A model generated the notes under the pieces. The model did not search any database. It was not told the origin of the DNA and was given only the letters and a program-made list of their open reading frames with translations. Of a stretch of DNA of 64,000 nt, positions 1 through 64,000 are shown piece by piece; the stretch's first letter is position 1, and every line of letters starts with the position of its first letter. The translations under genes and the position numbers were made by a program. Origin of the DNA: Mytilus galloprovincialis (taxonomy: Eukaryota; Mollusca; Bivalvia; Mytilida; Mytilidae); assembly GCF_965363235.1 (NCBI RefSeq), contig NC_134840.1:92268416-92332415 (forward strand), given 5' to 3'.

Positions 1-405
1 GGAGGGTAGTATAACTTACCTAATACTTCACGGTTCAGCTGCTGCTAGCTAGCAAGCTAATTAACCAAAGATAAAATACGTTACTCTAGAGCTAGCTCAA
101 AGTGCATTGATTTTGTTGAACGAGGAATACTGCTTTCTCAAAAGTTACTAAGACAGGGCTATGAATCAATCAAATTAAGGTCATCACTCAAGAAATTTTA
201 CCTGATTTCACTCCCGGTTTTAGTGGAGTTCGTGTTGTTTCTTATTTATTATTTATAACTGTTGATGTAATGTCCTTTGGTTTTGTGAGTCTTTGTTTAC
301 TCCTTGGATTTGATTGTTATTGTCTTTAGCTACACACTCAATAGAATTACTTAGTTTGGAATGAGGAATTCTTGGGTATAGTGTAGAAAAATTAAATGTT
401 TAATA
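1..405. repeat. Degraded foldback-type repeat fragment
   Basis: The first 130 bases (GGAGGGTAGTATAACTTACC, then CACGGTTCAGCT, AGCAAGCTAA and ACCAAAGATA) match in order the right part of the element at 60,071-60,178. No gene is visible in this stretch. Confidence 0.45.
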
Positions 406-804
406 CTATTGCAAGATGAAAGAGCCTGAGATTCTTATATTGTATTTAATACTCTTAACGATCTTTGGAAATTTTAATATCCACATTTGATTCACGCCAC
501 CTCTAAAATATGCAGTTTCACAATAACTATGAATTGATTGCTTGGAAGACCCATCAATATACTTTTGTTTGTAAGGACACTTGCGTAGCTGAGGTATCCA
601 ATACAGTAATAGAAGATCAAGTTCTTTGGTTGAAATTACAAAGGAACATAGAACAGAACTACGATTATCCAGGATTTCCTCTTTAGTAAGTGTACCAAAA
701 TCATTTATCAAGCAGTTTGTGTAATGCGATTTACATACAGATACGATGTCGTTTGTGGTTTTGTTTGTGGGAACAACAGTAACTTTGTCATCAAGGTAGG
801 ACAA
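406..804 (-). pseudogene. Penelope-like reverse transcriptase remnant
   Basis: A 132-codon reading frame includes YWIPQLRKCPYKQKYI followed by a Ser/Lys-rich stretch. This recalls the N-terminal RT region of Penelope-like retroelements, where a (L/I)PK(L/I)HK-type motif precedes the RT core. The upstream part (LDDKVTVVPTNKTTNDIV) also fits that family as found in bivalves. The frame is far shorter than an intact element, and no GIY-YIG endonuclease or RT catalytic aspartates are visible, so I read it as a fragment. Family assignment is from recall of the motif and is moderately sure. Confidence 0.5.
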
Positions 805-1013
805 CTGTTTTTTAACGATTGATTTAGCATGGGTATTGATAGATCCATTCAGTTTTCCAATTCTAATAAGATGCGTTCAACATAACCACTATAGTTTGAA
901 TAACTTAGTGAAAGGACATCATCTGTAAAGCAGAACTTGAAAATCAACATGTTTTCAATCTACATGAGAGGTTCCTTCATAAGTCAACTCGTGTGGAAAA
1001 AACAAGTCGACAA

Positions 1014-1160
1014 GAGGAGTACAGTTGGTTCAGAAATATGACAGTTGCTATCCATCCGTTTGATGTATTTGATATTTTGATTTTGCCATTTGATTTATCA
1101 TTAGGAACTTTCCGTTTTAAATTTTCCCTGGAGTTGGGTATGTTTTTGTTTTTTTACTTT
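1014..1160 (+). repeat. Dispersed repeat, ATATGACAGTTG family (copy 1, partial)
   Basis: The stretch with ATGACAGTTGCTATCCATCC, TTTGATGTATTTGA and GATTTGCCATTTGAT matches, with divergence, three other places in the window (2,731, 50,115 minus and 56,761). The local 95-codon frame is explained by this repeat. Confidence 0.7.
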
Positions 1161-1304
1161 TTCCCATGGGAATGCCGATTGTTTGTTGAAAACACGTTCT
1201 CCAAACATAACAAATATGATGTCAATCAAGAAATCAAAAATCATTATAATGTCAGTTCAGTCCAAGAAATAGGTATTTGATAGAGTGGTTTTTACAATGT
1301 ACAG

Positions 1305-1400
1305 TATACCCCGATACATAGATATAGGAAGATGTGGTGTGAGTGCCAATGAGACAACTCTCCATCCATATAACAATTTAGAAAGTAAACCATTATAGGT
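1305..1400 (-). repeat. Fragment of the GAGACAACTCTCCATCC dispersed repeat
   Basis: The sequence AGATATAGGAAGATGTGGTG followed by GCCAATGAGACAACTCTCCA is the reverse complement of the end of the repeat at 12,530-12,830. Confidence 0.7.
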
Positions 1401-2730
1401 CAATGTTCATGCATATCATTTAAGATGTAGATTAAAACGTAAATTTCCATCATCGCATTAGGAAAAGCATGAGTTTTTGATTCATAAAAACAAGTTCAAA
1501 AAACAATAAACAAAGTTGTTATTGGTCTGTGTCTCTCCTCTGACCAAAAGAGTTACCCTTGACAAAACATGATCATTTGTATAACACTACTCCGGAACAT
1601 TTCCCGGTTTTTTTAAACGACATGCTCTTTTCAGGGTCGGATCCAGAATTTATGAAAAAGGGGGATTCTTTAAAATAGATTATTTATTTTTGGACGATTT
1701 AATGCAAAAAAAAAAACAAACCCAACCGCATATAACTCTTGAAAAACATAATATAATCATTTTTTTGCGACCAGAAAGCATAGTGCTACCCCGGGAGTGA
1801 TATGCCCCCAGGACGGTCACTGCTTTTCCATAAACATATATATTGACATACACATATTCTGTTCCCAAGTAGTACAATTTTTTTTTATCAAATATATTAG
1901 GATATGATATATATTATATCTTGCTCTGACAAAATGAATTAAAAAAAAATTATGTTATACCAGGGACATTCTTTTCTAGAATGAGAGCGTTGATACTCAT
2001 TTTTCACTGTGTCTTTCTTCTATCTCTTGTTATTGTTTGAATCACCTTCCTAGTAATAAGAAATTACAGAGACATCACAAACAGAGTTTCATTTTTTACG
2101 CATATCTGACTTTTAAATATAGACATTTTGAAAAATTGACCAGATTATGTCACATTTAAAAAAAAAACTGAGACGAAAATTTAATCAAGAAAACTGAGAT
2201 CTTACCATGGATATGACTTTCAGATTCTGTCGTCTCCATTTCTCTTCTACTTTTCAGATCTACATGCTTGTACATATCTTGTGGCTATGTCCTCTTAGTC
2301 ATAATTTAAGTCATGCGATTATAAAAAAAAAGTTCTAGTTCTCAGAATAAAATATGGGTATGTCAATAAAATGAATCAATGATATACTAGTATACGAAAA
2401 GAAAAAAGGTGTACACGTGACAGGCCTAAATGCAGCTGGTTTTCCCAAAAGGTATATATATTAATGACCCTAAGGTTGATATAACCTATACTTTTGAAGA
2501 AGAAAAATATGAGAGTGGTGTGTCATCAAATTGATTATCCTAAATGTTTAAATACTTTATATAGGAGAAAAATGTACCCCTATATTTGACACTTTTACCT
2601 ATTTATATGTCGGTTTGTTTTGCTCACACATTGTTGTCAATATAATGGAATTGTATGGTACTATCATATACGTGAGAGGTCTAGCTACCTATTAAGCTAC
2701 CGGTTTAATGTACCGTTTTCGACATATGAA
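1401..2730. other. No gene seen; AT-rich repeat debris
   Basis: Only short frames occur here, and I see no splice-linked coding pattern. A phrase near 1,633 (GGGTCGGATCCAGAATTTAT, then a GAAAAAGGGGG-type tract) has a counterpart near 54,440, which suggests another dispersed repeat. Confidence 0.5.
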
Positions 2731-2870
2731 AATGCCTGTACCAAGTCAGGAATATGACAGTTGTTATCAATTCGTTTGATGTGTTTTAGCTTTTGAATTT
2801 GCCATTTGAATATGGACTTTCCATTTTGAATATTCGTCGGAGTTCTGTATTTTTGTTATTTTGCAAATTT
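2731..2870 (+). repeat. Dispersed repeat, ATATGACAGTTG family (copy 2)
   Basis: It begins AATGCCTGTACCAAGTCAGG and runs through GGACTTTCCATTTTGAATAT to GGAGTTCTGTATTTTTG. It is closely similar over about 140 bases to 56,761-56,900. Confidence 0.8.
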
Positions 2871-2933
2871 TCTCGATAAAGGTACGAGATTATTGATTTG
2901 TTTTTTTCATTCTTACTTCAGACTGTCTTGATT

Positions 2934-3593
2934 CTAACGCCAAGCATTGATTATGTAGACGAAATGCCCATCTAACGTACAAACTTCTAGACACTCATAT
3001 GTCTGGTATCTTTGACGAATTTCACCCTCAATTCTTACCATCATGTACCATGTATTACCTTTTCTTTGCATGGAACGTTCGAACATATGATTTATTATCA
3101 GGTTTGACATAAAAACTAGCCAATCGCTGAAATAAGTCCTCAGGACGCTCATCTGGTTCCAAAAAGATGCTATTAAAATCAAGAAAGTGTCCACCAGTAG
3201 ACTGAAATCCGTAGTGTAGACGAATTGAATGCCAAATAGAATTAATGATGTCGAATTTTTAATTATAGTGTTTCTTGAAATAATCGGACAGTAATTTGCT
3301 ATTTGCCCAAGCATAAGGTCCAAATGTGTGCACTTTTGGGCTGCTGTTCGTCGGTTAGCTTCGGCAACCGCCTCGCCATCGTCAGCAATGCCACGTAAAG
3401 GATTGGCGTTGGTTTTCTTCAGCCATGTAAATCCATCTACAAGGAACACTGCGAAGTTTTGATCAAGGGACAAGGTATATTGTAAGTTTTGTCTCCATGC
3501 TTCAAACGATCTTATTGTTTCAACTTTTGAGAGTGACCATTGTTTTGGAGCACGTGTGCCTGCCATTTTGTAAAGATCAGTTAAGTCCAACAA
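2934..3593 (-). mobile_element. LTR retrotransposon gag-like fossil (broken)
   Basis: The N-terminal half of this frame ([17 protein letters not shown], then [14 protein letters not shown] and [20 protein letters not shown]) resembles the gag-like protein of LTR retrotransposons common in molluscs. Only a gag portion is visible, with no protease, RT or integrase next to it and no LTR pair recognised. The element is broken. A LINE 3' end lies about 45 bases upstream of the gag start, so the LINE probably inserted beside or into this older copy. Family placement is from recall. Confidence 0.6.
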
Positions 3594-3638
3594 TAGAAAA
3601 TGTTGTCGTGTTAGTCAGAATAAATGACAAATTTTCCT

Positions 3639-5395
3639 ACCTGTAAGATACCTGTAAGATCGTTGTGGGGCTCATATGGAAGGATCCTATCCTTTTTAGC
3701 CCACCCTATTTTGGTACACTTTCAAAACTGATACAATCATCAATCCTGCATGATTTGGTGCAATATTTCACACAATTAAAAAGTTATATAGAAAACTATT
3801 TGTGTCCTCATCAATTTCTTAACTGATACATGACTGACTCCCAATGACGGTCTATACTAATTTTAAAGGCTTCCACAGTTTTTGATGAAATAACTTCAAC
3901 TGGTAGGTTATTCCAATCATTAATAATTCGTTGTGAGAAATGTCTTAATCGAAAAGAAGTGTTACATCTAGGTTTTGCTAATTTCCAATTATGCCCACGG
4001 GTATTTGTACTGATGACAGTAAAAAATCTTTCATAAGATATATCTTCGAATCCTTTTAATATTTTGAAAGCTTGTATCATATCACCTCTTCGCCTTCTGT
4101 GAGTTAGGGAAGGTAGTTTAAGTACTTTTAATCTGTCTTCATAGCTTAAATGTCGTATATCAGGAATTAATTTAGTTGCTCTCATCTGCACTTTTTCTAC
4201 AGCATTAATATCTTTCTTTAAATGCGGATACCATATTGTATTTCCATATTCCACGTGTGGTCGTACCAACGCAACGTATAGTCTTAAAAATGTATATTGA
4301 TCTTTAAAGATAAAAGTTCGGTTAATCAGCCCAAGTATACTATTGGCTTTATTTATTTTACTTGATATATGTTGAGAAAATTTAAGATCATTTTGAAAAA
4401 TAATTCCAAGATCCTTTTCTTGTTCATCTTTAATGATATCAATATTGTTCATGGTATAAACATTTTCAGGATTATTTCTTCCATAATGGATTTGTTTACA
4501 TTTGTTCACATTAAATTTCATGTCCCATAACTTGGACCAATCGTAGAGGGCATCTAGATCATTCTGTAAGACATCAGATTTAGAAGTAGGTGCATAAATT
4601 TTAGTATCGTCTGCGAAAATTTTTACTATAGACTCCACAACATCTGGTAAATCATTAATGAATATAATGAAAAGAACAGGTCCAAGTACACTGCCTTGGG
4701 GCACTCCACTAATTACATTTTGCCATTCAGATTTTTCCCCTTTCACCGCAACTTGTTGTCGACGTCCAGTTAAAAAGTCAGTTATCCATTCTAATATAGA
4801 TCCACGAATACCGTATGAATACAGTTTCTTCAATAATCTTTTATGTGGCACTTTATCGAAAGCTTTGGCGAAATCGAGATATAATGTGTCCCAGGATATA
4901 TTATTATCCATATATAATGACCAGTCTTCCATGACATCAAGTAATTGTAATATACATGATCTTCCAGAGCGAAAACCAAACTGTGAGTCTGATAACAAAT
5001 TATTGGTTGTTAAATGATCAATCATTTCCTTCCGTATAACCTTTTCCAAAGTTTTACAAACAATTGAAGTTAGACTGACTGGTCTGTAATTTCCCGCATC
5101 CAGTTTACTACCTTTATTCTTAAAAAGTGGGGTAACTCTAGCATCTTTCCATTCTTTTGGAATTTTTCCAGTGTCAATGGACTTTTGAAATATCAAAGTC
5201 AAAGGTTTTGAAAATGTATTTGCCATACTTTTTACTATTAACGGATGAATATTATCTGGACCCATAGACTTGCTTCCATTTAATAAAAGTAGATATTTTT
5301 CAACTGTTTCCTGCTCACCTTTTACTTCTAGAGTGGAATAATGTTCAAATTGTTGAGTTATTTGAGATGTGGGTTTCTTAAACCGCTGCCGCCAC
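3639..5395 (-). mobile_element. CR1/jockey-superfamily LINE, 5'-truncated
   Basis: The element spans the RT coding region plus a 3' tail of about 150 bases. The tail ends in a short direct repeat (ACCTGTAAGAT twice, 3,639-3,660 on the plus strand), as expected for CR1-type LINEs, which end in short 3' repeats rather than poly-A. The 5' limit is set near 5,395, where RT-like similarity fades; no AP endonuclease or ORF1 is present. The RT frame has no internal stop over more than 500 codons, suggesting a recent insertion. Confidence 0.8.
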
Positions 5396-5421
5396 GCCAG
5401 TAAGCAGAGAAAACATAACAC
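3811..5421 (-). CDS. Non-LTR retrotransposon reverse transcriptase (C-terminal part of ORF2)
   Basis: The 536-codon frame carries the RT blocks in order: NYRPVSLTSIVCKTLEKVI (fingers), SQFGFRSGRSC, motif A YLDFAKAFDKVPH, motif B SGVPQGSVLGPVLF, and catalytic motif C IFADDTKIYA. The tail with RRRRGDMIQAFKILKG and FSQRIINDWNNLPVEV is typical of the CR1/jockey superfamily C-terminus. It would copy its own RNA at a nicked target, but no AP endonuclease domain precedes the RT here, so the copy is 5'-truncated. The first dozen or so residues are probably flanking DNA read in frame. It is not a host gene. Confidence 0.9.
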   Translation of the reverse strand: MLCFLCLLAWRQRFKKPTSQITQQFEHYSTLEVKGEQETVEKYLLLLNGSKSMGPDNIHPLIVKSMANTFSKPLTLIFQKSIDTGKIPKEWKDARVTPLFKNKGSKLDAGNYRPVSLTSIVCKTLEKVIRKEMIDHLTTNNLLSDSQFGFRSGRSCILQLLDVMEDWSLYMDNNISWDTLYLDFAKAFDKVPHKRLLKKLYSYGIRGSILEWITDFLTGRRQQVAVKGEKSEWQNVISGVPQGSVLGPVLFIIFINDLPDVVESIVKIFADDTKIYAPTSKSDVLQNDLDALYDWSKLWDMKFNVNKCKQIHYGRNNPENVYTMNNIDIIKDEQEKDLGIIFQNDLKFSQHISSKINKANSILGLINRTFIFKDQYTFLRLYVALVRPHVEYGNTIWYPHLKKDINAVEKVQMRATKLIPDIRHLSYEDRLKVLKLPSLTHRRRRGDMIQAFKILKGFEDISYERFFTVISTNTRGHNWKLAKPRCNTSFRLRHFSQRIINDWNNLPVEVISSKTVEAFKISIDRHWESVMYQLRN

Positions 5422-5424
5422 ATG

Positions 5425-7964
5425 TGATCGTTAGAAAGGCACATTTAATAATGATCGTGAGGCGGTAAACAGCAAAGGGAAATAACCCATCAATCATACA
5501 TGTATAATATTGACACATGGAGTAAGGGAGATAATACAGATTAATACATGTGACAATCAATCAATACATTGGCGCATACCTATTTCGTTAACCCAAAAAA
5601 ATCAATGTATTAAGATAACAAAAATTTGCACACAGATTGCCCTCCACTAACTATGGAAATTAAGTTATTTTTTTAAATCCTATACTTCGATCTTATAATA
5701 TATTTTCCCTTTAAACGTTCGATTTTAGTTAGGGATGTTTAAAAATTCTTTCTTTTTGCTATTACTGCATGAGAATAGATAAAAATCCAAGTTTACAAGC
5801 AAGGAAAATTAAAAAAGAAAATTTTGTTTTTAAGACAAGCAAAATCACTATAATCACAATTTGTATACCTTTTCAACGAAAGAATTTCAAGCTACTGGTG
5901 TTACGCAGCAGAACGCCATGGCTAAACAAAAGGACCAACAGACAAACAATAGTACACAATACCAAACATAGAAACTAAGACTAAGCAACACGAACACCAC
6001 CAAAAAATGCTGTCTTGTATAGAAACAAAAGGATATGTTTAGTTTTGTGTATATCATTTACCTACATTTATTCCATTTTTTTTTTTTTATAATATTTCAC
6101 TTTAAAATTTACTGTTTGCAATGATGCCTAACTGTAAGGTCCTCCCTATTTTACATAAATTGTTATACTGTCTTTTTATTTTCCCAAGTTGCTGGTCTTG
6201 CTTTTTTTCAAATCAAAACTGTCCTGCCTTTTTTTTTATGATTTCACCATGATACAATCACGTGATTTGTCGATTATACTATTGACTACTGAGTCTACCT
6301 ATTATTAGAAAGTCATATGAAACATAAATTAAAAAAAGAAGTTGAATATGTTTTTATATGGTACCGTATAATTACGAGTTATATAACATTATTGTTAAAG
6401 ACAAATTTAGATTTTATTATTTCAAACGAAGAAGGTAATAATAGATATCATGATTTTTAAAAATGCCATTTATTCATTGCAAGGTTATACCACTTGAATT
6501 GGAGAAGACACATTTAAAATTTTGCAGATATCTGCTGTGGCTTAGTAATCAATATGTCAATATAGCTTCTAGAGCAGAACTAGCCCAGTATCCTATATAG
6601 ATGTCTTTTTTTAAAGCACAATCATTGAAATACTTAGCAAGAATGTCCAGTGATGAAAATAACCCTTTATTTTATGGTGTTTTCTGTTTATCTAAATGGC
6701 TTAAGGGTGTACTTAGGTGAGGTTTTGGCGTTTGTGTCAAATGTTAGGACTCCTTGGTTTTTTTCCATACAATACAAGGTAAAATATTTTGCCCCATAAC
6801 ACCTATTTATTTTTTCACACATGATTTAATAGCTCATAAAAGGCCATTTGCTAAAATTATAGCAGATAGATATACATACTTTAAATAATCATTTGACAAT
6901 CGAAAAACGTATTATTTAAAATGCGAGTAAGTGACCATTTCTCGGAAATAGAAAGGAGTATATAAAAGAATTAAAAGTGAAACTAGAAAAAAATAATTTC
7001 TGCTTTTTCCTCTTGTTTTAAATCAAAGACTTATATGCTAATTTTTAATTTCACTAACTTTTCAACCGACTAATGCCTTATTAATTACAAAGATTTGGTA
7101 CACTAAAACTATCCTAAAGTTTAAGTTGACTCCTTTTCGGGAAGTTATAAAATCGATTCAATCGATGGCATTTGTTTAAGTCATATGAAACCTCAAATTA
7201 AAAAAAATGATGCATATGTTTTTTATAACAAAATGGATAGTTTTCATTATTAAACTTATGTACATATACTTTTTTCTGAAGAAAATTCTTTAATTTGTCC
7301 TTATTTAGAAGAAGTTTTACTTTTTTTTAATTGCTTGTTTCCAGGAAGCAATTCGCCGACATATTTTCCGTATGCAAAGTGACCTTAGCGTGAACCCTCT
7401 CGTAAAAATCCGGTGATCGCAATACGCATGGATCTGTCACTGAAATAAACTATTATCTGATTTTATACTGCACTCGTTCTATTTGAGCAGTCAAAATGCG
7501 TTGACCGTATATTTCTATGTCATAAAGAGTCACTGACCTGATATCCCTTTTTCTCATGAATATTCAAATAGAAATTGCCGAAATTATAATGTATTATTAA
7601 TTATTCATACGACTTATTCAACCTGTTCTTGTTTCCAATGTATACAACGACTCAAACTTATTTCTTTTGCAATTTTTAGAAAAAAAACATATTTCACTTG
7701 TTAATATTTTTGGTTTGCAAACTATATATCATTATGTTTTATGCTTATTGTTGATATTTTAGTTCATTCTCAAACAAACTTGTTCATCATCGATTGCAGG
7801 TTTCAACAGGTAGATGTACATTTCATTGTGCTGTACATTTTTCCGCCTGCATGATATGAGGCCTTTTTATAAAAGGGGGAAGTTTCCCAATATTTAAATC
7901 AAATAATAACATACACACTAAACAACAATTGAAAATGTACTCTTTTAGATTGCAGTATAAAGAC
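5425..7964. other. Gene-free repeat debris
   Basis: No supportable gene is present. Two divergent direct repeats (GTCATATGAAAC followed by an A-rich tract and GCATATG/GAATATG) lie near 6,312 and 7,181. From recall, the stretch with TTAGGACTCCTTGGTTTTTT near 6,745 is also a dispersed mussel repeat. Confidence 0.5.
5900..5995 (-). repeat. Dispersed repeat, CCATGGCGTT family (copy)
   Basis: GAACGCCATGGCTAAACAAA followed by GACCAACAGACAAACAAT and AGACTAAGCAACACGAAC matches 14,085-14,165, and is the reverse complement of the type at 17,395-17,530 (TTTTTAGCCATGGCGTTGGC). Confidence 0.7.
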
Positions 7965-9211
7965 AATAATCACGGTGGGTATGGTTGTCCTGCGAGAGAA
8001 CGTTCTGTGCTGGTGATTCGGTCCTGACGGGTGCTGGTGATCAATGAAAAAATGTAAACAAAGACGAAAATGATGATTTTTTACATTTTCACTCATAAAA
8101 AATGGGAGAAAACAGTTGAGATTTTTCAATTTTGTTTCTTATGGGTTCATATATAAACCATTAAAAAGTTGACCATCTACACTGTTTCAGTAAGCGTAAC
8201 ACAAAAATGCTCATTTTCAGAAAATCTAGAACTGAAAAAATAAAACAAAAATGCTCATAGAGTCCGCTTTCTATACCGCAATCCACACGACAAAACTATT
8301 TTGTGAAAAAACATTGCAATTTATTAAAATTTAGCATTTTCTCAATTTATTCATGTCCTGATACTGTGCTGGTGGGTCCTGTCATTGTGCTGGTGGGTCC
8401 TGATACGGTGCTGGTGATTTTGGATAAGAAGTTGGTCATATTTGAATCAAATGTTACAAAATCAATAAAATTGGGCAGATAATTGTTGTCAATAGGATCT
8501 ATGACTCCTATTTTAGCTCTTGTGCATCCATTTGGCTGTTTAATATGTGTTTTCAAATGATCGTAACTTGTATTACATAATTACATAAAAGGGCAACATC
8601 TTTCGTCAATATAAGATAACAATATATTGTATCTAAAATAAGAATAGTGTTATTAAGATATTAAATACCCCTTACATTGATGCTTCAACAATGATCAAAG
8701 CCCATGCTGCATAGACATGTTTGTAAGCGCTCCGCATACCCCTCCCCATTTCCACCCAACCAACCCTCCTCATTTCCTCCTTCATTGTTACAGTGGTGTA
8801 CCAACACAACAATTTATCACATAAAATAATAACACAAAGACACAAATTATTGAACAACGAATGCTCGCAGGTACTGAAAGCTAGTTCAAAGCCGCATTTT
8901 CAACTAATAGATAAACCATGTTCTCATATACAAAAATCCCAATCGTGTCGATTAAAAAAGTCTCAAAACTTAAGTTCACATTTTAATGTTTGATGAAGCA
9001 GAACTTTAAAAGTGTGCAGTGAATCTTGTGCTCACAACAGTTATTTTCATAATTATATTTACATAAGACTTACAAAGGAATTAAGAAGGTACCAAGAAAT
9101 ATTTTACAGTTCAATTTAATGATCATGAATGGTACGGAAGTTTACATAGGACAAAAAGAAATTGATAGTATTTTTTGGCGAAAGACTTAAACACTTCTTT
9201 GCATTATAAAG

Positions 9212-9491
9212 TACAGCTCTTCTATAAAAGCATGCAAAAAAAAACTTTGATTGACTTGCTTGCTATGTTTGCTTGGATGTTTTCAAACAATAGGTAGGCG
9301 GAGTTTCAATACATACTGGGATTTGATTTGACAAATATAAACTGACAGGAATTGAAGTTAATGTTTATTGTCCAAACAAATTCTAGTATATAGTAAACAG
9401 ACTACTTACCTGTCGTTTAAAAACATCCAAACAATCATAGCAAGCAATTTGATCAATAGTTTGCTTTGCATATATTTATAGAAGAGCTGTA
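9212..9491. mobile_element. MITE with about 80-bp inverted ends (TACAGCTCTTCTATAAA)
   Basis: The left end TACAGCTCTTCTATAAA is matched inverted at 9,475-9,491. Similarity continues inward through GCTTGCTATG and GGATGTTTT on the left and their complements on the right, so the arms are about 80 bases with mismatches. TA at both outer edges would fit a TA target site, as for Tc1/mariner-type MITEs. No coding content is present. Confidence 0.75.
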
Positions 9492-10200
9492 AATTCTAAA
9501 AAAAAATTCTTGTTGTCGTAGATGGTTAAATCTTCAACAAAATCTAAATAACTTTGTTGGAACGAATAAAGGTTTTAAATCAAATTTTCGTGGACTTTTT
9601 AGCTTCCACCCTGACGAGGCATGTTAGCTGTTCGTATGCTGTTGCACCTGACGCACGGAAACTTTCACATTTTCATCTTCTTTTCTGAAATATTTTACCC
9701 AGCTCATACTTGACAGGATTGTTATCCTAGTAAAAAATGTAACCAATGAATTGAACACAAGTTAAAAATTCCACAATACTATATAATTCATTTTATGTGT
9801 CAATTTGTTCGAAAAAGTCGAAAAGAAGAGAGTTTTTTTTAATGTCATGATTATCTGTCGCTTTCTAGATCTATGCTTAGCATTTATTTCAGATGACATG
9901 GACTCCTCACCCTGGTGACCCTGCTGTCTTTCATAACTTTATCCGTATACATATATTAATAGATAAACAAAAGGCTGCAACTGGTATTTTTGGATTTAAA
10001 ATGATTCGTTGTAACGAGAATATTTGTGGTGAATGGAAACTGTGGGGTCAAAATCTTAAATTGCTTATAAATGTTGCTGGACCCAGTTTCGTTATCTGAT
10101 CTGAATTTTCTGAAATGTGCAAGGTAGATAGACATTAGCCTTTTGATTTTTTTTTACTCGGTAAGTTTTGCCCTAATTGCTTGAACTATTGCAATATTAA

Positions 10201-10337
10201 AGCCGATTTCAATGAGTGTGTAGACAAAGGGAATATCTTTGGTTATCTTGCTTGCTGAACAGAAAAGTCACGGTTTAGCTAACAAGCAAGCTAACCAAAG
10301 ATATTACCTTTGCCTACATACTCAATGGAATCGGCTG
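10201..10337. mobile_element. Foldback element with about 60-bp arms
   Basis: AGCCGATTTCAATGAGTGTG at the left is inverted at the right as CATACTCAATGGAATCGGCT. The arms continue through the ATATCTTTGGTTA / TAACCAAAGATAT pairing, leaving a loop of about a dozen bases. The same terminal sequence occurs at 59,829-60,178 with a longer interior. Confidence 0.8.
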
Positions 10338-10611
10338 TAACTAAAAACTCGAATACATTTTAACAGACAGTGGTCATGTTTGTTGATGAATAATGTTTTT
10401 CCTAGATTCACTCTTGAAAAATCATTTGGTAACATTTGGTCAAGTAATTTCAGAAAAGATCTTTTTGTAATTGTGGATGCCAAGACAATACATGAACCTC
10501 ACACAACCCCTCGACACATGTGAGCTTATATATGATCTTATAGCGATTCGGGTTGATAACCAGTTGAAATTAAGCCAGTTTTTTGTGTGTGTAGATTTGT
10601 ATTGTTTTATA

Positions 10612-10830
10612 AAAAAGAAGATGCGGTATGATTGCAAATGAGACAACTATCCACAAAAGACCATAATGACACAGACATTAACAACTATAGGTCCCCGTAC
10701 GGCCTTCAACAATGAGCAAAGCCCATACCGCATAGTCAGCTATAAAAGGCCCCGATAAGACCCTGTAAAACAATTCAAACGAGAAAACTAACGGCCTTAT
10801 TTATGTAAAAAAAAAAAAAAAAAAAAAAAA
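10612..10830 (+). repeat. Dispersed SINE-like repeat, GAGACAACT...CGTACGGCC family, with poly-A
   Basis: Starts AAAAAAGAAGATGCGGTATG and contains CGTACGGCCTTCAACAATGA and GCATAGTCAGCTATAAAAGG; it ends in GAGAAAACTAACGGCC and an A run. It matches 12,838-13,047 and its duplicate at 19,702. The A tail suggests retroposition. Confidence 0.8.
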
Positions 10831-12136
10831 TTATATATATTTTTGCTCTCCATTTTTATGCAAAACCTTTTACATTTTTATTTTATGGGTTATTGTTGAA
10901 GGTCGTACGATGACGTATGGTTGTTAACACATACTTCCTTTGCTTTCTTATGGAAATTTGTCCATTGACAACAAACATACACATCATCTACTTTATATAA
11001 GTATTGTAAAAATTACAACGTATTTTGGTGATCTTGCAAAATGATCGTAATCCCGAAAATCGTAAACACATTTTCTTATCTTTTAAAAGGGGGCAAGAAG
11101 GGTTCCATTAACAGGCCAATAAATAAGATTACAGTTAATTTAAAAAAAAAATAAAAAAATATGGGTATTTTTTCTCTCATAACAGTAAACAGATTCACAA
11201 CAATGTCAATTTCAAGAAAGCAGACAACAGTTAATTAGTCAATAACAGTACAGCATCAATGATCTTGAATATATGCCACTTTTAACTAAAATATAAAGGC
11301 ACAGAACCAGGACATAGGAGCACAGAACCAGGACCGTTTTTCTTATCACCAGCACCGCGTCAGGACAATTCCGTTTAACGAACTTGCACGACTTTTGCAA
11401 TGTAATATTGTTGTAATATACTTTGCATGGTACTAATGACGCATCAGAGAAAAATTAAGCAACAAAACAGTCGTTTTATTGTCGTTCTGATACAATGTAA
11501 ACAAACCCACCAGCACAGAATCAGGACCCACCAGCACCTGACAGGACCAAATCACCAGCACAGAACGTTCTCTCGCAGGACAACCATACCCACCGTGATA
11601 ATAGTGCATTGACTTGACATATCAACGATATAAGGATTCTACTTTTGTTGCGTTTTAAAAACAACAACAAACGCGACACAACGTTTACAAAATTTTGGTT
11701 AGAAAGAAATGCGGCCTAAGTTTATGATATATACATGCATTGGTTCAAGAATTGGATAAACATTATTTTCACCAGTTACTAGTTTCGTATGACTTTAAAT
11801 ATCAAACGTGCACTATAATTACACATAACTTTTGGGACTTTTAAACTAACAATAATGATATAGTTCTTGATTACTTGGAAATTCTGAGGTAGAAGTCAAT
11901 CAAAGCACAGTTTTAAATAATAATTGACCAAAACCGTAAAAAAAGATAGTCTCCAACTAGTACGAATATGCCTCAATAACTTAATCCCAATGCAGACTAA
12001 AACACAATTTCAAAGAAATTCCTTTTGACGATTCTAAATATTTAAATTTTCTAAAAAGGTATGTGTTCTTTCGCTCTATACTGTCTAGTTTATGACGTAA
12101 ACTGTGGATTCCTAGTTACCCTTAGTAACGTCAGCG

Positions 12137-12261
12137 ATGAAGCAGCTTTATGTTGCTCTCGTCATTCTGCCGGTGTTAAGTCTCATAGCCTATTTCATGA
12201 TAATAACTTTACCAGCAGACGTATGTGCCGTTGATAGTTTGGTTGGGTGGATAATGGATAG
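12137..12261 (+). CDS. Candidate first coding exon, signal-anchor protein (copy 1)
   Basis: An ATG opens a frame reading MKQLYVALVILPVL then SLIAYFMIITLPADVCAVDS and LVGWIMDR. It has a short basic start and a hydrophobic stretch at about residues 4-27, as in a signal peptide or the anchor of a type II membrane protein. The frame runs into AG|GTCAGT, a reasonable splice donor, ending in phase 2; if unspliced it would stop 13 codons later. I do not recognise the product. The exon is present unchanged in the second copy. A possible later exon lies at 13,535-13,648, but its phase does not join directly to this one, so an intermediate exon or another donor would be needed. Confidence 0.4.
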
Positions 12262-12529
12262 GTCAGTATCATCATTTATATATATAGCTCATTTTTTTTA
12301 AATTGGTTTCAGATTGAAATTCACATTAATCTGGACTGGCTTTCCCGTCTAATCAGTAATGCCGAATTTAATTATTCTGAGCTGCATAAAATAGTAATTA
12401 CTCCAAGATTATTTTGAAATGTTCATGAGATTTTGAGGAAAATAATGTTTATAAAATTGCTGCTCTTCAATCTTGAAAATAGGAAACTATGATTCGAACT
12501 TATATGTGTTTCGAACCTGATGTTCAGTG

Positions 12530-12830
12530 GTTGTCGTTTGTTATTCTTCTTCTTTCATACCACCTCTGGTGTATTATCGCAAGTGGTTCATATGTATTTC
12601 TCGTTTCTCGTTTTTCACGTAGATTAGACCGTTGGTTTTCCTGGTTGAATGGTTTAACTCTAGTCATAATTATTTGAGGCACTTTATAACTTGCTGGTCG
12701 GTGTGAGCCCATGATCCGTGTTGAAGGCCGTACTTTGACCTTTCATGGTTTAATTTTTAAATATTGTGACTTGTGGATGGAGAGTTGTCTCATTGGCACT
12801 CATGTCACATCTTCTTATATCACTATATAA
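12530..12830 (+). repeat. Dispersed repeat, GTTCAGTGGTTGTCGTTTG family (copy 1)
   Basis: It starts GTTCAGTGGTTGTCGTTTGT and ends GGATGGAGAGTTGTCTCATT then GGCACTCATG and ACATCTTCTTATAT. Other copies or fragments lie at 36,745, 60,150 and the right edge of the window (63,945). The frames of about 62 codons on both strands here come from this repeat. Confidence 0.8.
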
Positions 12831-12837
12831 TGTATAA

Positions 12838-13047
12838 AAAAAAGAAGATGTGGTATAATTGCCAATGAGACAACTCTTTACAAGAGACCAAATGACCATG
12901 TAATGACAGAAATTGACAATTAAAAGTCAACGTACGGCCTTCAACAATGAGCAAAGTCCTTACCGCAAAGTCGGCTATAAAAGACCCTAAAATGACAAAT
13001 GTGAAACGATTGAAACGAGAAAACTAACGGCCTGATTTATTTACAAT
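12838..13047 (+). repeat. Dispersed SINE-like repeat, CGTACGGCC family (copy 1)
   Basis: It follows the previous repeat head to head: its first 40 bases (AAGAAGATGTGGTATAATTG...) are the complement of that repeat's end, so the pair can fold back. It matches 10,612-10,808. Confidence 0.8.
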
Positions 13048-13149
13048 GTAATGAACACAATTATAAGTTATTTTCGTGCTTAAAGCGGTCATTACCTTTA
13101 CCTAGTACAGTTATAGGTGTCCTCTATAAGCTGCGCTAGATAGTGAATA

Positions 13150-13250
13150 ATTCATTTAGATCAGTTGGTAGAGTGGTGGGTTACTGTGCGATGGAGTTCC
13201 GCGACTGCGTAATCCCGGATAGTATAGCAATACATTTTGGAAGGAAAATC
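13150..13250 (+). repeat. tRNA-like head of a SINE (copy 1)
   Basis: TAGATCAGTTGGTAGAGTGG at 13,157 resembles the D-arm/A-box of a tRNA (TAGCTCAGTTGGTAGAGC type). A degraded B-box-like GTAATCCCGG follows about 50 bases later. The acceptor stem is not complementary and the T arm is poor, so this is not a functional tRNA gene. The duplicate is at 20,014-20,114. Confidence 0.45.
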
Positions 13251-13534
13251 GTACTCTACGGTTACAAAAAACTAATCATGGCCAGTAAAACAACCCACGT
13301 TTAGAAGAAAGTTTTCTTTTATTTACAAATGCACTTTATTGATGAAGCAAATTGTTATCACGAATGTCTCATTTTATTTACTTGAAATAAAGGTTAATTT
13401 CAGATTGACGTGAGATTGCTGTTAGCCAATCAACATTATTTCTTATAATGAAACATACATTTAATGTTATTGCATTTAGGGGCAACTTATGCTCCCTAGT
13501 TACTTGTGCGATATCTTCTTCTGTTTTTTTCCAG

Positions 13535-13648
13535 TTACATATATGTATATTTCAGTGAATTCGTCAAAAACTTTTGTCATCTCTAGCCTCTATAGTGAAC
13601 AGTACAGAATACAAGTCTCCCATAAATCTGTTGACAGAGTTGGAAAAT
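13535..13648 (+). CDS. Candidate internal exon (copy 1)
   Basis: A strong polypyrimidine tract ends in CCAG at 13,531-13,534, with a second acceptor (TTCAG) 21 bases on. The frame from the second acceptor reads NSSKTFVISSLYSEQYRIQV then SHKSVDRVGK and ends at T|GTAAGAA, a good donor. The exon would be phase 1 at both ends. The composition looks protein-like, with a possible N-glycosylation site (NSS), but I cannot name a family. It may belong with the candidate exon at 12,137 in a membrane or secretory protein gene. Confidence 0.35.
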
Positions 13649-14011
13649 GTAAGAACTACATGTTATACTTATTGTATGTTTTTGCAGAGACATATGTCTC
13701 TGGTTTTTGGTATTGTTCATTTATTTGATATCATCTTTTTAGTTTACTTTTCTTGGTTTGTTATCTGCTTTTTTCTTTTGGAATTTAATCTCTGTTAGTT
13801 TTCTCTCAGACTATTTTAACTTTATTTATAATTATCTATTTTCCATCTTGAATAATATACTTATTGTTTCCATACTTTCTTCAGACAGTGGCTAAACTAA
13901 TGCAAAAAAGTTGATACTTTATTTTGTTTACTCGTGTATAATTGTTACATATTACAACTTTGTATTGTCTATAGGGCATTGTACTTGTCAATATTTACTT
14001 ATTGGGCTGCA

Positions 14012-14045
14012 CTGAGACTACTATAACACATTATAGTAGTCTCAG
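14012..14045. repeat. Perfect 15-bp hairpin (copy 1)
   Basis: CTGAGACTACTATAA and its exact complement TTATAGTAGTCTCAG are separated by CACA. GGGCTGC and GGGCTGCAG lie just outside. The same structure occurs at about 20,877-20,910. Confidence 0.85.
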
Positions 14046-14084
14046 GGCTGCAGTATAAAGTATTCAAACTTAAGTCGATTCCGA

Positions 14085-14225
14085 ACTGACAACGCCATGG
14101 CAAAAAAAAAGGAAAAACCAACAAAAGACATCGCCCAACATAGAACACTAAAGACTGAGCAACATGAAACCAACAAAATACCGGAGATAAATTCAGGTAC
14201 CACGAAAAAAAGGTAACACCCGTCA
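14085..14225 (-). repeat. Dispersed repeat, CCATGGCGTT family (copy 1, minus)
   Basis: ACTGACAACGCCATGGC, an A run, then ACATCGCCCAACATAGAACA and GACTGAGCAACATGAAACC match 5,900-5,995. A divergent version in the other orientation lies at 17,395-17,530. The duplicate is at 20,950-21,090. Confidence 0.75.
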
Positions 14226-14627
14226 TGTTGCTTGTGTAAACACAAATTCGGTGATGTAAGACATGTAATAAAACACATACGAGGAAAAATAGTTTTTCAA
14301 AATATTTTCATCTTTTTTATCCATGTAAACGATTTTTCAAAACATTTTTTTTAAACAGGGTTGCCAATGAAATGTAAGAACGGTAGATCAAGGATTCAGA
14401 TAGTAAGTCTTACTATATAAATCCTGGGTTAGATTAACACCATTTTACACAGACTTCTTTTATTTTGTTCTATTTTAAATAAAAGGCTTATTTTTTTCAT
14501 TTTATTACTTCTGATCTCCCCTCTAACAAAATTATATCTACTATACTAAAAAATAATCGGGTCAAGTAGGATAAACGGTACTGTAGTTCCTTCGGAAGAA
14601 CAGAGTAATAAATCGGTTTATATGAAC

Positions 14628-14855
14628 ATAAATTGACAGACTGACAGGTCGACAGGTTGACACTTTAAAGGTCGACAAGTTTAAAAGTTGACAGGTTGAC
14701 AAGTGTTAAGGTCGACAGGTCGACAGGTTGACAAGTGTTACGGTCGACAGGTCGACAGTCTGACAAGTGTTAAGGTCGACAGATTGACAAATGTTAAGGT
14801 CGACAAGTTGACAGGTTGACAAATGTTAAGGTCGACAGGTAGACAGGTTGAAGTG
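14628..14855 (+). repeat. GTCGACAG/GTTGACAG minisatellite, forward array (copy 1)
   Basis: About twenty-five 8-base units of the type GGTCGACA and GGTTGACA occur here, some in larger blocks of about 36 bases (AAGTGTTAAGGTCGACAGGT). The complementary array follows at 15,020-15,285, so the two can pair as long stems with a loop of about 170 bases. Confidence 0.9.
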
Positions 14856-15019
14856 TTTAATTTTACAATTAAACAAGTAAATAAAAGTACATCATCCATT
14901 AAGTAAAATAAAATTAACTTCAGTTTTTAATCTTTTTTACAAGTATTGACTTGTAACTTTTATATCTGTTCGCTGTCAATCTGTTTACTATTTGTACATT
15001 TTACATTTCTCAAAATGAA

Positions 15020-15285
15020 ATTGTCAACCTGTCGACTTGTCGATCTGTCTACCAGTCACTAATAATACTATTTTACACTTTATAAATGCTCTGAAGTTGT
15101 CAATCTGTTATTTTGTCAACCTGTCAACCTGTCGACTTGTCAACCATAATTTACTTGTTATTATATTAAATTATCAACTTATCAATCTGTCAACCTGTCG
15201 ACTTGTCAACCTGTCAACCACTTATTTCAACCATAAAATTTTTAAAATTGTCAACCTGTCGACTTGTCAACCTGTCAACCACTTA
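15020..15285 (-). repeat. GTCGACAG minisatellite, inverted array (copy 1)
   Basis: Units TTGTCAACCTGTCGAC repeat here and are the reverse complement of the array at 14,628-14,855. The 90-codon frame across it (repeated NLSTCRLVN) comes from the simple repeat. A G run starts directly after. Confidence 0.9.
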
Positions 15286-15550
15286 GGGGGGGGGGGGGGG
15301 CTAGGATGAAATTTGAAAAAATAGGCACGACAGGAGTTTTGAGTGAAAAAAAGGCAGGATGAGACACTTTGCAAAAAAAAAAGGCAGGATGACAATTTAG
15401 GTAACAAAAGTCAGGATAAACTAATAAAAAAAAGGCAGGACCGAATAGAGTGAAAAATAAAAAGGCAGGACAGAGATTACAACTAAAAAAAATGCAGGAC
15501 AAAATTTTTAATCGTAGCTACCCCCCCCCCCCCAACCCCCCCCCACCCCC
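15286..15550. repeat. G-run / GGCAGGAY minisatellite / C-run block (copy 1)
   Basis: A 15-base G run followed by CTAGGAT opens the block. Inside are about six A-rich units ending in GGCAGGA(C/T). The block closes with ATCGTAGCTA and a run of 14 C, then more C-rich sequence. The ends are imperfect inverted repeats, so this may be a small mobile element with homopolymer termini. In copy 2 the G run is 26 bases. The G and C runs could form quadruplex or triplex structures and are prone to length errors. Confidence 0.75.
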
Positions 15551-15634
15551 TAAAAATCAAATGGTAGCTCCCTAAAATTCTCCAATAACAAGGTTTTACG
15601 ACGGGTTGTACATAAACTTAAAATAGTCCATGAA

Positions 15635-15870
15635 AATGAGGTCAATGATGAACCTTCTGCTTATAATATCCACGAATCAATTTATGTGCACGTCCTTGTC
15701 TCAGGTGGAGTATTGTTCAACTGGCAAGCATAGCACATTCACCTCCTTATGGTCATTGAAACATCCATGACAATGGGGACAAGGTCAGATGAGCCCTCCA
15801 TGCCAGACGTGCACATGCTGAATCAATTCATATGTCAAATATAACCTATTGCTTGTGGTATGAGAAAACA
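15635..15870 (+). repeat. Diverged AAAATGAGGTCA tandem-unit fragment (copy 1)
   Basis: CATGAAAATGAGGTCAATGA, then a ACAAGGTCAGATGA stretch, GCCAGACGTGCACATG and ATATAACCTATTGCTT, resembles the tandem unit of the element at 32,790-33,900. Confidence 0.6.
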
Positions 15871-17149
15871 TGTTTGCTCTATATATATAAGGCAGTGGCT
15901 ATTTGACCGGCACCGGCAAAATAGCAAATTTGCTATTTAGCCGGCTCTAAATTATATCTAACTGGAATTAAAATTTAAGAATAATAATTAAGTATAAAAA
16001 AAAATTTTCTATTTAAAAACTTTTGTTACTGTTGCTCATATAAACACTTAAACTTCTTATCTAAAAAAAAAAAAACAAATGGGAACACATCGAAAATTTG
16101 ACAAAAATAAAAATATGGTGAATTTATTATAAATAGAAGTGAAGTAATAAAATAAATTAAAAAGTAAAATACAAATATGATAATAGTCACTTTGTAGCTA
16201 TTCCGGAAACTAGTATACTCTTTTCATTTACGGAACCAGCATTGTGATTGTGTTGCCGATGCAATCGCAGAATGGTCTTTCAGTACCATGAGAAGACTTA
16301 CAAATGAGAAATACAATTATAATCAAGCGATTATCTGGCTTGGTCTTTAAACAAAAACCGTGAAAAAATAAAAATTTCATCAGACACATTTTTTTTCAGT
16401 ATAAGAAGGAAATGTTCCTTGATTTTTAGAATTATATTTGAAAATGAAAAGGTGAAAAAAAGACTAAAACAAAGAGAAATGTAATTGTATTTATTTATGT
16501 ATTTTCTCATTTGAAAAATAACATGTTAGTTGTACAGACGCTGCTCCTTATTATCCAATCTAGCTCAACCCAATACACATTAGAAGTTTGTTTTTCTCTA
16601 ATTATTTTTTTTCTTCAAATTATTATATGATTTTTATGAGGTCATGTTAAGTTCCAGGAAATTGCGAGAATGCAGAATTTTTCACTTTTAACACCAGAGC
16701 TTCCAGGGGCCTTGAGGGGCCCCAAGACCCCTCGCCATATGACTTACATGTACCCCCGGCTTTAAGTACACATTATTTTGGCCTATATATAACTCAAACT
16801 TTAAGAGCAGAAAATGAGAAAAGGTAATAGACGAGAAGTAATACCGTCATCATTTTTTGAAACTCTGCCACAAAATCATGCAAGTCAAAATATTGGACAA
16901 AAGAGTAAAGAGTTGTCAATCTTATTTTTTTTTGTACAAGTGCATTTACTTCGTAAACATGACCAGAATAGCAAACCCATTGACGAAAGACAAACTAACT
17001 TTTGAATAAAGAAATGAATACATGTTAAACCATTGATTTGTTTTTATTTCAAAGATGTAAACAATACGACTTGTGTACATAAAACTTGTTACATATGGGC
17101 AGTGTGAACGCTGTCTAAGTTGAATTATACAGCTCTATAGATATAACCC

Positions 17150-17530
17150 AATCTTTTTGCAGTTCTTCTGTGAATATTCACGAGTTGGTTGACCGTTATG
17201 GAATAACCGTTTCACAGATGATATCCAATATGTTTCTTAAGTCGCAACTACAATCCTCTTCCTTTTTCATGAATGTAACCTATTTACTGGGTTTGTAATA
17301 ACATGAGCAACACGACGAGTGCCACATATGGAGCAGATTCTGCTTACCCTTCCGGAACACCTGAGATCACCCAAGTATTTGGTGGGGTTCAGTCTTTAGT
17401 TTTATATGTTGTTTCTTGTGTACAATAATTTGTCTGTTTGTCTTTTTCATTTTTAGCCATGGCGTTGGCAGTTTATTTTTGATTTATGAGTTTGACTGTT
17501 CCTCTAGTATCATTCGCCCCTCTTTTAACG
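17150..17530 (+). repeat. Two adjoining dispersed mollusc repeats (copy 1)
   Basis: From about 17,157 to 17,380 (GTTGACCGTTATGGAATAAC, GAGCAACACGACGAGTGCCA, CCTTCCGGAACACCTGAGAT) the sequence is, from recall, a widespread repeat. From 17,395 (GTTGTTTCTTGTGTACAATA to CCATGGCGTTGGCAGTTTAT) it is the reverse of the family at 14,085. The duplicate is at about 24,018-24,398. Frames near 17,416 and 17,486 come from these repeats. Confidence 0.6.
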
Positions 17531-19000
17531 TATCAATGTCCATGGGAAATAATGGGAACTTTATTAAAGTGGAAGGAGTTGCAGTGGCTTACAAGCCCAC
17601 ATCTTGTGTGTGAGGTGATGAGCCTGAAGAAAAATTCCATATTCCTGTGTGAAAAAGAGACCTTTCCTAATGCAAGCTAGTTCTGAATTTACCTATTTCT
17701 CTGTTTCGTTTTGAATTTAACTGGGTTTTTAAAACACTTTCATGTAATTTCACAGGGTTTCTGTGCAGGAATACGTTCTTTTATTATACCTTTTTAAAAT
17801 AGTAATTATTCTGTCCTTCGTCTGGCTCAAAATGATGAATATTGCAAAGACTTCAAAACTTCTCTAGTACTAGTACATCATTTGGAGATGTATTGTATAG
17901 TTTATCACTGTATTTTATGAGTACTGCTCAAAAAGCATTTATAAATATTGTTTGAGGTAATACATGTACAATGAAATGATGGCTGATGTGGATTGTTTTC
18001 AACAAATTTTCAAGTCTGCCAATTTTTGTCATGTTTATATAGACTGAGGATTTTTTTTATACCTTTTTAATAAAAGACATACTGTCTCTTTGTCCTTGAA
18101 ATATGTAAATTGTGGGTTTGTTTTCTAAGTTTTTGTCAATCATAAGAAATTTTATTGTTGCACTCTTTAATATTTGGGTTATTAGGCTTTTTGTGTTGTT
18201 GCAAGGGGAAGGGGTAGGTTTTTTAAAAGAACGTCATAAAGATATTCAAGCAATCATTTAGATCAAGATAAGCAATTTCATAAAACTTCTTCAGGTGTCT
18301 TCTCATGTACATGTACAAATACCCTGTATCCTTTGTTTTGAAAGCAATGATCCATAAAGAAACATTCGTTGCAGTATACATCCACTCCATAAGTTTGGGG
18401 AAGGAGGTATTTTGGCATAAAAAACAAGGACTCCATATAATGTGGTAAAATTTATGTAATATTGATCACATAATATTAATAGTGTTCTTTTGATCACGGA
18501 ATATATACATATTGCGTTTTAAAAACAACAACAAACGCGACACAACGTTTACAAAATTTTGGTTAGAAAGAAATGCGGCCTAAGTTTATGATATATACAT
18601 GTATTGGTTCAAGAATTGGATAAACATTATTTTCACCAGTTACTAGTTTCGTATGACTTTAAATATCAAACGTGCACTATAATTACACATAACTTTTGGG
18701 ACTTTTAAACTAACAATAATGATATAGTCCTTGATTACTTGGAAATTCTGAGGTAGAAGTCAATCAAAGCACAGTTTTAAATAATAATTGACCAAAACCG
18801 TAAAAAAAGATAGTCTCCAACTAGTACGAATATGCCTCAATAACTTAATCCCAATGCAGACTAAAACACAATTTCAAAGAAATTCCTTTTGACGATTCTA
18901 AATATTTAAATTTTCTAAAAAGGTATGTGTTCTTTCGCTCTATACTGTCTAGTTTATGACGTAAACTGTGGATTCCTAGTTACCCTTAGTAACGTCAGCG

Positions 19001-19125
19001 ATGAAGCAGCTTTATGTTGCTCTCGTCATTCTGCCGGTGTTAAGTCTCATAGCCTATTTCATGATAATAACTTTACCAGCAGACGTATGTGCCGTTGATA
19101 GTTTGGTTGGGTGGATAATGGATAG
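19001..19125 (+). CDS. Candidate first coding exon, signal-anchor protein (copy 2)
   Basis: This is the duplicate of 12,137-12,261 with the same ATG, hydrophobic segment and AG|GTCAGT donor. If the exon is real, the duplication placed a second promoter-proximal exon downstream of the first. Confidence 0.4.
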
Positions 19126-19393
19126 GTCAGTATCATCATTTATATATATAGCTCATTTTTTTTAAATTGGTTTCAGATTGAAATTCACATTAATCTGGAC
19201 TGGCTTTCCCGTCTAATCAGTAATGCCGAATTTAATTATTCTGAGCTGCATAAAATAGTAATTACTCCAAGATTATTTTGAAATGTTCATGAGATTTTGA
19301 GGAAAATAATGTTTATAAAATTGCTGCTCTTCAATCTTGAAAATAGGAAACTATGATTCGAACTTATATGTGTTTCGAACCTGATGTTCAGTG

Positions 19394-19695
19394 GTTGTCG
19401 TTTGTTATTCTTCTTCTTTCATACCACCTCTGGTGTATTATCGCAAGTGGTTCATATGTATTTCTCGTTTCTCGTTTTTCACGTAGATTAGACCGTTGGT
19501 TTTCCTGGTTGAATGGTTTAACTCTAGTCATAATTATTTGAGGCACTTTATAACTTGCTGGTCGGTGTGAGCCCATGATCCGTGTTGAAGGCCGTACTTT
19601 GACCTTTCATGGTTTAATTTTTAAATATTGTGACTTGTGGATGGAGAGTTGTCTCATTGGCACTCATGTCACATCTTCTTATATCACTATATAAT
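19394..19695 (+). repeat. Dispersed repeat, GTTCAGTGGTTGTCGTTTG family (copy 2)
   Basis: Duplicate of 12,530-12,830. Confidence 0.8.
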
Positions 19696-19701
19696 GTATA
19701 A

Positions 19702-19911
19702 AAAAAAGAAGATGTGGTATAATTGCCAATGAGACAACTCTTTACAAGAGACCAAATGACCATGTAATGACAGAAATTGACAATTAAAAGTCAACGTACG
19801 GCCTTCAACAATGAGCAAAGTCCTTACCGCAAAGTCGGCTATAAAAGACCCTAAAATGACAAATGTGAAACGATTGAAACGAGAAAACTAACGGCCTGAT
19901 TTATTTACAAT
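19702..19911 (+). repeat. Dispersed SINE-like repeat, CGTACGGCC family (copy 2)
   Basis: Duplicate of 12,838-13,047. Confidence 0.8.
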
Positions 19912-20013
19912 GTAATGAACACAATTATAAGTTATTTTCGTGCTTAAAGCGGTCATTACCTTTACCTAGTACAGTTATAGGTGTCCTCTATAAGCTGCGC
20001 TAGATAGTGAATA

Positions 20014-20114
20014 ATTCATTTAGATCAGTTGGTAGAGTGGTGGGTTACTGTGCGATGGAGTTCCGCGACTGCGTAATCCCGGATAGTATAGCAATACATT
20101 TTGGAAGGAAAATC
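20014..20114 (+). repeat. tRNA-like head of a SINE (copy 2)
   Basis: Duplicate of 13,150-13,250. Confidence 0.45.
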
Positions 20115-20398
20115 GTACTCTACGGTTACAAAAAACTAATCATGGCCAGTAAAACAACCCACGTTTAGAAGAAAGTTTTCTTTTATTTACAAATGCACTT
20201 TATTGATGAAGCAAATTGTTATCACGAATGTCTCATTTTATTTACTTGAAATAAAGGTTAATTTCAGATTGACGTGAGATTGCTGTTAGCCAATCAACAT
20301 TATTTCTTATAATGAAACATACATTTAATGTTATTGCATTTAGGGGCAACTTATGCTCCCTAGTTACTTGTGCGATATCTTCTTCTGTTTTTTTCCAG

Positions 20399-20512
20399 TT
20401 ACATATATGTATATTTCAGTGAATTCGTCAAAAACTTTTGTCATCTCTAGCCTCTATAGTGAACAGTACAGAATACAAGTCTCCCATAAATCTGTTGACA
20501 GAGTTGGAAAAT
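20399..20512 (+). CDS. Candidate internal exon (copy 2)
   Basis: This is the duplicate of 13,535-13,648 with the same two acceptors and the same T|GTAAGAA donor. Confidence 0.35.
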
Positions 20513-21491
20513 GTAAGAACTACATGTTATACTTATTGTATGTTTTTGCAGAGACATATGTCTCTGGTTTTTGGTATTGTTCATTTATTTGATATCATCT
20601 TTTTAGTTTACTTTTCTTGGTTTGTTATCTGCTTTTTTCTTTTGGAATTTAATCTCTGTTAGTTTGCTCTCAGACTATTTTAACTTTATTTATAATTATC
20701 TATTTTCCATCTTGAATAATATACTTATTGTTTCCATACTTTCTTCAGACAGTGGCTAAACTAATGCAAAAAAGTTGATACTTTATTTTGTTTACTCGTG
20801 TATAATTGTTACATATTACAACTTTGTATTGTCTATAGGGCATTGTACTTGTCAATATTTACTTATTGGGCTGCACTGAGACTACTATAACACATTATAG
20901 TAGTCTCAGGGCTGCAGTATAAAGTATTCAAACTTAAGTCGATTCCGAACTGACAACGCCATGGCAAAAAAAAAAGGAAAAACCAACAAAAGACATCGCC
21001 CAACATAGAACACTAAAGACTGAGCAACATGAAACCAACAAAATACCGGAGATAAATTCAGGTACCACGAAAAAAAGGTAACACCCGTCATGTTGCTTGT
21101 GTAAACACAAATTCGGTGATGTAAGACATGTAATAAAACACATACGAGGAAAAATAGTTTTTCAAAATATTTTCATCTTTTTTATCCATGTAAACGATTT
21201 TTCAAAACATTTTTTTTAAACAGGGTTGCCAATGAAATGTAAGAACGGTAGATCAAGGATTCAGATAGTAAGTCTTACTATATAAATCCTGGGTTAGATT
21301 AACACCATTTTACACAGACTTCTTTTATTTTGTTCTATTTTAAATAAAAGGCTTATTTTTTTCATTTTATTACTTCTGATCTCCCCTCTAACAAAATTAT
21401 ATCTACTATACTAAAAAATAATCGGGTCAAGTAGGATAAACGGTACTGTAGTTCCTTCGGAAGAACAGAGTAATAAATCGGTTTATATGAA

Positions 21492-22150
21492 CATAAATTG
21501 ACAGACTGACAGGTCGACAGGTTGACACTTTAAAGGTCGACAAGTTTAAAAGTTGACAGGTTGACAAGTGTTAAGGTCGACAGGTCGACAGGTTGACAAG
21601 TGTTACGGTCGACAGGTCGACAGTCTGACAAGTGTTAAGGTCGACAGATTGACAAATGTTAAGGTCGACAAGTTGACAGGTTGACAAATGTTAAGGTCGA
21701 CAGGTAGACAGGTTGAAGTGTTTAATTTTACAATTAAACAAGTAAATAAAAGTACATCATCCATTAAGTAAAATAAAATTAACTTCAGTTTTTAATCTTT
21801 TTTACAAGTATTGACTTGTAACTTTTATATCTGTTCGCTGTCAATCTGTTTACTATTTGTACATTTTACATTTCTCAAAATGAAATTGTCAACCTGTCGA
21901 CTTGTCGATCTGTCTACCAGTCACTAATAATACTATTTTACACTTTATAAATGCTCTGAAGTTGTCAATCTGTTATTTTGTCAACCTGTCAACCTGTCGA
22001 CTTGTCAACCATAATTTACTTGTTATTATATTAAATTATCAACTTATCAATCTGTCAACCTGTCGACTTGTCAACCTGTCAACCACTTATTTCAACCATA
22101 AAATTTTTAAAATTGTCAACCTGTCGACTTGTCAACCTGTCAACCACTTA
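21492..22150. repeat. GTCGACAG opposed arrays (copy 2)
   Basis: Duplicate of the forward and inverted arrays at 14,628-15,285, with the same spacing. Confidence 0.9.
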
Positions 22151-22420
22151 GGGGGGGGGGGGGGGGGGGGGGGGGGCTAGGATGAAATTTGAAAAAATAG
22201 GCACGACAGGAGTTTTGAGTGAAAAAAAGGCAGGATGAGACACTTTGCAAAAAAAAAAAAGGCAGGATGACAATTTAGGTAACAAAAGTCAGGATAAACT
22301 AATAAAAAAAAGGCAGGACCGAATAGAGTGAAAAATAAAAAGGCAGGACAGAGATTACAACTAAAAAAAATGCAGGACAAAATTTTTAATCGTAGCTACC
22401 CCCCCCCCCCCCCACCCCCT
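22151..22420. repeat. G-run / GGCAGGAY / C-run block (copy 2)
   Basis: Duplicate of 15,286-15,550, with the G run expanded to 26 bases, one A tract two bases longer, and a shorter C-rich end. Confidence 0.75.
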
Positions 22421-25380
22421 AAAAATCAAATGGTAGCTCCCTAAAATTCTCCAATAACAAGGTTTTACGACGGGTTGTACATAAACTTAAAATAGTCCAT
22501 GAAAATGAGGTCAATGATGAACCTTCTGCTTATAATATCCACGAATCAATTTATGTGCACGTCCTTGTCTCAGGTGGAGTATTGTTCAACTGGCAAGCAT
22601 AGCACATTCACCTCCTTATGGTCATTGAAACATCCATGACAATGGGGACAAGGTCAGATGAGCCCTCCATGCCAGACGTGCACATGCTGAATCAATTCAT
22701 ATGTCAAATATAACCTATTGCTTGTGGTATGAGAAAACATGTTTGCTCTATATATATAAGGCAGTGGCTATTTGACCGGCACCGGCAAAATAGCAAATTT
22801 GCTATTTAGCCGGCTCTAAATTATATCTAACTGGAATTAAAATTTAAGAATAATAATTAAGTATAAAAAAAAATTTTCTATTTAAAAACTTTTGTTACTG
22901 TTGCTCATATAAACACTTAAACTTCTTATCTAAAAAAAAAAAACAAATGGGAACACATCGAAAATTTGACAAAAATAAAAATATGGTGAATTTATTATAA
23001 ATAGAAGTGAAGTAATAAAATAAATTAAAAAGTAAAATACAAATATGATAATAGTCACTTTGTAGCTATTCCGGAAACTAGTATACTCTTTTCATTTACG
23101 GAACCAGCATTGTGATTGTGTTGCCGATGCAATCGCAGAATGGTCTTTCAGTACCATGAGAAGACTTACAAATGAGAAATACAATTATAATCAAGCGATT
23201 ATCTGGCTTGGTCTTTAAACAAAAACCGTGAAAAAATAAAAATTTCATCAGACACATTTTTTTTCAGTATAAGAAGGAAATGTTCCTTGATTTTTAGAAT
23301 TATATTTGAAAATGAAAAGGTGAAAAAAAGACTAAAACAAAGAGAAATGTAATTGTATTTATTTATGTATTTTCTCATTTGAAAAATAACATGTTAGTTG
23401 TACAGACGCTGCTCCTTATTATCCAATCTAGCTCAACCCAATACACATTAGAAGTTTGTTTTTCTCTAATTATTTTTTTTCTTCAAATTATTATATGATT
23501 TTTATGAGGTCATGTTAAGTTCCAGGAAATTGCGAGAATGCAGAATTTTTCACTTTTAACACCAGAGCTTCCAGGGGCCTTGAGGGGCCCCAAGACCCCT
23601 CGCCATATGACTTACATGTACCCCCGGCTTTAAGTACACATTATTTTGGCCTATATATAACTCAAACTTTAAGAGCAGAAAATGAGAAAAGGTAATAGAC
23701 GAGAAGTAATACCGTCATCATTTTTTGAAACTCTGCCACAAAATCATGCAAGTCAAAATATTGGACAAAAGAGTAAAGAGTTGTCAATCTTATTTTTTTT
23801 TGTACAAGTGCATTTACTTCGTAAACATGACCAGAATAGCAAACCCATTGACGAAAGACAAACTAACATTTGAATAAAGAAATGAATACATGTTAAACCA
23901 TTGATTTGTTTTTATTTCAAAGATGTAAACAATACGACTTGTGTACATAAAACTTGTTACATATGGGCAGTGTGAACGCTGTCTAAGTTGAATTATACAG
24001 CTCTATAGATATAACCCAATCTTTTTGCAGTTCTTCTGTGAATATTCACGAGTTGGTTGACCGTTATGGAATAACCGTTTCACAGATGATATCCAATATG
24101 TTTCTTAAGTCGCAACTACAATCCTCTTCCTTTTTCATGAATGTAACCTATTTACTGGGTTTGTAATAACATGAGCAACACGACGAGTGCCACATATGGA
24201 GCAGATTCTGCTAACCCTTCCGGAACACCTGAGATCACCCAAGTATTTGGTGGGGTTCAGTCTTTAGTTTTATATGTTGTTTCTTGTGTACAATAATTTG
24301 TCTGTTTGTCTTTTTCATTTTTAGCCATGGCGTTGGCAGTTTATTTTTGATTTATGAGTTTGACTGTTCCTCTAGTATCATTCGCCCCTCTTTTAACGTA
24401 TCAATGTCCATGGGAAATAATGGGAACTTTATTAAAGTGGAAGGAGTTGCAGTGGCTTACAAGCCCACATCTTGTGTGTGAGGTGATGAGCCTGAAGAAA
24501 AATTCCATATTCCTGTGTGAAAAAGAGACCTTTCCTAATGCAAGCTAGTTCTGAATTTACCTATTTCTCTGTTTCGTTTTGAATTTAACTGGGTTTTTAA
24601 AACACTTTCATGTAATTTCACAGGGTTTCTGTGCAGGAATACGTTCTTTTATTATACCTTTTTAAAATAGTAATTATTCTGTCCTTCGTCTGGCTCAAAA
24701 TGATGAATATTGCAAAGACTTCAAAACTTCTCTAGTACTAGTACATCATTTGGAGATGTATTGTATAGTTTATCACTGTATTTTATGAGTACTGCTCAAA
24801 AAGCATTTATAAATATTGTTTGAGGTAATACATGTACAATGAAATGATGGCTGATGTGGATTGTTTTCAACAAATTTTCAAGTCTGCCAATTTTTGTCAT
24901 GTTTATATAGACTGAGGATTTTTTTTATACCTTTTTAATAAAAGACATACTGTCTCTTTGTCCTTGAAATATGTAAATTGTGGGTTTGTTTTCTAAGTTT
25001 TTGTCAATCATAAGAAATTTTATTGTTGCACTCTTTAATATTTGGGTTATTAGGCTTTTTGTGTTGTTGCAAGGGGAAGGGGTAGGTTTTTTAAAAGAAC
25101 GTCATAAAGATATTCAAGCAATCATTTAGATCAAGATAAGCAATTTCATAAAACTTCTTCAGGTGTCTTCTCATGTACATGTACAAATACCCTGTATCCT
25201 TTGTTTTGAAAGCAATGATCCATAAAGAAACATTCGTTGCAGTATACATCCACTCCATAAGTTTGGGGAAGGAGGTATTTTGGCATAAAAAACAAGGACT
25301 CCATATAATGTGGTAAAATTTATGTAATATTGATCACATAATATTAATAGTGTTCTTTTGATCACGGAATATATACATAT

Positions 25381-27823
25381 CAATAGCTACAAGCAATGTA
25401 CATAAATATATGTACAAATAAAAAATATGAAATTAACAATGTGAAAATATGAAATAAACATTCATAGCACATAAATATAAACTGTAAATATTTTTATATT
25501 AATGAGAAAAGTCAGCACATTCACCTTATTAAAATATTTCTGTCATCCATATTTTAAGTGCATACATTCATTTAAACTTCAGTACTTTTAAATTGATTAT
25601 TCATATTTTATTTATTTCATATATCAAATCGCCGATTTTCATACTTATCACAATTTTTTCAATCTTGAATTTTCGGCTTTGTGAAAAACTGATATGTTCC
25701 AGTTTGAAAGAAAAAAAGATTTGAAAACAACTTCTCATCTAATACACAAAATGTGCAGATATCAGTTATAAAAGAATCTTTTGGGCAATTAAATTCTTTC
25801 TTTATTCTACTTCAAAGCTCAACAACCATTTAAACTTATAACAAGTATCAATTTGTACTTATGGTGCATTAAAAAGGAAGACATTTGGTCATTTAATGAC
25901 CCAAAGCCAAAATCAATTTACAAATCTTCAATTTTGATATGATAAATGTTTGCCTCTTTAAGGGTGTGTAGTCATACCGGATGTAGAGATATCAAATTGA
26001 CTTTCATAAACAGTTTTTTATTGCTGACTATACATAATTCTAATAATGGTAATGTGTAGCACGAGCTACAGCATATATATATTTTTACATATTTTATATA
26101 AAAATTAATATGGTTTAACCTTGTATTTATGATTTTTTTTTTAATAATTTTTATTTATAAGATGTTAACGTTAACTAAACAAACATGATAAACATTAAGA
26201 ACTTTATGATTGTAAATGACACATCTCTAAGTGAAAATTGTTTTGAGAGTTTTGTCTGTTGCTAATGAAACAAACATCTCACTGAAGTCATAAGTCAAGT
26301 AAACAAAGCACAATTCTTTGACCATTATTTATGATCTCCCATGACATTTATGAAGTGAAGGTAGACCAAAATTAAGGGACACAACTTATTTTAGTTCCCT
26401 TTCACAAGAAAGCTTTAAAAAGTAATAATGAACTTTCTATTTACTGATTTAAAGAGTTCTCTCCCTTGGGTCTACCTCTTAAATGTTAAATGATATTTCT
26501 AGAGTATTCATCTAAGTCTCATTCTGAGGTATTTTTCAATCTAAAAAGCTCCCATTTAAAGCAAAGGAAAATAGATAAGAATTGTACACAAGAAAGTTTA
26601 AGATTAAGGTACACTATATGGATGAAAAAGTATTCAATCTATATGGGCAATACAGAGAAAAAAATTCTGACAAATTTGGTAAACAAAGAAAATCATTCCT
26701 TTGGAAATTTTTCAAATTTTACAAATTATTTCTATTCACAGCAAAATAACAACAACAATCTACAAATAAATAAACAAGTAACAAAATGTAAAATTCAAAC
26801 AGTATCAATAAAACATAACACCATTAAACATGGCATTCACAACTAACCAGTACTAGCTAGCTTTTATTACTGTATTTGGTCGTGTATAGTCTGCCACTTT
26901 TTTTAAACTTATTTATGTAGTTAGTACAAGGAGTGCGGATAATACACAACTATAGATGGTTTTCGATTAACCAACAAAATTTAAGTTTTATCTCACAGAT
27001 GAGAATGACCCTCCTGTTTTATCTTTTTCAGACATACTTTCTTCCTTTTTTGAAAAGAAAAGAAAAATGTCAATCTAGCAATTACTTTAAAGAAATTGAC
27101 ACTTTATTTATACATCAGATTGTTTACTTTTAAGTTATACTAGGAATAGTGAGAAAACCCCTACAAACATAGATAAGACCAAGCATCAATTTGGCTTTTT
27201 TTTCATACTGAAATCAAAATGTGAATGTTTATTTTGGTCTTTAAATTATCTGCAAGAAATATCCTCCTACTGAATCAGACATACTGCAAGACTTGCATAA
27301 CAAACACATTCAATTCTTAATCATAGTAACAGTTCATTTATCAGATAACAAACATAAAACTATGTTTTAATGATTTGGTGTTTCAATTAATCTTTTTATT
27401 TCAGAAGTTTGTTTTATAAGATGAATTGTAGATGACATATACTTTTTAATTCACTGTAGTTAAGAGGTCTGTGGTAACCAAAATTTTCAACAAGCTGTAG
27501 CCTCAGCTTGGGTTCACAATCAATTTTCGAGGTTTTTATCTCTTTAAAATTAAGACCGAGCTCGCAAAAACATAATCTTATACTGTGAATTCATTTATTT
27601 TTGCAGAAAGCAATTTCTGTGGATCATGGAAAATTATGCTCACATGGACATTTGATTTTTTTTTTCTTTTGCCACAGCGTGCATACAAGCTGATAGATAT
27701 TTCACACTTCATTAAACATTGAATTCATTATTAACCTTTACAACTCAAATATGTCTCTCACAAGAATAATGGTATCCTCAGTATAAATATCCTTTGTTAA
27801 AAATAGGAATTTCCAATATATAT
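25381..27823. other. Unique AT-rich DNA, no gene seen
   Basis: Frames here (for example 26,490-26,846) are Asn/Lys/Ile-rich and have no family features. The sequence could include distal 3' UTR of the minus-strand AGFG gene, but nothing decides that. Confidence 0.5.
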
Positions 27824-28009
27824 TAGGGCTATTCCAGAAAAAAATGTACGGGGGGGGGGGGAAGGCACATTATATTAATAATACATGGGTGGTGGGTATC
27901 AGAGCTACTTTTCACACTATAATTCTCAATTACAATTGTCTGGGTGGCAGGTGCTGACATAAACTGCCTTCCAACACCCCCATACTTTTTTTTCTGGAAT
28001 AGCCCTTAA
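27824..28009. mobile_element. MITE with AGGGCTATTCCAGAAAAA ends
   Basis: AGGGCTATTCCAGAAAAAAA at the left is inverted at the right as TTTTTTTTCTGGAATAGCCC. Similarity continues through GTACGGGGG...GGAAGGCA and its complement, giving arms of about 43 bases. TTA at the left edge and TAA at the right would fit a three-base target of the PIF/Harbinger type. An internal G run of 12 lies in the left arm. Confidence 0.8.
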
Positions 28010-30538
28010 TGGAAATTGGAAGACTTGACTAATACTTTAAAAGCAGAATTATTGACAAATAAACAAACGTAACTTCATAAAACTGTACTGTTTGTAATCA
28101 CCGAAGTATTATGCTTTAAGTTTTCTTTCTTTCACTTGCACCATGGCTACTTGTATACGGTACTACTTTCTGAATTTAAAAAAAAAAACAGTAATTTTGA
28201 AGTAATAACTCATGAATTGCTTTTTTTCCAACATGTATAAAACAATAATATAATGTCAGATGTGCTACAACTTCTAGTGATGATGATGTGAATGATGAAA
28301 AACACATTGAATTCTATTATTAAAATAAATCTCATTCTCACAAACTACACAGCACATTTTTTCCTCTAACACACTTATTCCCATACTTTTATACTTTATT
28401 GCAAAATGTTTATACCCTTGCTGGGGAACAGAAGCCTTTTGTGAGCTTATATTTTCTTTTACAATTTTCAGCCATAAATGGTGAAAGACAATTAATCTTT
28501 GGATAGAACAACATTTACTTGCTAAGCCAAGATTTCTCCGCATTGCAACAATATGGATACTTTTAAATTTTAGTTTGAATACCTACTATTGGAAAAGTAC
28601 ATTTCTCTAAAAAGTTATTCTTGATTGACAGCTGATTTTTAGTGTAGAGTTAAACTGCAATTTTCAATTAAATCACACCTATCATTCAGCACACTAACAT
28701 TCAAGCAAACTTTGAACAGACTTTGGCACACATCTCACAACAACTCATATCATCTCACAACCATTTCTATCAACCCTCTTGTCATATTCAATACATGTAT
28801 CATCATAAAAGTCTGCATTCATTTATATTTGTGGATAACCATTTTTTTCATGGATTGAGAAACAATTCATTAATTCGTGTATATTGGATTTCGTGTTTTT
28901 GCCAAAGTCTGCATACAAGGAAGCCTTTAGAAAATTTACAAAAACATTTCAATAGTGGTTCACCTTTAACCACAAAATCCACGAAAATTGGTATCCAACG
29001 AAAAAAAAATAATAAACAGTATAGCATACTAAGCATACATTTCAAGTACATATACATTTCGTAATTGAAACCATTTTTCATTTTTACAAATGATCTGAAT
29101 ATTTGTTACATGTGTTATTTCATGGTAATAAATCAGACAATGGTTATTAAAGAAAAATATTGGGAAGAACTTAAATAATTTCTTGTTCAACATGTCAATT
29201 ATTTGGTTCTTATTCTCTCCACCCCACCCCATCCCCAAGAAAAACAAAATGTCTCTCCTGCTAAAGGAATAAACATTTATACAGACAAAAGCTCTTATTC
29301 CTGCGGTACTTCTTGGAATAACTTAACCCAATTCTAAGATTGTCCTTGTCATAGTTTTGGTAAAGATTTAAAAGAACTTGTGGAATGTTTTTTGTCTTCT
29401 ATCAACAAACAAACAAAAAAGAACAAACGAAATACAAGAACACAAAACTGCATGCATTTAAAATCACACATTTAAATCATTTCATTTGGTAAGTTACAAT
29501 CATTTTGCATCATATAACTTGATTTTATTGAGAGCTTGGTCACTTTGTCTTCGTTTTAAATAAGTTTGATCTATTTCTATTTCCACACCTGTTTTTATTA
29601 AAAAGCTCTAAATGAAAAAGCAGTTAACATATATAGTTTATGGTTGTAACCTGATTAAACTGGGCATTCCAATCTAATCAACAACAGAAACACACCTCTG
29701 AAAAGGCCATTGACCAATAGAGCGCTGAATACATTGAGTTGACAAAGCCAAAACATTTGATTTTAATACACCTCTGAAAAGGCCATTGACCAATAGATCG
29801 CTGAATACATGAGTTGACAAAGCCAAAACATTTGCTTTTAGTAAATTGCTATCACTGACTAAAATGAATGAAATATATATATTCATAAATTACCCTATAT
29901 ATTTAAACTATATATTATGAAACTTATGAAGGAAAGACAAGATCTTTATAAATAACAAATGATTCTTACGTATGAAAATATTTGTCTTTGTTCATTCAAT
30001 AGTATTAAAGCTGTCTATACATAGGACTAATAGAGTTAAACCACCCAATTTGCAAGCAATTCATTGACACAACAGTCATGAGTATAAAAATAATGTTATA
30101 GTGTTATCAAACTTGAATCGTCACATAAATGAATACATGAACAAAGTAAGAAGAAAATTGCAAAAATGAATCAACATGAAGTTGGCCACACAGTGCCACA
30201 CGAAAATATGTTTGTTTACAGTGAAAAATCTAATGCCTTATTTTTTCTCCATACTCAGTTACAGTTAACATTACATATATCTTCTATTAATGCAAGTATG
30301 ATTTTTTTCTTCCTTTATTTTTTTTGTACTTTTTTACTGACTAGAGTTACACTTGATGATATTTGAATCTCGTCTGTCGAAAATAACATGAACAAAATAT
30401 TTTGCTTAGCTGTCTGCTAATATTGTGCATGACACATGTACATCATGTTGTTTCGAAACATGTTTTCCTACGTCTTCAAACATGAAATTCTCCTTGTCGA
30501 GTGGTGATTATTTAAATTGTATATATCTATTATCATCA
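28010..30538. other. Probable 3' flank or 3' UTR of AGFG; no separate gene
   Basis: There are no convincing exons. The first AATAAA-type signal on the minus strand downstream of the AGFG stop is not decisive because several occur (for example TTTATT on the plus strand near 30,314). Confidence 0.4.
29693..29842. repeat. 76-bp tandem duplication
   Basis: CACCTCTGAAAAGGCCATTG starts both units (29,693 and 29,769). They differ by a few bases and one small length change. Confidence 0.9.
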
Positions 30539-30595
30539 TCATAAGAAAGGATTAGTTGAATTTGTTTTTGGTGCTATTGGCTGGGTGGCAGCAGA
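30539..30595 (-). CDS. AGFG1: AGFG exon 9: last coding exon
   Basis: After TTTTTCAG the frame reads SAATQPIAPKTNSTNPFL and stops (TGA at 30,541-30,539). The last five residues, TNPFL, are identical to the human AGFG1 C-terminus, which strongly supports splicing from ATG|GTAGGT of the previous exon rather than read-through to the nearby stop. Confidence 0.9.
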   Translation of the reverse strand, partial: SAATQPIAPKTNSTNPFL

Positions 30596-33500
30596 CTGAA
30601 AAAGAAAACAAAACCCATACATATATATTATAAATATATACAGTTGTAGGTTTATAAATCAAAGCCAAACAATTTGGCAATATGAACATCATGATCAAAA
30701 TTGTTTTGTTTTTTTTGCTTGTAATATTTTACTTCGAAGAGATACAGGAAGGAAATTGATTAAACTCAAATTCTTTTTATGACATTCCAAATTCAAAAGG
30801 ATACCTTTATAAATCATTTTACTGTCTATGATGGGCAATACTAAAATATCCATGCCATGCACATTCACATGTAAATGTAGCTCATCAAATGATTATATCT
30901 GCAGACAAAAGAAATTTAACCTACCATGAATGGATTAGCACTAGGAGCAGGTTGACCCCAACCACCAAATCCACCTGGCTGTGCAGCTGGGAATCCTTGC
31001 TGTTGTCCAAATCCACCAGGATTTCCTCCCATTTTATTTGACTGTGTTGATGGTGTTGTCATTGTATTTCCATAGTTTGCAGGAACTGGTTGTCCCCCAA
31101 ATCCTGCAGCACTTGAAAACCCTCCATTTTGCATGTGAAACTGTCCAAAACCTTGCTGTTGTTGACCCCCTCCCCACCCAGCTTGTTGTCCACCAAAACC
31201 TGCAGCAGGTTGCGCCTGCTGTCCAAATCCAGCAGGTTGTCCCCCAAAACTAGCACTAACAGGTGTTTGGTTAAATCCTCCAGGAGCTGGTTGCCCATGC
31301 TGTCCAAAACCTGCAGATTGTTGTCCGAAACCAGCAGCTTGCTGTCCAAATCCTGCAGCTGAACTGACAGGCTGCCCAAACCCTGATGGCTGTCCAAATG
31401 CTGGCTGCTGAGCAGGTTGTCCAAATCCAGTCGGCTGTTGTTGCCCAAACCCTTGCATTTGATTAGTTACTTGTGTTTGCCCAAAACCTCCTGGTTGCCC
31501 TCCTCCAAATGGATTACTAACACCAGCTCCTCCTTGTGATGCACTAGATACAGCACCTCCAAAAGGATTTGGTGTTCCACCTATAGAAGAAACAAATTAA
31601 TTTATATTTAATAATGGACTTCAGATTGTTATTTCAAATTCAATCAAAATGTATTCTTTAACATAACTTAACCTGCAACTTGGCCCCCTCAAGTTATAGC
31701 GTGTTATGATTGTTATCATACTCTCTATTTTTTCTATAAGGATGTATATTTTAAACATTTTGCACTGTTTTACAAACCTTTTTCTTTTGCTCAAAAATTA
31801 TCTGCTTATTCTTAAAATTGATATTATTCATAAGTAAGCAAAAAGTAAATGAAACATATTTAATCTATTGCTGAAGTCTTGGATAATCAATTTATTGACC
31901 ACAGGGTCCTGGACCTTAAATTCACTAATCCTTAGGTCATTAAAATGGTTCTATCATGCCCATTAAACAAGGATTTGATTGATTGGTGTTCAACACTATT
32001 GTGCTATTTCGTTAAAGTTAGTTTTTTATTGGTGGAGGAAGCTGGAGTTCCAGGAGAGAACCACCAATCTTTGGTAGGAAAACATTGGGTTGGCAGAAAA
32101 AAACAAATGCACCAGGTATAATGTATATACAAATGTGTATGAATTGTTAATTAGATAACTTCAATCCCATCACCTTTGAATATATTTGTTTAATATAAAA
32201 TATAGTTACAAAATATGCACTAAGAAAAGGAATATTTCATCTTTTCATTCTGAAAATTCAATTATATACATTTATTTCCCGTGCCTGAGGGAGATATTTA
32301 TATTTGTTCACCAAAGAAAAATCATATTTCACAAGGGCATCGCTGGAGGGAAATATGACTTTTCAATGTGAACAAAAATTCCTATCTCATGAAGCCAAGG
32401 GAAATGAATGTTTTATTCCACTGCCTAAACTTTTTTTTACTTAGTTGTCTTCTTATCCATGTTGTTTTACAAATAAACACAACAAACACAATGATAATCA
32501 GTACCGATTTTAAAATTTATCAAAATCAACATGCAGTGGAATAATATTTAATATTTTCAAAAACACAAAATCCCCTTCTCAATGGTCTCAAATTTTCCTC
32601 TAGTTGGGGAGGTTGTGGGTTTAATCCATGAGACTAACCAAATCAAACCAAAAACTTGAAAATATGTATTTGATGCTTCTGTCATAAGCAAGTGGCATAA
32701 GAAGTAAGCACACTAACTGCTTGTCCCGGATTCAGACTAATAGTTGCAGGTAGGGTAACATGTATTTCTGCAGACTGCAAATTATTGTAACAAGAGTGCA
32801 CACGCTGAACTGTCTCGCCTTCTTTACTAATTATTGATATTATGTTGATAGTCCTAAGTATAAAACTTTATTAAAAACTGTCACATAAACTTAGCATTAA
32901 CCAAGATAACTAAACAAAGACCAATGAACCATGAAAATGAGGTCAAGGTCAGATGAACCATGCCAGGCAGACATGTACAGCTAACAATGCTTCCATACAA
33001 CAAATATAGTTGACCTATTACTTATAGTTTAAGAAAAATAGACCAAAACACAAAAACTTAACACTGAGCAATGAACGTGAAAATGAGGTCGAGGTCAAAT
33101 AAAACCTGCGGGACTGACATATAGATCATAAAATATTTCCATACACCAAATATAGTTGACCTATGGCATATAGTATTAGATAAAAAGACCAAAACTCAAA
33201 AACTTAACTTTGACCACTCAACCATGAAAATGAGCTTAAGGTCAGATGACATCTGCCCTCTAGACATGTACATCTTACAATCATTCCATACAACAAATAT
33301 AGTAGATCTATTATTGCATAAAGTATGAGAAAAACAGACCAAAACACAAAAACTTAACTATAACCACTGAACCATGAAAATGAGGTCAAGGTCAGATGAC
33401 ACCTGCCAGTTGGACATGTACACCTTACAGTCCTTCCATACACCGAATATACTAGACCTATTGCTTATAGTATCTGAGATATGGACTTGACCACCAAAAC

Positions 33501-36500
33501 TTAACCTTGTTCACTGATCCATGAAATGAGGTCGAGGTCAAGTGAAAACTGTCTGACGGGCATGAGGACCTTGCAAGGTACGCATATACCAAATATAATT
33601 ATCCTATTACTTATGATAAGAGAGAATTCAACATTACAAAAAATCTGAACTTTTTTTTCAAGTGGTCACTGAACCATGAAAATGAGGTCAAGGACATTTG
33701 ACATGTTACTGACGGAAACTTCGTAACATGAGGCATCTATATACAAAGTATGAAGCATCCAGGTCTTCCACCCTCTAAAATATAAAGCTTTTAAAAAGTT
33801 AGCTAACGCCGCCGCCGTAGCCGCCGTAGCCGCCGCCGCCGCCGGATCACTATCCCTATGTCGAGCTTTCTGCAACAAAAGTTGCAGGCTCGACAAAAAT
33901 CTGGCTCAACATTTCCTATTACAAAATAGCATTCTCAACTTTATAGTCATATAACATCAAAATGTTTTTATCTAAAATATAAATTTAACTTGCCACTGGT
34001 TGTTTAACAGCCATCCATCATAAAATATATAAATTCTATTTTAATCACTTTTATTGATTATTAGTAATCACATTTTTTGTAAATCACTTGCAAATAAAAA
34101 CAAAACATGCCTTTTTCATTCAAATGAAAAGCCATCATTACATCTGATTTCAATTAGTAAGCATTACTCAAGCTTCAATGTTAAACAAAATTAAAGAGAA
34201 GCAAACATATTGCATAACAAAGATGCAGAATAATTTGTTGATGAACATTACATCCTTCTTTATTTTCCTTTAATCACATATCATTGTTTTTAGTTCATAT
34301 TAAAGAAAGTCATAACTTTTTAACTTGCCTTTTTTGGGCGAAAATGGTGTTGAAATCATTTCAACTTTGGAACTTATTTGACCTGCGATATGATTTGACT
34401 AGAGGGCCACTTACTAGAGGGCCACTTATAAGTCTTTGCAGACAAAATATGTGTAAAATAGGTGTCTGGTGTATATTATCTTTGATTACTTTTACTCTTT
34501 TGAGCTCTTCTAATCCAAACTTCAAATTTTCATTTTTTTTAAATTTATAAATGTTCCAAATATTGAATGAAATCATTGGCCACCTACTGTAACTATACAT
34601 GTAAATTCAATTGGTCATTGCAAAACGAAATCTTTTTTAAGAATGTTAAAACCATGAAAAATTCATTTTAAACATATTTAGTTACTTGATCCAAATACTG
34701 GTATTGAAATCTTAGAAGGCAAATGCCATACTTGTGTTCCAACTAACTTTGAATAGTATGGAAGAGGCATCCTAATTGTATTTTAGCTACTGGCCCTTAC
34801 GCAGTGGGCAGCTCCATTATAAGAGCCACTAACTAAACTTTTGGTATCAACTTTCTTTCTCTAAAATAGTATTTGAATTTTGTTGTTCAACCATCCATAT
34901 ATTTTTCATCAATATAATCATACTATAACTATAGCATAATATAATAATACATGTAATAAAATAACAGGCCCTGAACTGAAAACTAAAAGAAGAATTTTAA
35001 AAACATATGCATAATGCCCAAATTTATCATGAAGACTTAAGGTGGTTCAGCTCAAATTACTTTTGATATTGATTTTATTGTAAAGTTGAACATAGTTGGT
35101 TTTGGATGACTTCCTTTGTAATAAAACTCCAATGATAATCTTCCAACCAAACAGTATTACTCTGTTTAAAAGTTTATTTACTCAACAGTATCAAAAGTGA
35201 GTTATAGCTGAATAACCTTGTGTTTTTTATTTACTCAACATCTCAAACTTTATTTTTAAATTATTAAAATTCCAAATTTCAAATAAAAAATGCATCTTTC
35301 ATGATAAATCTTATTTTTTAGGCTTCATAACAAGGCAATGCAAAAATTCATTCATGCACCAAAATGAATGTTTACTGTACCATAATCAGTGAAAAACGGA
35401 TTGCCTGGTTTTCCTACAGGTACATGATGGGCAAAAAACTGTCCTAGCAAAATAATCATATAAATACAATAATAATTTAAAAATGACACATTTTATGGAA
35501 AATATTAAATAATATTAAATATTTTCCCCTTTAATATCATTTATCCTGGTGATAAATGAATCATCATAAGTGCTTTTTTAAATTTAAATTTTCTTCATTA
35601 TTTTTTTTTTTTATATAAATTACTAGTTACATTTACCATTAGGATTGTTAATCGACAAAACAAAATGGGAGAACAATTTCCCCTACATAGACTTTTCCAA
35701 TTTTCCCTATATAAAATTTTCCAAAAGCATGAGAAAAAAAAAGATACAACCCTTAAACCTATCCAATATCTTTATAAAATTTCATGATAATCTATAAGTT
35801 ATTATTAATGGCCAAAAGGTTTTCAAGTTTCTTAGTTACTATTAATTAATATTGTGTGCATTTATTATTGCGATTTTGTCATTTTAGACTTAAATGAGAT
35901 TTTAATTTTTACGATTTTGAGAAAAATCCTGTTTAATTCATACACAATATTTCAAAAGGCGAGTTTAAATTATTGCGTTTACAACTCTGTCACATTTTTC
36001 GCAATAATAAAAAACTCGCATTACTTTCTGAATTTATAGTATCTTTCTGCCCACCTTAATTTATTTTTCCTATTCCATTAGTTTTAAAGTTGTATTTGTC
36101 AATTAATCAGTCTCAAATAAATATTCAACCATTTATTAGTAAAAGCACAAAGTTATTAACATAAACCAATCGTTATCCCCTTCCAATAGCGTGTGAATTT
36201 TTTAAAATGCATATATCTAATATTCTAATTTAATTTTCTTTTACCTGCGCCAGGAAAAGCATTTGTTGAACTTGATGTGTTAGTCGGTGACATCCAATCA
36301 ACTCCTTGATTAGTAGATGATGCCGTACTAGTGCTGTTCCAGCTAACTCCCTGACCACCACTACTGCTATTCCAATTAAGACTACCACCCCCAGCAGAAG
36401 TATTAGCTCCGCCTCCTCCCCAACTTATTTCTGAACTTGATCCTCCAGCCCAGTTGACATTTGAACTAACCGGTGCAGGTGCCGAGGACAAGGGTGAGGA

Positions 36501-39500
36501 ACTAAACAGATCTGATAAAGCCGAGTATTTATCACCACCAGAGGGTGCTGGAATGGATATAGCTTGTGCCGTTGATCCATTTGTCAGAGGTGCTGACCCT
36601 GAGGGAGTATTACCCATTGGTACTAAAGGATCTGTAATAGATAAAAGTGTGCTATAATAATGATAAATTCTACTACTGGGTGCCATAATTATCATACATC
36701 ATGTACATTTTGAAATCTCAAATATGGGAACCTGTAATACAGTGATTATTATTGATTGCTGTGTGTCATTTTTGATTTTGTTTATCGTTTTGTCTTAGAT
36801 CAAGCCCTTGATTTTCTGGTTTGAATGGTTTCACATTTTGTCATGTCAGGACCTTTTATTAGATGACTATATGGTATGGGATTTGCTTATTGTTATGAGA
36901 GACAACAGTGACCTATAGTTGCTTACATTCATATTTTTTTGCTCTGGTGGATAGAAGTCTCATTGGGGATCTTGTTTATTTTTAATGAGAGATTTAAAAT
37001 AATTAAACACAATATTTGTGGGGGCAAAGGGTTTGAGGACACTTATTTTAAAACCTAAGACTTCCTCAATTAGAAAATGTTCAATACTTTATAAATTTCT
37101 TTGAAAAAGTACAACGTCTTGTCCTTTAGGGGACCCTTGAGACCTTCTCCATTCCATTATATCTGAAAATCCCTAGATCTGACTTACTACTAGGAGGCGC
37201 CTGGAAACCTGGGAATGAAGATTGTACTGGTGGCTGTGATGGTGGTGCTCCAAATTGATTAAAACTAGCAAAGTCAGCAAATCCTCCTGAAAGATAAAAT
37301 TCAGATTTTTTTACCAGAACAATAAAATTAAACTTGTTTTTATTAATAGACATTTTTTAAGTCACTTCAACTTGTTGTTTAATGAATGATACATATAGAT
37401 AGGATACAACACTTTTTTAAATTTAAAATAAATTCAATCATTTTCTTTAATTCTGCTGTCACAGATTAATTAAACTTCAGTTAAATAGTCATAGATTAAA
37501 TAAAATATATTTTAATTTTAGACATTTCTGGGATATGTATATGCTTAAAATTTGAAATAAATATGAAAAGCAAGATTTTTGTAATTTCCATACAACTCCT
37601 TATTCACATAGACCATGAAATTCACACATAAAATTAAGCAATGAAAACCAACAAATTATTCTTGTCTAAATCTTTCACTAACCATGATCTCCTGCCGCTG
37701 AAGGCTGTGATGGAGTCGATGATGAAGACCCAAATGGATCTCCTCCTAAATCTCCTAATAAATCCATTGTAGCTGACCCTGAAGACTGTGAGGACTGACT
37801 TTGTTGTCCTGGGGACTGGAATGAAGCGTCTTTTGGTGGCTGTTGACCTAGAGTGATCTGTCCTGGTACTGATGCAGCCTGACTCTTTAATGTTATTTTT
37901 GGTGACTGAAAGAGAAACAAGATCAAAAAGCTAAATAACAGAAACTAAGATTTAAAAAATTTATTATTGGGCAATGTGTAAGATTAAATTTTATCTGATA
38001 TTTACTGCATTTATTATGTTTATGAATAACAATGGTGATCATTTGCAAAATTGTCTATATAATATTTAATGTTCTTTTTTTTTTTTTTTTGTGGTGGTGG
38101 TGGAGGGGGGTCTATTTTTCTATATCTGTTGAAACTGTAATAGTGATGGTTGTGTCTTAGTATTGTCACCCATGATTCATAAAGGAGAAGCTCTGGTAAG
38201 GGCCGATTTTGGCCTCAAATTTCAGATTCATCTAACGAAAGTTTTTGGACACTTTTTAAACACTTCAGTGTCTATTTCAATTGATTCAATTAGTTAATGT
38301 GAAAGATTTTAACTGATTAAGTCGTTAAAAACGCTCTGATTTTCAAGCTTAAATATGAAAAATCTATCATATATGCCAAAAAAACGTCACTTTTCAGATG
38401 GTTTTTGTCAAAAATGAAAATGGCCGCATCCGTGTTCATCCTCAACCTTTATATATGTTTTGTATTATCATCAAATACAATTTACATTTAAATATTATGA
38501 ATGAACACGAATGCGGCCACTTTCATTTTGACGGAAACTGTCTAAAAATTAACCAAAATGCTAAAATTTTGAAGATTTCAGTAATTTAGCATTACTTAAT
38601 GATGCTAGAACGTGATATTTGTGCATTGTATTGTCAAAAACAGCTCATATTTATGTAGCAGAAGCATTTTACTTTCCAAAATATAGCTAAAAGATTACAT
38701 TTTCACAATTTTCTAAAACTGCTATATTTTGGGGCCAAAAAGTGGTCTTACTGAACCTACTCCTTTCTGTTCAGTTTCTGTAAATTGCAAAAAGATTTTT
38801 TTATGATGTTTTAAAGATTTCTTCAGGGTAATTGGAGGTTGAGGTGGTCAAATTATCATTTTTGGATAAAGATTGTTGAGAGACAGCATTTAACTCTTTA
38901 AAAAACAATCACAACTGTGTCACTTATTCTAATGAGAACATTATTTTGTGATCATTGGCTCCAATCTGTTTAAAACTTTTGTGTTGACAAAAAATGGTGT
39001 CCATTATGAACTAATGGCAATAACTATGAGCCAGAATAGTCAACAGAAAAAGAAAAACAATTGTGAAAAGAAAACAAGTAATGATAACATTATTCACCCA
39101 AAAATTTAAGTAGTTACATAGTAAACATCAGAAGTGAACACTTGTTGTATGCATATAAACTAAGGGGTCAATTAAAGTGTACTGTTACAGAACAACAGAA
39201 CACTTACATTTACCCTATATGCACACAAAGTACATGTAACAATTACAAACACTGAGAAGTAAGGAAGTACTTACAAAGGAAATACAACACTATCACACAG
39301 GAAACCTAACATCAAGTGGTCTCTACACAAAATAATCCAATTATACAGAATGTTACAGGATAGTACTACCATCTAACACCTAGTATCTTAATCTCACATT
39401 ATCAACTGACAATTAGATTTAGGTGACCTGTGATGATTAAAACAATTATGTACAGTACTGGTATGTACATGTATACTGATCACCACAGTGCAATATGTAC

Positions 39501-42500
39501 ATGTAGATCATTATAATATTATTCATTAATTTTTATTGGAGTGGTCTTGATTTGAGGAGAAATTAAAAGAAGAGGAGGGCATGTAACCCATTCCTGCTTA
39601 TCTCAGTTTGTTAATCCCTAACTCCTTGAAAATGACTTGACAGAATTCAACAAGACGTGTACAGGTTAATCTTTAGAATATGAATTCGAGTTATGCAATA
39701 TTGCATCTGGTTTTTAATTTTGAATTTTGAATTTTGGGGTTTCCTCATCCTGTACCAAGTCTATTAGACTTTTTCATTTTTATATTATTTATAGATGGTA
39801 AGTATCCCACATCTACCTTACAAGACTGTATAAACAAATATGGCTTTAACTGATAATAAAAAATTTATAAGGGTTCCGCGGAACCCAGTGTCTCGCCTAC
39901 TTTTGCTGTTAATCACACACTCATCAAAAATGATGAAAAAAATCAATAAAATTATTCCTCTCGATACTATCTTTTGATTGTCAGAAGCTTCTGTCCAAGT
40001 TTGGTAAAAATCCAGGCTAGTTTAAGAATCTTAAAAATGTTTTAAATACTTTAACTGCAGACTGTATGTAATGTTAACTGGAAGAAAAACTAAGTCCATT
40101 TATAAGTAAAATACGGGAAAAATGGGAATTTTATTTTTACAAAATTTACATCTGGAGACTATCTTCTGATCATAAACAAGCTTCTGGCCAAGTTTCTTAC
40201 AATTCCAGGATAGTTTAAGAAAGTTATTAAAATTTTAAAAACTTTAACCACAGAGTGAATGTAATGTTTCCTGGCAGAAAAACTAAGTCCATTTATAAGT
40301 AAAATACGGAAAAAATGGAATTTTATTTTTACAAAATTTACTTCTGGATACTATCTCCTGATCATAAACAAGCTTCTGGCCAAGTTTTGTACATTTCCAG
40401 GATAGTTTAAGAAAGTTATTAAAATTTTAAAAACTTTAACTACAGAGTGAATGTAATGTTTCCTGGCAGAAAAAACTAAGTCCATTTATAAGTAAAATAC
40501 GGAAAAAATGGAATTTTATTTTTACAAAATTTACTTCTGGATACTATCTTCTGATCATAAACAAGCTTCTGTCAAAGTTTCGTACAATTCAAGGATAGTT
40601 TAAGAAAGTTATTAAAATCTCAAAAACTTTAACCACAGAGTGAATATTTGTGGACGCCGCCGACGACGACGCCGACGACGACGGAATGTAGGATCGCTAT
40701 GTCTCGCTTTTTCGACTAAAGTCGAAGGCTCGACAAAAATGACATCATATCATTATATCATCCACATTGACAGGCAAGATCTAATACTTACAATACTTAG
40801 AACCTAAAAATAACTCAGTGGTAAACACCCAAAGATACAGTTAATGTACTACAATTCTGGGCTTTTTGTCTCAGAAATACTTACAGCCATTTTTTTGGAA
40901 AACAAACTAAAAGATAAATCAAAACAAGGGAAATATTGACCAAAATTGGCAATCTCTGAAATTGTGTGATTGATTTCTAATAATAAAATAATAGGACAGT
41001 AATTGATATTTCAAATATGGGATTGAATAGTTGGACTGTGGTAAGTGGAGCTTAAATGAAACTCAGTCATAACGAATAATATTTTCTTTCATGGTTTAAA
41101 AAAGAATTTTGTCATTAGGAAACAGTTTACAAGTGAATTTACATTATATTTGGATTCTGGGAGAATGGTGAGGCTTTGAGGAATGCTGTTTGTGTAAGAA
41201 AAAAACTAAGATTAAAGGAAGTGGTTTATATGGATCTGCTGCTGTAAGCATGCTGTTCAGTGTAATAAATACTCATTATCATGTCCAAGTATGTCAATAA
41301 TTTCATTCATAAACATTCAATTATCAAGGAAGTTATGATTTTTATCAATGGAGTTTTATTTACATTAGATAACACAATGTTGACAATATTGTGGTAAATA
41401 ATCATCCTATGAATATTCAACAGGATAAACAAACAAAGGATAGTAGCAAATAACTTATTTATATGAATCAAATATAATTCTTGATCAATTTAATTTTTCA
41501 TTGAAAAATTTACTGTTTTTTACTGTATAAACCACACATGAATTCACCAATATTAGTTCATTTTATCTGTAGTTAGTTGCTGACATAAATATGGCACAGA
41601 TTCTAGTGACTCATATTCTGACACTGATGTATCTCTACCCGAGTTCTACGCGTCGCCAGTAAAACTGCATTTGCGACCGTATATCTGAGCAAATTTACTT
41701 TTAACACCTGAATTTGTGTATGCTTTTAATTTTATTAAATTGATCTGAACCTATTGATTTGATTTTGATTTTTGAATTTTTATGCCACTTTTGGGCTTTT
41801 TTGTGGCGGCCAGTTTTTGTTAGTGGAGGAAGCCTGAGGAAACCACCAACCTGTAATAGGGAACTGACAATCCTAGTCAATTAAGAATGAAGTCCAGTGC
41901 ACCCACACAAGCAGGGTTCAAATCCACGACCTCAGTGTTGACTGGCTATAGTAGAAATTACTTAGACCACTTGGACACTGAGGCCCTTGAATCTGAATTG
42001 ATCACTTGCTAGAAAATTGGTTGGACAAATCCATGTTTTCTGTAGTAATGTGTTTAGTGCAAAGGGATTGAAGTGTTTGACATATATGTAAGGTTAAATT
42101 ATAAAGGACTTATGATGGAGATTTTCTACCACAAAAGTGTGTCCAGATTTTCTTGAAACAGGTCAAATCTGTTTGTAGCTAATTTGATGATACCATCCTG
42201 AATAACTTCTTTTTTGCAGTTGTTTTTGATATCATATTGAAATAACTTATATATACACACTAAAAATCTAATCAGATTTGACCTGTTAAAGAAAAGATAT
42301 GTACATATACGCATAAACATGGATGGATTGCTACGGTATAACATAAATGTAAGACTCAAAAATATGCTTTAGTGTCTGAAATAGCAAACATGAGTATGTT
42401 TCCACAAATGTGCCTGATCAAGCTAAGGTACACACCATTATGAATTTTGTTGACAGATCACACATTCAGTCATGTTGGAAATCCCTTTAACTTTAAAATA

Positions 42501-45500
42501 GATCTCATAAAATATATAAGATTGATCTTTAATAACAGACTTCAAACAAATCCTTCCTCATCCAATATAATGAAACATAATATTAAAAAAAACAAATATT
42601 TATTGTTATATATAAATCATAAGAGATTTGTGACAAAATGAACAAAATACACAATAAACATAAAAAAACCTAACTCAATAACACACGGAAAACATGTCCC
42701 TAAAAAGTATTTTAGTACAGAAACTATCATAAAAAAAATCCAATTTTTGTTTCTAGTCTTTATATGCATATGCATTTCCTTTGAATCATACCAAATCAAC
42801 TTTTTCTTTGGTATTTTAACTTAACTCATCATAGATACCAGGATTGAAATTTTGTATTTGTGCCAGATGAGCATTTCGTCTACAAGAGACCAGTGACACT
42901 CAAATAAAAAAAACAAGAGCATTGAGGACCAGAAGTGCTGACTACTGGCCATGGGATGATTAAATTGATCTTATCACCTTCACCTGCAGTAACTAAAATT
43001 CTCACTGAATCACTCTTCACCAGCAAGAAAAGTTTGAATGTTTGTTATTTTTTAAATTCTTATCAGAAAAAAACACTTCCAATTGCTAAGGCTTTCAGAT
43101 AATGTGTGTTGTTGTAATACCATTTCATCTACTTTTTTCACAATTGACCTAATGGAAAAGCTATAAGTCTTAGACCAAGACAAACTAAAAACCAAATCAT
43201 AACATAACATATGAGATACTAAGTGGGACAAAATCTAAACTTTGGAGCAAATAATTGAACTTGTGGACACTTCCTGTCATATTCAAACCTTTTCAGGTGT
43301 CCCGATCAGGGTATGACAAATAATACAAATTTCTACAATGCTAAAAACAAATTTGAAATCACTGTTGTACTGAGATGCAGGCAATGTAAAAAGATATGTC
43401 ATACCACATGTTTTTGAGTCTTACATTTATGTACACATGACTTACAGATTCACTACTCTCTTCTGTTATCATATCTTTCTGCATGGATTAGACACAAACA
43501 AATGATACACATGTTGTTTTACAAAGACTACACAACTATCTTGGCATATATTTCTATACCAGTAAATTTTGAACTCAAATTGAAGCCATTGTTACAGTTT
43601 ACAAATCTCATCTAAAAACCATAAAATCAAAGCAATTTGCTAAGCATGCCATTTAAATTATAGCATTGATTCTATGTTTTTGAGCCTCTTAAAAATAAAA
43701 CACAGGTAGTTTTGAAGGGAAAGAGAACATGTACATACGTACAGTGTTCTTGGATTTTCCCATATAATATTTTAACTGCAAACTGAAACTAAATAAGATT
43801 TTATAAAAGTAACAGTCCTTACATTATCATTTTGATGAACTATAAGACTGGGACCTTTTTCTCCTAATAATGCTCTCAATGGTTTAGTTGTGGTCTGTTT
43901 ATTCATAGAAGACTCGTTGACCTGTTTTGCTTCTGTTTTCATTGCCTCCGTAGGTGCAACATAATATCGTTTTCTCTCATATTTTTGTACCATGAAATCT
44001 TTTACTTTTTGTTCATCTCTTGAATCTGGTTCCGCTCCTGATCTATTGTCATAAAGTCCTAAATATACTTTTCTACAAAACTGCAAAATAAGATATGTTT
44101 TTCTTCAATTTAGAACAATTTAAGAGCTGCTGAGTAAATTTAAAGCTGCACATAAAACATCTAACATGGCCTCAACAATGACTAAAATATTTGTAAAAGC
44201 AGAGGACATATCAAAATATGTAAATATTTGAATTGGCATTTCACACGTATCTGTGCCTGTAGTTGCTTCATGTACATGTACTTGCTTTCTTTAACTTTCT
44301 TAAAATGTGGTTTAAAGTTTGATAAAATTAAAACTATATTTCTTATGTATTAAAAGTAAAACTGATTCTTAATGACTTCTTTCTGCCATAGACATACATT
44401 TTAATATTTTTACAGACTACATTTTTCCATTCAGTTGTACATGTACCATTGAAATTAAAACATATAGTGTAAGGCATTTGCTTTCTTATTTTGATGATCT
44501 TTGATCATGATAGTTTCTGATTAATTTATTCATTTTTCATAAATAATCAAGACTATTGCTTATACATTTACATACAACTCTCAATTTTTCAACACATTGC
44601 ATGTATTTTGACTCTCAGACGTCTTGTGGTTACTTGTATCTAAATTCCTAGGTTTTCTGTCTTATTGACAGATACCCCAAAATTCCTTTTACTTATATAG
44701 TCTTTTATACAAGTCTAATATTCATTATTGATCACGGACATACAATTTTTGCCAATTCCATGAAAGTTGGTACTAACAAAGATAAATGAATCAACAGCAG
44801 ACACATCTTATTTTCATTGACAATGTTCATGTCAGTCCATAGAGTACAAACTAAATAGATGCCAACTCCCTTTTAACACATTCAGTAACAATATGTTGAA
44901 TTTTCCGTAATTTTGAAAAGTTTTCAGTATTCATTCAAAAATGTGCATTTAACAAAAAAAAAAATTTTGACGAGTGGTTGCAAAGTGATGTGCAGTAACA
45001 AGTTTCGATGAACATGTTATCTGTAGTTTGTATTCCATTCATTAATTGTTCAGACATTTTCGACTTGTACATTTTCGTTTTGTCATGGAGAAGTAGCGAA
45101 AGGGAGAAAGCTACTTCAAAAAATGCAAGTTTGCCTCATCGGAAGTCAGTAAGTTACCAAACAATAGGTCGATAACTCTGAGAAACAGGAAGCATTACAT
45201 TGGCATTTTCTAAATACCAAGCCAGACTGGAAAAGTAAGGATAGAAATCCGAGTTTCACAAAATTGAACAGCAATGACTGAATCCGAAACTATTCGACTT
45301 TGACCGTAATAGCGTAGTTTTGATTGCAAAATCGGAAAAATTACAGAAATGGTTGGGATCTATGAAACTATTAATAACTCACAAAATGCATGGATTTGTA
45401 TCTAATAAATGAATTACAGAATAAGGCAGTTTGAATAAAATTAACATACAAACCTCATTTCCATGACATATTAAAAAGTCCATTTCATCTGGTGTAAAAC

Positions 45501-48500
45501 TGGCCATCGATATGGATTTTACTCTGTGTGGTGGATTTAAACCTCTCCTGAAAATTGAAATTGAACAGCATTGAATATTACACTGGTATATACATCATGA
45601 TCATAGATATGATATATCATGTATATATCTAAAAAATTATTTCATTTCAAATCACTACCTACATTTTACAACCGTCTCTAATAACCTTGCTTCTTCAAGT
45701 TCAGGGGTTCAAATTAACATTTGGTACTGGAAGGTCCAGGACCTTTGACACTCAAAACTGAAAGGTCCACAACCTAAATTGCAGGTCCTACTTTTACTTG
45801 AAATATTTTATAACACAGTAAGATACAAAATTATTGTGCCTTTGGTGTTAGGTTATCTTGTTACATTGTCAGTGTCACTGTTGTATAATATGTTCAATAA
45901 ACTAATAAATATAATTGTCTTGTATATTATGAATTCATATTATCTTTATTTTTTTTTTATTTGGTAGGGTGTCACTGTTGGTAGGTGTGTTGTAACCAAG
46001 ATTAGTAATTAATTACTAATTATATCATTACCTCAGGGCTCACACTACTTCAACTCGATTTTAAAAGTCCACTAGAGCTTGTTACTTTGTTACATTGTAT
46101 CATATCTAGTTGCACTATTTTTGATAATAAAGTACGAAACTTCCAGCTATTTACAGGCCCCTAAAAATTGAGGAGAAATTACCCCTTGGAATTGCAGTAA
46201 TTTGTTTACACTTTAAAAACATCTGCATGTCATATCCACATGTATTAATGATAAAAGAAAAATGCTGTCACATTGTATTGGATGTTGACATGGAAATTTG
46301 TCAACTAAAAAACTTATTAAGTAATTTTGAGTTTCAACCTAAAATATTTTCTGGTCTTTCTTTCTTTTCCATATATCTTTTGGTTTTCAATTCTAGTGAT
46401 TATATTTCATAATCTTAGATGTATTTTGTCACAACTTCAAGCCTGACATTATTTTTTTTATTGTATTTGATCGGCAAACCCGGAATTACCCTTATCCGTC
46501 CCGGAAACTGATCCGGTATTGTAATTATCTTCATTTCCGGTTTATATATGGCATCCATTGTTTTTCTATGTTGATGTTGTCAGTCAGATACGATTTCACT
46601 CGGATTTACAAATTACTTTTTAACGATTTTCGGTATAAAATTAGCGGTTGGATAAAATGAATATTGCTGTCATGAATAATAAAGATGAGAATTTATTTTG
46701 AGATCGTTTATTTGGAAATTTTGATAAAAAGGTCTGCGAAGTTATTTTTTATTTTCTTTCAAATCGAAGGTCCGTCGGGCGTAGCTAGTAACCAAAACGA
46801 AGGTCCGCTTGCAAAAGTGGAAGGTCGCGGACCTCGGACCACCGCTAATTTGAACCCCTGCAAGTTATAATTTTTGGACTAATTGCAAGATGTACATGTA
46901 TAGGCATTGGCCCACTTATTTACACATTTAAAATTCACAACATAACTTAGGTTAAGATGACAAAACTTAATTTAACAGTAAGTTCTATGTTTGATACTGA
47001 TAGGTTATGACTGTCTTAAGAATCCTCTTGATTAGGGTCCAATGTTAAATGTCCAAGTTGGTAATGGTAGGCTTTTTCTAAATTCCTCTGCTCATATTGT
47101 TCACTTGTGTATCATGTATGATGGCTCAATTTGAAGCTGAGACATTTTCACAGATATGTCATGTATGTGGTTAAATTTTCTGCGTTAAGTGACTCTATTA
47201 ATTTTTCCATCACTTATAACACCCCGAAAATCTTTTTGTGATGTGGCTTCTAGTCTGCTACATGTACAGGTAAAAAATAACCTTTTTCAAATCAGCACAA
47301 ATGGTAATATACATGTAAGCTGTCACTTGTAACTTGTTTAATATAGAAATATGTCCAATATCACTACACAGAGATTTTTTGTCTTTAGAACAATTTTGTA
47401 TTCTTCAATTTGAGACACAAAAGGAATATTGACCCATTGGATATTTTTTTTTAACTGCAACTTTATCATTGTTTATACCAAAACATAAGATTTAACAAGT
47501 CCTACACAATTTTATAATTACTGATAAACAATTTTAAGAATGACTTAAGATTGATAGGATTCAGGATTACCAGAAAAAAACTAATGAATTATGCAGGTCA
47601 TTTACCAGATACATGTAGAGGAGATTGCCTGTATTCCTGCACTTAAAACGTTCTTCAAGCGTCTTAGTGATCGTCATTGTAAAGGGGTACATGTAAACTA
47701 GAAATAATGTTTGTTCTGCAGGTACAAATGGGTATCAGGTCTGTTCGCGCCCAATACACTTTTGCACCCTTCACGTTCGCACCCAAGGTAGGTTCGCACT
47801 CTTACACGTTCGCGCCCAATTTTAATTCAAATTCCAGTTGAATAATTTGAAAATCATGATTGTTGTTTTAAATTGCTTTGGTGTAAATACTGAATGTATT
47901 TATAGCTTGGTATTAGTAAAACATTGAAAATTTTAAATGAAAAACACAAAAGATAATTGTTTTTAACAGCTTTGTCCCTTTGATCTGAAACATTGAAACA
48001 ATAAAATATAGCAATACACTATTATAACCAAAACATGATAAAATTTATTCAACACACAAAAAAAAAACGTAGTCAGAATCTCACTTCATTTTGAAACAAG
48101 TCAATATGAAACAAAGTTATAGCAATACACTAACCAAAACATGATTTATAGTATAACTAATCGCTGTATTTGAATATAAAAAATAAGACAACGCGTGACC
48201 GAACGACGCATGGATTAAACGAGTGCGCAGCACGAGTTTAATCCATAGGGGTGTTCGGTAACAAGTTGTCTTATTTTTGATATTCAAAGACGGCGATTAG
48301 TTATTCTTTTTATTACATTGGCAAATGGCTTTTTTTTATGAAATTAATGTAGAAAATGTAAGGAACTATATCTTTTTCCTACGCATTGACAATTTGTTTT
48401 GATCCGACGTTATCAACGTCTTGACAACGCCTATTGTTGTATGACGTCAGAGAGTGAAATAACCACGTTTATTTCACATGTGAAATTATCGGTTTTTATC

Positions 48501-49560
48501 TAACTGGGAAATCAATGTAATTCATTGAAACCAATGTAATAATACGAGTTATTCAACACAAAATAAAACGTTGACAGAATCCAACTTTATTTAGAAAGGA
48601 TTTTTTTTTTTTAACAATACACTATCCATAAGATGATTAAGATTTATTCAACACAAAAAAATAATGCTGGCTCACTTTATTTTGAGACAATGACAACAAT
48701 TATACTTATAAAAATACACTTGCCAAAAACTTGATTACAAAGTTATTCAACACAAAACCAATTAAAATTAGGCGCGAACATGTAGGGTGCGAAAGTGAAA
48801 GGGGGCGAACATGAGTAGGTGGAACGTGAATGGGTGCGAACAGACCCGGATTCGTACAAATGTACAGTACTTTAATCACAATTCCCTAATGACAACTTGA
48901 AAGTTTTATGACCGCAAGTTGTTGTGCTGTATGTTCAATAATTTGATTTTTAAATATGTAAATATGAGGTTGTCAACTTATAGTTATAATACACATGATT
49001 GCTATTAGTCCGCTATTAGGCATTACTGAATATCACACAGGTTCCTGTATTTCTTTTATCATGTTTATGTCATAATACAAAATATCTGACGCCACAATGG
49101 AAAAGCGATTGTTGTATGACCTCAATAGTTCAAGCGGGACAATTTATCCGCTGGGAATAGCCATAAGGTGTGTAGTCAAAGACAAACTTACAAAAGGCAA
49201 AGTGACATATAGTTATTAGTGTTATTTCTGCTTATCTTCTTGGTGTTTCATTGAATTTAGTGTATCAAAACTGGATCATGTTTGTTAACTTTTCTAACAA
49301 TATCATTGTATATAAAAATGGGCCTATTGTCTATCTTTCTTTGAAGATACAGTATTATACATGCTTATTTGACTGCTGTCAGACTCGGTAACTTACAAGA
49401 TGCCACTGCACGATGTGCAGACAAATGCACCCGTCGTCATGTTGACATATGTTGGGCCTCTTTGGTGGCAGTCGAAGCACTGCTTGTTGGGAGGTAACGC
49501 TGCCATTTCTCGTAACATTTTGAGGTGTTTCTCATCTTGCTTTCTTTTGCTTGACGCCAT
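30539..49560 (-). CDS. AGFG1: AGFG-type protein: ArfGAP domain with FG and NPF repeats (nine coding exons)
   Basis: Family role, from AGFG1/2: an endocytic adaptor-like protein binding EH-domain partners through NPF motifs, and linked to RNA export through its FG repeats. The join, all in phase, is 49560-49397, 45547-45454, 44080-43823, 37905-37683, 37286-37188, 36631-36245, 35413-35381, 31580-30925 and 30595-30539, giving 1,971 bases or 656 residues (human AGFG1 about 562). Residues 1-130 form the ArfGAP domain: Cys28/31/48/51 fit CX2CX16CX2C and Arg56 sits at the CX4R arginine-finger position. The middle is Ser/Gly/Pro-rich, residues 420-638 carry dense GFGQ repeats, and five NPF motifs end with TNPFL at the C-terminus, as in human AGFG1. 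The start is MASSKRKQDEKHLKMLR; the codons just upstream contain no other ATG in frame. The symbol is by similarity and could equally be an ancestral AGFG1/2. Confidence 0.93.
30925..31580 (-). CDS. AGFG1: AGFG exon 8: FG-repeat domain
   Basis: The 656-base exon starts after TCTATAG with GGTPNPFGGAVSSASQGG, then VSNPFGGGQ, and continues as about twenty GFGQ/FG repeats with PQ-rich linkers to SANPFM. It ends at ATG|GTAGGT. If that donor were not used, the frame would stop two codons later. The repeats explain the long overlapping frames on both strands at 30,981-31,448. Confidence 0.92.
32030..32090 (-). repeat. SINE 3' fragment
   Basis: TTTTTTATTGGTGGAGGAAG followed by GAGAACCACCAA matches the 3' part of the SINE at 41,800-41,987 (TTTTTGTTAGTGGAGGAAGC, AGGAAACCACCAA). 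Confidence 0.6.
32790..33900 (+). mobile_element. Tandem-repeat-cored element 1 (HINE/pearl-like)
   Basis: The 5' end ACAAGAGTGCACACGCTGAA is followed by TGTCTCGCC. The core holds about six units of roughly 147 bases (CCATGAAAATGAGGTCAAGG, CAAATATAGTTGACCTAT). Then come a CCG-rich simple repeat (33,806-33,844) and a 3' hairpin: TGTCGAGC, TGCAAC, AAAA, GTTGCA, GGCTCGACA, ending AAAAT. The 5' TGTCTCGCC and 3' GGCTCGACA are near-inverted subterminal motifs. It lies in AGFG intron 7. Classification by architecture is inference. Confidence 0.8.
34394..34430. repeat. Short direct repeat ACTAGAGGGCCACTTA x2
   Basis: The 16-base unit occurs twice in tandem in an AGFG intron. Confidence 0.85.
35381..35413 (-). 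CDS. AGFG1: AGFG exon 7: 33-nt NPF microexon
   Basis: Between CCTGTAG and G|GTACAG, 33 bases in phase 1-1 encode GKPGNPFFTDY, including an NPF motif of the kind bound by EH domains. Including or skipping it leaves the frame intact, so it may be a cassette exon. The match of phase with both neighbours and the NPF content support it. The GTACAG donor is weaker than the others. Confidence 0.72.
36245..36631 (-). CDS. AGFG1: AGFG exon 6
   Basis: The 387-base, phase 1-1 exon encodes Ser/Gly/Asn-rich sequence with DKYSALSDLFSSSPLSS, close to the human DKYAALAELDSVFSS block, plus four W-containing repeats (VNWAGG, ISWGGG, LNWNSS, VSWNST). The acceptor is TATTACAG and the donor G|GTAAAA. Confidence 0.9.
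36745..36985 (+). repeat. Diverged GTTGTCGTTTG-family repeat
   Basis: TTTGATTTTGTTTATCGTTT, then CCCTTGATTTTCTGGTTTGA and a GATAGAAGTCTCATTGG end, is a degraded version of 12,530-12,830, located in the AGFG intron between exons 5 and 6. Confidence 0.55.
37188..37286 (-). CDS. AGFG1: AGFG exon 5
   Basis: The 99-base, phase 1-1 exon encodes GGFADFASFNQFGAPPSQPP then VQSSFPGFQAPPS. Its ADFASF and NQFG recall the ANFANF and DAFG repeats of human AGFG1. The donor A|GTAAGT was chosen over a GT two bases upstream because it matches the consensus better and keeps phase. Confidence 0.88.
37683..37905 (-). CDS. AGFG1: AGFG exon 4
   Basis: The exon encodes residues 173-246, Ser/Gln-rich, with MDLLGDLGGDPFGSSSST (compare human FDLLSDLGSDIF). 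The acceptor is TCTTTCAG and the donor G|GTTAGT, ending in phase 1. The 5.9-kb intron before it could hide an additional small in-phase exon. Confidence 0.88.
39869..40740 (+). mobile_element. Tandem-repeat-cored element 2 (HINE/pearl-like)
   Basis: It starts at the perfect palindrome GGGTTCCGCGGAACCC, followed by TGTCTCGCC (39,889-39,897). The core has about 3.5 units of roughly 192 bases (GGATACTATCTTCTGATCAT, AAGTCCATTTATAAGTAAAA). After a GACGACGCC simple repeat comes the 3' hairpin: TGTCTCGC, TTCGAC, TAAA, GTCGAA, GGCTCGACA, ending AAAAAT at 40,740. It lies in AGFG intron 3. Confidence 0.8.
41800..41987 (-). mobile_element. tRNA-derived SINE
   Basis: On the minus strand GGGCCTCAGTGTCCAAGTGG then TCTAAG gives an A-box-like D-arm, and GTGGATTTGAACCCTGC gives a B-box-like T-arm about 50 bases on. 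That spacing fits a Leu/Ser-type tRNA with a long variable arm. A non-tRNA tail follows and is shared with the fragment at 32,030. The acceptor stem does not close, so it is not a tRNA gene. Location: AGFG intron 3. Confidence 0.65.
42835..42960. repeat. Dispersed repeat fragment (GCATTTCGTCTACAAGAG)
   Basis: GATGAGCATTTCGTCTACAA followed by CCAGTGACACTCAAAT resembles, from recall, a common mussel interspersed repeat. The rest of AGFG intron 3 shows no further coding signal. Confidence 0.4.
43823..44080 (-). CDS. AGFG1: AGFG exon 3: end of the ArfGAP domain
   Basis: The exon encodes residues 87-172, including FCRKVYLGLYDNRSGAEPDS, KVKDFMVQKYERKRYYVAP and KPLRALLGEKGPSLIV. The order matches human CKQIWLGLFDDRSS, VKEFLQEKYEKKRWYVPP and KPLKSLLGDSAPTL. 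It is bounded by TTGCAG and GTAAGG and is in phase 0 at both ends. Confidence 0.95.
45454..45547 (-). CDS. AGFG1: AGFG exon 2: ArfGAP arginine finger region
   Basis: A 94-base exon between TTTTCAG and GTTTGT encodes RGLNPPHRVKSISMASFTPD then EMDFLICHGNE. It completes the leucine codon split by intron 1 and supplies Arg56. Human AGFG1 has RGLNPPHRVKSISM at this position. Confidence 0.95.
45702..46860. mobile_element. hAT-like non-autonomous DNA transposon in AGFG intron 1
   Basis: CAGGGGTTCAAATTA at the left is inverted exactly at the right (TAATTTGAACCCCTG). CAAGTT directly abuts both ends (45,696-45,701 and 46,861-46,866) as a target duplication. Subterminal GAAGGTCC-type motifs repeat in both ends (for example GGAAGGTCCAGG left; CGAAGGTCCGTCGG and CGAAGGTCCGC right), as expected for transposase binding sites. 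The CAGGGG terminus suggests hAT, although that superfamily normally makes 8-base duplications. No transposase frame is present. Confidence 0.85.
47731..48853. mobile_element. MULE-like non-autonomous element with TTCGCGCCC-rich inverted ends
   Basis: Inverted ends of about 100 bases (left GGTCTGTTCGCGCCC to GTTCGCGCCCAATTTTAATT; right the complement of GGGTCTGTTCGCACCC to TTCGCGCCTAATTTTAATT) are flanked by the 9-base direct repeat GTACAAATG (47,722-47,730 and 48,854-48,862). Long inverted ends with a 9-base duplication fit Mutator-like elements. The interior is a tandem of units of roughly 100 bases (CAATACACTA, CCAAAACATGAT, TTATTCAACACA), interrupted by a second element at 48,153-48,555. 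It lies in AGFG intron 1 (45,548-49,396), downstream of exon 1 in transcription. Confidence 0.85.
48153..48304. repeat. 152-bp near-perfect palindrome nested in the MULE-like element
   Basis: Arms of about 40 bases (ATAACTAATCGCTGTATTTG... / ...GACGGCGATTAGTTAT) enclose inner arms GGATTAAAC / GTTTAATCC around GAGTGCGCAGCAC-type sequence. A wider inverted pair (TTTTTATTACATTGG near 48,310 and CCAATGTAATAATA near 48,531) suggests the whole nested element runs to about 48,555. Confidence 0.85.
48863..49390. other. AGFG intron 1, no further feature
   Basis: No coding signal or recognised repeat was seen between the MULE-like element and exon 1. Confidence 0.5.
49397..49560 (-). CDS. AGFG1: AGFG exon 1: ArfGAP zinc finger
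   Basis: The exon encodes residues 1-54 and two bases of codon 55. It holds all four zinc-binding cysteines in CFDC and CTSC, with GPTYVNMTTGAFV between them, and ends at TT|GTAAGT. The ATG at 49,560 aligns with the human MAASAKRKQ start. Confidence 0.95.
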
Positions 49561-49583
49561 TTTGAAGTATGACAATTTTTTAA

Positions 49584-49617
49584 ACCGGAAGTTACTTCCG
49601 AACTAAATTACGGAAGG
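49584..49617. promoter_or_regulatory. Opposed ETS-type motifs just upstream of the AGFG start
   Basis: CCGGAAGTTACTTCCG (49,585-49,600) contains two opposed GGAAGT cores, and ACGGAAGGA follows within about a dozen bases. It lies 25-55 bases upstream of the ATG. ETS/GABP sites at such positions are usual in TATA-less housekeeping promoters, so the transcription start is probably very near. Confidence 0.5.
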
Positions 49618-52198
49618 AGCGATAACTCCCACATCTTTTTGTGGTTACTGTATGCGGTTATGTATAAAGTATTTGTTGGAACGTATTTTTACTTGATTAA
49701 TAGAACATATATCTTACTCTTATGTATACTTTTTTAGTATAGATAGTCCCTAATTTTGCATAACAAAAGTGTTAACTTTGCATCACTCTCAGAGCTTGTA
49801 AGCTTTCCCGATTACACCATATTGTTAAAAATCTATGTTGAAATATTTTAACCGTATGTAGAACTTGTCAGAATTTCCTTTATAATATGATGCCTTTGCA
49901 AACTCTAAAGATTTGCATAATAACCGAAGGTAAAACAACTTGACACAGTCTTTGATAAATATATATATTTTTAAAATTTATTATTAGATCTAAAAGAAGA
50001 CAATGTCTTCTTGTAAGACATAAATTGGTTTCATTTAACACCAAGCTAAGCAAAAAAAAAATAATAAAAAAATACATGACTGAAAAGTTAAATCACAAAA
50101 ATTCTACTCCGAGGAAAATTTAAAAACGGAAAGTTCCTAATCAAATGGCAAAATCAAAAGCTTAAACACATCAAACGAATTGACAACAACTGTCATATTC
50201 CTTACTTGGGTACATGGGTGATTCAGGAAATTTTACTGTGACATTTCTTCATTAAATGTGACAAATACCGCAGTAAAAGAAAATACATTTCTACTTTTAT
50301 ATCTAGTTAAGTGAAACATTTGAGTCAGTTAAAAGAGGAGGAACAGTTCTTGCAAGTAAATAATTCATCAGCGATGATTTTGTTTATCTAATTTTAACTC
50401 AATTTAACTAAACTACACTATTTCACTTGTATTTTTCAATTCAAAATATTTTATTGTTCAAATATCAAATGTACATTTAAACAAAGAGATTGGACAAAAG
50501 GCAGTGCCTATACAAATCCTTTCCCATACAAGATGGATTGAATAACATGCAATCCATGATAGTATATAATTTTCTGATAAGTTAATAGATCATACGTTGT
50601 TTAATCTTCGGATTTCAAATGTTTGGCTTTGAGCGTTCCTGATGAAGGTAAATCCAGAAAAGCGCTTCGGACGCAATAAATTATAAAACGTGTTGTTTTC
50701 CATATTTTGTTGCAGTGAGTCAGGGGAGGCAATCCCCCCACTTCTTGAAGTATTTTATTGTGTATACGTATATAAATAACTATGTTAACAAAGTCAAAGC
50801 AAGACCTACTGAAGGTGGTGTAGAATTTTATACCACATTAATAAATGTTGGTTAGGAATCAAGTAGATCATTAAGTGAATTTTTTTACTCGAATTCACAA
50901 ACTCACTGCAACAAAGTTGTTCTATTTATATGAATAACAAGAATTGATTGGCCCTTTTTTGCAATACATAAGTAATTTAGTGTACCATCTTATTACATGA
51001 CTATTAATTTCTTGATTTTTGAAAATATAATTACTAATACAAAAAATAAAATAAAATATATATAAATTTCACTTGTATTATGACTGAAAAAAAAATATGC
51101 AGAGAATCACAATTTACCAAGGACGTACGAGCCGCGGTATAACTGTATTAATGTATATACCATGTACGGGAATATGTCAGACCCCTTCTAGGATTTGCAT
51201 ATTTGGAAAAGTCAGATATGTCTATCCAAGAGTATTACAGTTTTCATGGATAAAAAACAGACACACCTACATACCAAATCATTTAATATTTATAAACAAA
51301 GCAGACTAAATTACAAATACCGGAATAATAAGCTCACATAAATTTTTCTTCTCACTATAAATTAACCACAAGATAATTAATAATAATTTTAAAACATTTA
51401 TTTGAAATGTTTTTAAATCAGGCATTCTGGCGCAATATCCGCAAGGGTAGTCGCCATTAAACCGGCTCCATTTAGTAGTAGTAGTAATGTTAAAGTCATG
51501 TTTTATCTAAACACACTAAGGTTGTTTGATTTGCAACTTACTATTTTCCCTGTTTCGGCACAAATTTAAATATGAAGTCATTAAATTCGATCTCAAAATG
51601 GTCAGCATTCGAAGTGGAATAAATATAGAGAAAGTCGTATTTAATTCATTCCATTGAGAACAAAACTAATTGAATTCAGATTTTTTAGTTATAGGATATT
51701 CTGAAATATATTATTTAATGGCAGAAATTGTAAATAAAAATAATTATCTAATTCGACTTTGTAAGTTTTATTTTCTTCACTATTTCCGTGTGCATGACTA
51801 TACCCTACAATACACAATTTATGTTGACTGAGAAATAGTCCCAGATTTCTTATTCCTTTTTTAGTTTGTTGTACACATACCCAGTTAAACATTCTCCCAA
51901 AAAACATTTTGACTGAACACTTGGTAAAGTTAAAAAAAATTGTGATTAATTATAATTAACAATCTAATCACATGACATAAATGTAATTTGGCATGCTGAT
52001 TACCCCAAGCCGACATTTAGAGTTCAGTATGCCATCTTCTACAAGTTAAGTTTGTCTCTGTATGCCACTTCGACCTGACATATCAAAATTCAAAATGTCA
52101 AAAGTACAGATGACCTTTGTATATATATTTCACAAACTTTTATATATTTCAAAAATATTCCTATTCCGAAAGACGAACACACACGCTTTAATATCAAG
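49618..52198. other. Intergenic region between divergent AGFG and BTB genes
   Basis: There is no supportable gene. A repeat copy lies at 50,115-50,218. TATATATA occurs at about 52,118, some 80 bases upstream of the BTB start, but AT richness makes it weak evidence for a promoter. Confidence 0.45.
50115..50218 (-). repeat. Dispersed repeat, ATATGACAGTTG family (copy 3, minus)
   Basis: AAAACGGAAAGTTCCTAATC, then AAATGGCAAAATCAAAAGCT and GACAACAACTGTCATATTCC, is the reverse complement of 2,731-2,870. Confidence 0.8.
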
Positions 52199-53071
52199 AT
52201 GGCTTTATTTACTAGTACTCCTAAATCTAAACTTAGAGAAAAAGTCTTGTTGCTGAATCTGGACGAGAGCGACAACGAGAGTTCATCTGGTTATGATTCT
52301 CCTGTATATGTCTCCGATGAAAGCAAAGACGACAAGAAAACAGTTACAGCTAAAATGATTGAAGCTGATTCATCAGACGATTCAGATTTCTCATCCGATG
52401 AAGCAGACGATGATTCCTCAGACGACGACAGCGACGATTTAGATGATATTGATGACATACAGTCAACCAATGATTCGATGAAAGTTACCAAGATACAGGC
52501 TGTGATTGATAATATTCGCTATATTCTGTCCATGCCAGACTTATGTGATGTCATGTTCCTTGTTGGAGAACAGAGAATTCCAGTATATGGATTGAAGTCG
52601 ATACTTGGAATAAGGAGCCGCGTTTTCTGTGACATGTTTGTAAAGCAGTCGCGGGAAGACATGAATAGCAAGAAAAAGTTAAAGAAATCCAAAGATGAGA
52701 AACAAACCAAAAGTAGCATGAAGACCACCATAATAATTGATAGTTATGACATCGAAGTGTTCCGTTCATTTTTAATGTTTTTGCACTGTGGGTCCGTTAC
52801 CATGGATGCTTCGACTGTTGTTGGACTTCTCTGTTGTGCTGCTGAATTTGACATTGCTGATTTGAGAAAGGCATGCTGGGAATTTGTAGATACATGTCTG
52901 TCATCTGTTAGTACCGAAATTGTTATAAAAGAAACATTCCGTTATGATGACCATAGTGCTGCACTGAAACTCCGACAAACTATCCTTGGTCAACAGAAAA
53001 AGACAAAACTCCAAGACAAACAAAGTTCTCAGATGCGCCTGTCTCCAATTGGAAGAGAAACTGAAGTTTAG
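52199..53071 (+). CDS. BTB/POZ domain protein with acidic N-terminus
   Basis: A single uninterrupted exon encodes 290 residues starting MALFTSTPKSKLREKVLLL. Residues 56-88 are almost all Ser/Asp/Glu. Residues 112-235 form a BTB/POZ fold: DLCDVMFLVGEQRIPVYGLK (the usual CDVTFLVG-x-HK start), ILGIRSRVFCDMF, a Lys-rich insert at 156-175, then IEVFRSFLMFLHCGSVTM and LLCCAAEFDIADLRKACWEF, which begins a BACK-like helix. BTB domains mediate dimerisation or cullin-3/adaptor contacts; the specific partner cannot be inferred. The VGEQRxPVYGxKxILGxRSRVF style recalls the serine-enriched (gprs-like) BTB group, which is a guess from memory. The ATG is the first in frame. ATTAAA at about 53,214 could be the poly-A signal. 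Confidence 0.88.
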   Translation: MALFTSTPKSKLREKVLLLNLDESDNESSSGYDSPVYVSDESKDDKKTVTAKMIEADSSDDSDFSSDEADDDSSDDDSDDLDDIDDIQSTNDSMKVTKIQAVIDNIRYILSMPDLCDVMFLVGEQRIPVYGLKSILGIRSRVFCDMFVKQSREDMNSKKKLKKSKDEKQTKSSMKTTIIIDSYDIEVFRSFLMFLHCGSVTMDASTVVGLLCCAAEFDIADLRKACWEFVDTCLSSVSTEIVIKETFRYDDHSAALKLRQTILGQQKKTKLQDKQSSQMRLSPIGRETEV

Positions 53072-53213
53072 GGGAATTTTGTTTTGAAACTGTGTAGTGC
53101 TATGCTTTGAAATACATACATACATTTTTAACTTATTTAAAACTAACTGTTTTGAATATCTATTGGTATTCACAAAGTGCAACTAGCCTGTCTATTTTAT
53201 TTTATAGTGCTTT

Positions 53214-53219
53214 ATTAAA
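53214..53219 (+). terminator. Possible ATTAAA poly-A signal of the BTB gene
   Basis: ATTAAA lies about 145 bases after the stop codon in TGCTTTATTAAACAATATAA. It is the first recognisable signal variant downstream. Confidence 0.35.
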
Positions 53220-53534
53220 CAATATAAAACACATATTTTTGTTCATTATTTTTAGATTAGCTGTTTAGGTGGTATTGACGTGTAAAAATGGTATGCTCTA
53301 CCAAAATGCAGTATACTAGGTTATTTTCAAAAGTACGTATTTGTTTATACCAAATATGGATCGAAACAAAACAAACTAAACTACAGCATATAAATACCAA
53401 GAAAAAAACCCCCATGCATAATTAAAACATGTACTTATACATATATACTTAGTATTTCATTTGTAATTACGAGTGTAATAAAAAGTATAGGTCATCAAGC
53501 TTCCAAGCCACAGGTTGTGTGCAAAATTCTCATT

Positions 53535-54229
53535 TTCCTCCCACTTGCGACAAAAGTAGCAGTATGCGAGACACAGGTAGAACTATCCGGAGGTGGCGGC
53601 GTAACCGATTTGTATAAATTAAATGCTTTATATTTCATAGGGTAGAAGACCTGGATACATAAACCCTTGTATAAAGAGATACCTTATATTAGTTTCGGTC
53701 GGGTATATGTCCATTGTCCTTGATCTCATTTTCATGACTCGGCGACTGCTTAGAAAAATAGTGTGTATTTTTGTCGTGTGCATTTTCACATATTATGAGT
53801 AGTAGGACAACTAATATTTCGTATATTGTAGGTTCCTTGCAACGCCTACATGAATGTCAGACAGCGTTAACTTGACCTCGACCTCTTTTTATGGATCAAT
53901 GATCAAGGTAACAGTTACGTGATTGTGTCGGTTTCGCAGATATTATCTGGCATTGCCCTCATTTTCATGGTTCATTAGTCAATGATAAGATTTTGTTATT
54001 TTTTTGGTCAATCAGATACCATAAGCAAGAGGTCAACAACATATGGTGAATGATTGTAAGGTGTAAATGTCTTTCTGGCATGATTCATCTGACCATGACC
54101 TCGTTATCAAAGAAAACCTATGTTAGGTATATGTAATTCATTGTTGTAATGAAACCTTCATGTTACATACTTTCAACATAAATTCAATGATAAGTTAAAC
54201 AGGCGAGACATCACCATGTGTACTCTTGT
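53535..54229 (-). mobile_element. Tandem-repeat-cored element 3 (HINE/pearl-like, diverged)
   Basis: Read on the minus strand it begins ACAAGAGTACACATGGTGAT then TGTCTCGCC (54,229-54,202), as does element 1. It has several diverged GACCTCATTTTCATGGTTCA-type units, a GCCGCCACC simple tract and TGTCTCGC at 53,573-53,566, then a decayed hairpin. It has the same plan as element 1 in opposite orientation. Confidence 0.7.
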
Positions 54230-54511
54230 GAAATACGACGAAAGAAAGCTTTAAGGATAGTAGAAGACTTCTTATATCATTAAAGAATATTAAATGCTAC
54301 ATAAGAATATACGAAAAGAAGGCTTTAATGGAATGCTTTCAAAAAAATAAATCAAAAGGTACAATACATGACTAAAAAGATACATCACGAAAAGACAAAT
54401 GACAGTGCTCATAGCACTACAAAGAAACCCGTATTAGGTGCAGATCCAGGATTATGAAAAAGGGTGGAGGGGGGCTTTGCAAGCCAATGTTTGGATTGAT
54501 ATCTGTAATAA

Positions 54512-55571
54512 ACAGCTGCGCCACGAGCGCATGATACGCCTGTCGTCTTGTGTGTGTTAAGTTATATGCAATAACCATAAATAATTTATGAGATACGGCA
54601 CGACATATAACTAAGAAGTGTGTAAAGTTTTAAGCAATTATCATAAATTGTTTTTGAGATACGGCACGACATGTGAACTCCCCTTTAAAAAAAACCCACC
54701 CCAATAACTCTAAAATTAAATTTTGAATCATCACCAAAAAGTATACAGATCTTAAGATTAATATAACTAAGAAGTGTGTAAAAATTTAAGCAACAATCAT
54801 AAATCTTTTTTTTGAGATACAATGCGACATGTGAAGGCCCCCCCCTTTTTTTTTTTTACCAAAAACTCAATTACTTAAAATAAAATTTTGAATCATCACC
54901 AAAAAGATTACAGATCTTAAGATTAATATAACTAAGAAATGTATAAAGTTTTTAGCAATAATCATAAATCGTTTAGGAAATACGGCGCAACATGTGAAAA
55001 CCCCCTTTGTTTTTTTTAACAAAAACTAAACTCTAAAATGAAATTTTGAATCATCACCAAAAAGTATACAGATCTTAAGATTAATATATCTAAGAAGTGT
55101 ATAAAGTTTTAAGCAATTATCATAAATCGTTTTCGAGATACGGCATGATATGTGAAACCCACCTTTTTTCTTTAAAAAAACTCAATAACTCTAAAATGAA
55201 ATTTGAATCATCACCAAAAAGTATACAGATCTTTAGATTCATATACCTAAGAAGTGTGTAAAGTTTTAAGCAATACTCATAAACCATTTTTGAGATACGA
55301 CGCGACATGTGAAAAAAGCACCCCTCTGTTTTAGTTACCAAGTCCCGTAACTCAAAAAGTTATAATCTTATTTTCACCAAAAAGTATACAGATTTTTTGA
55401 CCATCATAAGAAACAACTATATTAAGTTTCATGAAATTTGGATATGTTTTTTTTTTCTCAAGTTACGCCTGTTATGGTGCAACATGTTTACCGTGACGGA
55501 CAGGCAGGCGGACGCTGGACATTTGTATACCCGTAAAAAGTCCCGTCGAAATTTTGATGGGCGTATAAAAA
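54512..55571 (+). mobile_element. Tandem-repeat-cored element 5 (HINE/pearl-like)
   Basis: The 5' end CAGCTGCGCCACGAGCGC is followed by ATACGCC (54,534-54,540). The core has five units of roughly 160 bases (AACTAAGAAGTGTGTAAAGT, TTTTGAGATACGGCACGACA, AATCATCACCAAAAAGTATA). After GACGGACAGGCAGGCGGACG comes the 3' hairpin, TATACCCG ... GGGCGTATA, then AAAAAG. GGCGTAT is the complement of the 5' ATACGCC. Confidence 0.8.
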
Positions 55572-55712
55572 GTGTATGTATTGAGCATATGATAGGTTAT
55601 ATCCATAAGGAGACCAAGAACACAAATCAGGCAGTTTGAACTCAGTTGGGCCAGAATGTTAAGCAGTTCTGTATCCATTAGTAGATTTTGCTAATAACGT
55701 TAATTGTTATAT

Positions 55713-55863
55713 AGACAATAACTGTTTAGTGTCTTTAAATATCAGCTGTATTTGTACGAGGCTAGGAAACAAGGTGTATGCGAGCTTTTAGCGAGCTACT
55801 ACACCTGTTTCGAGCCGAGTACAAATACAGCTGATATTTAAAGACACTAAACAGTTATTGTCT
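55713..55863. repeat. Palindrome with 45-bp perfect arms
   Basis: 55,713-55,757 (AGACAATAACTGTTTAGTGT ... ATTTGTAC) is exactly complementary to 55,819-55,863. Inner imperfect arms (GAGGCTAGGAAACAAGGTGTA with TACACCTGTTTCGAGCC) extend the stem. No coding frame crosses it. It is probably a foldback MITE. Confidence 0.92.
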
Positions 55864-57147
55864 TTATCCTGCAATTAATTCTGTTTATTGTTTGTGTTTT
55901 GAAAGACACAAAAACTAACATATTTAATTAATTAATTTAATTAATATTTAATTTGTAATCCCTTGAGGCCCGCGTAGTAATATCAAAATCACACATTACG
56001 CTGAAGACGGGTTCGCAAAAAAAGAATCTCGAATGGTCAACAATAATACATCGCTCAAGGTGTATAATTATCTATTTTAACATAACAACTAATTTCAACA
56101 GTAAAAACAAATAACAAAACATTGTCAAATTTGAAACAGAAGTGTACGAATTGTCCTACGCTTCAGACTTGAAATTCACTAAACATGCATGCTGAAATTG
56201 ACATGGTTGATTTTGTAACACAATCATACACATTCAAGTTTTGAAATCGACAAGTGTCATCGTCATTGGAATGCAACTGGAATACACATTCTGAGGTCAC
56301 ACAGGTTCAAACAATACTCAGTCCGGCAGTGGGCGGAGCTTTATTTAAAGCGATATCTGTATAGTATACAGATACAGCATAGCGATATCTGTAGGGCTGT
56401 ATCTGTATAGTAGGACACCCAATTGCAGGATAAATGCTATTCTTTCTTGATTGCTCAAACTTCCTTTAATCTGGGACAGTTTTGTAACAGTTCAACATAA
56501 GAACAAACTATCAAAATCAGTTGAAAAAGACTAAACACATAATAAAACGTCACATTAGATTGATACAAACGGAAATAATAATATATAACAAAAACACTGG
56601 GTTGACGTGGACGGGAACTTGTACATCCCAACAACAAAAAGACACTTAGTACAGATCTGTGAGTATTCATAGTTACTGACAGCTAGTTCAAAGCAACTAA
56701 TAAAAAAATCATGTATCTAAGACAAAGTCCTTATCAGTTTGAAATACTCATACTCGTATAAATGCCTGTACGAAGTCAGAAATATGACAGTTGTCATCCA
56801 TTCGTTAGATGCGTTTGAGCTTTTGAATTTGCCATTTGATTATGGACTTTCCTTTTTGAATTTTCGTCGGAGTTCAGTATTTTTGTGATTTTACTTTTTA
56901 AATAAAATTGTGATGTATATCTTCTGCTCTTATAAGTTATTGCGCATCTTTTCTTTTGTTCCGCTTTACTTCAACCTTGGAAAGGGAGTTTTTCTTTATA
57001 AATTGAATATCTTTCAATATTCGGAATGACTTATATTATTCTCGAGTAAAAAAAGTCACAACACACACACTAAATTTAATGGAATAGAATTTATTTGAAT
57101 CTGATTTTTTTCAAAGTCCTACATTTTATTCAAAATTCTTCAGAGAT
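55864..57147. other. Intergenic, with small inverted motifs
   Basis: TTTATCCTGCAATTA (about 55,863) and CCAATTGCAGGATAAA (about 56,418) form a distant inverted pair. TATCTGTATAGTATACAGAT near 56,350 is almost palindromic. A dispersed repeat is listed separately at 56,761. No gene is seen. Confidence 0.45.
56761..56900 (+). repeat. Dispersed repeat, ATATGACAGTTG family (copy 4)
   Basis: AATGCCTGTACGAAGTCAGA to GGAGTTCAGTATTTTTGTG is the best preserved copy and matches 2,731-2,870. Confidence 0.8.
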
Positions 57148-57330
57148 CTACTTATGGAAATCCTTCCTATATGTTTCCATATCTTTTACGGAGGTAACAC
57201 GGATAAGACCTCTTTTACCAACTCTAGTGAAATCAGCAAAAAAATCTCCAATGACGTCATTACCAACTGTATCAATCTTCATTCCATTGACTACTGTAAT
57301 TCTGTCCTCTTTGGTTAAGTCCTTGTCGAG
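57148..57330 (-). CDS. SDR last exon
   Basis: The 60-residue exon with stop encodes LDKDLTKEDRITVVNGMKID, then GDFFADFTRVGKRGLIRV and METYRKDFHK. AATAAA on the minus strand at 57,125-57,130 starts about 18 bases after the stop and is a plausible but very close poly-A signal; another lies near 57,090. Confidence 0.85.
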   Translation of the reverse strand, partial: LDKDLTKEDRITVVNGMKIDTVGNDVIGDFFADFTRVGKRGLIRVTSVKDMETYRKDFHK

Positions 57331-60300
57331 CTGAAAAAAATAAGTTAAAGTAGTTTATTTTCGTAATTTCTTAGACCAAATCCTTTTAACGGCTCCCTAA
57401 TCAGATGGTAGTTGCAAAATAAGCGTAAATAACCCATTCGCGAAAACTAATGCATTATTAGAAGAAGTTGCCTTCGTTAATTTGGATCCATTTTTGTTTT
57501 GACTGAAAATTCAAATGTCCGAATTATTAATCTCAAGAATAAATGCATTTGAAAACAAGAATGTGTCCTCAGTACACGAATGCCCCACTCGCACTATCAT
57601 TTTCCATGTTCAGTGGACCGTGAAATTTGGGTAAAAACTCTAATTTGGCATTAAAATTAGAAAGATCATATCATAGGGAACATGTGTACTAAGTTTGAAG
57701 TCGATTGGACTTCAACTTCATCAAAAACTACCTTGACCAAAAACTTTAACATGAAGCGGGACAGACGGACGGACGAACGAACGGACGGACGGACGGACGA
57801 ACGAACGGACGGACGGACGGACGAACGAACGGACGAACGAACGGACGGACGGACGGACGGACGAACGAACGGACGAACGGACGCACAGACCAGAAAACAT
57901 AATGCCCCTCTACTATCGTAGGTGGGGCATAAAAAGATATATTGGGTTCGTGTTTAAAATGTTGAGGCAGTCATGCCAATTGTACATTCCTTCGAAACAG
58001 GTGCAACATATTGCCATCAGCCGAATAAAGTTCTGCAATTTTTTTTTAAAGGCCAGTCAGCTTCAGCTACATCATACTGGCCTTCTAAATCTTACACTGA
58101 TATCGTATAGTATATGAACTCCACAATGATTTGTAATTTATTTGCTTGTCAAGACACTTATGATAAATAAAAGAAAAGTAATTTGATTTGATTCTCATTT
58201 TTGCCCCTACCATTTTACAAAAATGTTCCCGCGGGCTCATTGGTTTTTAACCATTTTCACCTTTTCTCATAAAGTAAAAAATGTGATACAGTTAATAATA
58301 CCTTAGGTTTAATAAATATTGCAATGCGAAGTTCATTTACTGCTACGTTCGAATCTTTATATTGCGCCTGTGCAGAATTTGATATTCCCATGAGTGCACA
58401 TGCACCGATAGCTAGCAGTGAGATGTTAGGTGAGAATACGCCTTCACAGGACAGTCCGTTTACAAATGTGTAAGTCGTATCTGAAAAGAAAAAAAACATG
58501 AGTGACCTACAGTTGTTTATTTCTGTGTCTTTTGTTCTCTTGTGGAGAGTTTTCTCATTGGCAATCATACCACATCTCCAATAGGGTTCAATGGAATCTT
58601 CTGTCTTGCTCCTGATTGCTGATGTCATGATGCTGATTGTGTGCCATATCTAGCTAATGTCGGTGTAAATTGTATAATTTTGGCATGTTTACCTGAGAAA
58701 CAAAGTTCATTCAAATGCATGAAAATGAATAAAAAAAAATAAAAGCGTTAAATTTTGGTTACTAGAAATGAAGTTCTGTCCAAGTTTATAAAATGTTGGT
58801 ATTAAGGGTTGACAGTAAATAAATGATAAACAACGATGTCAGATATTTAAATAGCAATTCACAAATATCATTTTCTGTATGAAGATAACCAAACGGTAGC
58901 ATCGATGCTAAATAAGTTTACGTGATACCCTTTATGGATTATTTTCACAATCACCTAAAGTTGAACCACCATAATTACTAAAAAAAGAAAAATCACCGTT
59001 ATGGATTTATTTTACAAGAAACCATGTTAATAAAGAGAAGTGTCAATAAAGAGTCAGTTAATACAACCAAACTTGAGGGGATGAGATATTGCGTTGCAAT
59101 CCTACGATCATCAAACAAGCTCATCCTCCCGTTACGATAATAGAACAGTAATACCTTTTTCCTTTGCTAGAACAGGTAGAAATGTCTTGCAACAAATGAA
59201 ATGGGATTTAGCTCTAATGTTCATCTGGTTATCGAACTCTTCCACACTTTGTTCTGTCAATGGACCTTCCTGAAAATTAAATTTCATGCAAAATTAATGA
59301 TAATCTGATAATTAGAATTTCAGAAGTGAAACAAAATCTGACTGAGCAGGTTTAAACCTAGTACAGTGGACCTTCCTGAAAATTCTATTTCATGAAAAAA
59401 CTACAGTAATGATATTTATACAGTTATTGCTACATCAAACACACATTTCAAACGACGGTATGTATAACTTGTCCTTTTCTTCTTATGTTTTCTGTCGGTA
59501 TTTAAAAAACAGACTAAATATTTGTTTTTATTGTGAAATATATTTCTGATGATAATTATTAATTTCATAGCTGAAACAAAATCTGAAACATGTTTAATCC
59601 TAGGATAGTGGACATAACTCTTCGTTCAATCAACGATTTTTACAAGTTCACTCTAAAGTTTTTAAGTAACACAGATTGAAAACATTCATGTAGCTGTTTT
59701 TTTAAAGGATTAACTGATTTTTAGAGTTATCTAATTTCCTACTAGACAAAATAATAAAAATACTCTCATTCATTTATTGTGACGTTGAGAACAAGTAGCA
59801 TATGGCGAAACAGAGTAATCTTGGTAACTACAGCTGATTGCATTGCCTGTGTAGATAAAGGTAATAACTTGCTAGCTGAACCGTGAAGTAATTGTTATTT
59901 TTTATTTTCATTTTGTTATGTTGTGTCAAATACTATAAATATGTAGTTTTATGGCAATAAAGATTTAATTTGAATTTAATTATTAGGTTTAATAGGTAAA
60001 CTACCCTTCTATATGAGTAGATAAGTCTGACAGATACACACTATATTTGTAAGACTAGGGTACTTCGAGAGGAGGGTAGTATACCTTACCTTATAATGAC
60101 TACATGGTTCAACTAACAAGCAAGCTTACCAAAGATATTACCTTTACCTACACACTCAATGCAATCGGCTGTAATGTATTTTTTATAGATTGATGTTCGA
60201 TGTGAGTCAAGGCTCCGTGTTGAAGACCGTACTTTTACCTATAATCGTTTACTTTTACACATTGTGAATTGGATGGAAAGTTGTCTCAATGGCACTCATA

Positions 60301-61578
60301 CCACATCTTCTAAAACCTATGACCATATACACTGAAAATTGTATGACACTTTGATATTCATTTTAAGCTAAACTGTTTAACATATTGTTTACTACCTCCC
60401 ACCATTTACCAAAGGCAGACAACACGTGATGAACGCCGCCATGTTGTTCCTGTAAAATTTTAAGAATTTTCTTTGCGCCAGCTTCAGTTCCAATGTCTTC
60501 CTGTAGCGAGAAGATAATAATTTTTTCAAAACATCGTACGTCATGTTTCAAAAACAATATATTTCGTTAGTCCTAAAACATGTATACTAGTAATTAAAAC
60601 AACTTGAATGAGGTCATAGTATTTTATAAAGTGGATCACAGATTTTTAAAAATCATACAGTTAGAAATTTCACTTTTATAAAATTAAAACAAATGCGCGA
60701 GTCCGACTGTACAACATAAATTCGATACATTTCCATTTCAAAAACTGCTGAATCCATGAGACAAAGTTACCGATCTTTGACAATTTTTGTCACTTTGCTA
60801 GTTACGAACTAACAAATTTTGCTCTCTTGGACATTAAACTTTACTCAGTAATTTGAGAGAAAAAATGTGTGATCGAAACACTAAATCCAGTAATTTGATT
60901 GGTTGATATCTGAACCTGACTACGATAGTCGGAGTCGAAATTGTTTGTGATGGGGAAACACTTGCCGTGACATGACTCCTTTCCAGTATTTCCCTCATAG
61001 ATTCCCTTTTTGGGGACCAAAATACGTGATCAAAACTTATCATATTTAGCATACGATTCAAGATAAATCTTCGCACTGACTCCATTTGTTAGAATACAGC
61101 ACAAACACATAACAGAGTTTCTACAAAACTCACCGCAATAAGTATCAGATTTTTCTGTAAGTCTGCACTGAAACTCTTCTTCAGATCATCTAAGCGCTGT
61201 TGAGACCTTGAACTAACAGCTACCTAAATATCAAAATTAATATAATTTTTATGTAAAAACCGGATTACCAACTTGGAAAATACTTTTAGAAATTCTTGGA
61301 ATACGTGAAGTATACAGGAGAACAAATTTTAAACTTGTTGAAAACATATGTCTGAAATCGAAGATGGATGCTTCGGGAATGGGAACGAATTTGACTCATG
61401 GTGCAAACCGTCAATTTATAAAAAAAAAAAAGCTAAAAATAAAAAAACTTAGAGATCATCCTCAAATATCGATTTATGTTGACAAAATGACGACATACCT
61501 TGGCTCCTTCTTTCAGTAAAGATCTTGCGCATCCTGATCCAACAATACCTGTACCACCAGCAATGAATGCAACTCTGC
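57148..61578 (-). CDS. Divergent short-chain dehydrogenase/reductase, six exons (5' end missing)
   Basis: Exons 61578-61499, 61223-61134, 60500-60396, 59269-59155, 58480-58302 and 57330-57148 join in phase to give about 250 residues, the size of an SDR lacking only its first few residues. The N-terminus RVAFIAGGTGIVGSGCARSL is a Rossmann dinucleotide-binding turn with a GxxGxxG spacing, followed by VAVSSRSQQRLDDLKKSF at the second strand. HHVLSAFGKWWE takes the place of the NNAG region. Where classical SDRs have YxxxK, this protein has NISLLAIGACALMG, so the catalytic Tyr and Lys are absent. The first coding exon would end in phase 1 and was not found to 64,000. The reaction is unknown. Confidence 0.85.
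57555..57932 (+). mobile_element. Element 4 with GACGGACG simple repeat and AATGCCCC hairpin
   Basis: The 5' end ACAAGAATGTGTCCTCAGTA is followed by AATGCCCC (57,579-57,586). After a body of about 170 bases comes a GACG/GAACG simple repeat (57,762-57,885), then the 3' hairpin AATGCCCC, CTAC, GTAG, GGGGCAT, ending in A. The frame of repeated RTDERTDG is only the simple repeat. It lies between the last two SDR exons, antisense to that gene. Confidence 0.8.
58302..58480 (-). CDS. SDR exon, region of the normal active site
   Basis: The 179-base exon encodes TTYTFVNGLSCEGVFSPNIS then LLAIGACALMGISNSAQAQY and ELRIAIFIKPK. The strand TYTFVNG is where classical SDRs carry the Ser, but YxxxK is replaced. 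The acceptor is TTTTCAG and the donor AAG|GTATTA. Confidence 0.85.
58530..58580 (+). repeat. Fragment of the GTTGTCTCATTGGCA repeat family
   Basis: TTGTGGAGAGTTTTCTCATT then GGCAATCATACCACATCTCC matches the end of the repeat at 12,530-12,830. Confidence 0.6.
59155..59269 (-). CDS. SDR exon, helix with dimer-face residues
   Basis: The 115-base exon encodes EGPLTEQSVEEFDNQMNIRA then KSHFICCKTFLPVLAKEK, including the usual N-x-(R/K)-x-(H/F) helix. It ends in phase 1 (AAA G|GTATTA). CCTTCCTGAAAATT recurs near 59,368, a short duplicated stretch outside the exon. Confidence 0.85.
59829..60178. mobile_element. Foldback MITE (TACAGCYGATTGCATTG ends)
   Basis: TACAGCTGATTGCATTGCCT at the left is inverted at the right (CTCAATGCAATCGGCTGTAA). 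Pairing continues through GTAGATAAAGGTAATA with TATTACCTTTACCTAC. The terminal sequence is that of the shorter foldback at 10,201-10,337. It lies in the SDR intron between 59,270 and 60,395. Confidence 0.8.
60179..60315 (+). repeat. Fragment of the GTTGTCGTTTG-family repeat
   Basis: GTGAGTCAAGGCTCCGTGTT, then GAAGACCGTACTTTTACC and GGAAAGTTGTCTCAATGGCA, matches the second half of 12,530-12,830. Confidence 0.75.
60396..60500 (-). CDS. SDR exon, third and fourth strands
   Basis: The 105-base exon encodes EDIGTEAGAKKILKILQEQH then GGVHHVLSAFGKWWE. The D in the ED pair matches the conserved Asp after the third strand. The acceptor is CTACAG and the donor GAG|GTAGTA. Confidence 0.85.
61134..61223 (-). 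CDS. SDR exon, second strand
   Basis: The 90-base, phase 0-0 exon encodes VAVSSRSQQRLDDLKKSF then SADLQKNLILIA. SSRS at the end of the second strand is where SDRs choose NADP or NAD; the Arg favours NADP by family rule. Confidence 0.85.
61499..61578 (-). CDS. SDR exon with the nucleotide-binding glycine motif
   Basis: The exon is bounded by GCTCAG and AAG|GTATGT and begins in phase 1. It encodes RVAFIAGGTGIVGSGCARSL then LKEGAK, the first strand-turn-helix of a Rossmann fold. Confidence 0.88.
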
Positions 61579-61639
61579 CTGAGCATAGAAAATTTAGACA
61601 TATATATACAACTTCATAAGCGCCTTTTCTAGCTGGTCG

Positions 61640-61762
61640 TACTATGCGGTTTAGGTTTTGCTGTTTGCTTGGTCATTGTTACCTTTTTAACTGCGAAAAT
61701 CAATTGGGCTCTGTTGAATAGTTGTTTCATTGGCAATCATACGTACCGCATTTTCCTATATT
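61640..61762 (+). repeat. Diverged repeat of the ATTGGCAATCAT type
   Basis: TGCTGTTTGCTTGGTCATTG, then GTTGAATAGTTGTTTCATTG and GCAATCATACGTACCGCAT, is a relative of the same end sequence. Confidence 0.5.
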
Positions 61763-61799
61763 TATATTCTTCTTGAAACTTGCCATTACAGAAACTTGA

Positions 61800-63156
61800 A
61801 AATTTTAAACATGAATGACGTCGCTAAAAAGTCGTTAAAAGTATTTGTAAAACCTGCCAAGGTCAGAAAGTGGGTTGGTCTTGAAGTCAGTTAACAGCTC
61901 TCATGTCATGTGTTTGTAGTTTAAAAAAAGTAACATCAAAGTTGACGCATTCAATCAAAATGTTTTATGCATTCCCTCTGGGCGACAGTGGTTCTGACCT
62001 GTTCACACTTTCTTAAGAGCAACAACTCGGCGACAAAAGCTTTGCCTTTAATCTATTCATCATTAAAAAATAAGGGGGGGGATTATTTGGATTAAATTGC
62101 TATCTAATAAATTTCTTTACCTAAACATGTACTATTTTCATAAAGAGTATTGTAAAATAAGTGTTATTTTATTTTCCTAAGATGCGGCAATATTCAAAAC
62201 GACCTCTATGACAAAAATAAAACGTTACGAAAATATATGTTGAAATGAATATGTAGAGCCCTCGGAATTTCTATACATTTTTTAAATTACGAAAAGATAA
62301 AAATTGAAAATCGAAAAATCGAAAATCAACCTAATTCGTCAACCCTAATCATGAATGTAAAACGTATGATTTCAAGGATAAACCAATATTTGAAGAAATT
62401 ATTATACTCTCTCATTCTGGTTGTGACAAGTTTGATAAATTTTGATGAACCACGATAAAATTTGTCTCGTGTTATTCCCCGCCATAACAAATGTTTTAAT
62501 GATTTTTAATTTGACAATTTACAAAAATACAACTTCAGAGTTTTAAATTTGACCTTTATCTCGAGTGGATGAATATCGAACATAATGAGATTGTGTGGCA
62601 GAATCTGATGTACTAAGTATATAGTTTTACAAGTTAAACTTTCAGTACTATGCGTGTTTGGTTTTGAGAATGATGGCCAAAGACATTATTGCTCAACCAA
62701 TAATTCATATTTCATATACACGGGATACCAGTTAAGATTTATATAAAATTGAGAATGGAAATTGGGAATGTGTCAAAGAGACAACAACCCGCCAAAGAGT
62801 AGAAAACAACCGAAGGCTATCAGTGGGTCTTAAATACGACCAGAAAATCCCGCACCGGAACCGTTTATTACAAACCATAGGCGTAACCAAAAGAGAGGGT
62901 CTCGGGGCCCGGGCCACCCCTTTAGTGGGAACATATGGTAGATTATATACGGAATCGCTGACGCATGATTAGTGCAGAACCCCCTTTAGGTCGATAAAGG
63001 CAAATGAAATGTAATAAAAAAAAAAACCAAAACACCATATAACTTAGTATAACTGTATCGGATTAAATTTGATTTTCTTGAAATTCCTCCAATATGTGTC
63101 AATTTTTTTTTTTTACTTTCAAGTATACATTAATTAATTACATATGCATATAATTT
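61800..63156. other. SDR upstream region, no exon identified
   Basis: I looked for a first SDR exon ending in phase 1 before a GT donor. The candidate at about 62,120 (ATGTTTAG|GTAAAG on the minus strand) is in the wrong phase. From recall, GAATGGAAATTGGGAATGTG then CAAAGAGACAACAACCCGCC at 62,751-62,795 belongs to another dispersed mussel repeat. Confidence 0.45.
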
Positions 63157-63444
63157 GATATCATGATAGTACATTATGCATGTTTTCAAGTTTAGAAGAG
63201 AGTATAGATGATATCAGTTCACCAGTGGGGGATCAAAATCAAAAGGGGTGTGGCGGTGGGGGGAAAGTATAGTATACAGAAATGACCATTGCAGGTCTTT
63301 GATATCATGATAGTACATTATGCATGTTTTCAAGTTTAGAAGAGAGTATAGATGATATCAGTTCACCAGTGGGGGATCAAATTCAAAAGGGGTGTGGCGG
63401 GTGGTGGGAAAGTATAGTATACAGAAATGACCATTGCAGGTCCA
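63157..63444. repeat. 144-bp tandem duplication
   Basis: GATATCATGATAGTACATTA starts both units (63,157 and 63,301). They are nearly identical apart from single bases in the GTGTGGCGGTGGGG stretch. Confidence 0.92.
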
Positions 63445-63934
63445 CTGTGGTGTCATAAACACAAAAAAAACTTCAAATTTGACCTTAAGGTATTTGACCA
63501 TACCATTTGGTATACCTACAATCCTCACTAAAAGATATTTTATTAAACACTAAAATCTTTGTATAAGACTAAACTTGTAACAATCTTCATCTCACTGGCC
63601 AAGGCTATTGACCTTAAATAAATATTACCGTATTTTCCCTAGCAATGACCTCAATACATGATTTTTTTAACAGTTGTTATTGGTTTTGAACTAACTATCA
63701 GTAACTGCGAGTGTTCTCAGATTTGTACATGATGCCTTTTTCGTTTTGAGGGATGTATTAATTCGCTGCCATGTCCGATCTGTGTTTCTGTTACATGTTT
63801 TTCATCATTGTACTAGTACTGATCTGATGACTTAAAAACTTTTCAACTGATTTTTATAGTTTGTTCTTTTGATGTACTGTTACAACACTGTCCCAGGATG
63901 TGTTTAACCCCGCTTCTTTATGTGCCTGCTTTAA

Positions 63935-64000
63935 GTCATTGGCCTGTAGTTCAGTGGTTGTCATTGGTTCATGTCTGTCATTTTGTTTTCGTAAATTGTT
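63935..64000 (+). repeat. Start of a GTTCAGTGGTTGTCGTTTG-family repeat, cut by the window end
   Basis: GGCCTGTAGTTCAGTGGTTG then TCATTGGTTCATG resembles the start of 12,530-12,830. Confidence 0.6.

Follow-up and report, generated by a model that had tools for sequence, protein, structure and literature searches.

Five elements in the window

The window analysed here, a 64,000-nucleotide stretch of the Mytilus galloprovincialis genome, contains five elements (E1 to E5) at the positions given by an initial annotation. Every one of them has a body, a motif and a simple repeat, and one of its ends resembles a hairpin (Table 1). The bodies span 0.4-1.1 kb and consist mainly of tandem or simple repeats, as judged by Tandem Repeats Finder. 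Read on the canonical strand, which is minus for elements 1, 2, 4 and 5 and plus for element 3, the parts follow a single order. A T-run comes first, then a 5' subTIR and its complementary arm, followed by a GC-rich microsatellite and usually by a satellite-like tandem array; a 3' subTIR and a palindrome close the element, whose end adjoins T. E1, E2 and E5 show the 5' module, comprising the complementary inverted repeat (IR) and the microsatellite, in the window itself; for E4 it was found in other copies, and in E3 it is decayed. The inverted motif near both ends measures 7-9 bp and lies 19-28 nt inward of the 3' end; it is decayed in E3, and in E1 and E2 the two subTIRs match at 7 of 9 bases (two mismatches), below the published length of 11-15 bp. 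A palindrome separate from the 3' subTIR is clear in E2 and E4 and weak in E1, E3 and E5.

Table 1. Parts of the five elements, in window coordinates; 5' and 3' refer to the canonical strand
Feature	Position	Strand	Remarks
Element 1, HINE family E1	32790..33899	-	canonical 5' end at 33899
E1 5' terminus: T5 run, subTIR TGTCGAGCC, complementary arm, hairpin	33859..33899	-	fold
E1 GC simple repeat (GCCGCCGTA)n	33811..33844	-	
E1 tandem array, period about 146	32908..33540	-	Tandem Repeats Finder
E1 3' terminus: subTIR GGCGAGACA (32811-32819), end GTGCACTCTTGT	32790..32819	-	
Element 2, HINE family E2, without flanking T-runs	39863..40736	-	T-runs reach about 39858 and 40739
E2 5' terminus: T5 run, TGTCGAGCC, complementary arm GCGAGACA	40700..40739	-	fold z -1.0
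E2 GC simple repeat (GACGACGCC-like)	40653..40683	-	
E2 tandem array, period 193	39959..40645	-	Tandem Repeats Finder
E2 3' subTIR GGCGAGACA (39889-39897) and perfect 16-bp palindrome GGGTTCCGCGGAACCC (39871-39886)	39871..39897	-	
Element 3, old decayed member of the E1 superfamily	53530..54229	+	best relatives mostly 72-77%
E3 3' subTIR GGCGAGACA and terminus GTGTACTCTTGT	54202..54229	+	
Element 4, HINE family E4, flanking A/T runs included	54506..55572	-	copies at 76-83%
E4 5' terminus: T-run, subTIR ATACGCC, complementary arm	55542..55570	-	hairpin decayed in window copy
E4 tandem array, period 158	54605..55314	-	Tandem Repeats Finder
E4 3' subTIR GGCGTAT (54534-54540) and palindrome (54518-54530)	54518..54540	-	fold z -2.1
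Element 5, HINE family E5	57553..57936	-	copies at 85-99%; microsatellite is sole tandem body
E5 5' terminus: T5 run, subTIR ATGCCCC, complementary arm GGGGCAT, hairpin	57902..57935	-	
E5 microsatellite (GGAC/GAAC)n, GTCC/GTTC on canonical strand	57759..57890	-	
E5 3' subTIR GGGGCAT (57580-57586) and imperfect palindrome GTGTCCTCAGTACAC (57563-57577)	57563..57586	-	

The five bodies had been described as unrelated, with tandem periods in four of them. Tandem Repeats Finder returned closely similar periods for elements 1, 2 and 4 (146, 193 and 158) and gave no array in element 3. Elements 1 and 3 proved to be related in both body and ends, stretches of at least 100 bases aligning at 69-76% and the last 63 bases at 79%, and on this alignment they read as one lineage. 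Elements 1, 2 and 3 carry one motif in common.

Folding of the canonical 5' end, the feature previously labelled a 3' hairpin, bore out a strong hairpin in element 1 (DNA fold of -15.5 kcal/mol, z -7.2 against 200 shuffles) and in element 5 (-9.9, z -5.2 against 200 shuffles) and a weak one in element 2, while elements 3 and 4 did not rise above shuffles, the window copy of E4 folding no better than they do. At the opposite end, elements 2, 4 and 5 carry a second palindrome that had been overlooked (39871-39886, 54518-54530 and 57563-57577). Folds at the 3' end were not significant for the E2 palindrome (z -0.9) and the E1 terminus (z 0.9), equal to shuffles for the E5 palindrome (z 0.0) and no better than shuffles for that of E3 (z 0.5).

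Copies across the genome

In the 1.38-Gb genome the families are present in high copy number and have sharp ends. The copies scored or fetched were the best-matching ones, so that decayed copies are under-represented. Among 40 such E1 copies, the window copy included, 39 span query positions 1-1110/1111 at 96-100% identity, and 38 of 40 scored E2 copies, equally at 96-100%, reach both ends. Both ends are present in all ten fetched copies of E4, one of which has lost part of the hairpin, and in all 20 fetched copies of E5, which were picked for matches reaching both ends. For element 3, 20 of the 23 alignment ends of relatives past window position 54150 fall at 54228-54229, some of the loci being overlapping or near-identical; one short relative match reaches 80% identity, and some matches in the genome are limited to sections of the body. 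Alignment of copy ends, the check suggested at the outset, thus placed fixed boundaries at the ends of the elements, and because copies throughout the genome start and stop at these features, the shared plan goes beyond chance.

The terminal parts are themselves conserved. All eight fetched E1 copies end alike at the 3' terminus, as do the related E3 copies. The E2 palindrome is unchanged in 25 of 30 loci (including the window copy), differs by one base in four, and carries two changes in the remaining one, where it is still palindromic. Point changes aside, both 5' arms of E4 are kept in 9 of 10 other copies and its 3' subTIR and palindrome in 10 of 10, and the 3' subTIR and palindrome of E5 are retained across the 20 fetched copies.

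A search of the genome for hairpin ends gave 6,794 pattern matches for each of two types, TGTCGAGCC (where some are counted twice) and ATGCCCC, and none for the reversed control in either case. Pairing within the inner stem of the TGTCGAGCC-type 5' hairpin was assessed on 17 variants. These are all the different forms 34-35 bases long in the first 100 listed places, once 12 rows with a doubly counted place and five rows of deviating length had been set aside. Paired cells make up 84.0% (5 of 500 shuffles as high) and covariation is 0.176 vs 0.101 (3 of 500 as high); changes on both sides occur in two of seven pairs, and neither the number of such pairs (188 of 500) nor that of further pair types (247 of 500) is significant. 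Covariation in this stem is limited and lends weak support to pairing.

Insertion sites

Paralogous empty sites were found for copies of E1 (L002 and L004, the same site in the same host repeat), E2 (L035) and E5 (L080); two further matches were dropped, one with an ambiguous alignment (L028) and one whose host is the E2-like array itself (L030). The empty sites (ATTTTTAATT; CCCTTTTTTTTACGG; CCAAAAACAG, the last on the other strand) are uninterrupted T-runs that match the joined flanks at 84-94%. In all three families there is no loss of target sequence and no target duplication beyond two T residues that cannot be assigned. T5 directly precedes the element in most copies (7 of 8 for E1, one being unreadable), and the base before the T-run varies among copies. 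Families E1, E2 and E5 therefore inserted into pre-existing T-runs without target loss, as the comparison with empty sites proposed in the initial annotation was meant to reveal.

Helentron genes in the same genome

The genome contains 138 Rep-domain matches, many of them in open frames of 2,000-3,163 codons. Two genes were sampled, representing families A and B, and both match Helitron_like_N, PIF1 and an endonuclease, the endonuclease match of family B falling under Pfam's cut-off. The two Rep proteins, two of many Rep loci read, carry the GSPH and FYR residues described as Helentron-diagnostic (PMC4067079). Long open genes predicted to encode Helentron Rep, helicase and endonuclease functions thus coexist with the elements in one genome.

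Downstream of the family B gene lie a subTIR-like sequence, GGTGAGCGACA, and a palindrome, GGGTCCTTGGACCC, and 34 of the 36 alignments that pass query position 2970 end between 2993 and 2998, 25 exactly at 2994. Compared with the 3' end of E2, this family B end scores 31, a value reached by 1 of 2,000 shuffles in what was one of five comparisons, and none of the 12,789 plus-strand 55-mers of the window (steps of 5) scores as high as E2. For E1, E3, E4 and E5, respectively, 19, 98, 1,629 and 132 of 2,000 mononucleotide shuffles score as high. By this measure the family B end appears to resemble that of E2 only, with a similar plan and a partly similar sequence.

Family B was rejected as the exact partner of E2: the 5' end predicted for such a partner, TTTTTGTCGCTCACC, matches the genome twice, as expected by chance (control 1). 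A 1-kb stretch further upstream (L113), 5.0-5.2 kb from the Rep domain, is present in full in only three B copies, so the 5' end of family B probably lies further upstream still. In family A, the other candidate partner, sampled at locus C13, where part of the stretch consists of N, hairpins follow the open frame, yet several copies align through them; its end is further out. In the two Helentron families sampled, we found no autonomous element sharing both ends with E1 to E5; the subfamily criterion is at least 80% identity over the last 60 bp. Different or permissive helper proteins, as the initial annotation proposed, may mobilise the families.

Identity and polarity

The fixed ends, the T-run empty sites and the counts of hairpin ends therefore support a HINE/pearl-type reading, and the core idea of the initial annotation, insertion among T residues included, is borne out by fixed ends and, in three families, by T-run empty sites. 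We put at roughly 90% the probability that the five elements, which fall into at least four families, are non-autonomous Helentron-type rolling-circle transposons (HINEs) whose canonical orientation is opposite to the one first proposed. The initial polarity was rejected because the published order of HINE parts fits the reversed strand only, and because the family B gene lies on the corresponding side, in agreement with the corrected polarity. The part first labelled a 3' hairpin with its simple repeat is the 5' module of a HINE; the presumed motif at the 5' end proves to be its 3' subTIR.

Deletion derivatives of a cut-and-paste DNA transposon, similar to MITEs, would also be short, non-coding and abundant, with a short inverted motif near both ends that would then be part of terminal inverted repeats. 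The motif, however, lies well inside the 3' end, the two ends are unlike each other outside it, and the empty sites show no duplication beyond the two ambiguous T; neither terminal inverted repeats nor a fixed-length target duplication was found in these elements, and such an origin is improbable. Spread of the tandem cores as satellites, through recombination and without mobile-element ends, would account for the arrays that Tandem Repeats Finder reports in three elements, to one of which element 3 is related, and for the genome matches that span body parts only. We give it a negligible chance, given that the fixed ends of copies sit outside the arrays, that the empty sites are precise, and that element 5 follows the common plan without any array, its hairpin ends numbering in the thousands.

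The A-runs that close the elements in the initially proposed orientation might be taken for the RNA-derived tails of SINE-like retroposons, but the A-run already exists in the empty target, no target duplication is seen, and the hairpin adjoining the A-run bears the subterminal motif, leaving this origin very improbable. Much the same small probability attaches to derivation from canonical Helitrons, which share the rolling-circle plan and the absence of target duplication. By the end criteria given in PMC4067079, canonical Helitrons, which begin with 5'-TC, end with 3'-CTRR and insert between an A and a T, differ from Helentrons; the mussel elements lack both terminal signatures and sit within T-runs instead, and the two sampled Rep proteins carry Helentron signatures.

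For HINEs of this type, a Helentron protein would recognise the subTIRs, a nick would be made at the 5' T-run and one strand peeled off, the 3' palindrome may serve as the stop of strand peeling, and the single strand would be joined into a nicked T-run at the target. The ends are shared among families in a mixed fashion: E1 and E2 have the subTIR and 5' hairpin in common and differ in their 3' termini, while E1/E3 and E5 differ in their subTIRs and share a short TCTTGT 3' terminus. If the ends were independently exchangeable modules, which we consider doubtful though conceivable, this sharing would follow from one permissive Helentron enzyme or from the swapping of modules during rolling-circle copying.

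Relation to known elements

E1 to E5 are well-resolved members of an already known kind, the HINE/pearl type. Cg_HINE of the Pacific oyster is described with a subTIR, complementary IR, microsatellite, array, 3' subTIR and palindrome (PMC7492417), the same order of parts as in E1 to E5 on the corrected strand; the likeness is one of description, and extends to the satellite-like array, the putative 3' subTIR with a palindrome that is weak in E1, E3 and E5, T-rich insertion without duplication, dense dispersal and, for E5, a GTCC-type microsatellite in the 5' module. The subTIRs of Cg_HINE measure 11-12 bp (PMC7492417), whereas those of the mussel elements have 7-9 bp and are imperfect in E1 and E2; also unlike Cg_HINE, element 5 has no array and the simple repeats of E1 and E2 are GC-rich and of trinucleotide type.

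HINE-Mo and DINE-1, as presented in PMC4067079, share with the mussel elements T-run targets, terminal T in varying number, subTIRs (short candidates in the mussel) close to either end and a 3' palindrome, weak in E1, E3 and E5, and differ in the distance from the 3' subTIR to the end, about 38-60 nt in contrast to 19-28. The Helentrons on which they rely, as the mussel elements would, encode Rep, PIF1 helicase and endonuclease, and the mite HINEs are deletion derivatives 84-99.9% identical to their Helentron (PMC4067079), whereas no parent Helentron was found among the two families sampled in the mussel genome.

Apart from agreement with the oyster descriptions, the gain is that repeats very abundant in a mussel-type genome now have ends resolved to the base, a polarity and empty sites. 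The elements can be annotated as rolling-circle transposons and illustrate the scattering of short satellite arrays, and the numerous long, open Helentron genes of this one genome may allow hitchhikers to be paired with their source enzymes. Pearl-type elements, MgE of M. galloprovincialis and DTC84 of Donax among them, are described with central repeats of ~160 bp between short modules (PMC7492417), a layout also seen here; one of the E1 to E5 families may be MgE itself.

Polarity and Terminal Structures

In the account of HINEs (non-autonomous Helentron-associated elements) given in PMC7492417, the 5' module comprises a short inverted motif (subTIR), the repeat complementary to it and a microsatellite that is frequently of GTCC type; a tandem array follows, and then a 3' subTIR and palindrome. 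The five window elements, E1 to E5, display this order on the strand opposite to that chosen in the initial annotation, which had assigned them a common plan ending in a 3' hairpin; the published order of parts fits the opposite strand only. On its corrected strand, E5 reads TTTTT-ATGCCCC-loop-GGGGCAT-(GTCC)n-body-GGGGCAT-palindrome-CTTGTT. Compared with shuffles, the fold of the hairpin, now 5', was significant for E1 and E5 among the window copies, and not for E2, E3 and E4. The 3' palindromes were absent from the initial annotation. That of E2, 16 bases long and perfect, has the same sequence in 25 of 30 loci, though its fold is not significant (z −0.9); the fold in E4 gave z −2.1, and those of E1, E3 and E5 were not above shuffles.

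Positions and subTIR types of the elements and neighboring features (window coordinates unless a contig or locus is named)
Feature	Position	Strand	SubTIR type
E1	32790-33899	minus	TGTCGAGCC/GGCGAGACA
E2	39863-40736	minus	TGTCGAGCC/GGCGAGACA
E3	53530-54229	plus	TGTCGAGCC/GGCGAGACA
E4	54506-55572	minus	ATACGCC
E5	57553-57936	minus	ATGCCCC
Direct tandem duplication	11648-25380 (11648-18512 + 18512-25380)
Foldback	55721-55855
144-base tandem	63154-63442
Helentron locus L089	C13:2953300-2960300
Helentron locus L091	C2:32804500-32811500
Repeat upstream of B	L113 1-843

The three motif types originally described were recovered, but the claim of unrelated bodies fails for E1 and E3, which are 69-76% identical in aligned stretches of at least 100 bases and 79% identical across the final 63. 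Between E1 and E2 the first 45 bases are shared at 80%, and no other pair among the five matched at an E value of 1e-3. On these alignments, the elements fall into four families or more, carrying three types of subTIR. A TCTTGT end is common to E1, E3 and E5 and lacking in E2 and E4, six bases being little evidence.

Copies, Fixed Ends and Target Sites

In the window's own assembly (1.38 Gb, 331 contigs, C1-C14 being chromosome-sized), the whole E1 query was covered at 96-100% by 39 of 40 scored copies, the window copy counted (best 40 of 5,094 first-look candidates), and both ends of E2 were reached by 38 of 40 (best 40 of 4,118 candidates). Copies of E5 and E4 were found at 85-99% and 76-83% identity, respectively; since its relatives are only distant (at 72-77% for the most part, with a single short match reaching 80%), E3 is judged to be an old copy. 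The pattern TTTTTGTCGAGCC-N6-30-AGC matched the genome 6,794 times (2,916 + 3,878 by strand; reversed control 0), and because 12 of the first 100 listed matches count one place twice, extrapolation gives roughly 6,000 places. The pattern TTTTTATGCCCC-N10-30-GGGGCAT also yielded 6,794 matches (3,368 + 3,426; control 0), an equality that is coincidental.

Counting the window copies, 8 E1 loci and 30 E2 loci lose their similarity abruptly at a common point, beyond which the sequences are unrelated; 20 printed copies of E5 and 10 of E4 behave likewise. Alignments of E3 relatives, which include overlapping or nearly identical loci, end at 54228-54229 in 20 of 23 cases. The sharp, fixed ends that had been proposed as a check are present in E1, E2, E4 and E5 and, at this one end, among the E3 relatives, in a sample that favors complete copies because the best-matching or most complete ones were taken.

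Searching genome DNA with the joined flanks of 58 copies revealed usable uninterrupted empty sites for E1 copies L002 and L004, E2 copy L035 and E5 copy L080. An empty site of E1 or E5 contains T5, and the filled one has T5 before the element and T2 after it, so that the two extra T residues are either element-borne or duplicated. The sites matching E2 have T8, or T5 and a G, and the T count is not clean. Both E1 insertions lie at the same position within the same host repeat and may therefore trace to one event. Exactly T5 precedes E1 in 7 of 8 copies (the eighth is unreadable), E2 in 22 of 30 (the remaining eight are shorter) and E5 in 13 of 20 (the remaining seven are longer), while the number of T residues after the element varies across copies of all three, as published for HINEs (PMC4067079). 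Comparison with empty sites thus bears out the anticipated insertion among T residues, with T-run targets in three families.

Candidate Helentron Partners

Searched with Pfam Helitron_like_N, the genome yielded 138 matches, many of them within open reading frames of 2,000-3,163 codons, and two loci representing different Helentron families, A and B, were sampled. In each, Helitron_like_N, PIF1 helicase and DUF6570 domains are accompanied by an endonuclease match, which in B falls below the Pfam cut-off; A carries an OTU domain. Both possess the FYR and GSPH residues, which distinguish Helentrons from Helitrons according to PMC4067079. The Helentron proteins encoded at L089 and L091, ~2,600-3,000 codons long, carry DUF6570 and, at the N terminus, domains resembling OTU or tegument peptidase; given the many such long open frames in the genome, Helentrons of this kind have probably been active recently.

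Among 36 alignments extending past position 2970 of the B query, 34 stop at 2993-2998 (25 exactly at 2994), the other two being the query's own place and one stop at 2981. This end, downstream of the gene, lies immediately after GGTGAGCGACA-CA-GGGTCCTTGGACCC-TCTAGTT. Its comparison with the E2 end, GGCGAGACA-CT-GGGTTCCGCGGAACCC, scored 31, a value reached in 1 of 2,000 shuffles and in 0 of 12,789 plus-strand window 55-mers; in the same shuffle test none of the E1, E3, E4 and E5 ends stood out. The resemblance supports the corrected polarity and suggests that B and E2 are kin, not identical. In the search for autonomous Rep/helicase elements with the same ends, Helentron genes proved to be present, and comparing candidate B ends with the genome disclosed no full partner with both ends. 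The upstream part of Helentron copy B contains a dispersed repeat whose matches end near position 843 in most of 40 scored places; judged by eye, its start is similar to the repeat into which E1 copies L002 and L004 inserted.

By analogy with the family, a Helentron Rep/helicase/endonuclease would nick at a T-run, unwinding would start from the subTIR/hairpin end and terminate at the 3' palindrome, and the single strand would enter the nicked T-run. Among the titles listed in literature searches on bivalve Helentrons, Mytilus Helitrons and the pearl-type element MgE, none was that of a paper devoted to HINE families of mussels. The mussel element MgE is cited in PMC7492417, and any of the E1 to E5 families may have been described earlier, for example as MgE.

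Other Features of the Window

Beside E4, a foldback formed by ACTGTTTAGTGTCTTTAAATATCAGCTGTATTTGTAC and its exact reverse complement ~60 bases apart looks like a different inverted-repeat element. The direct duplication (~6.87 kb, 99.6% identity) contains GACAGGTTGACAAGTG-type arrays at 14646 and 21511 and is either very recent or an assembly artefact. Near the end of the window, the 144-base unit occurs in two tandem copies at ~98% identity.
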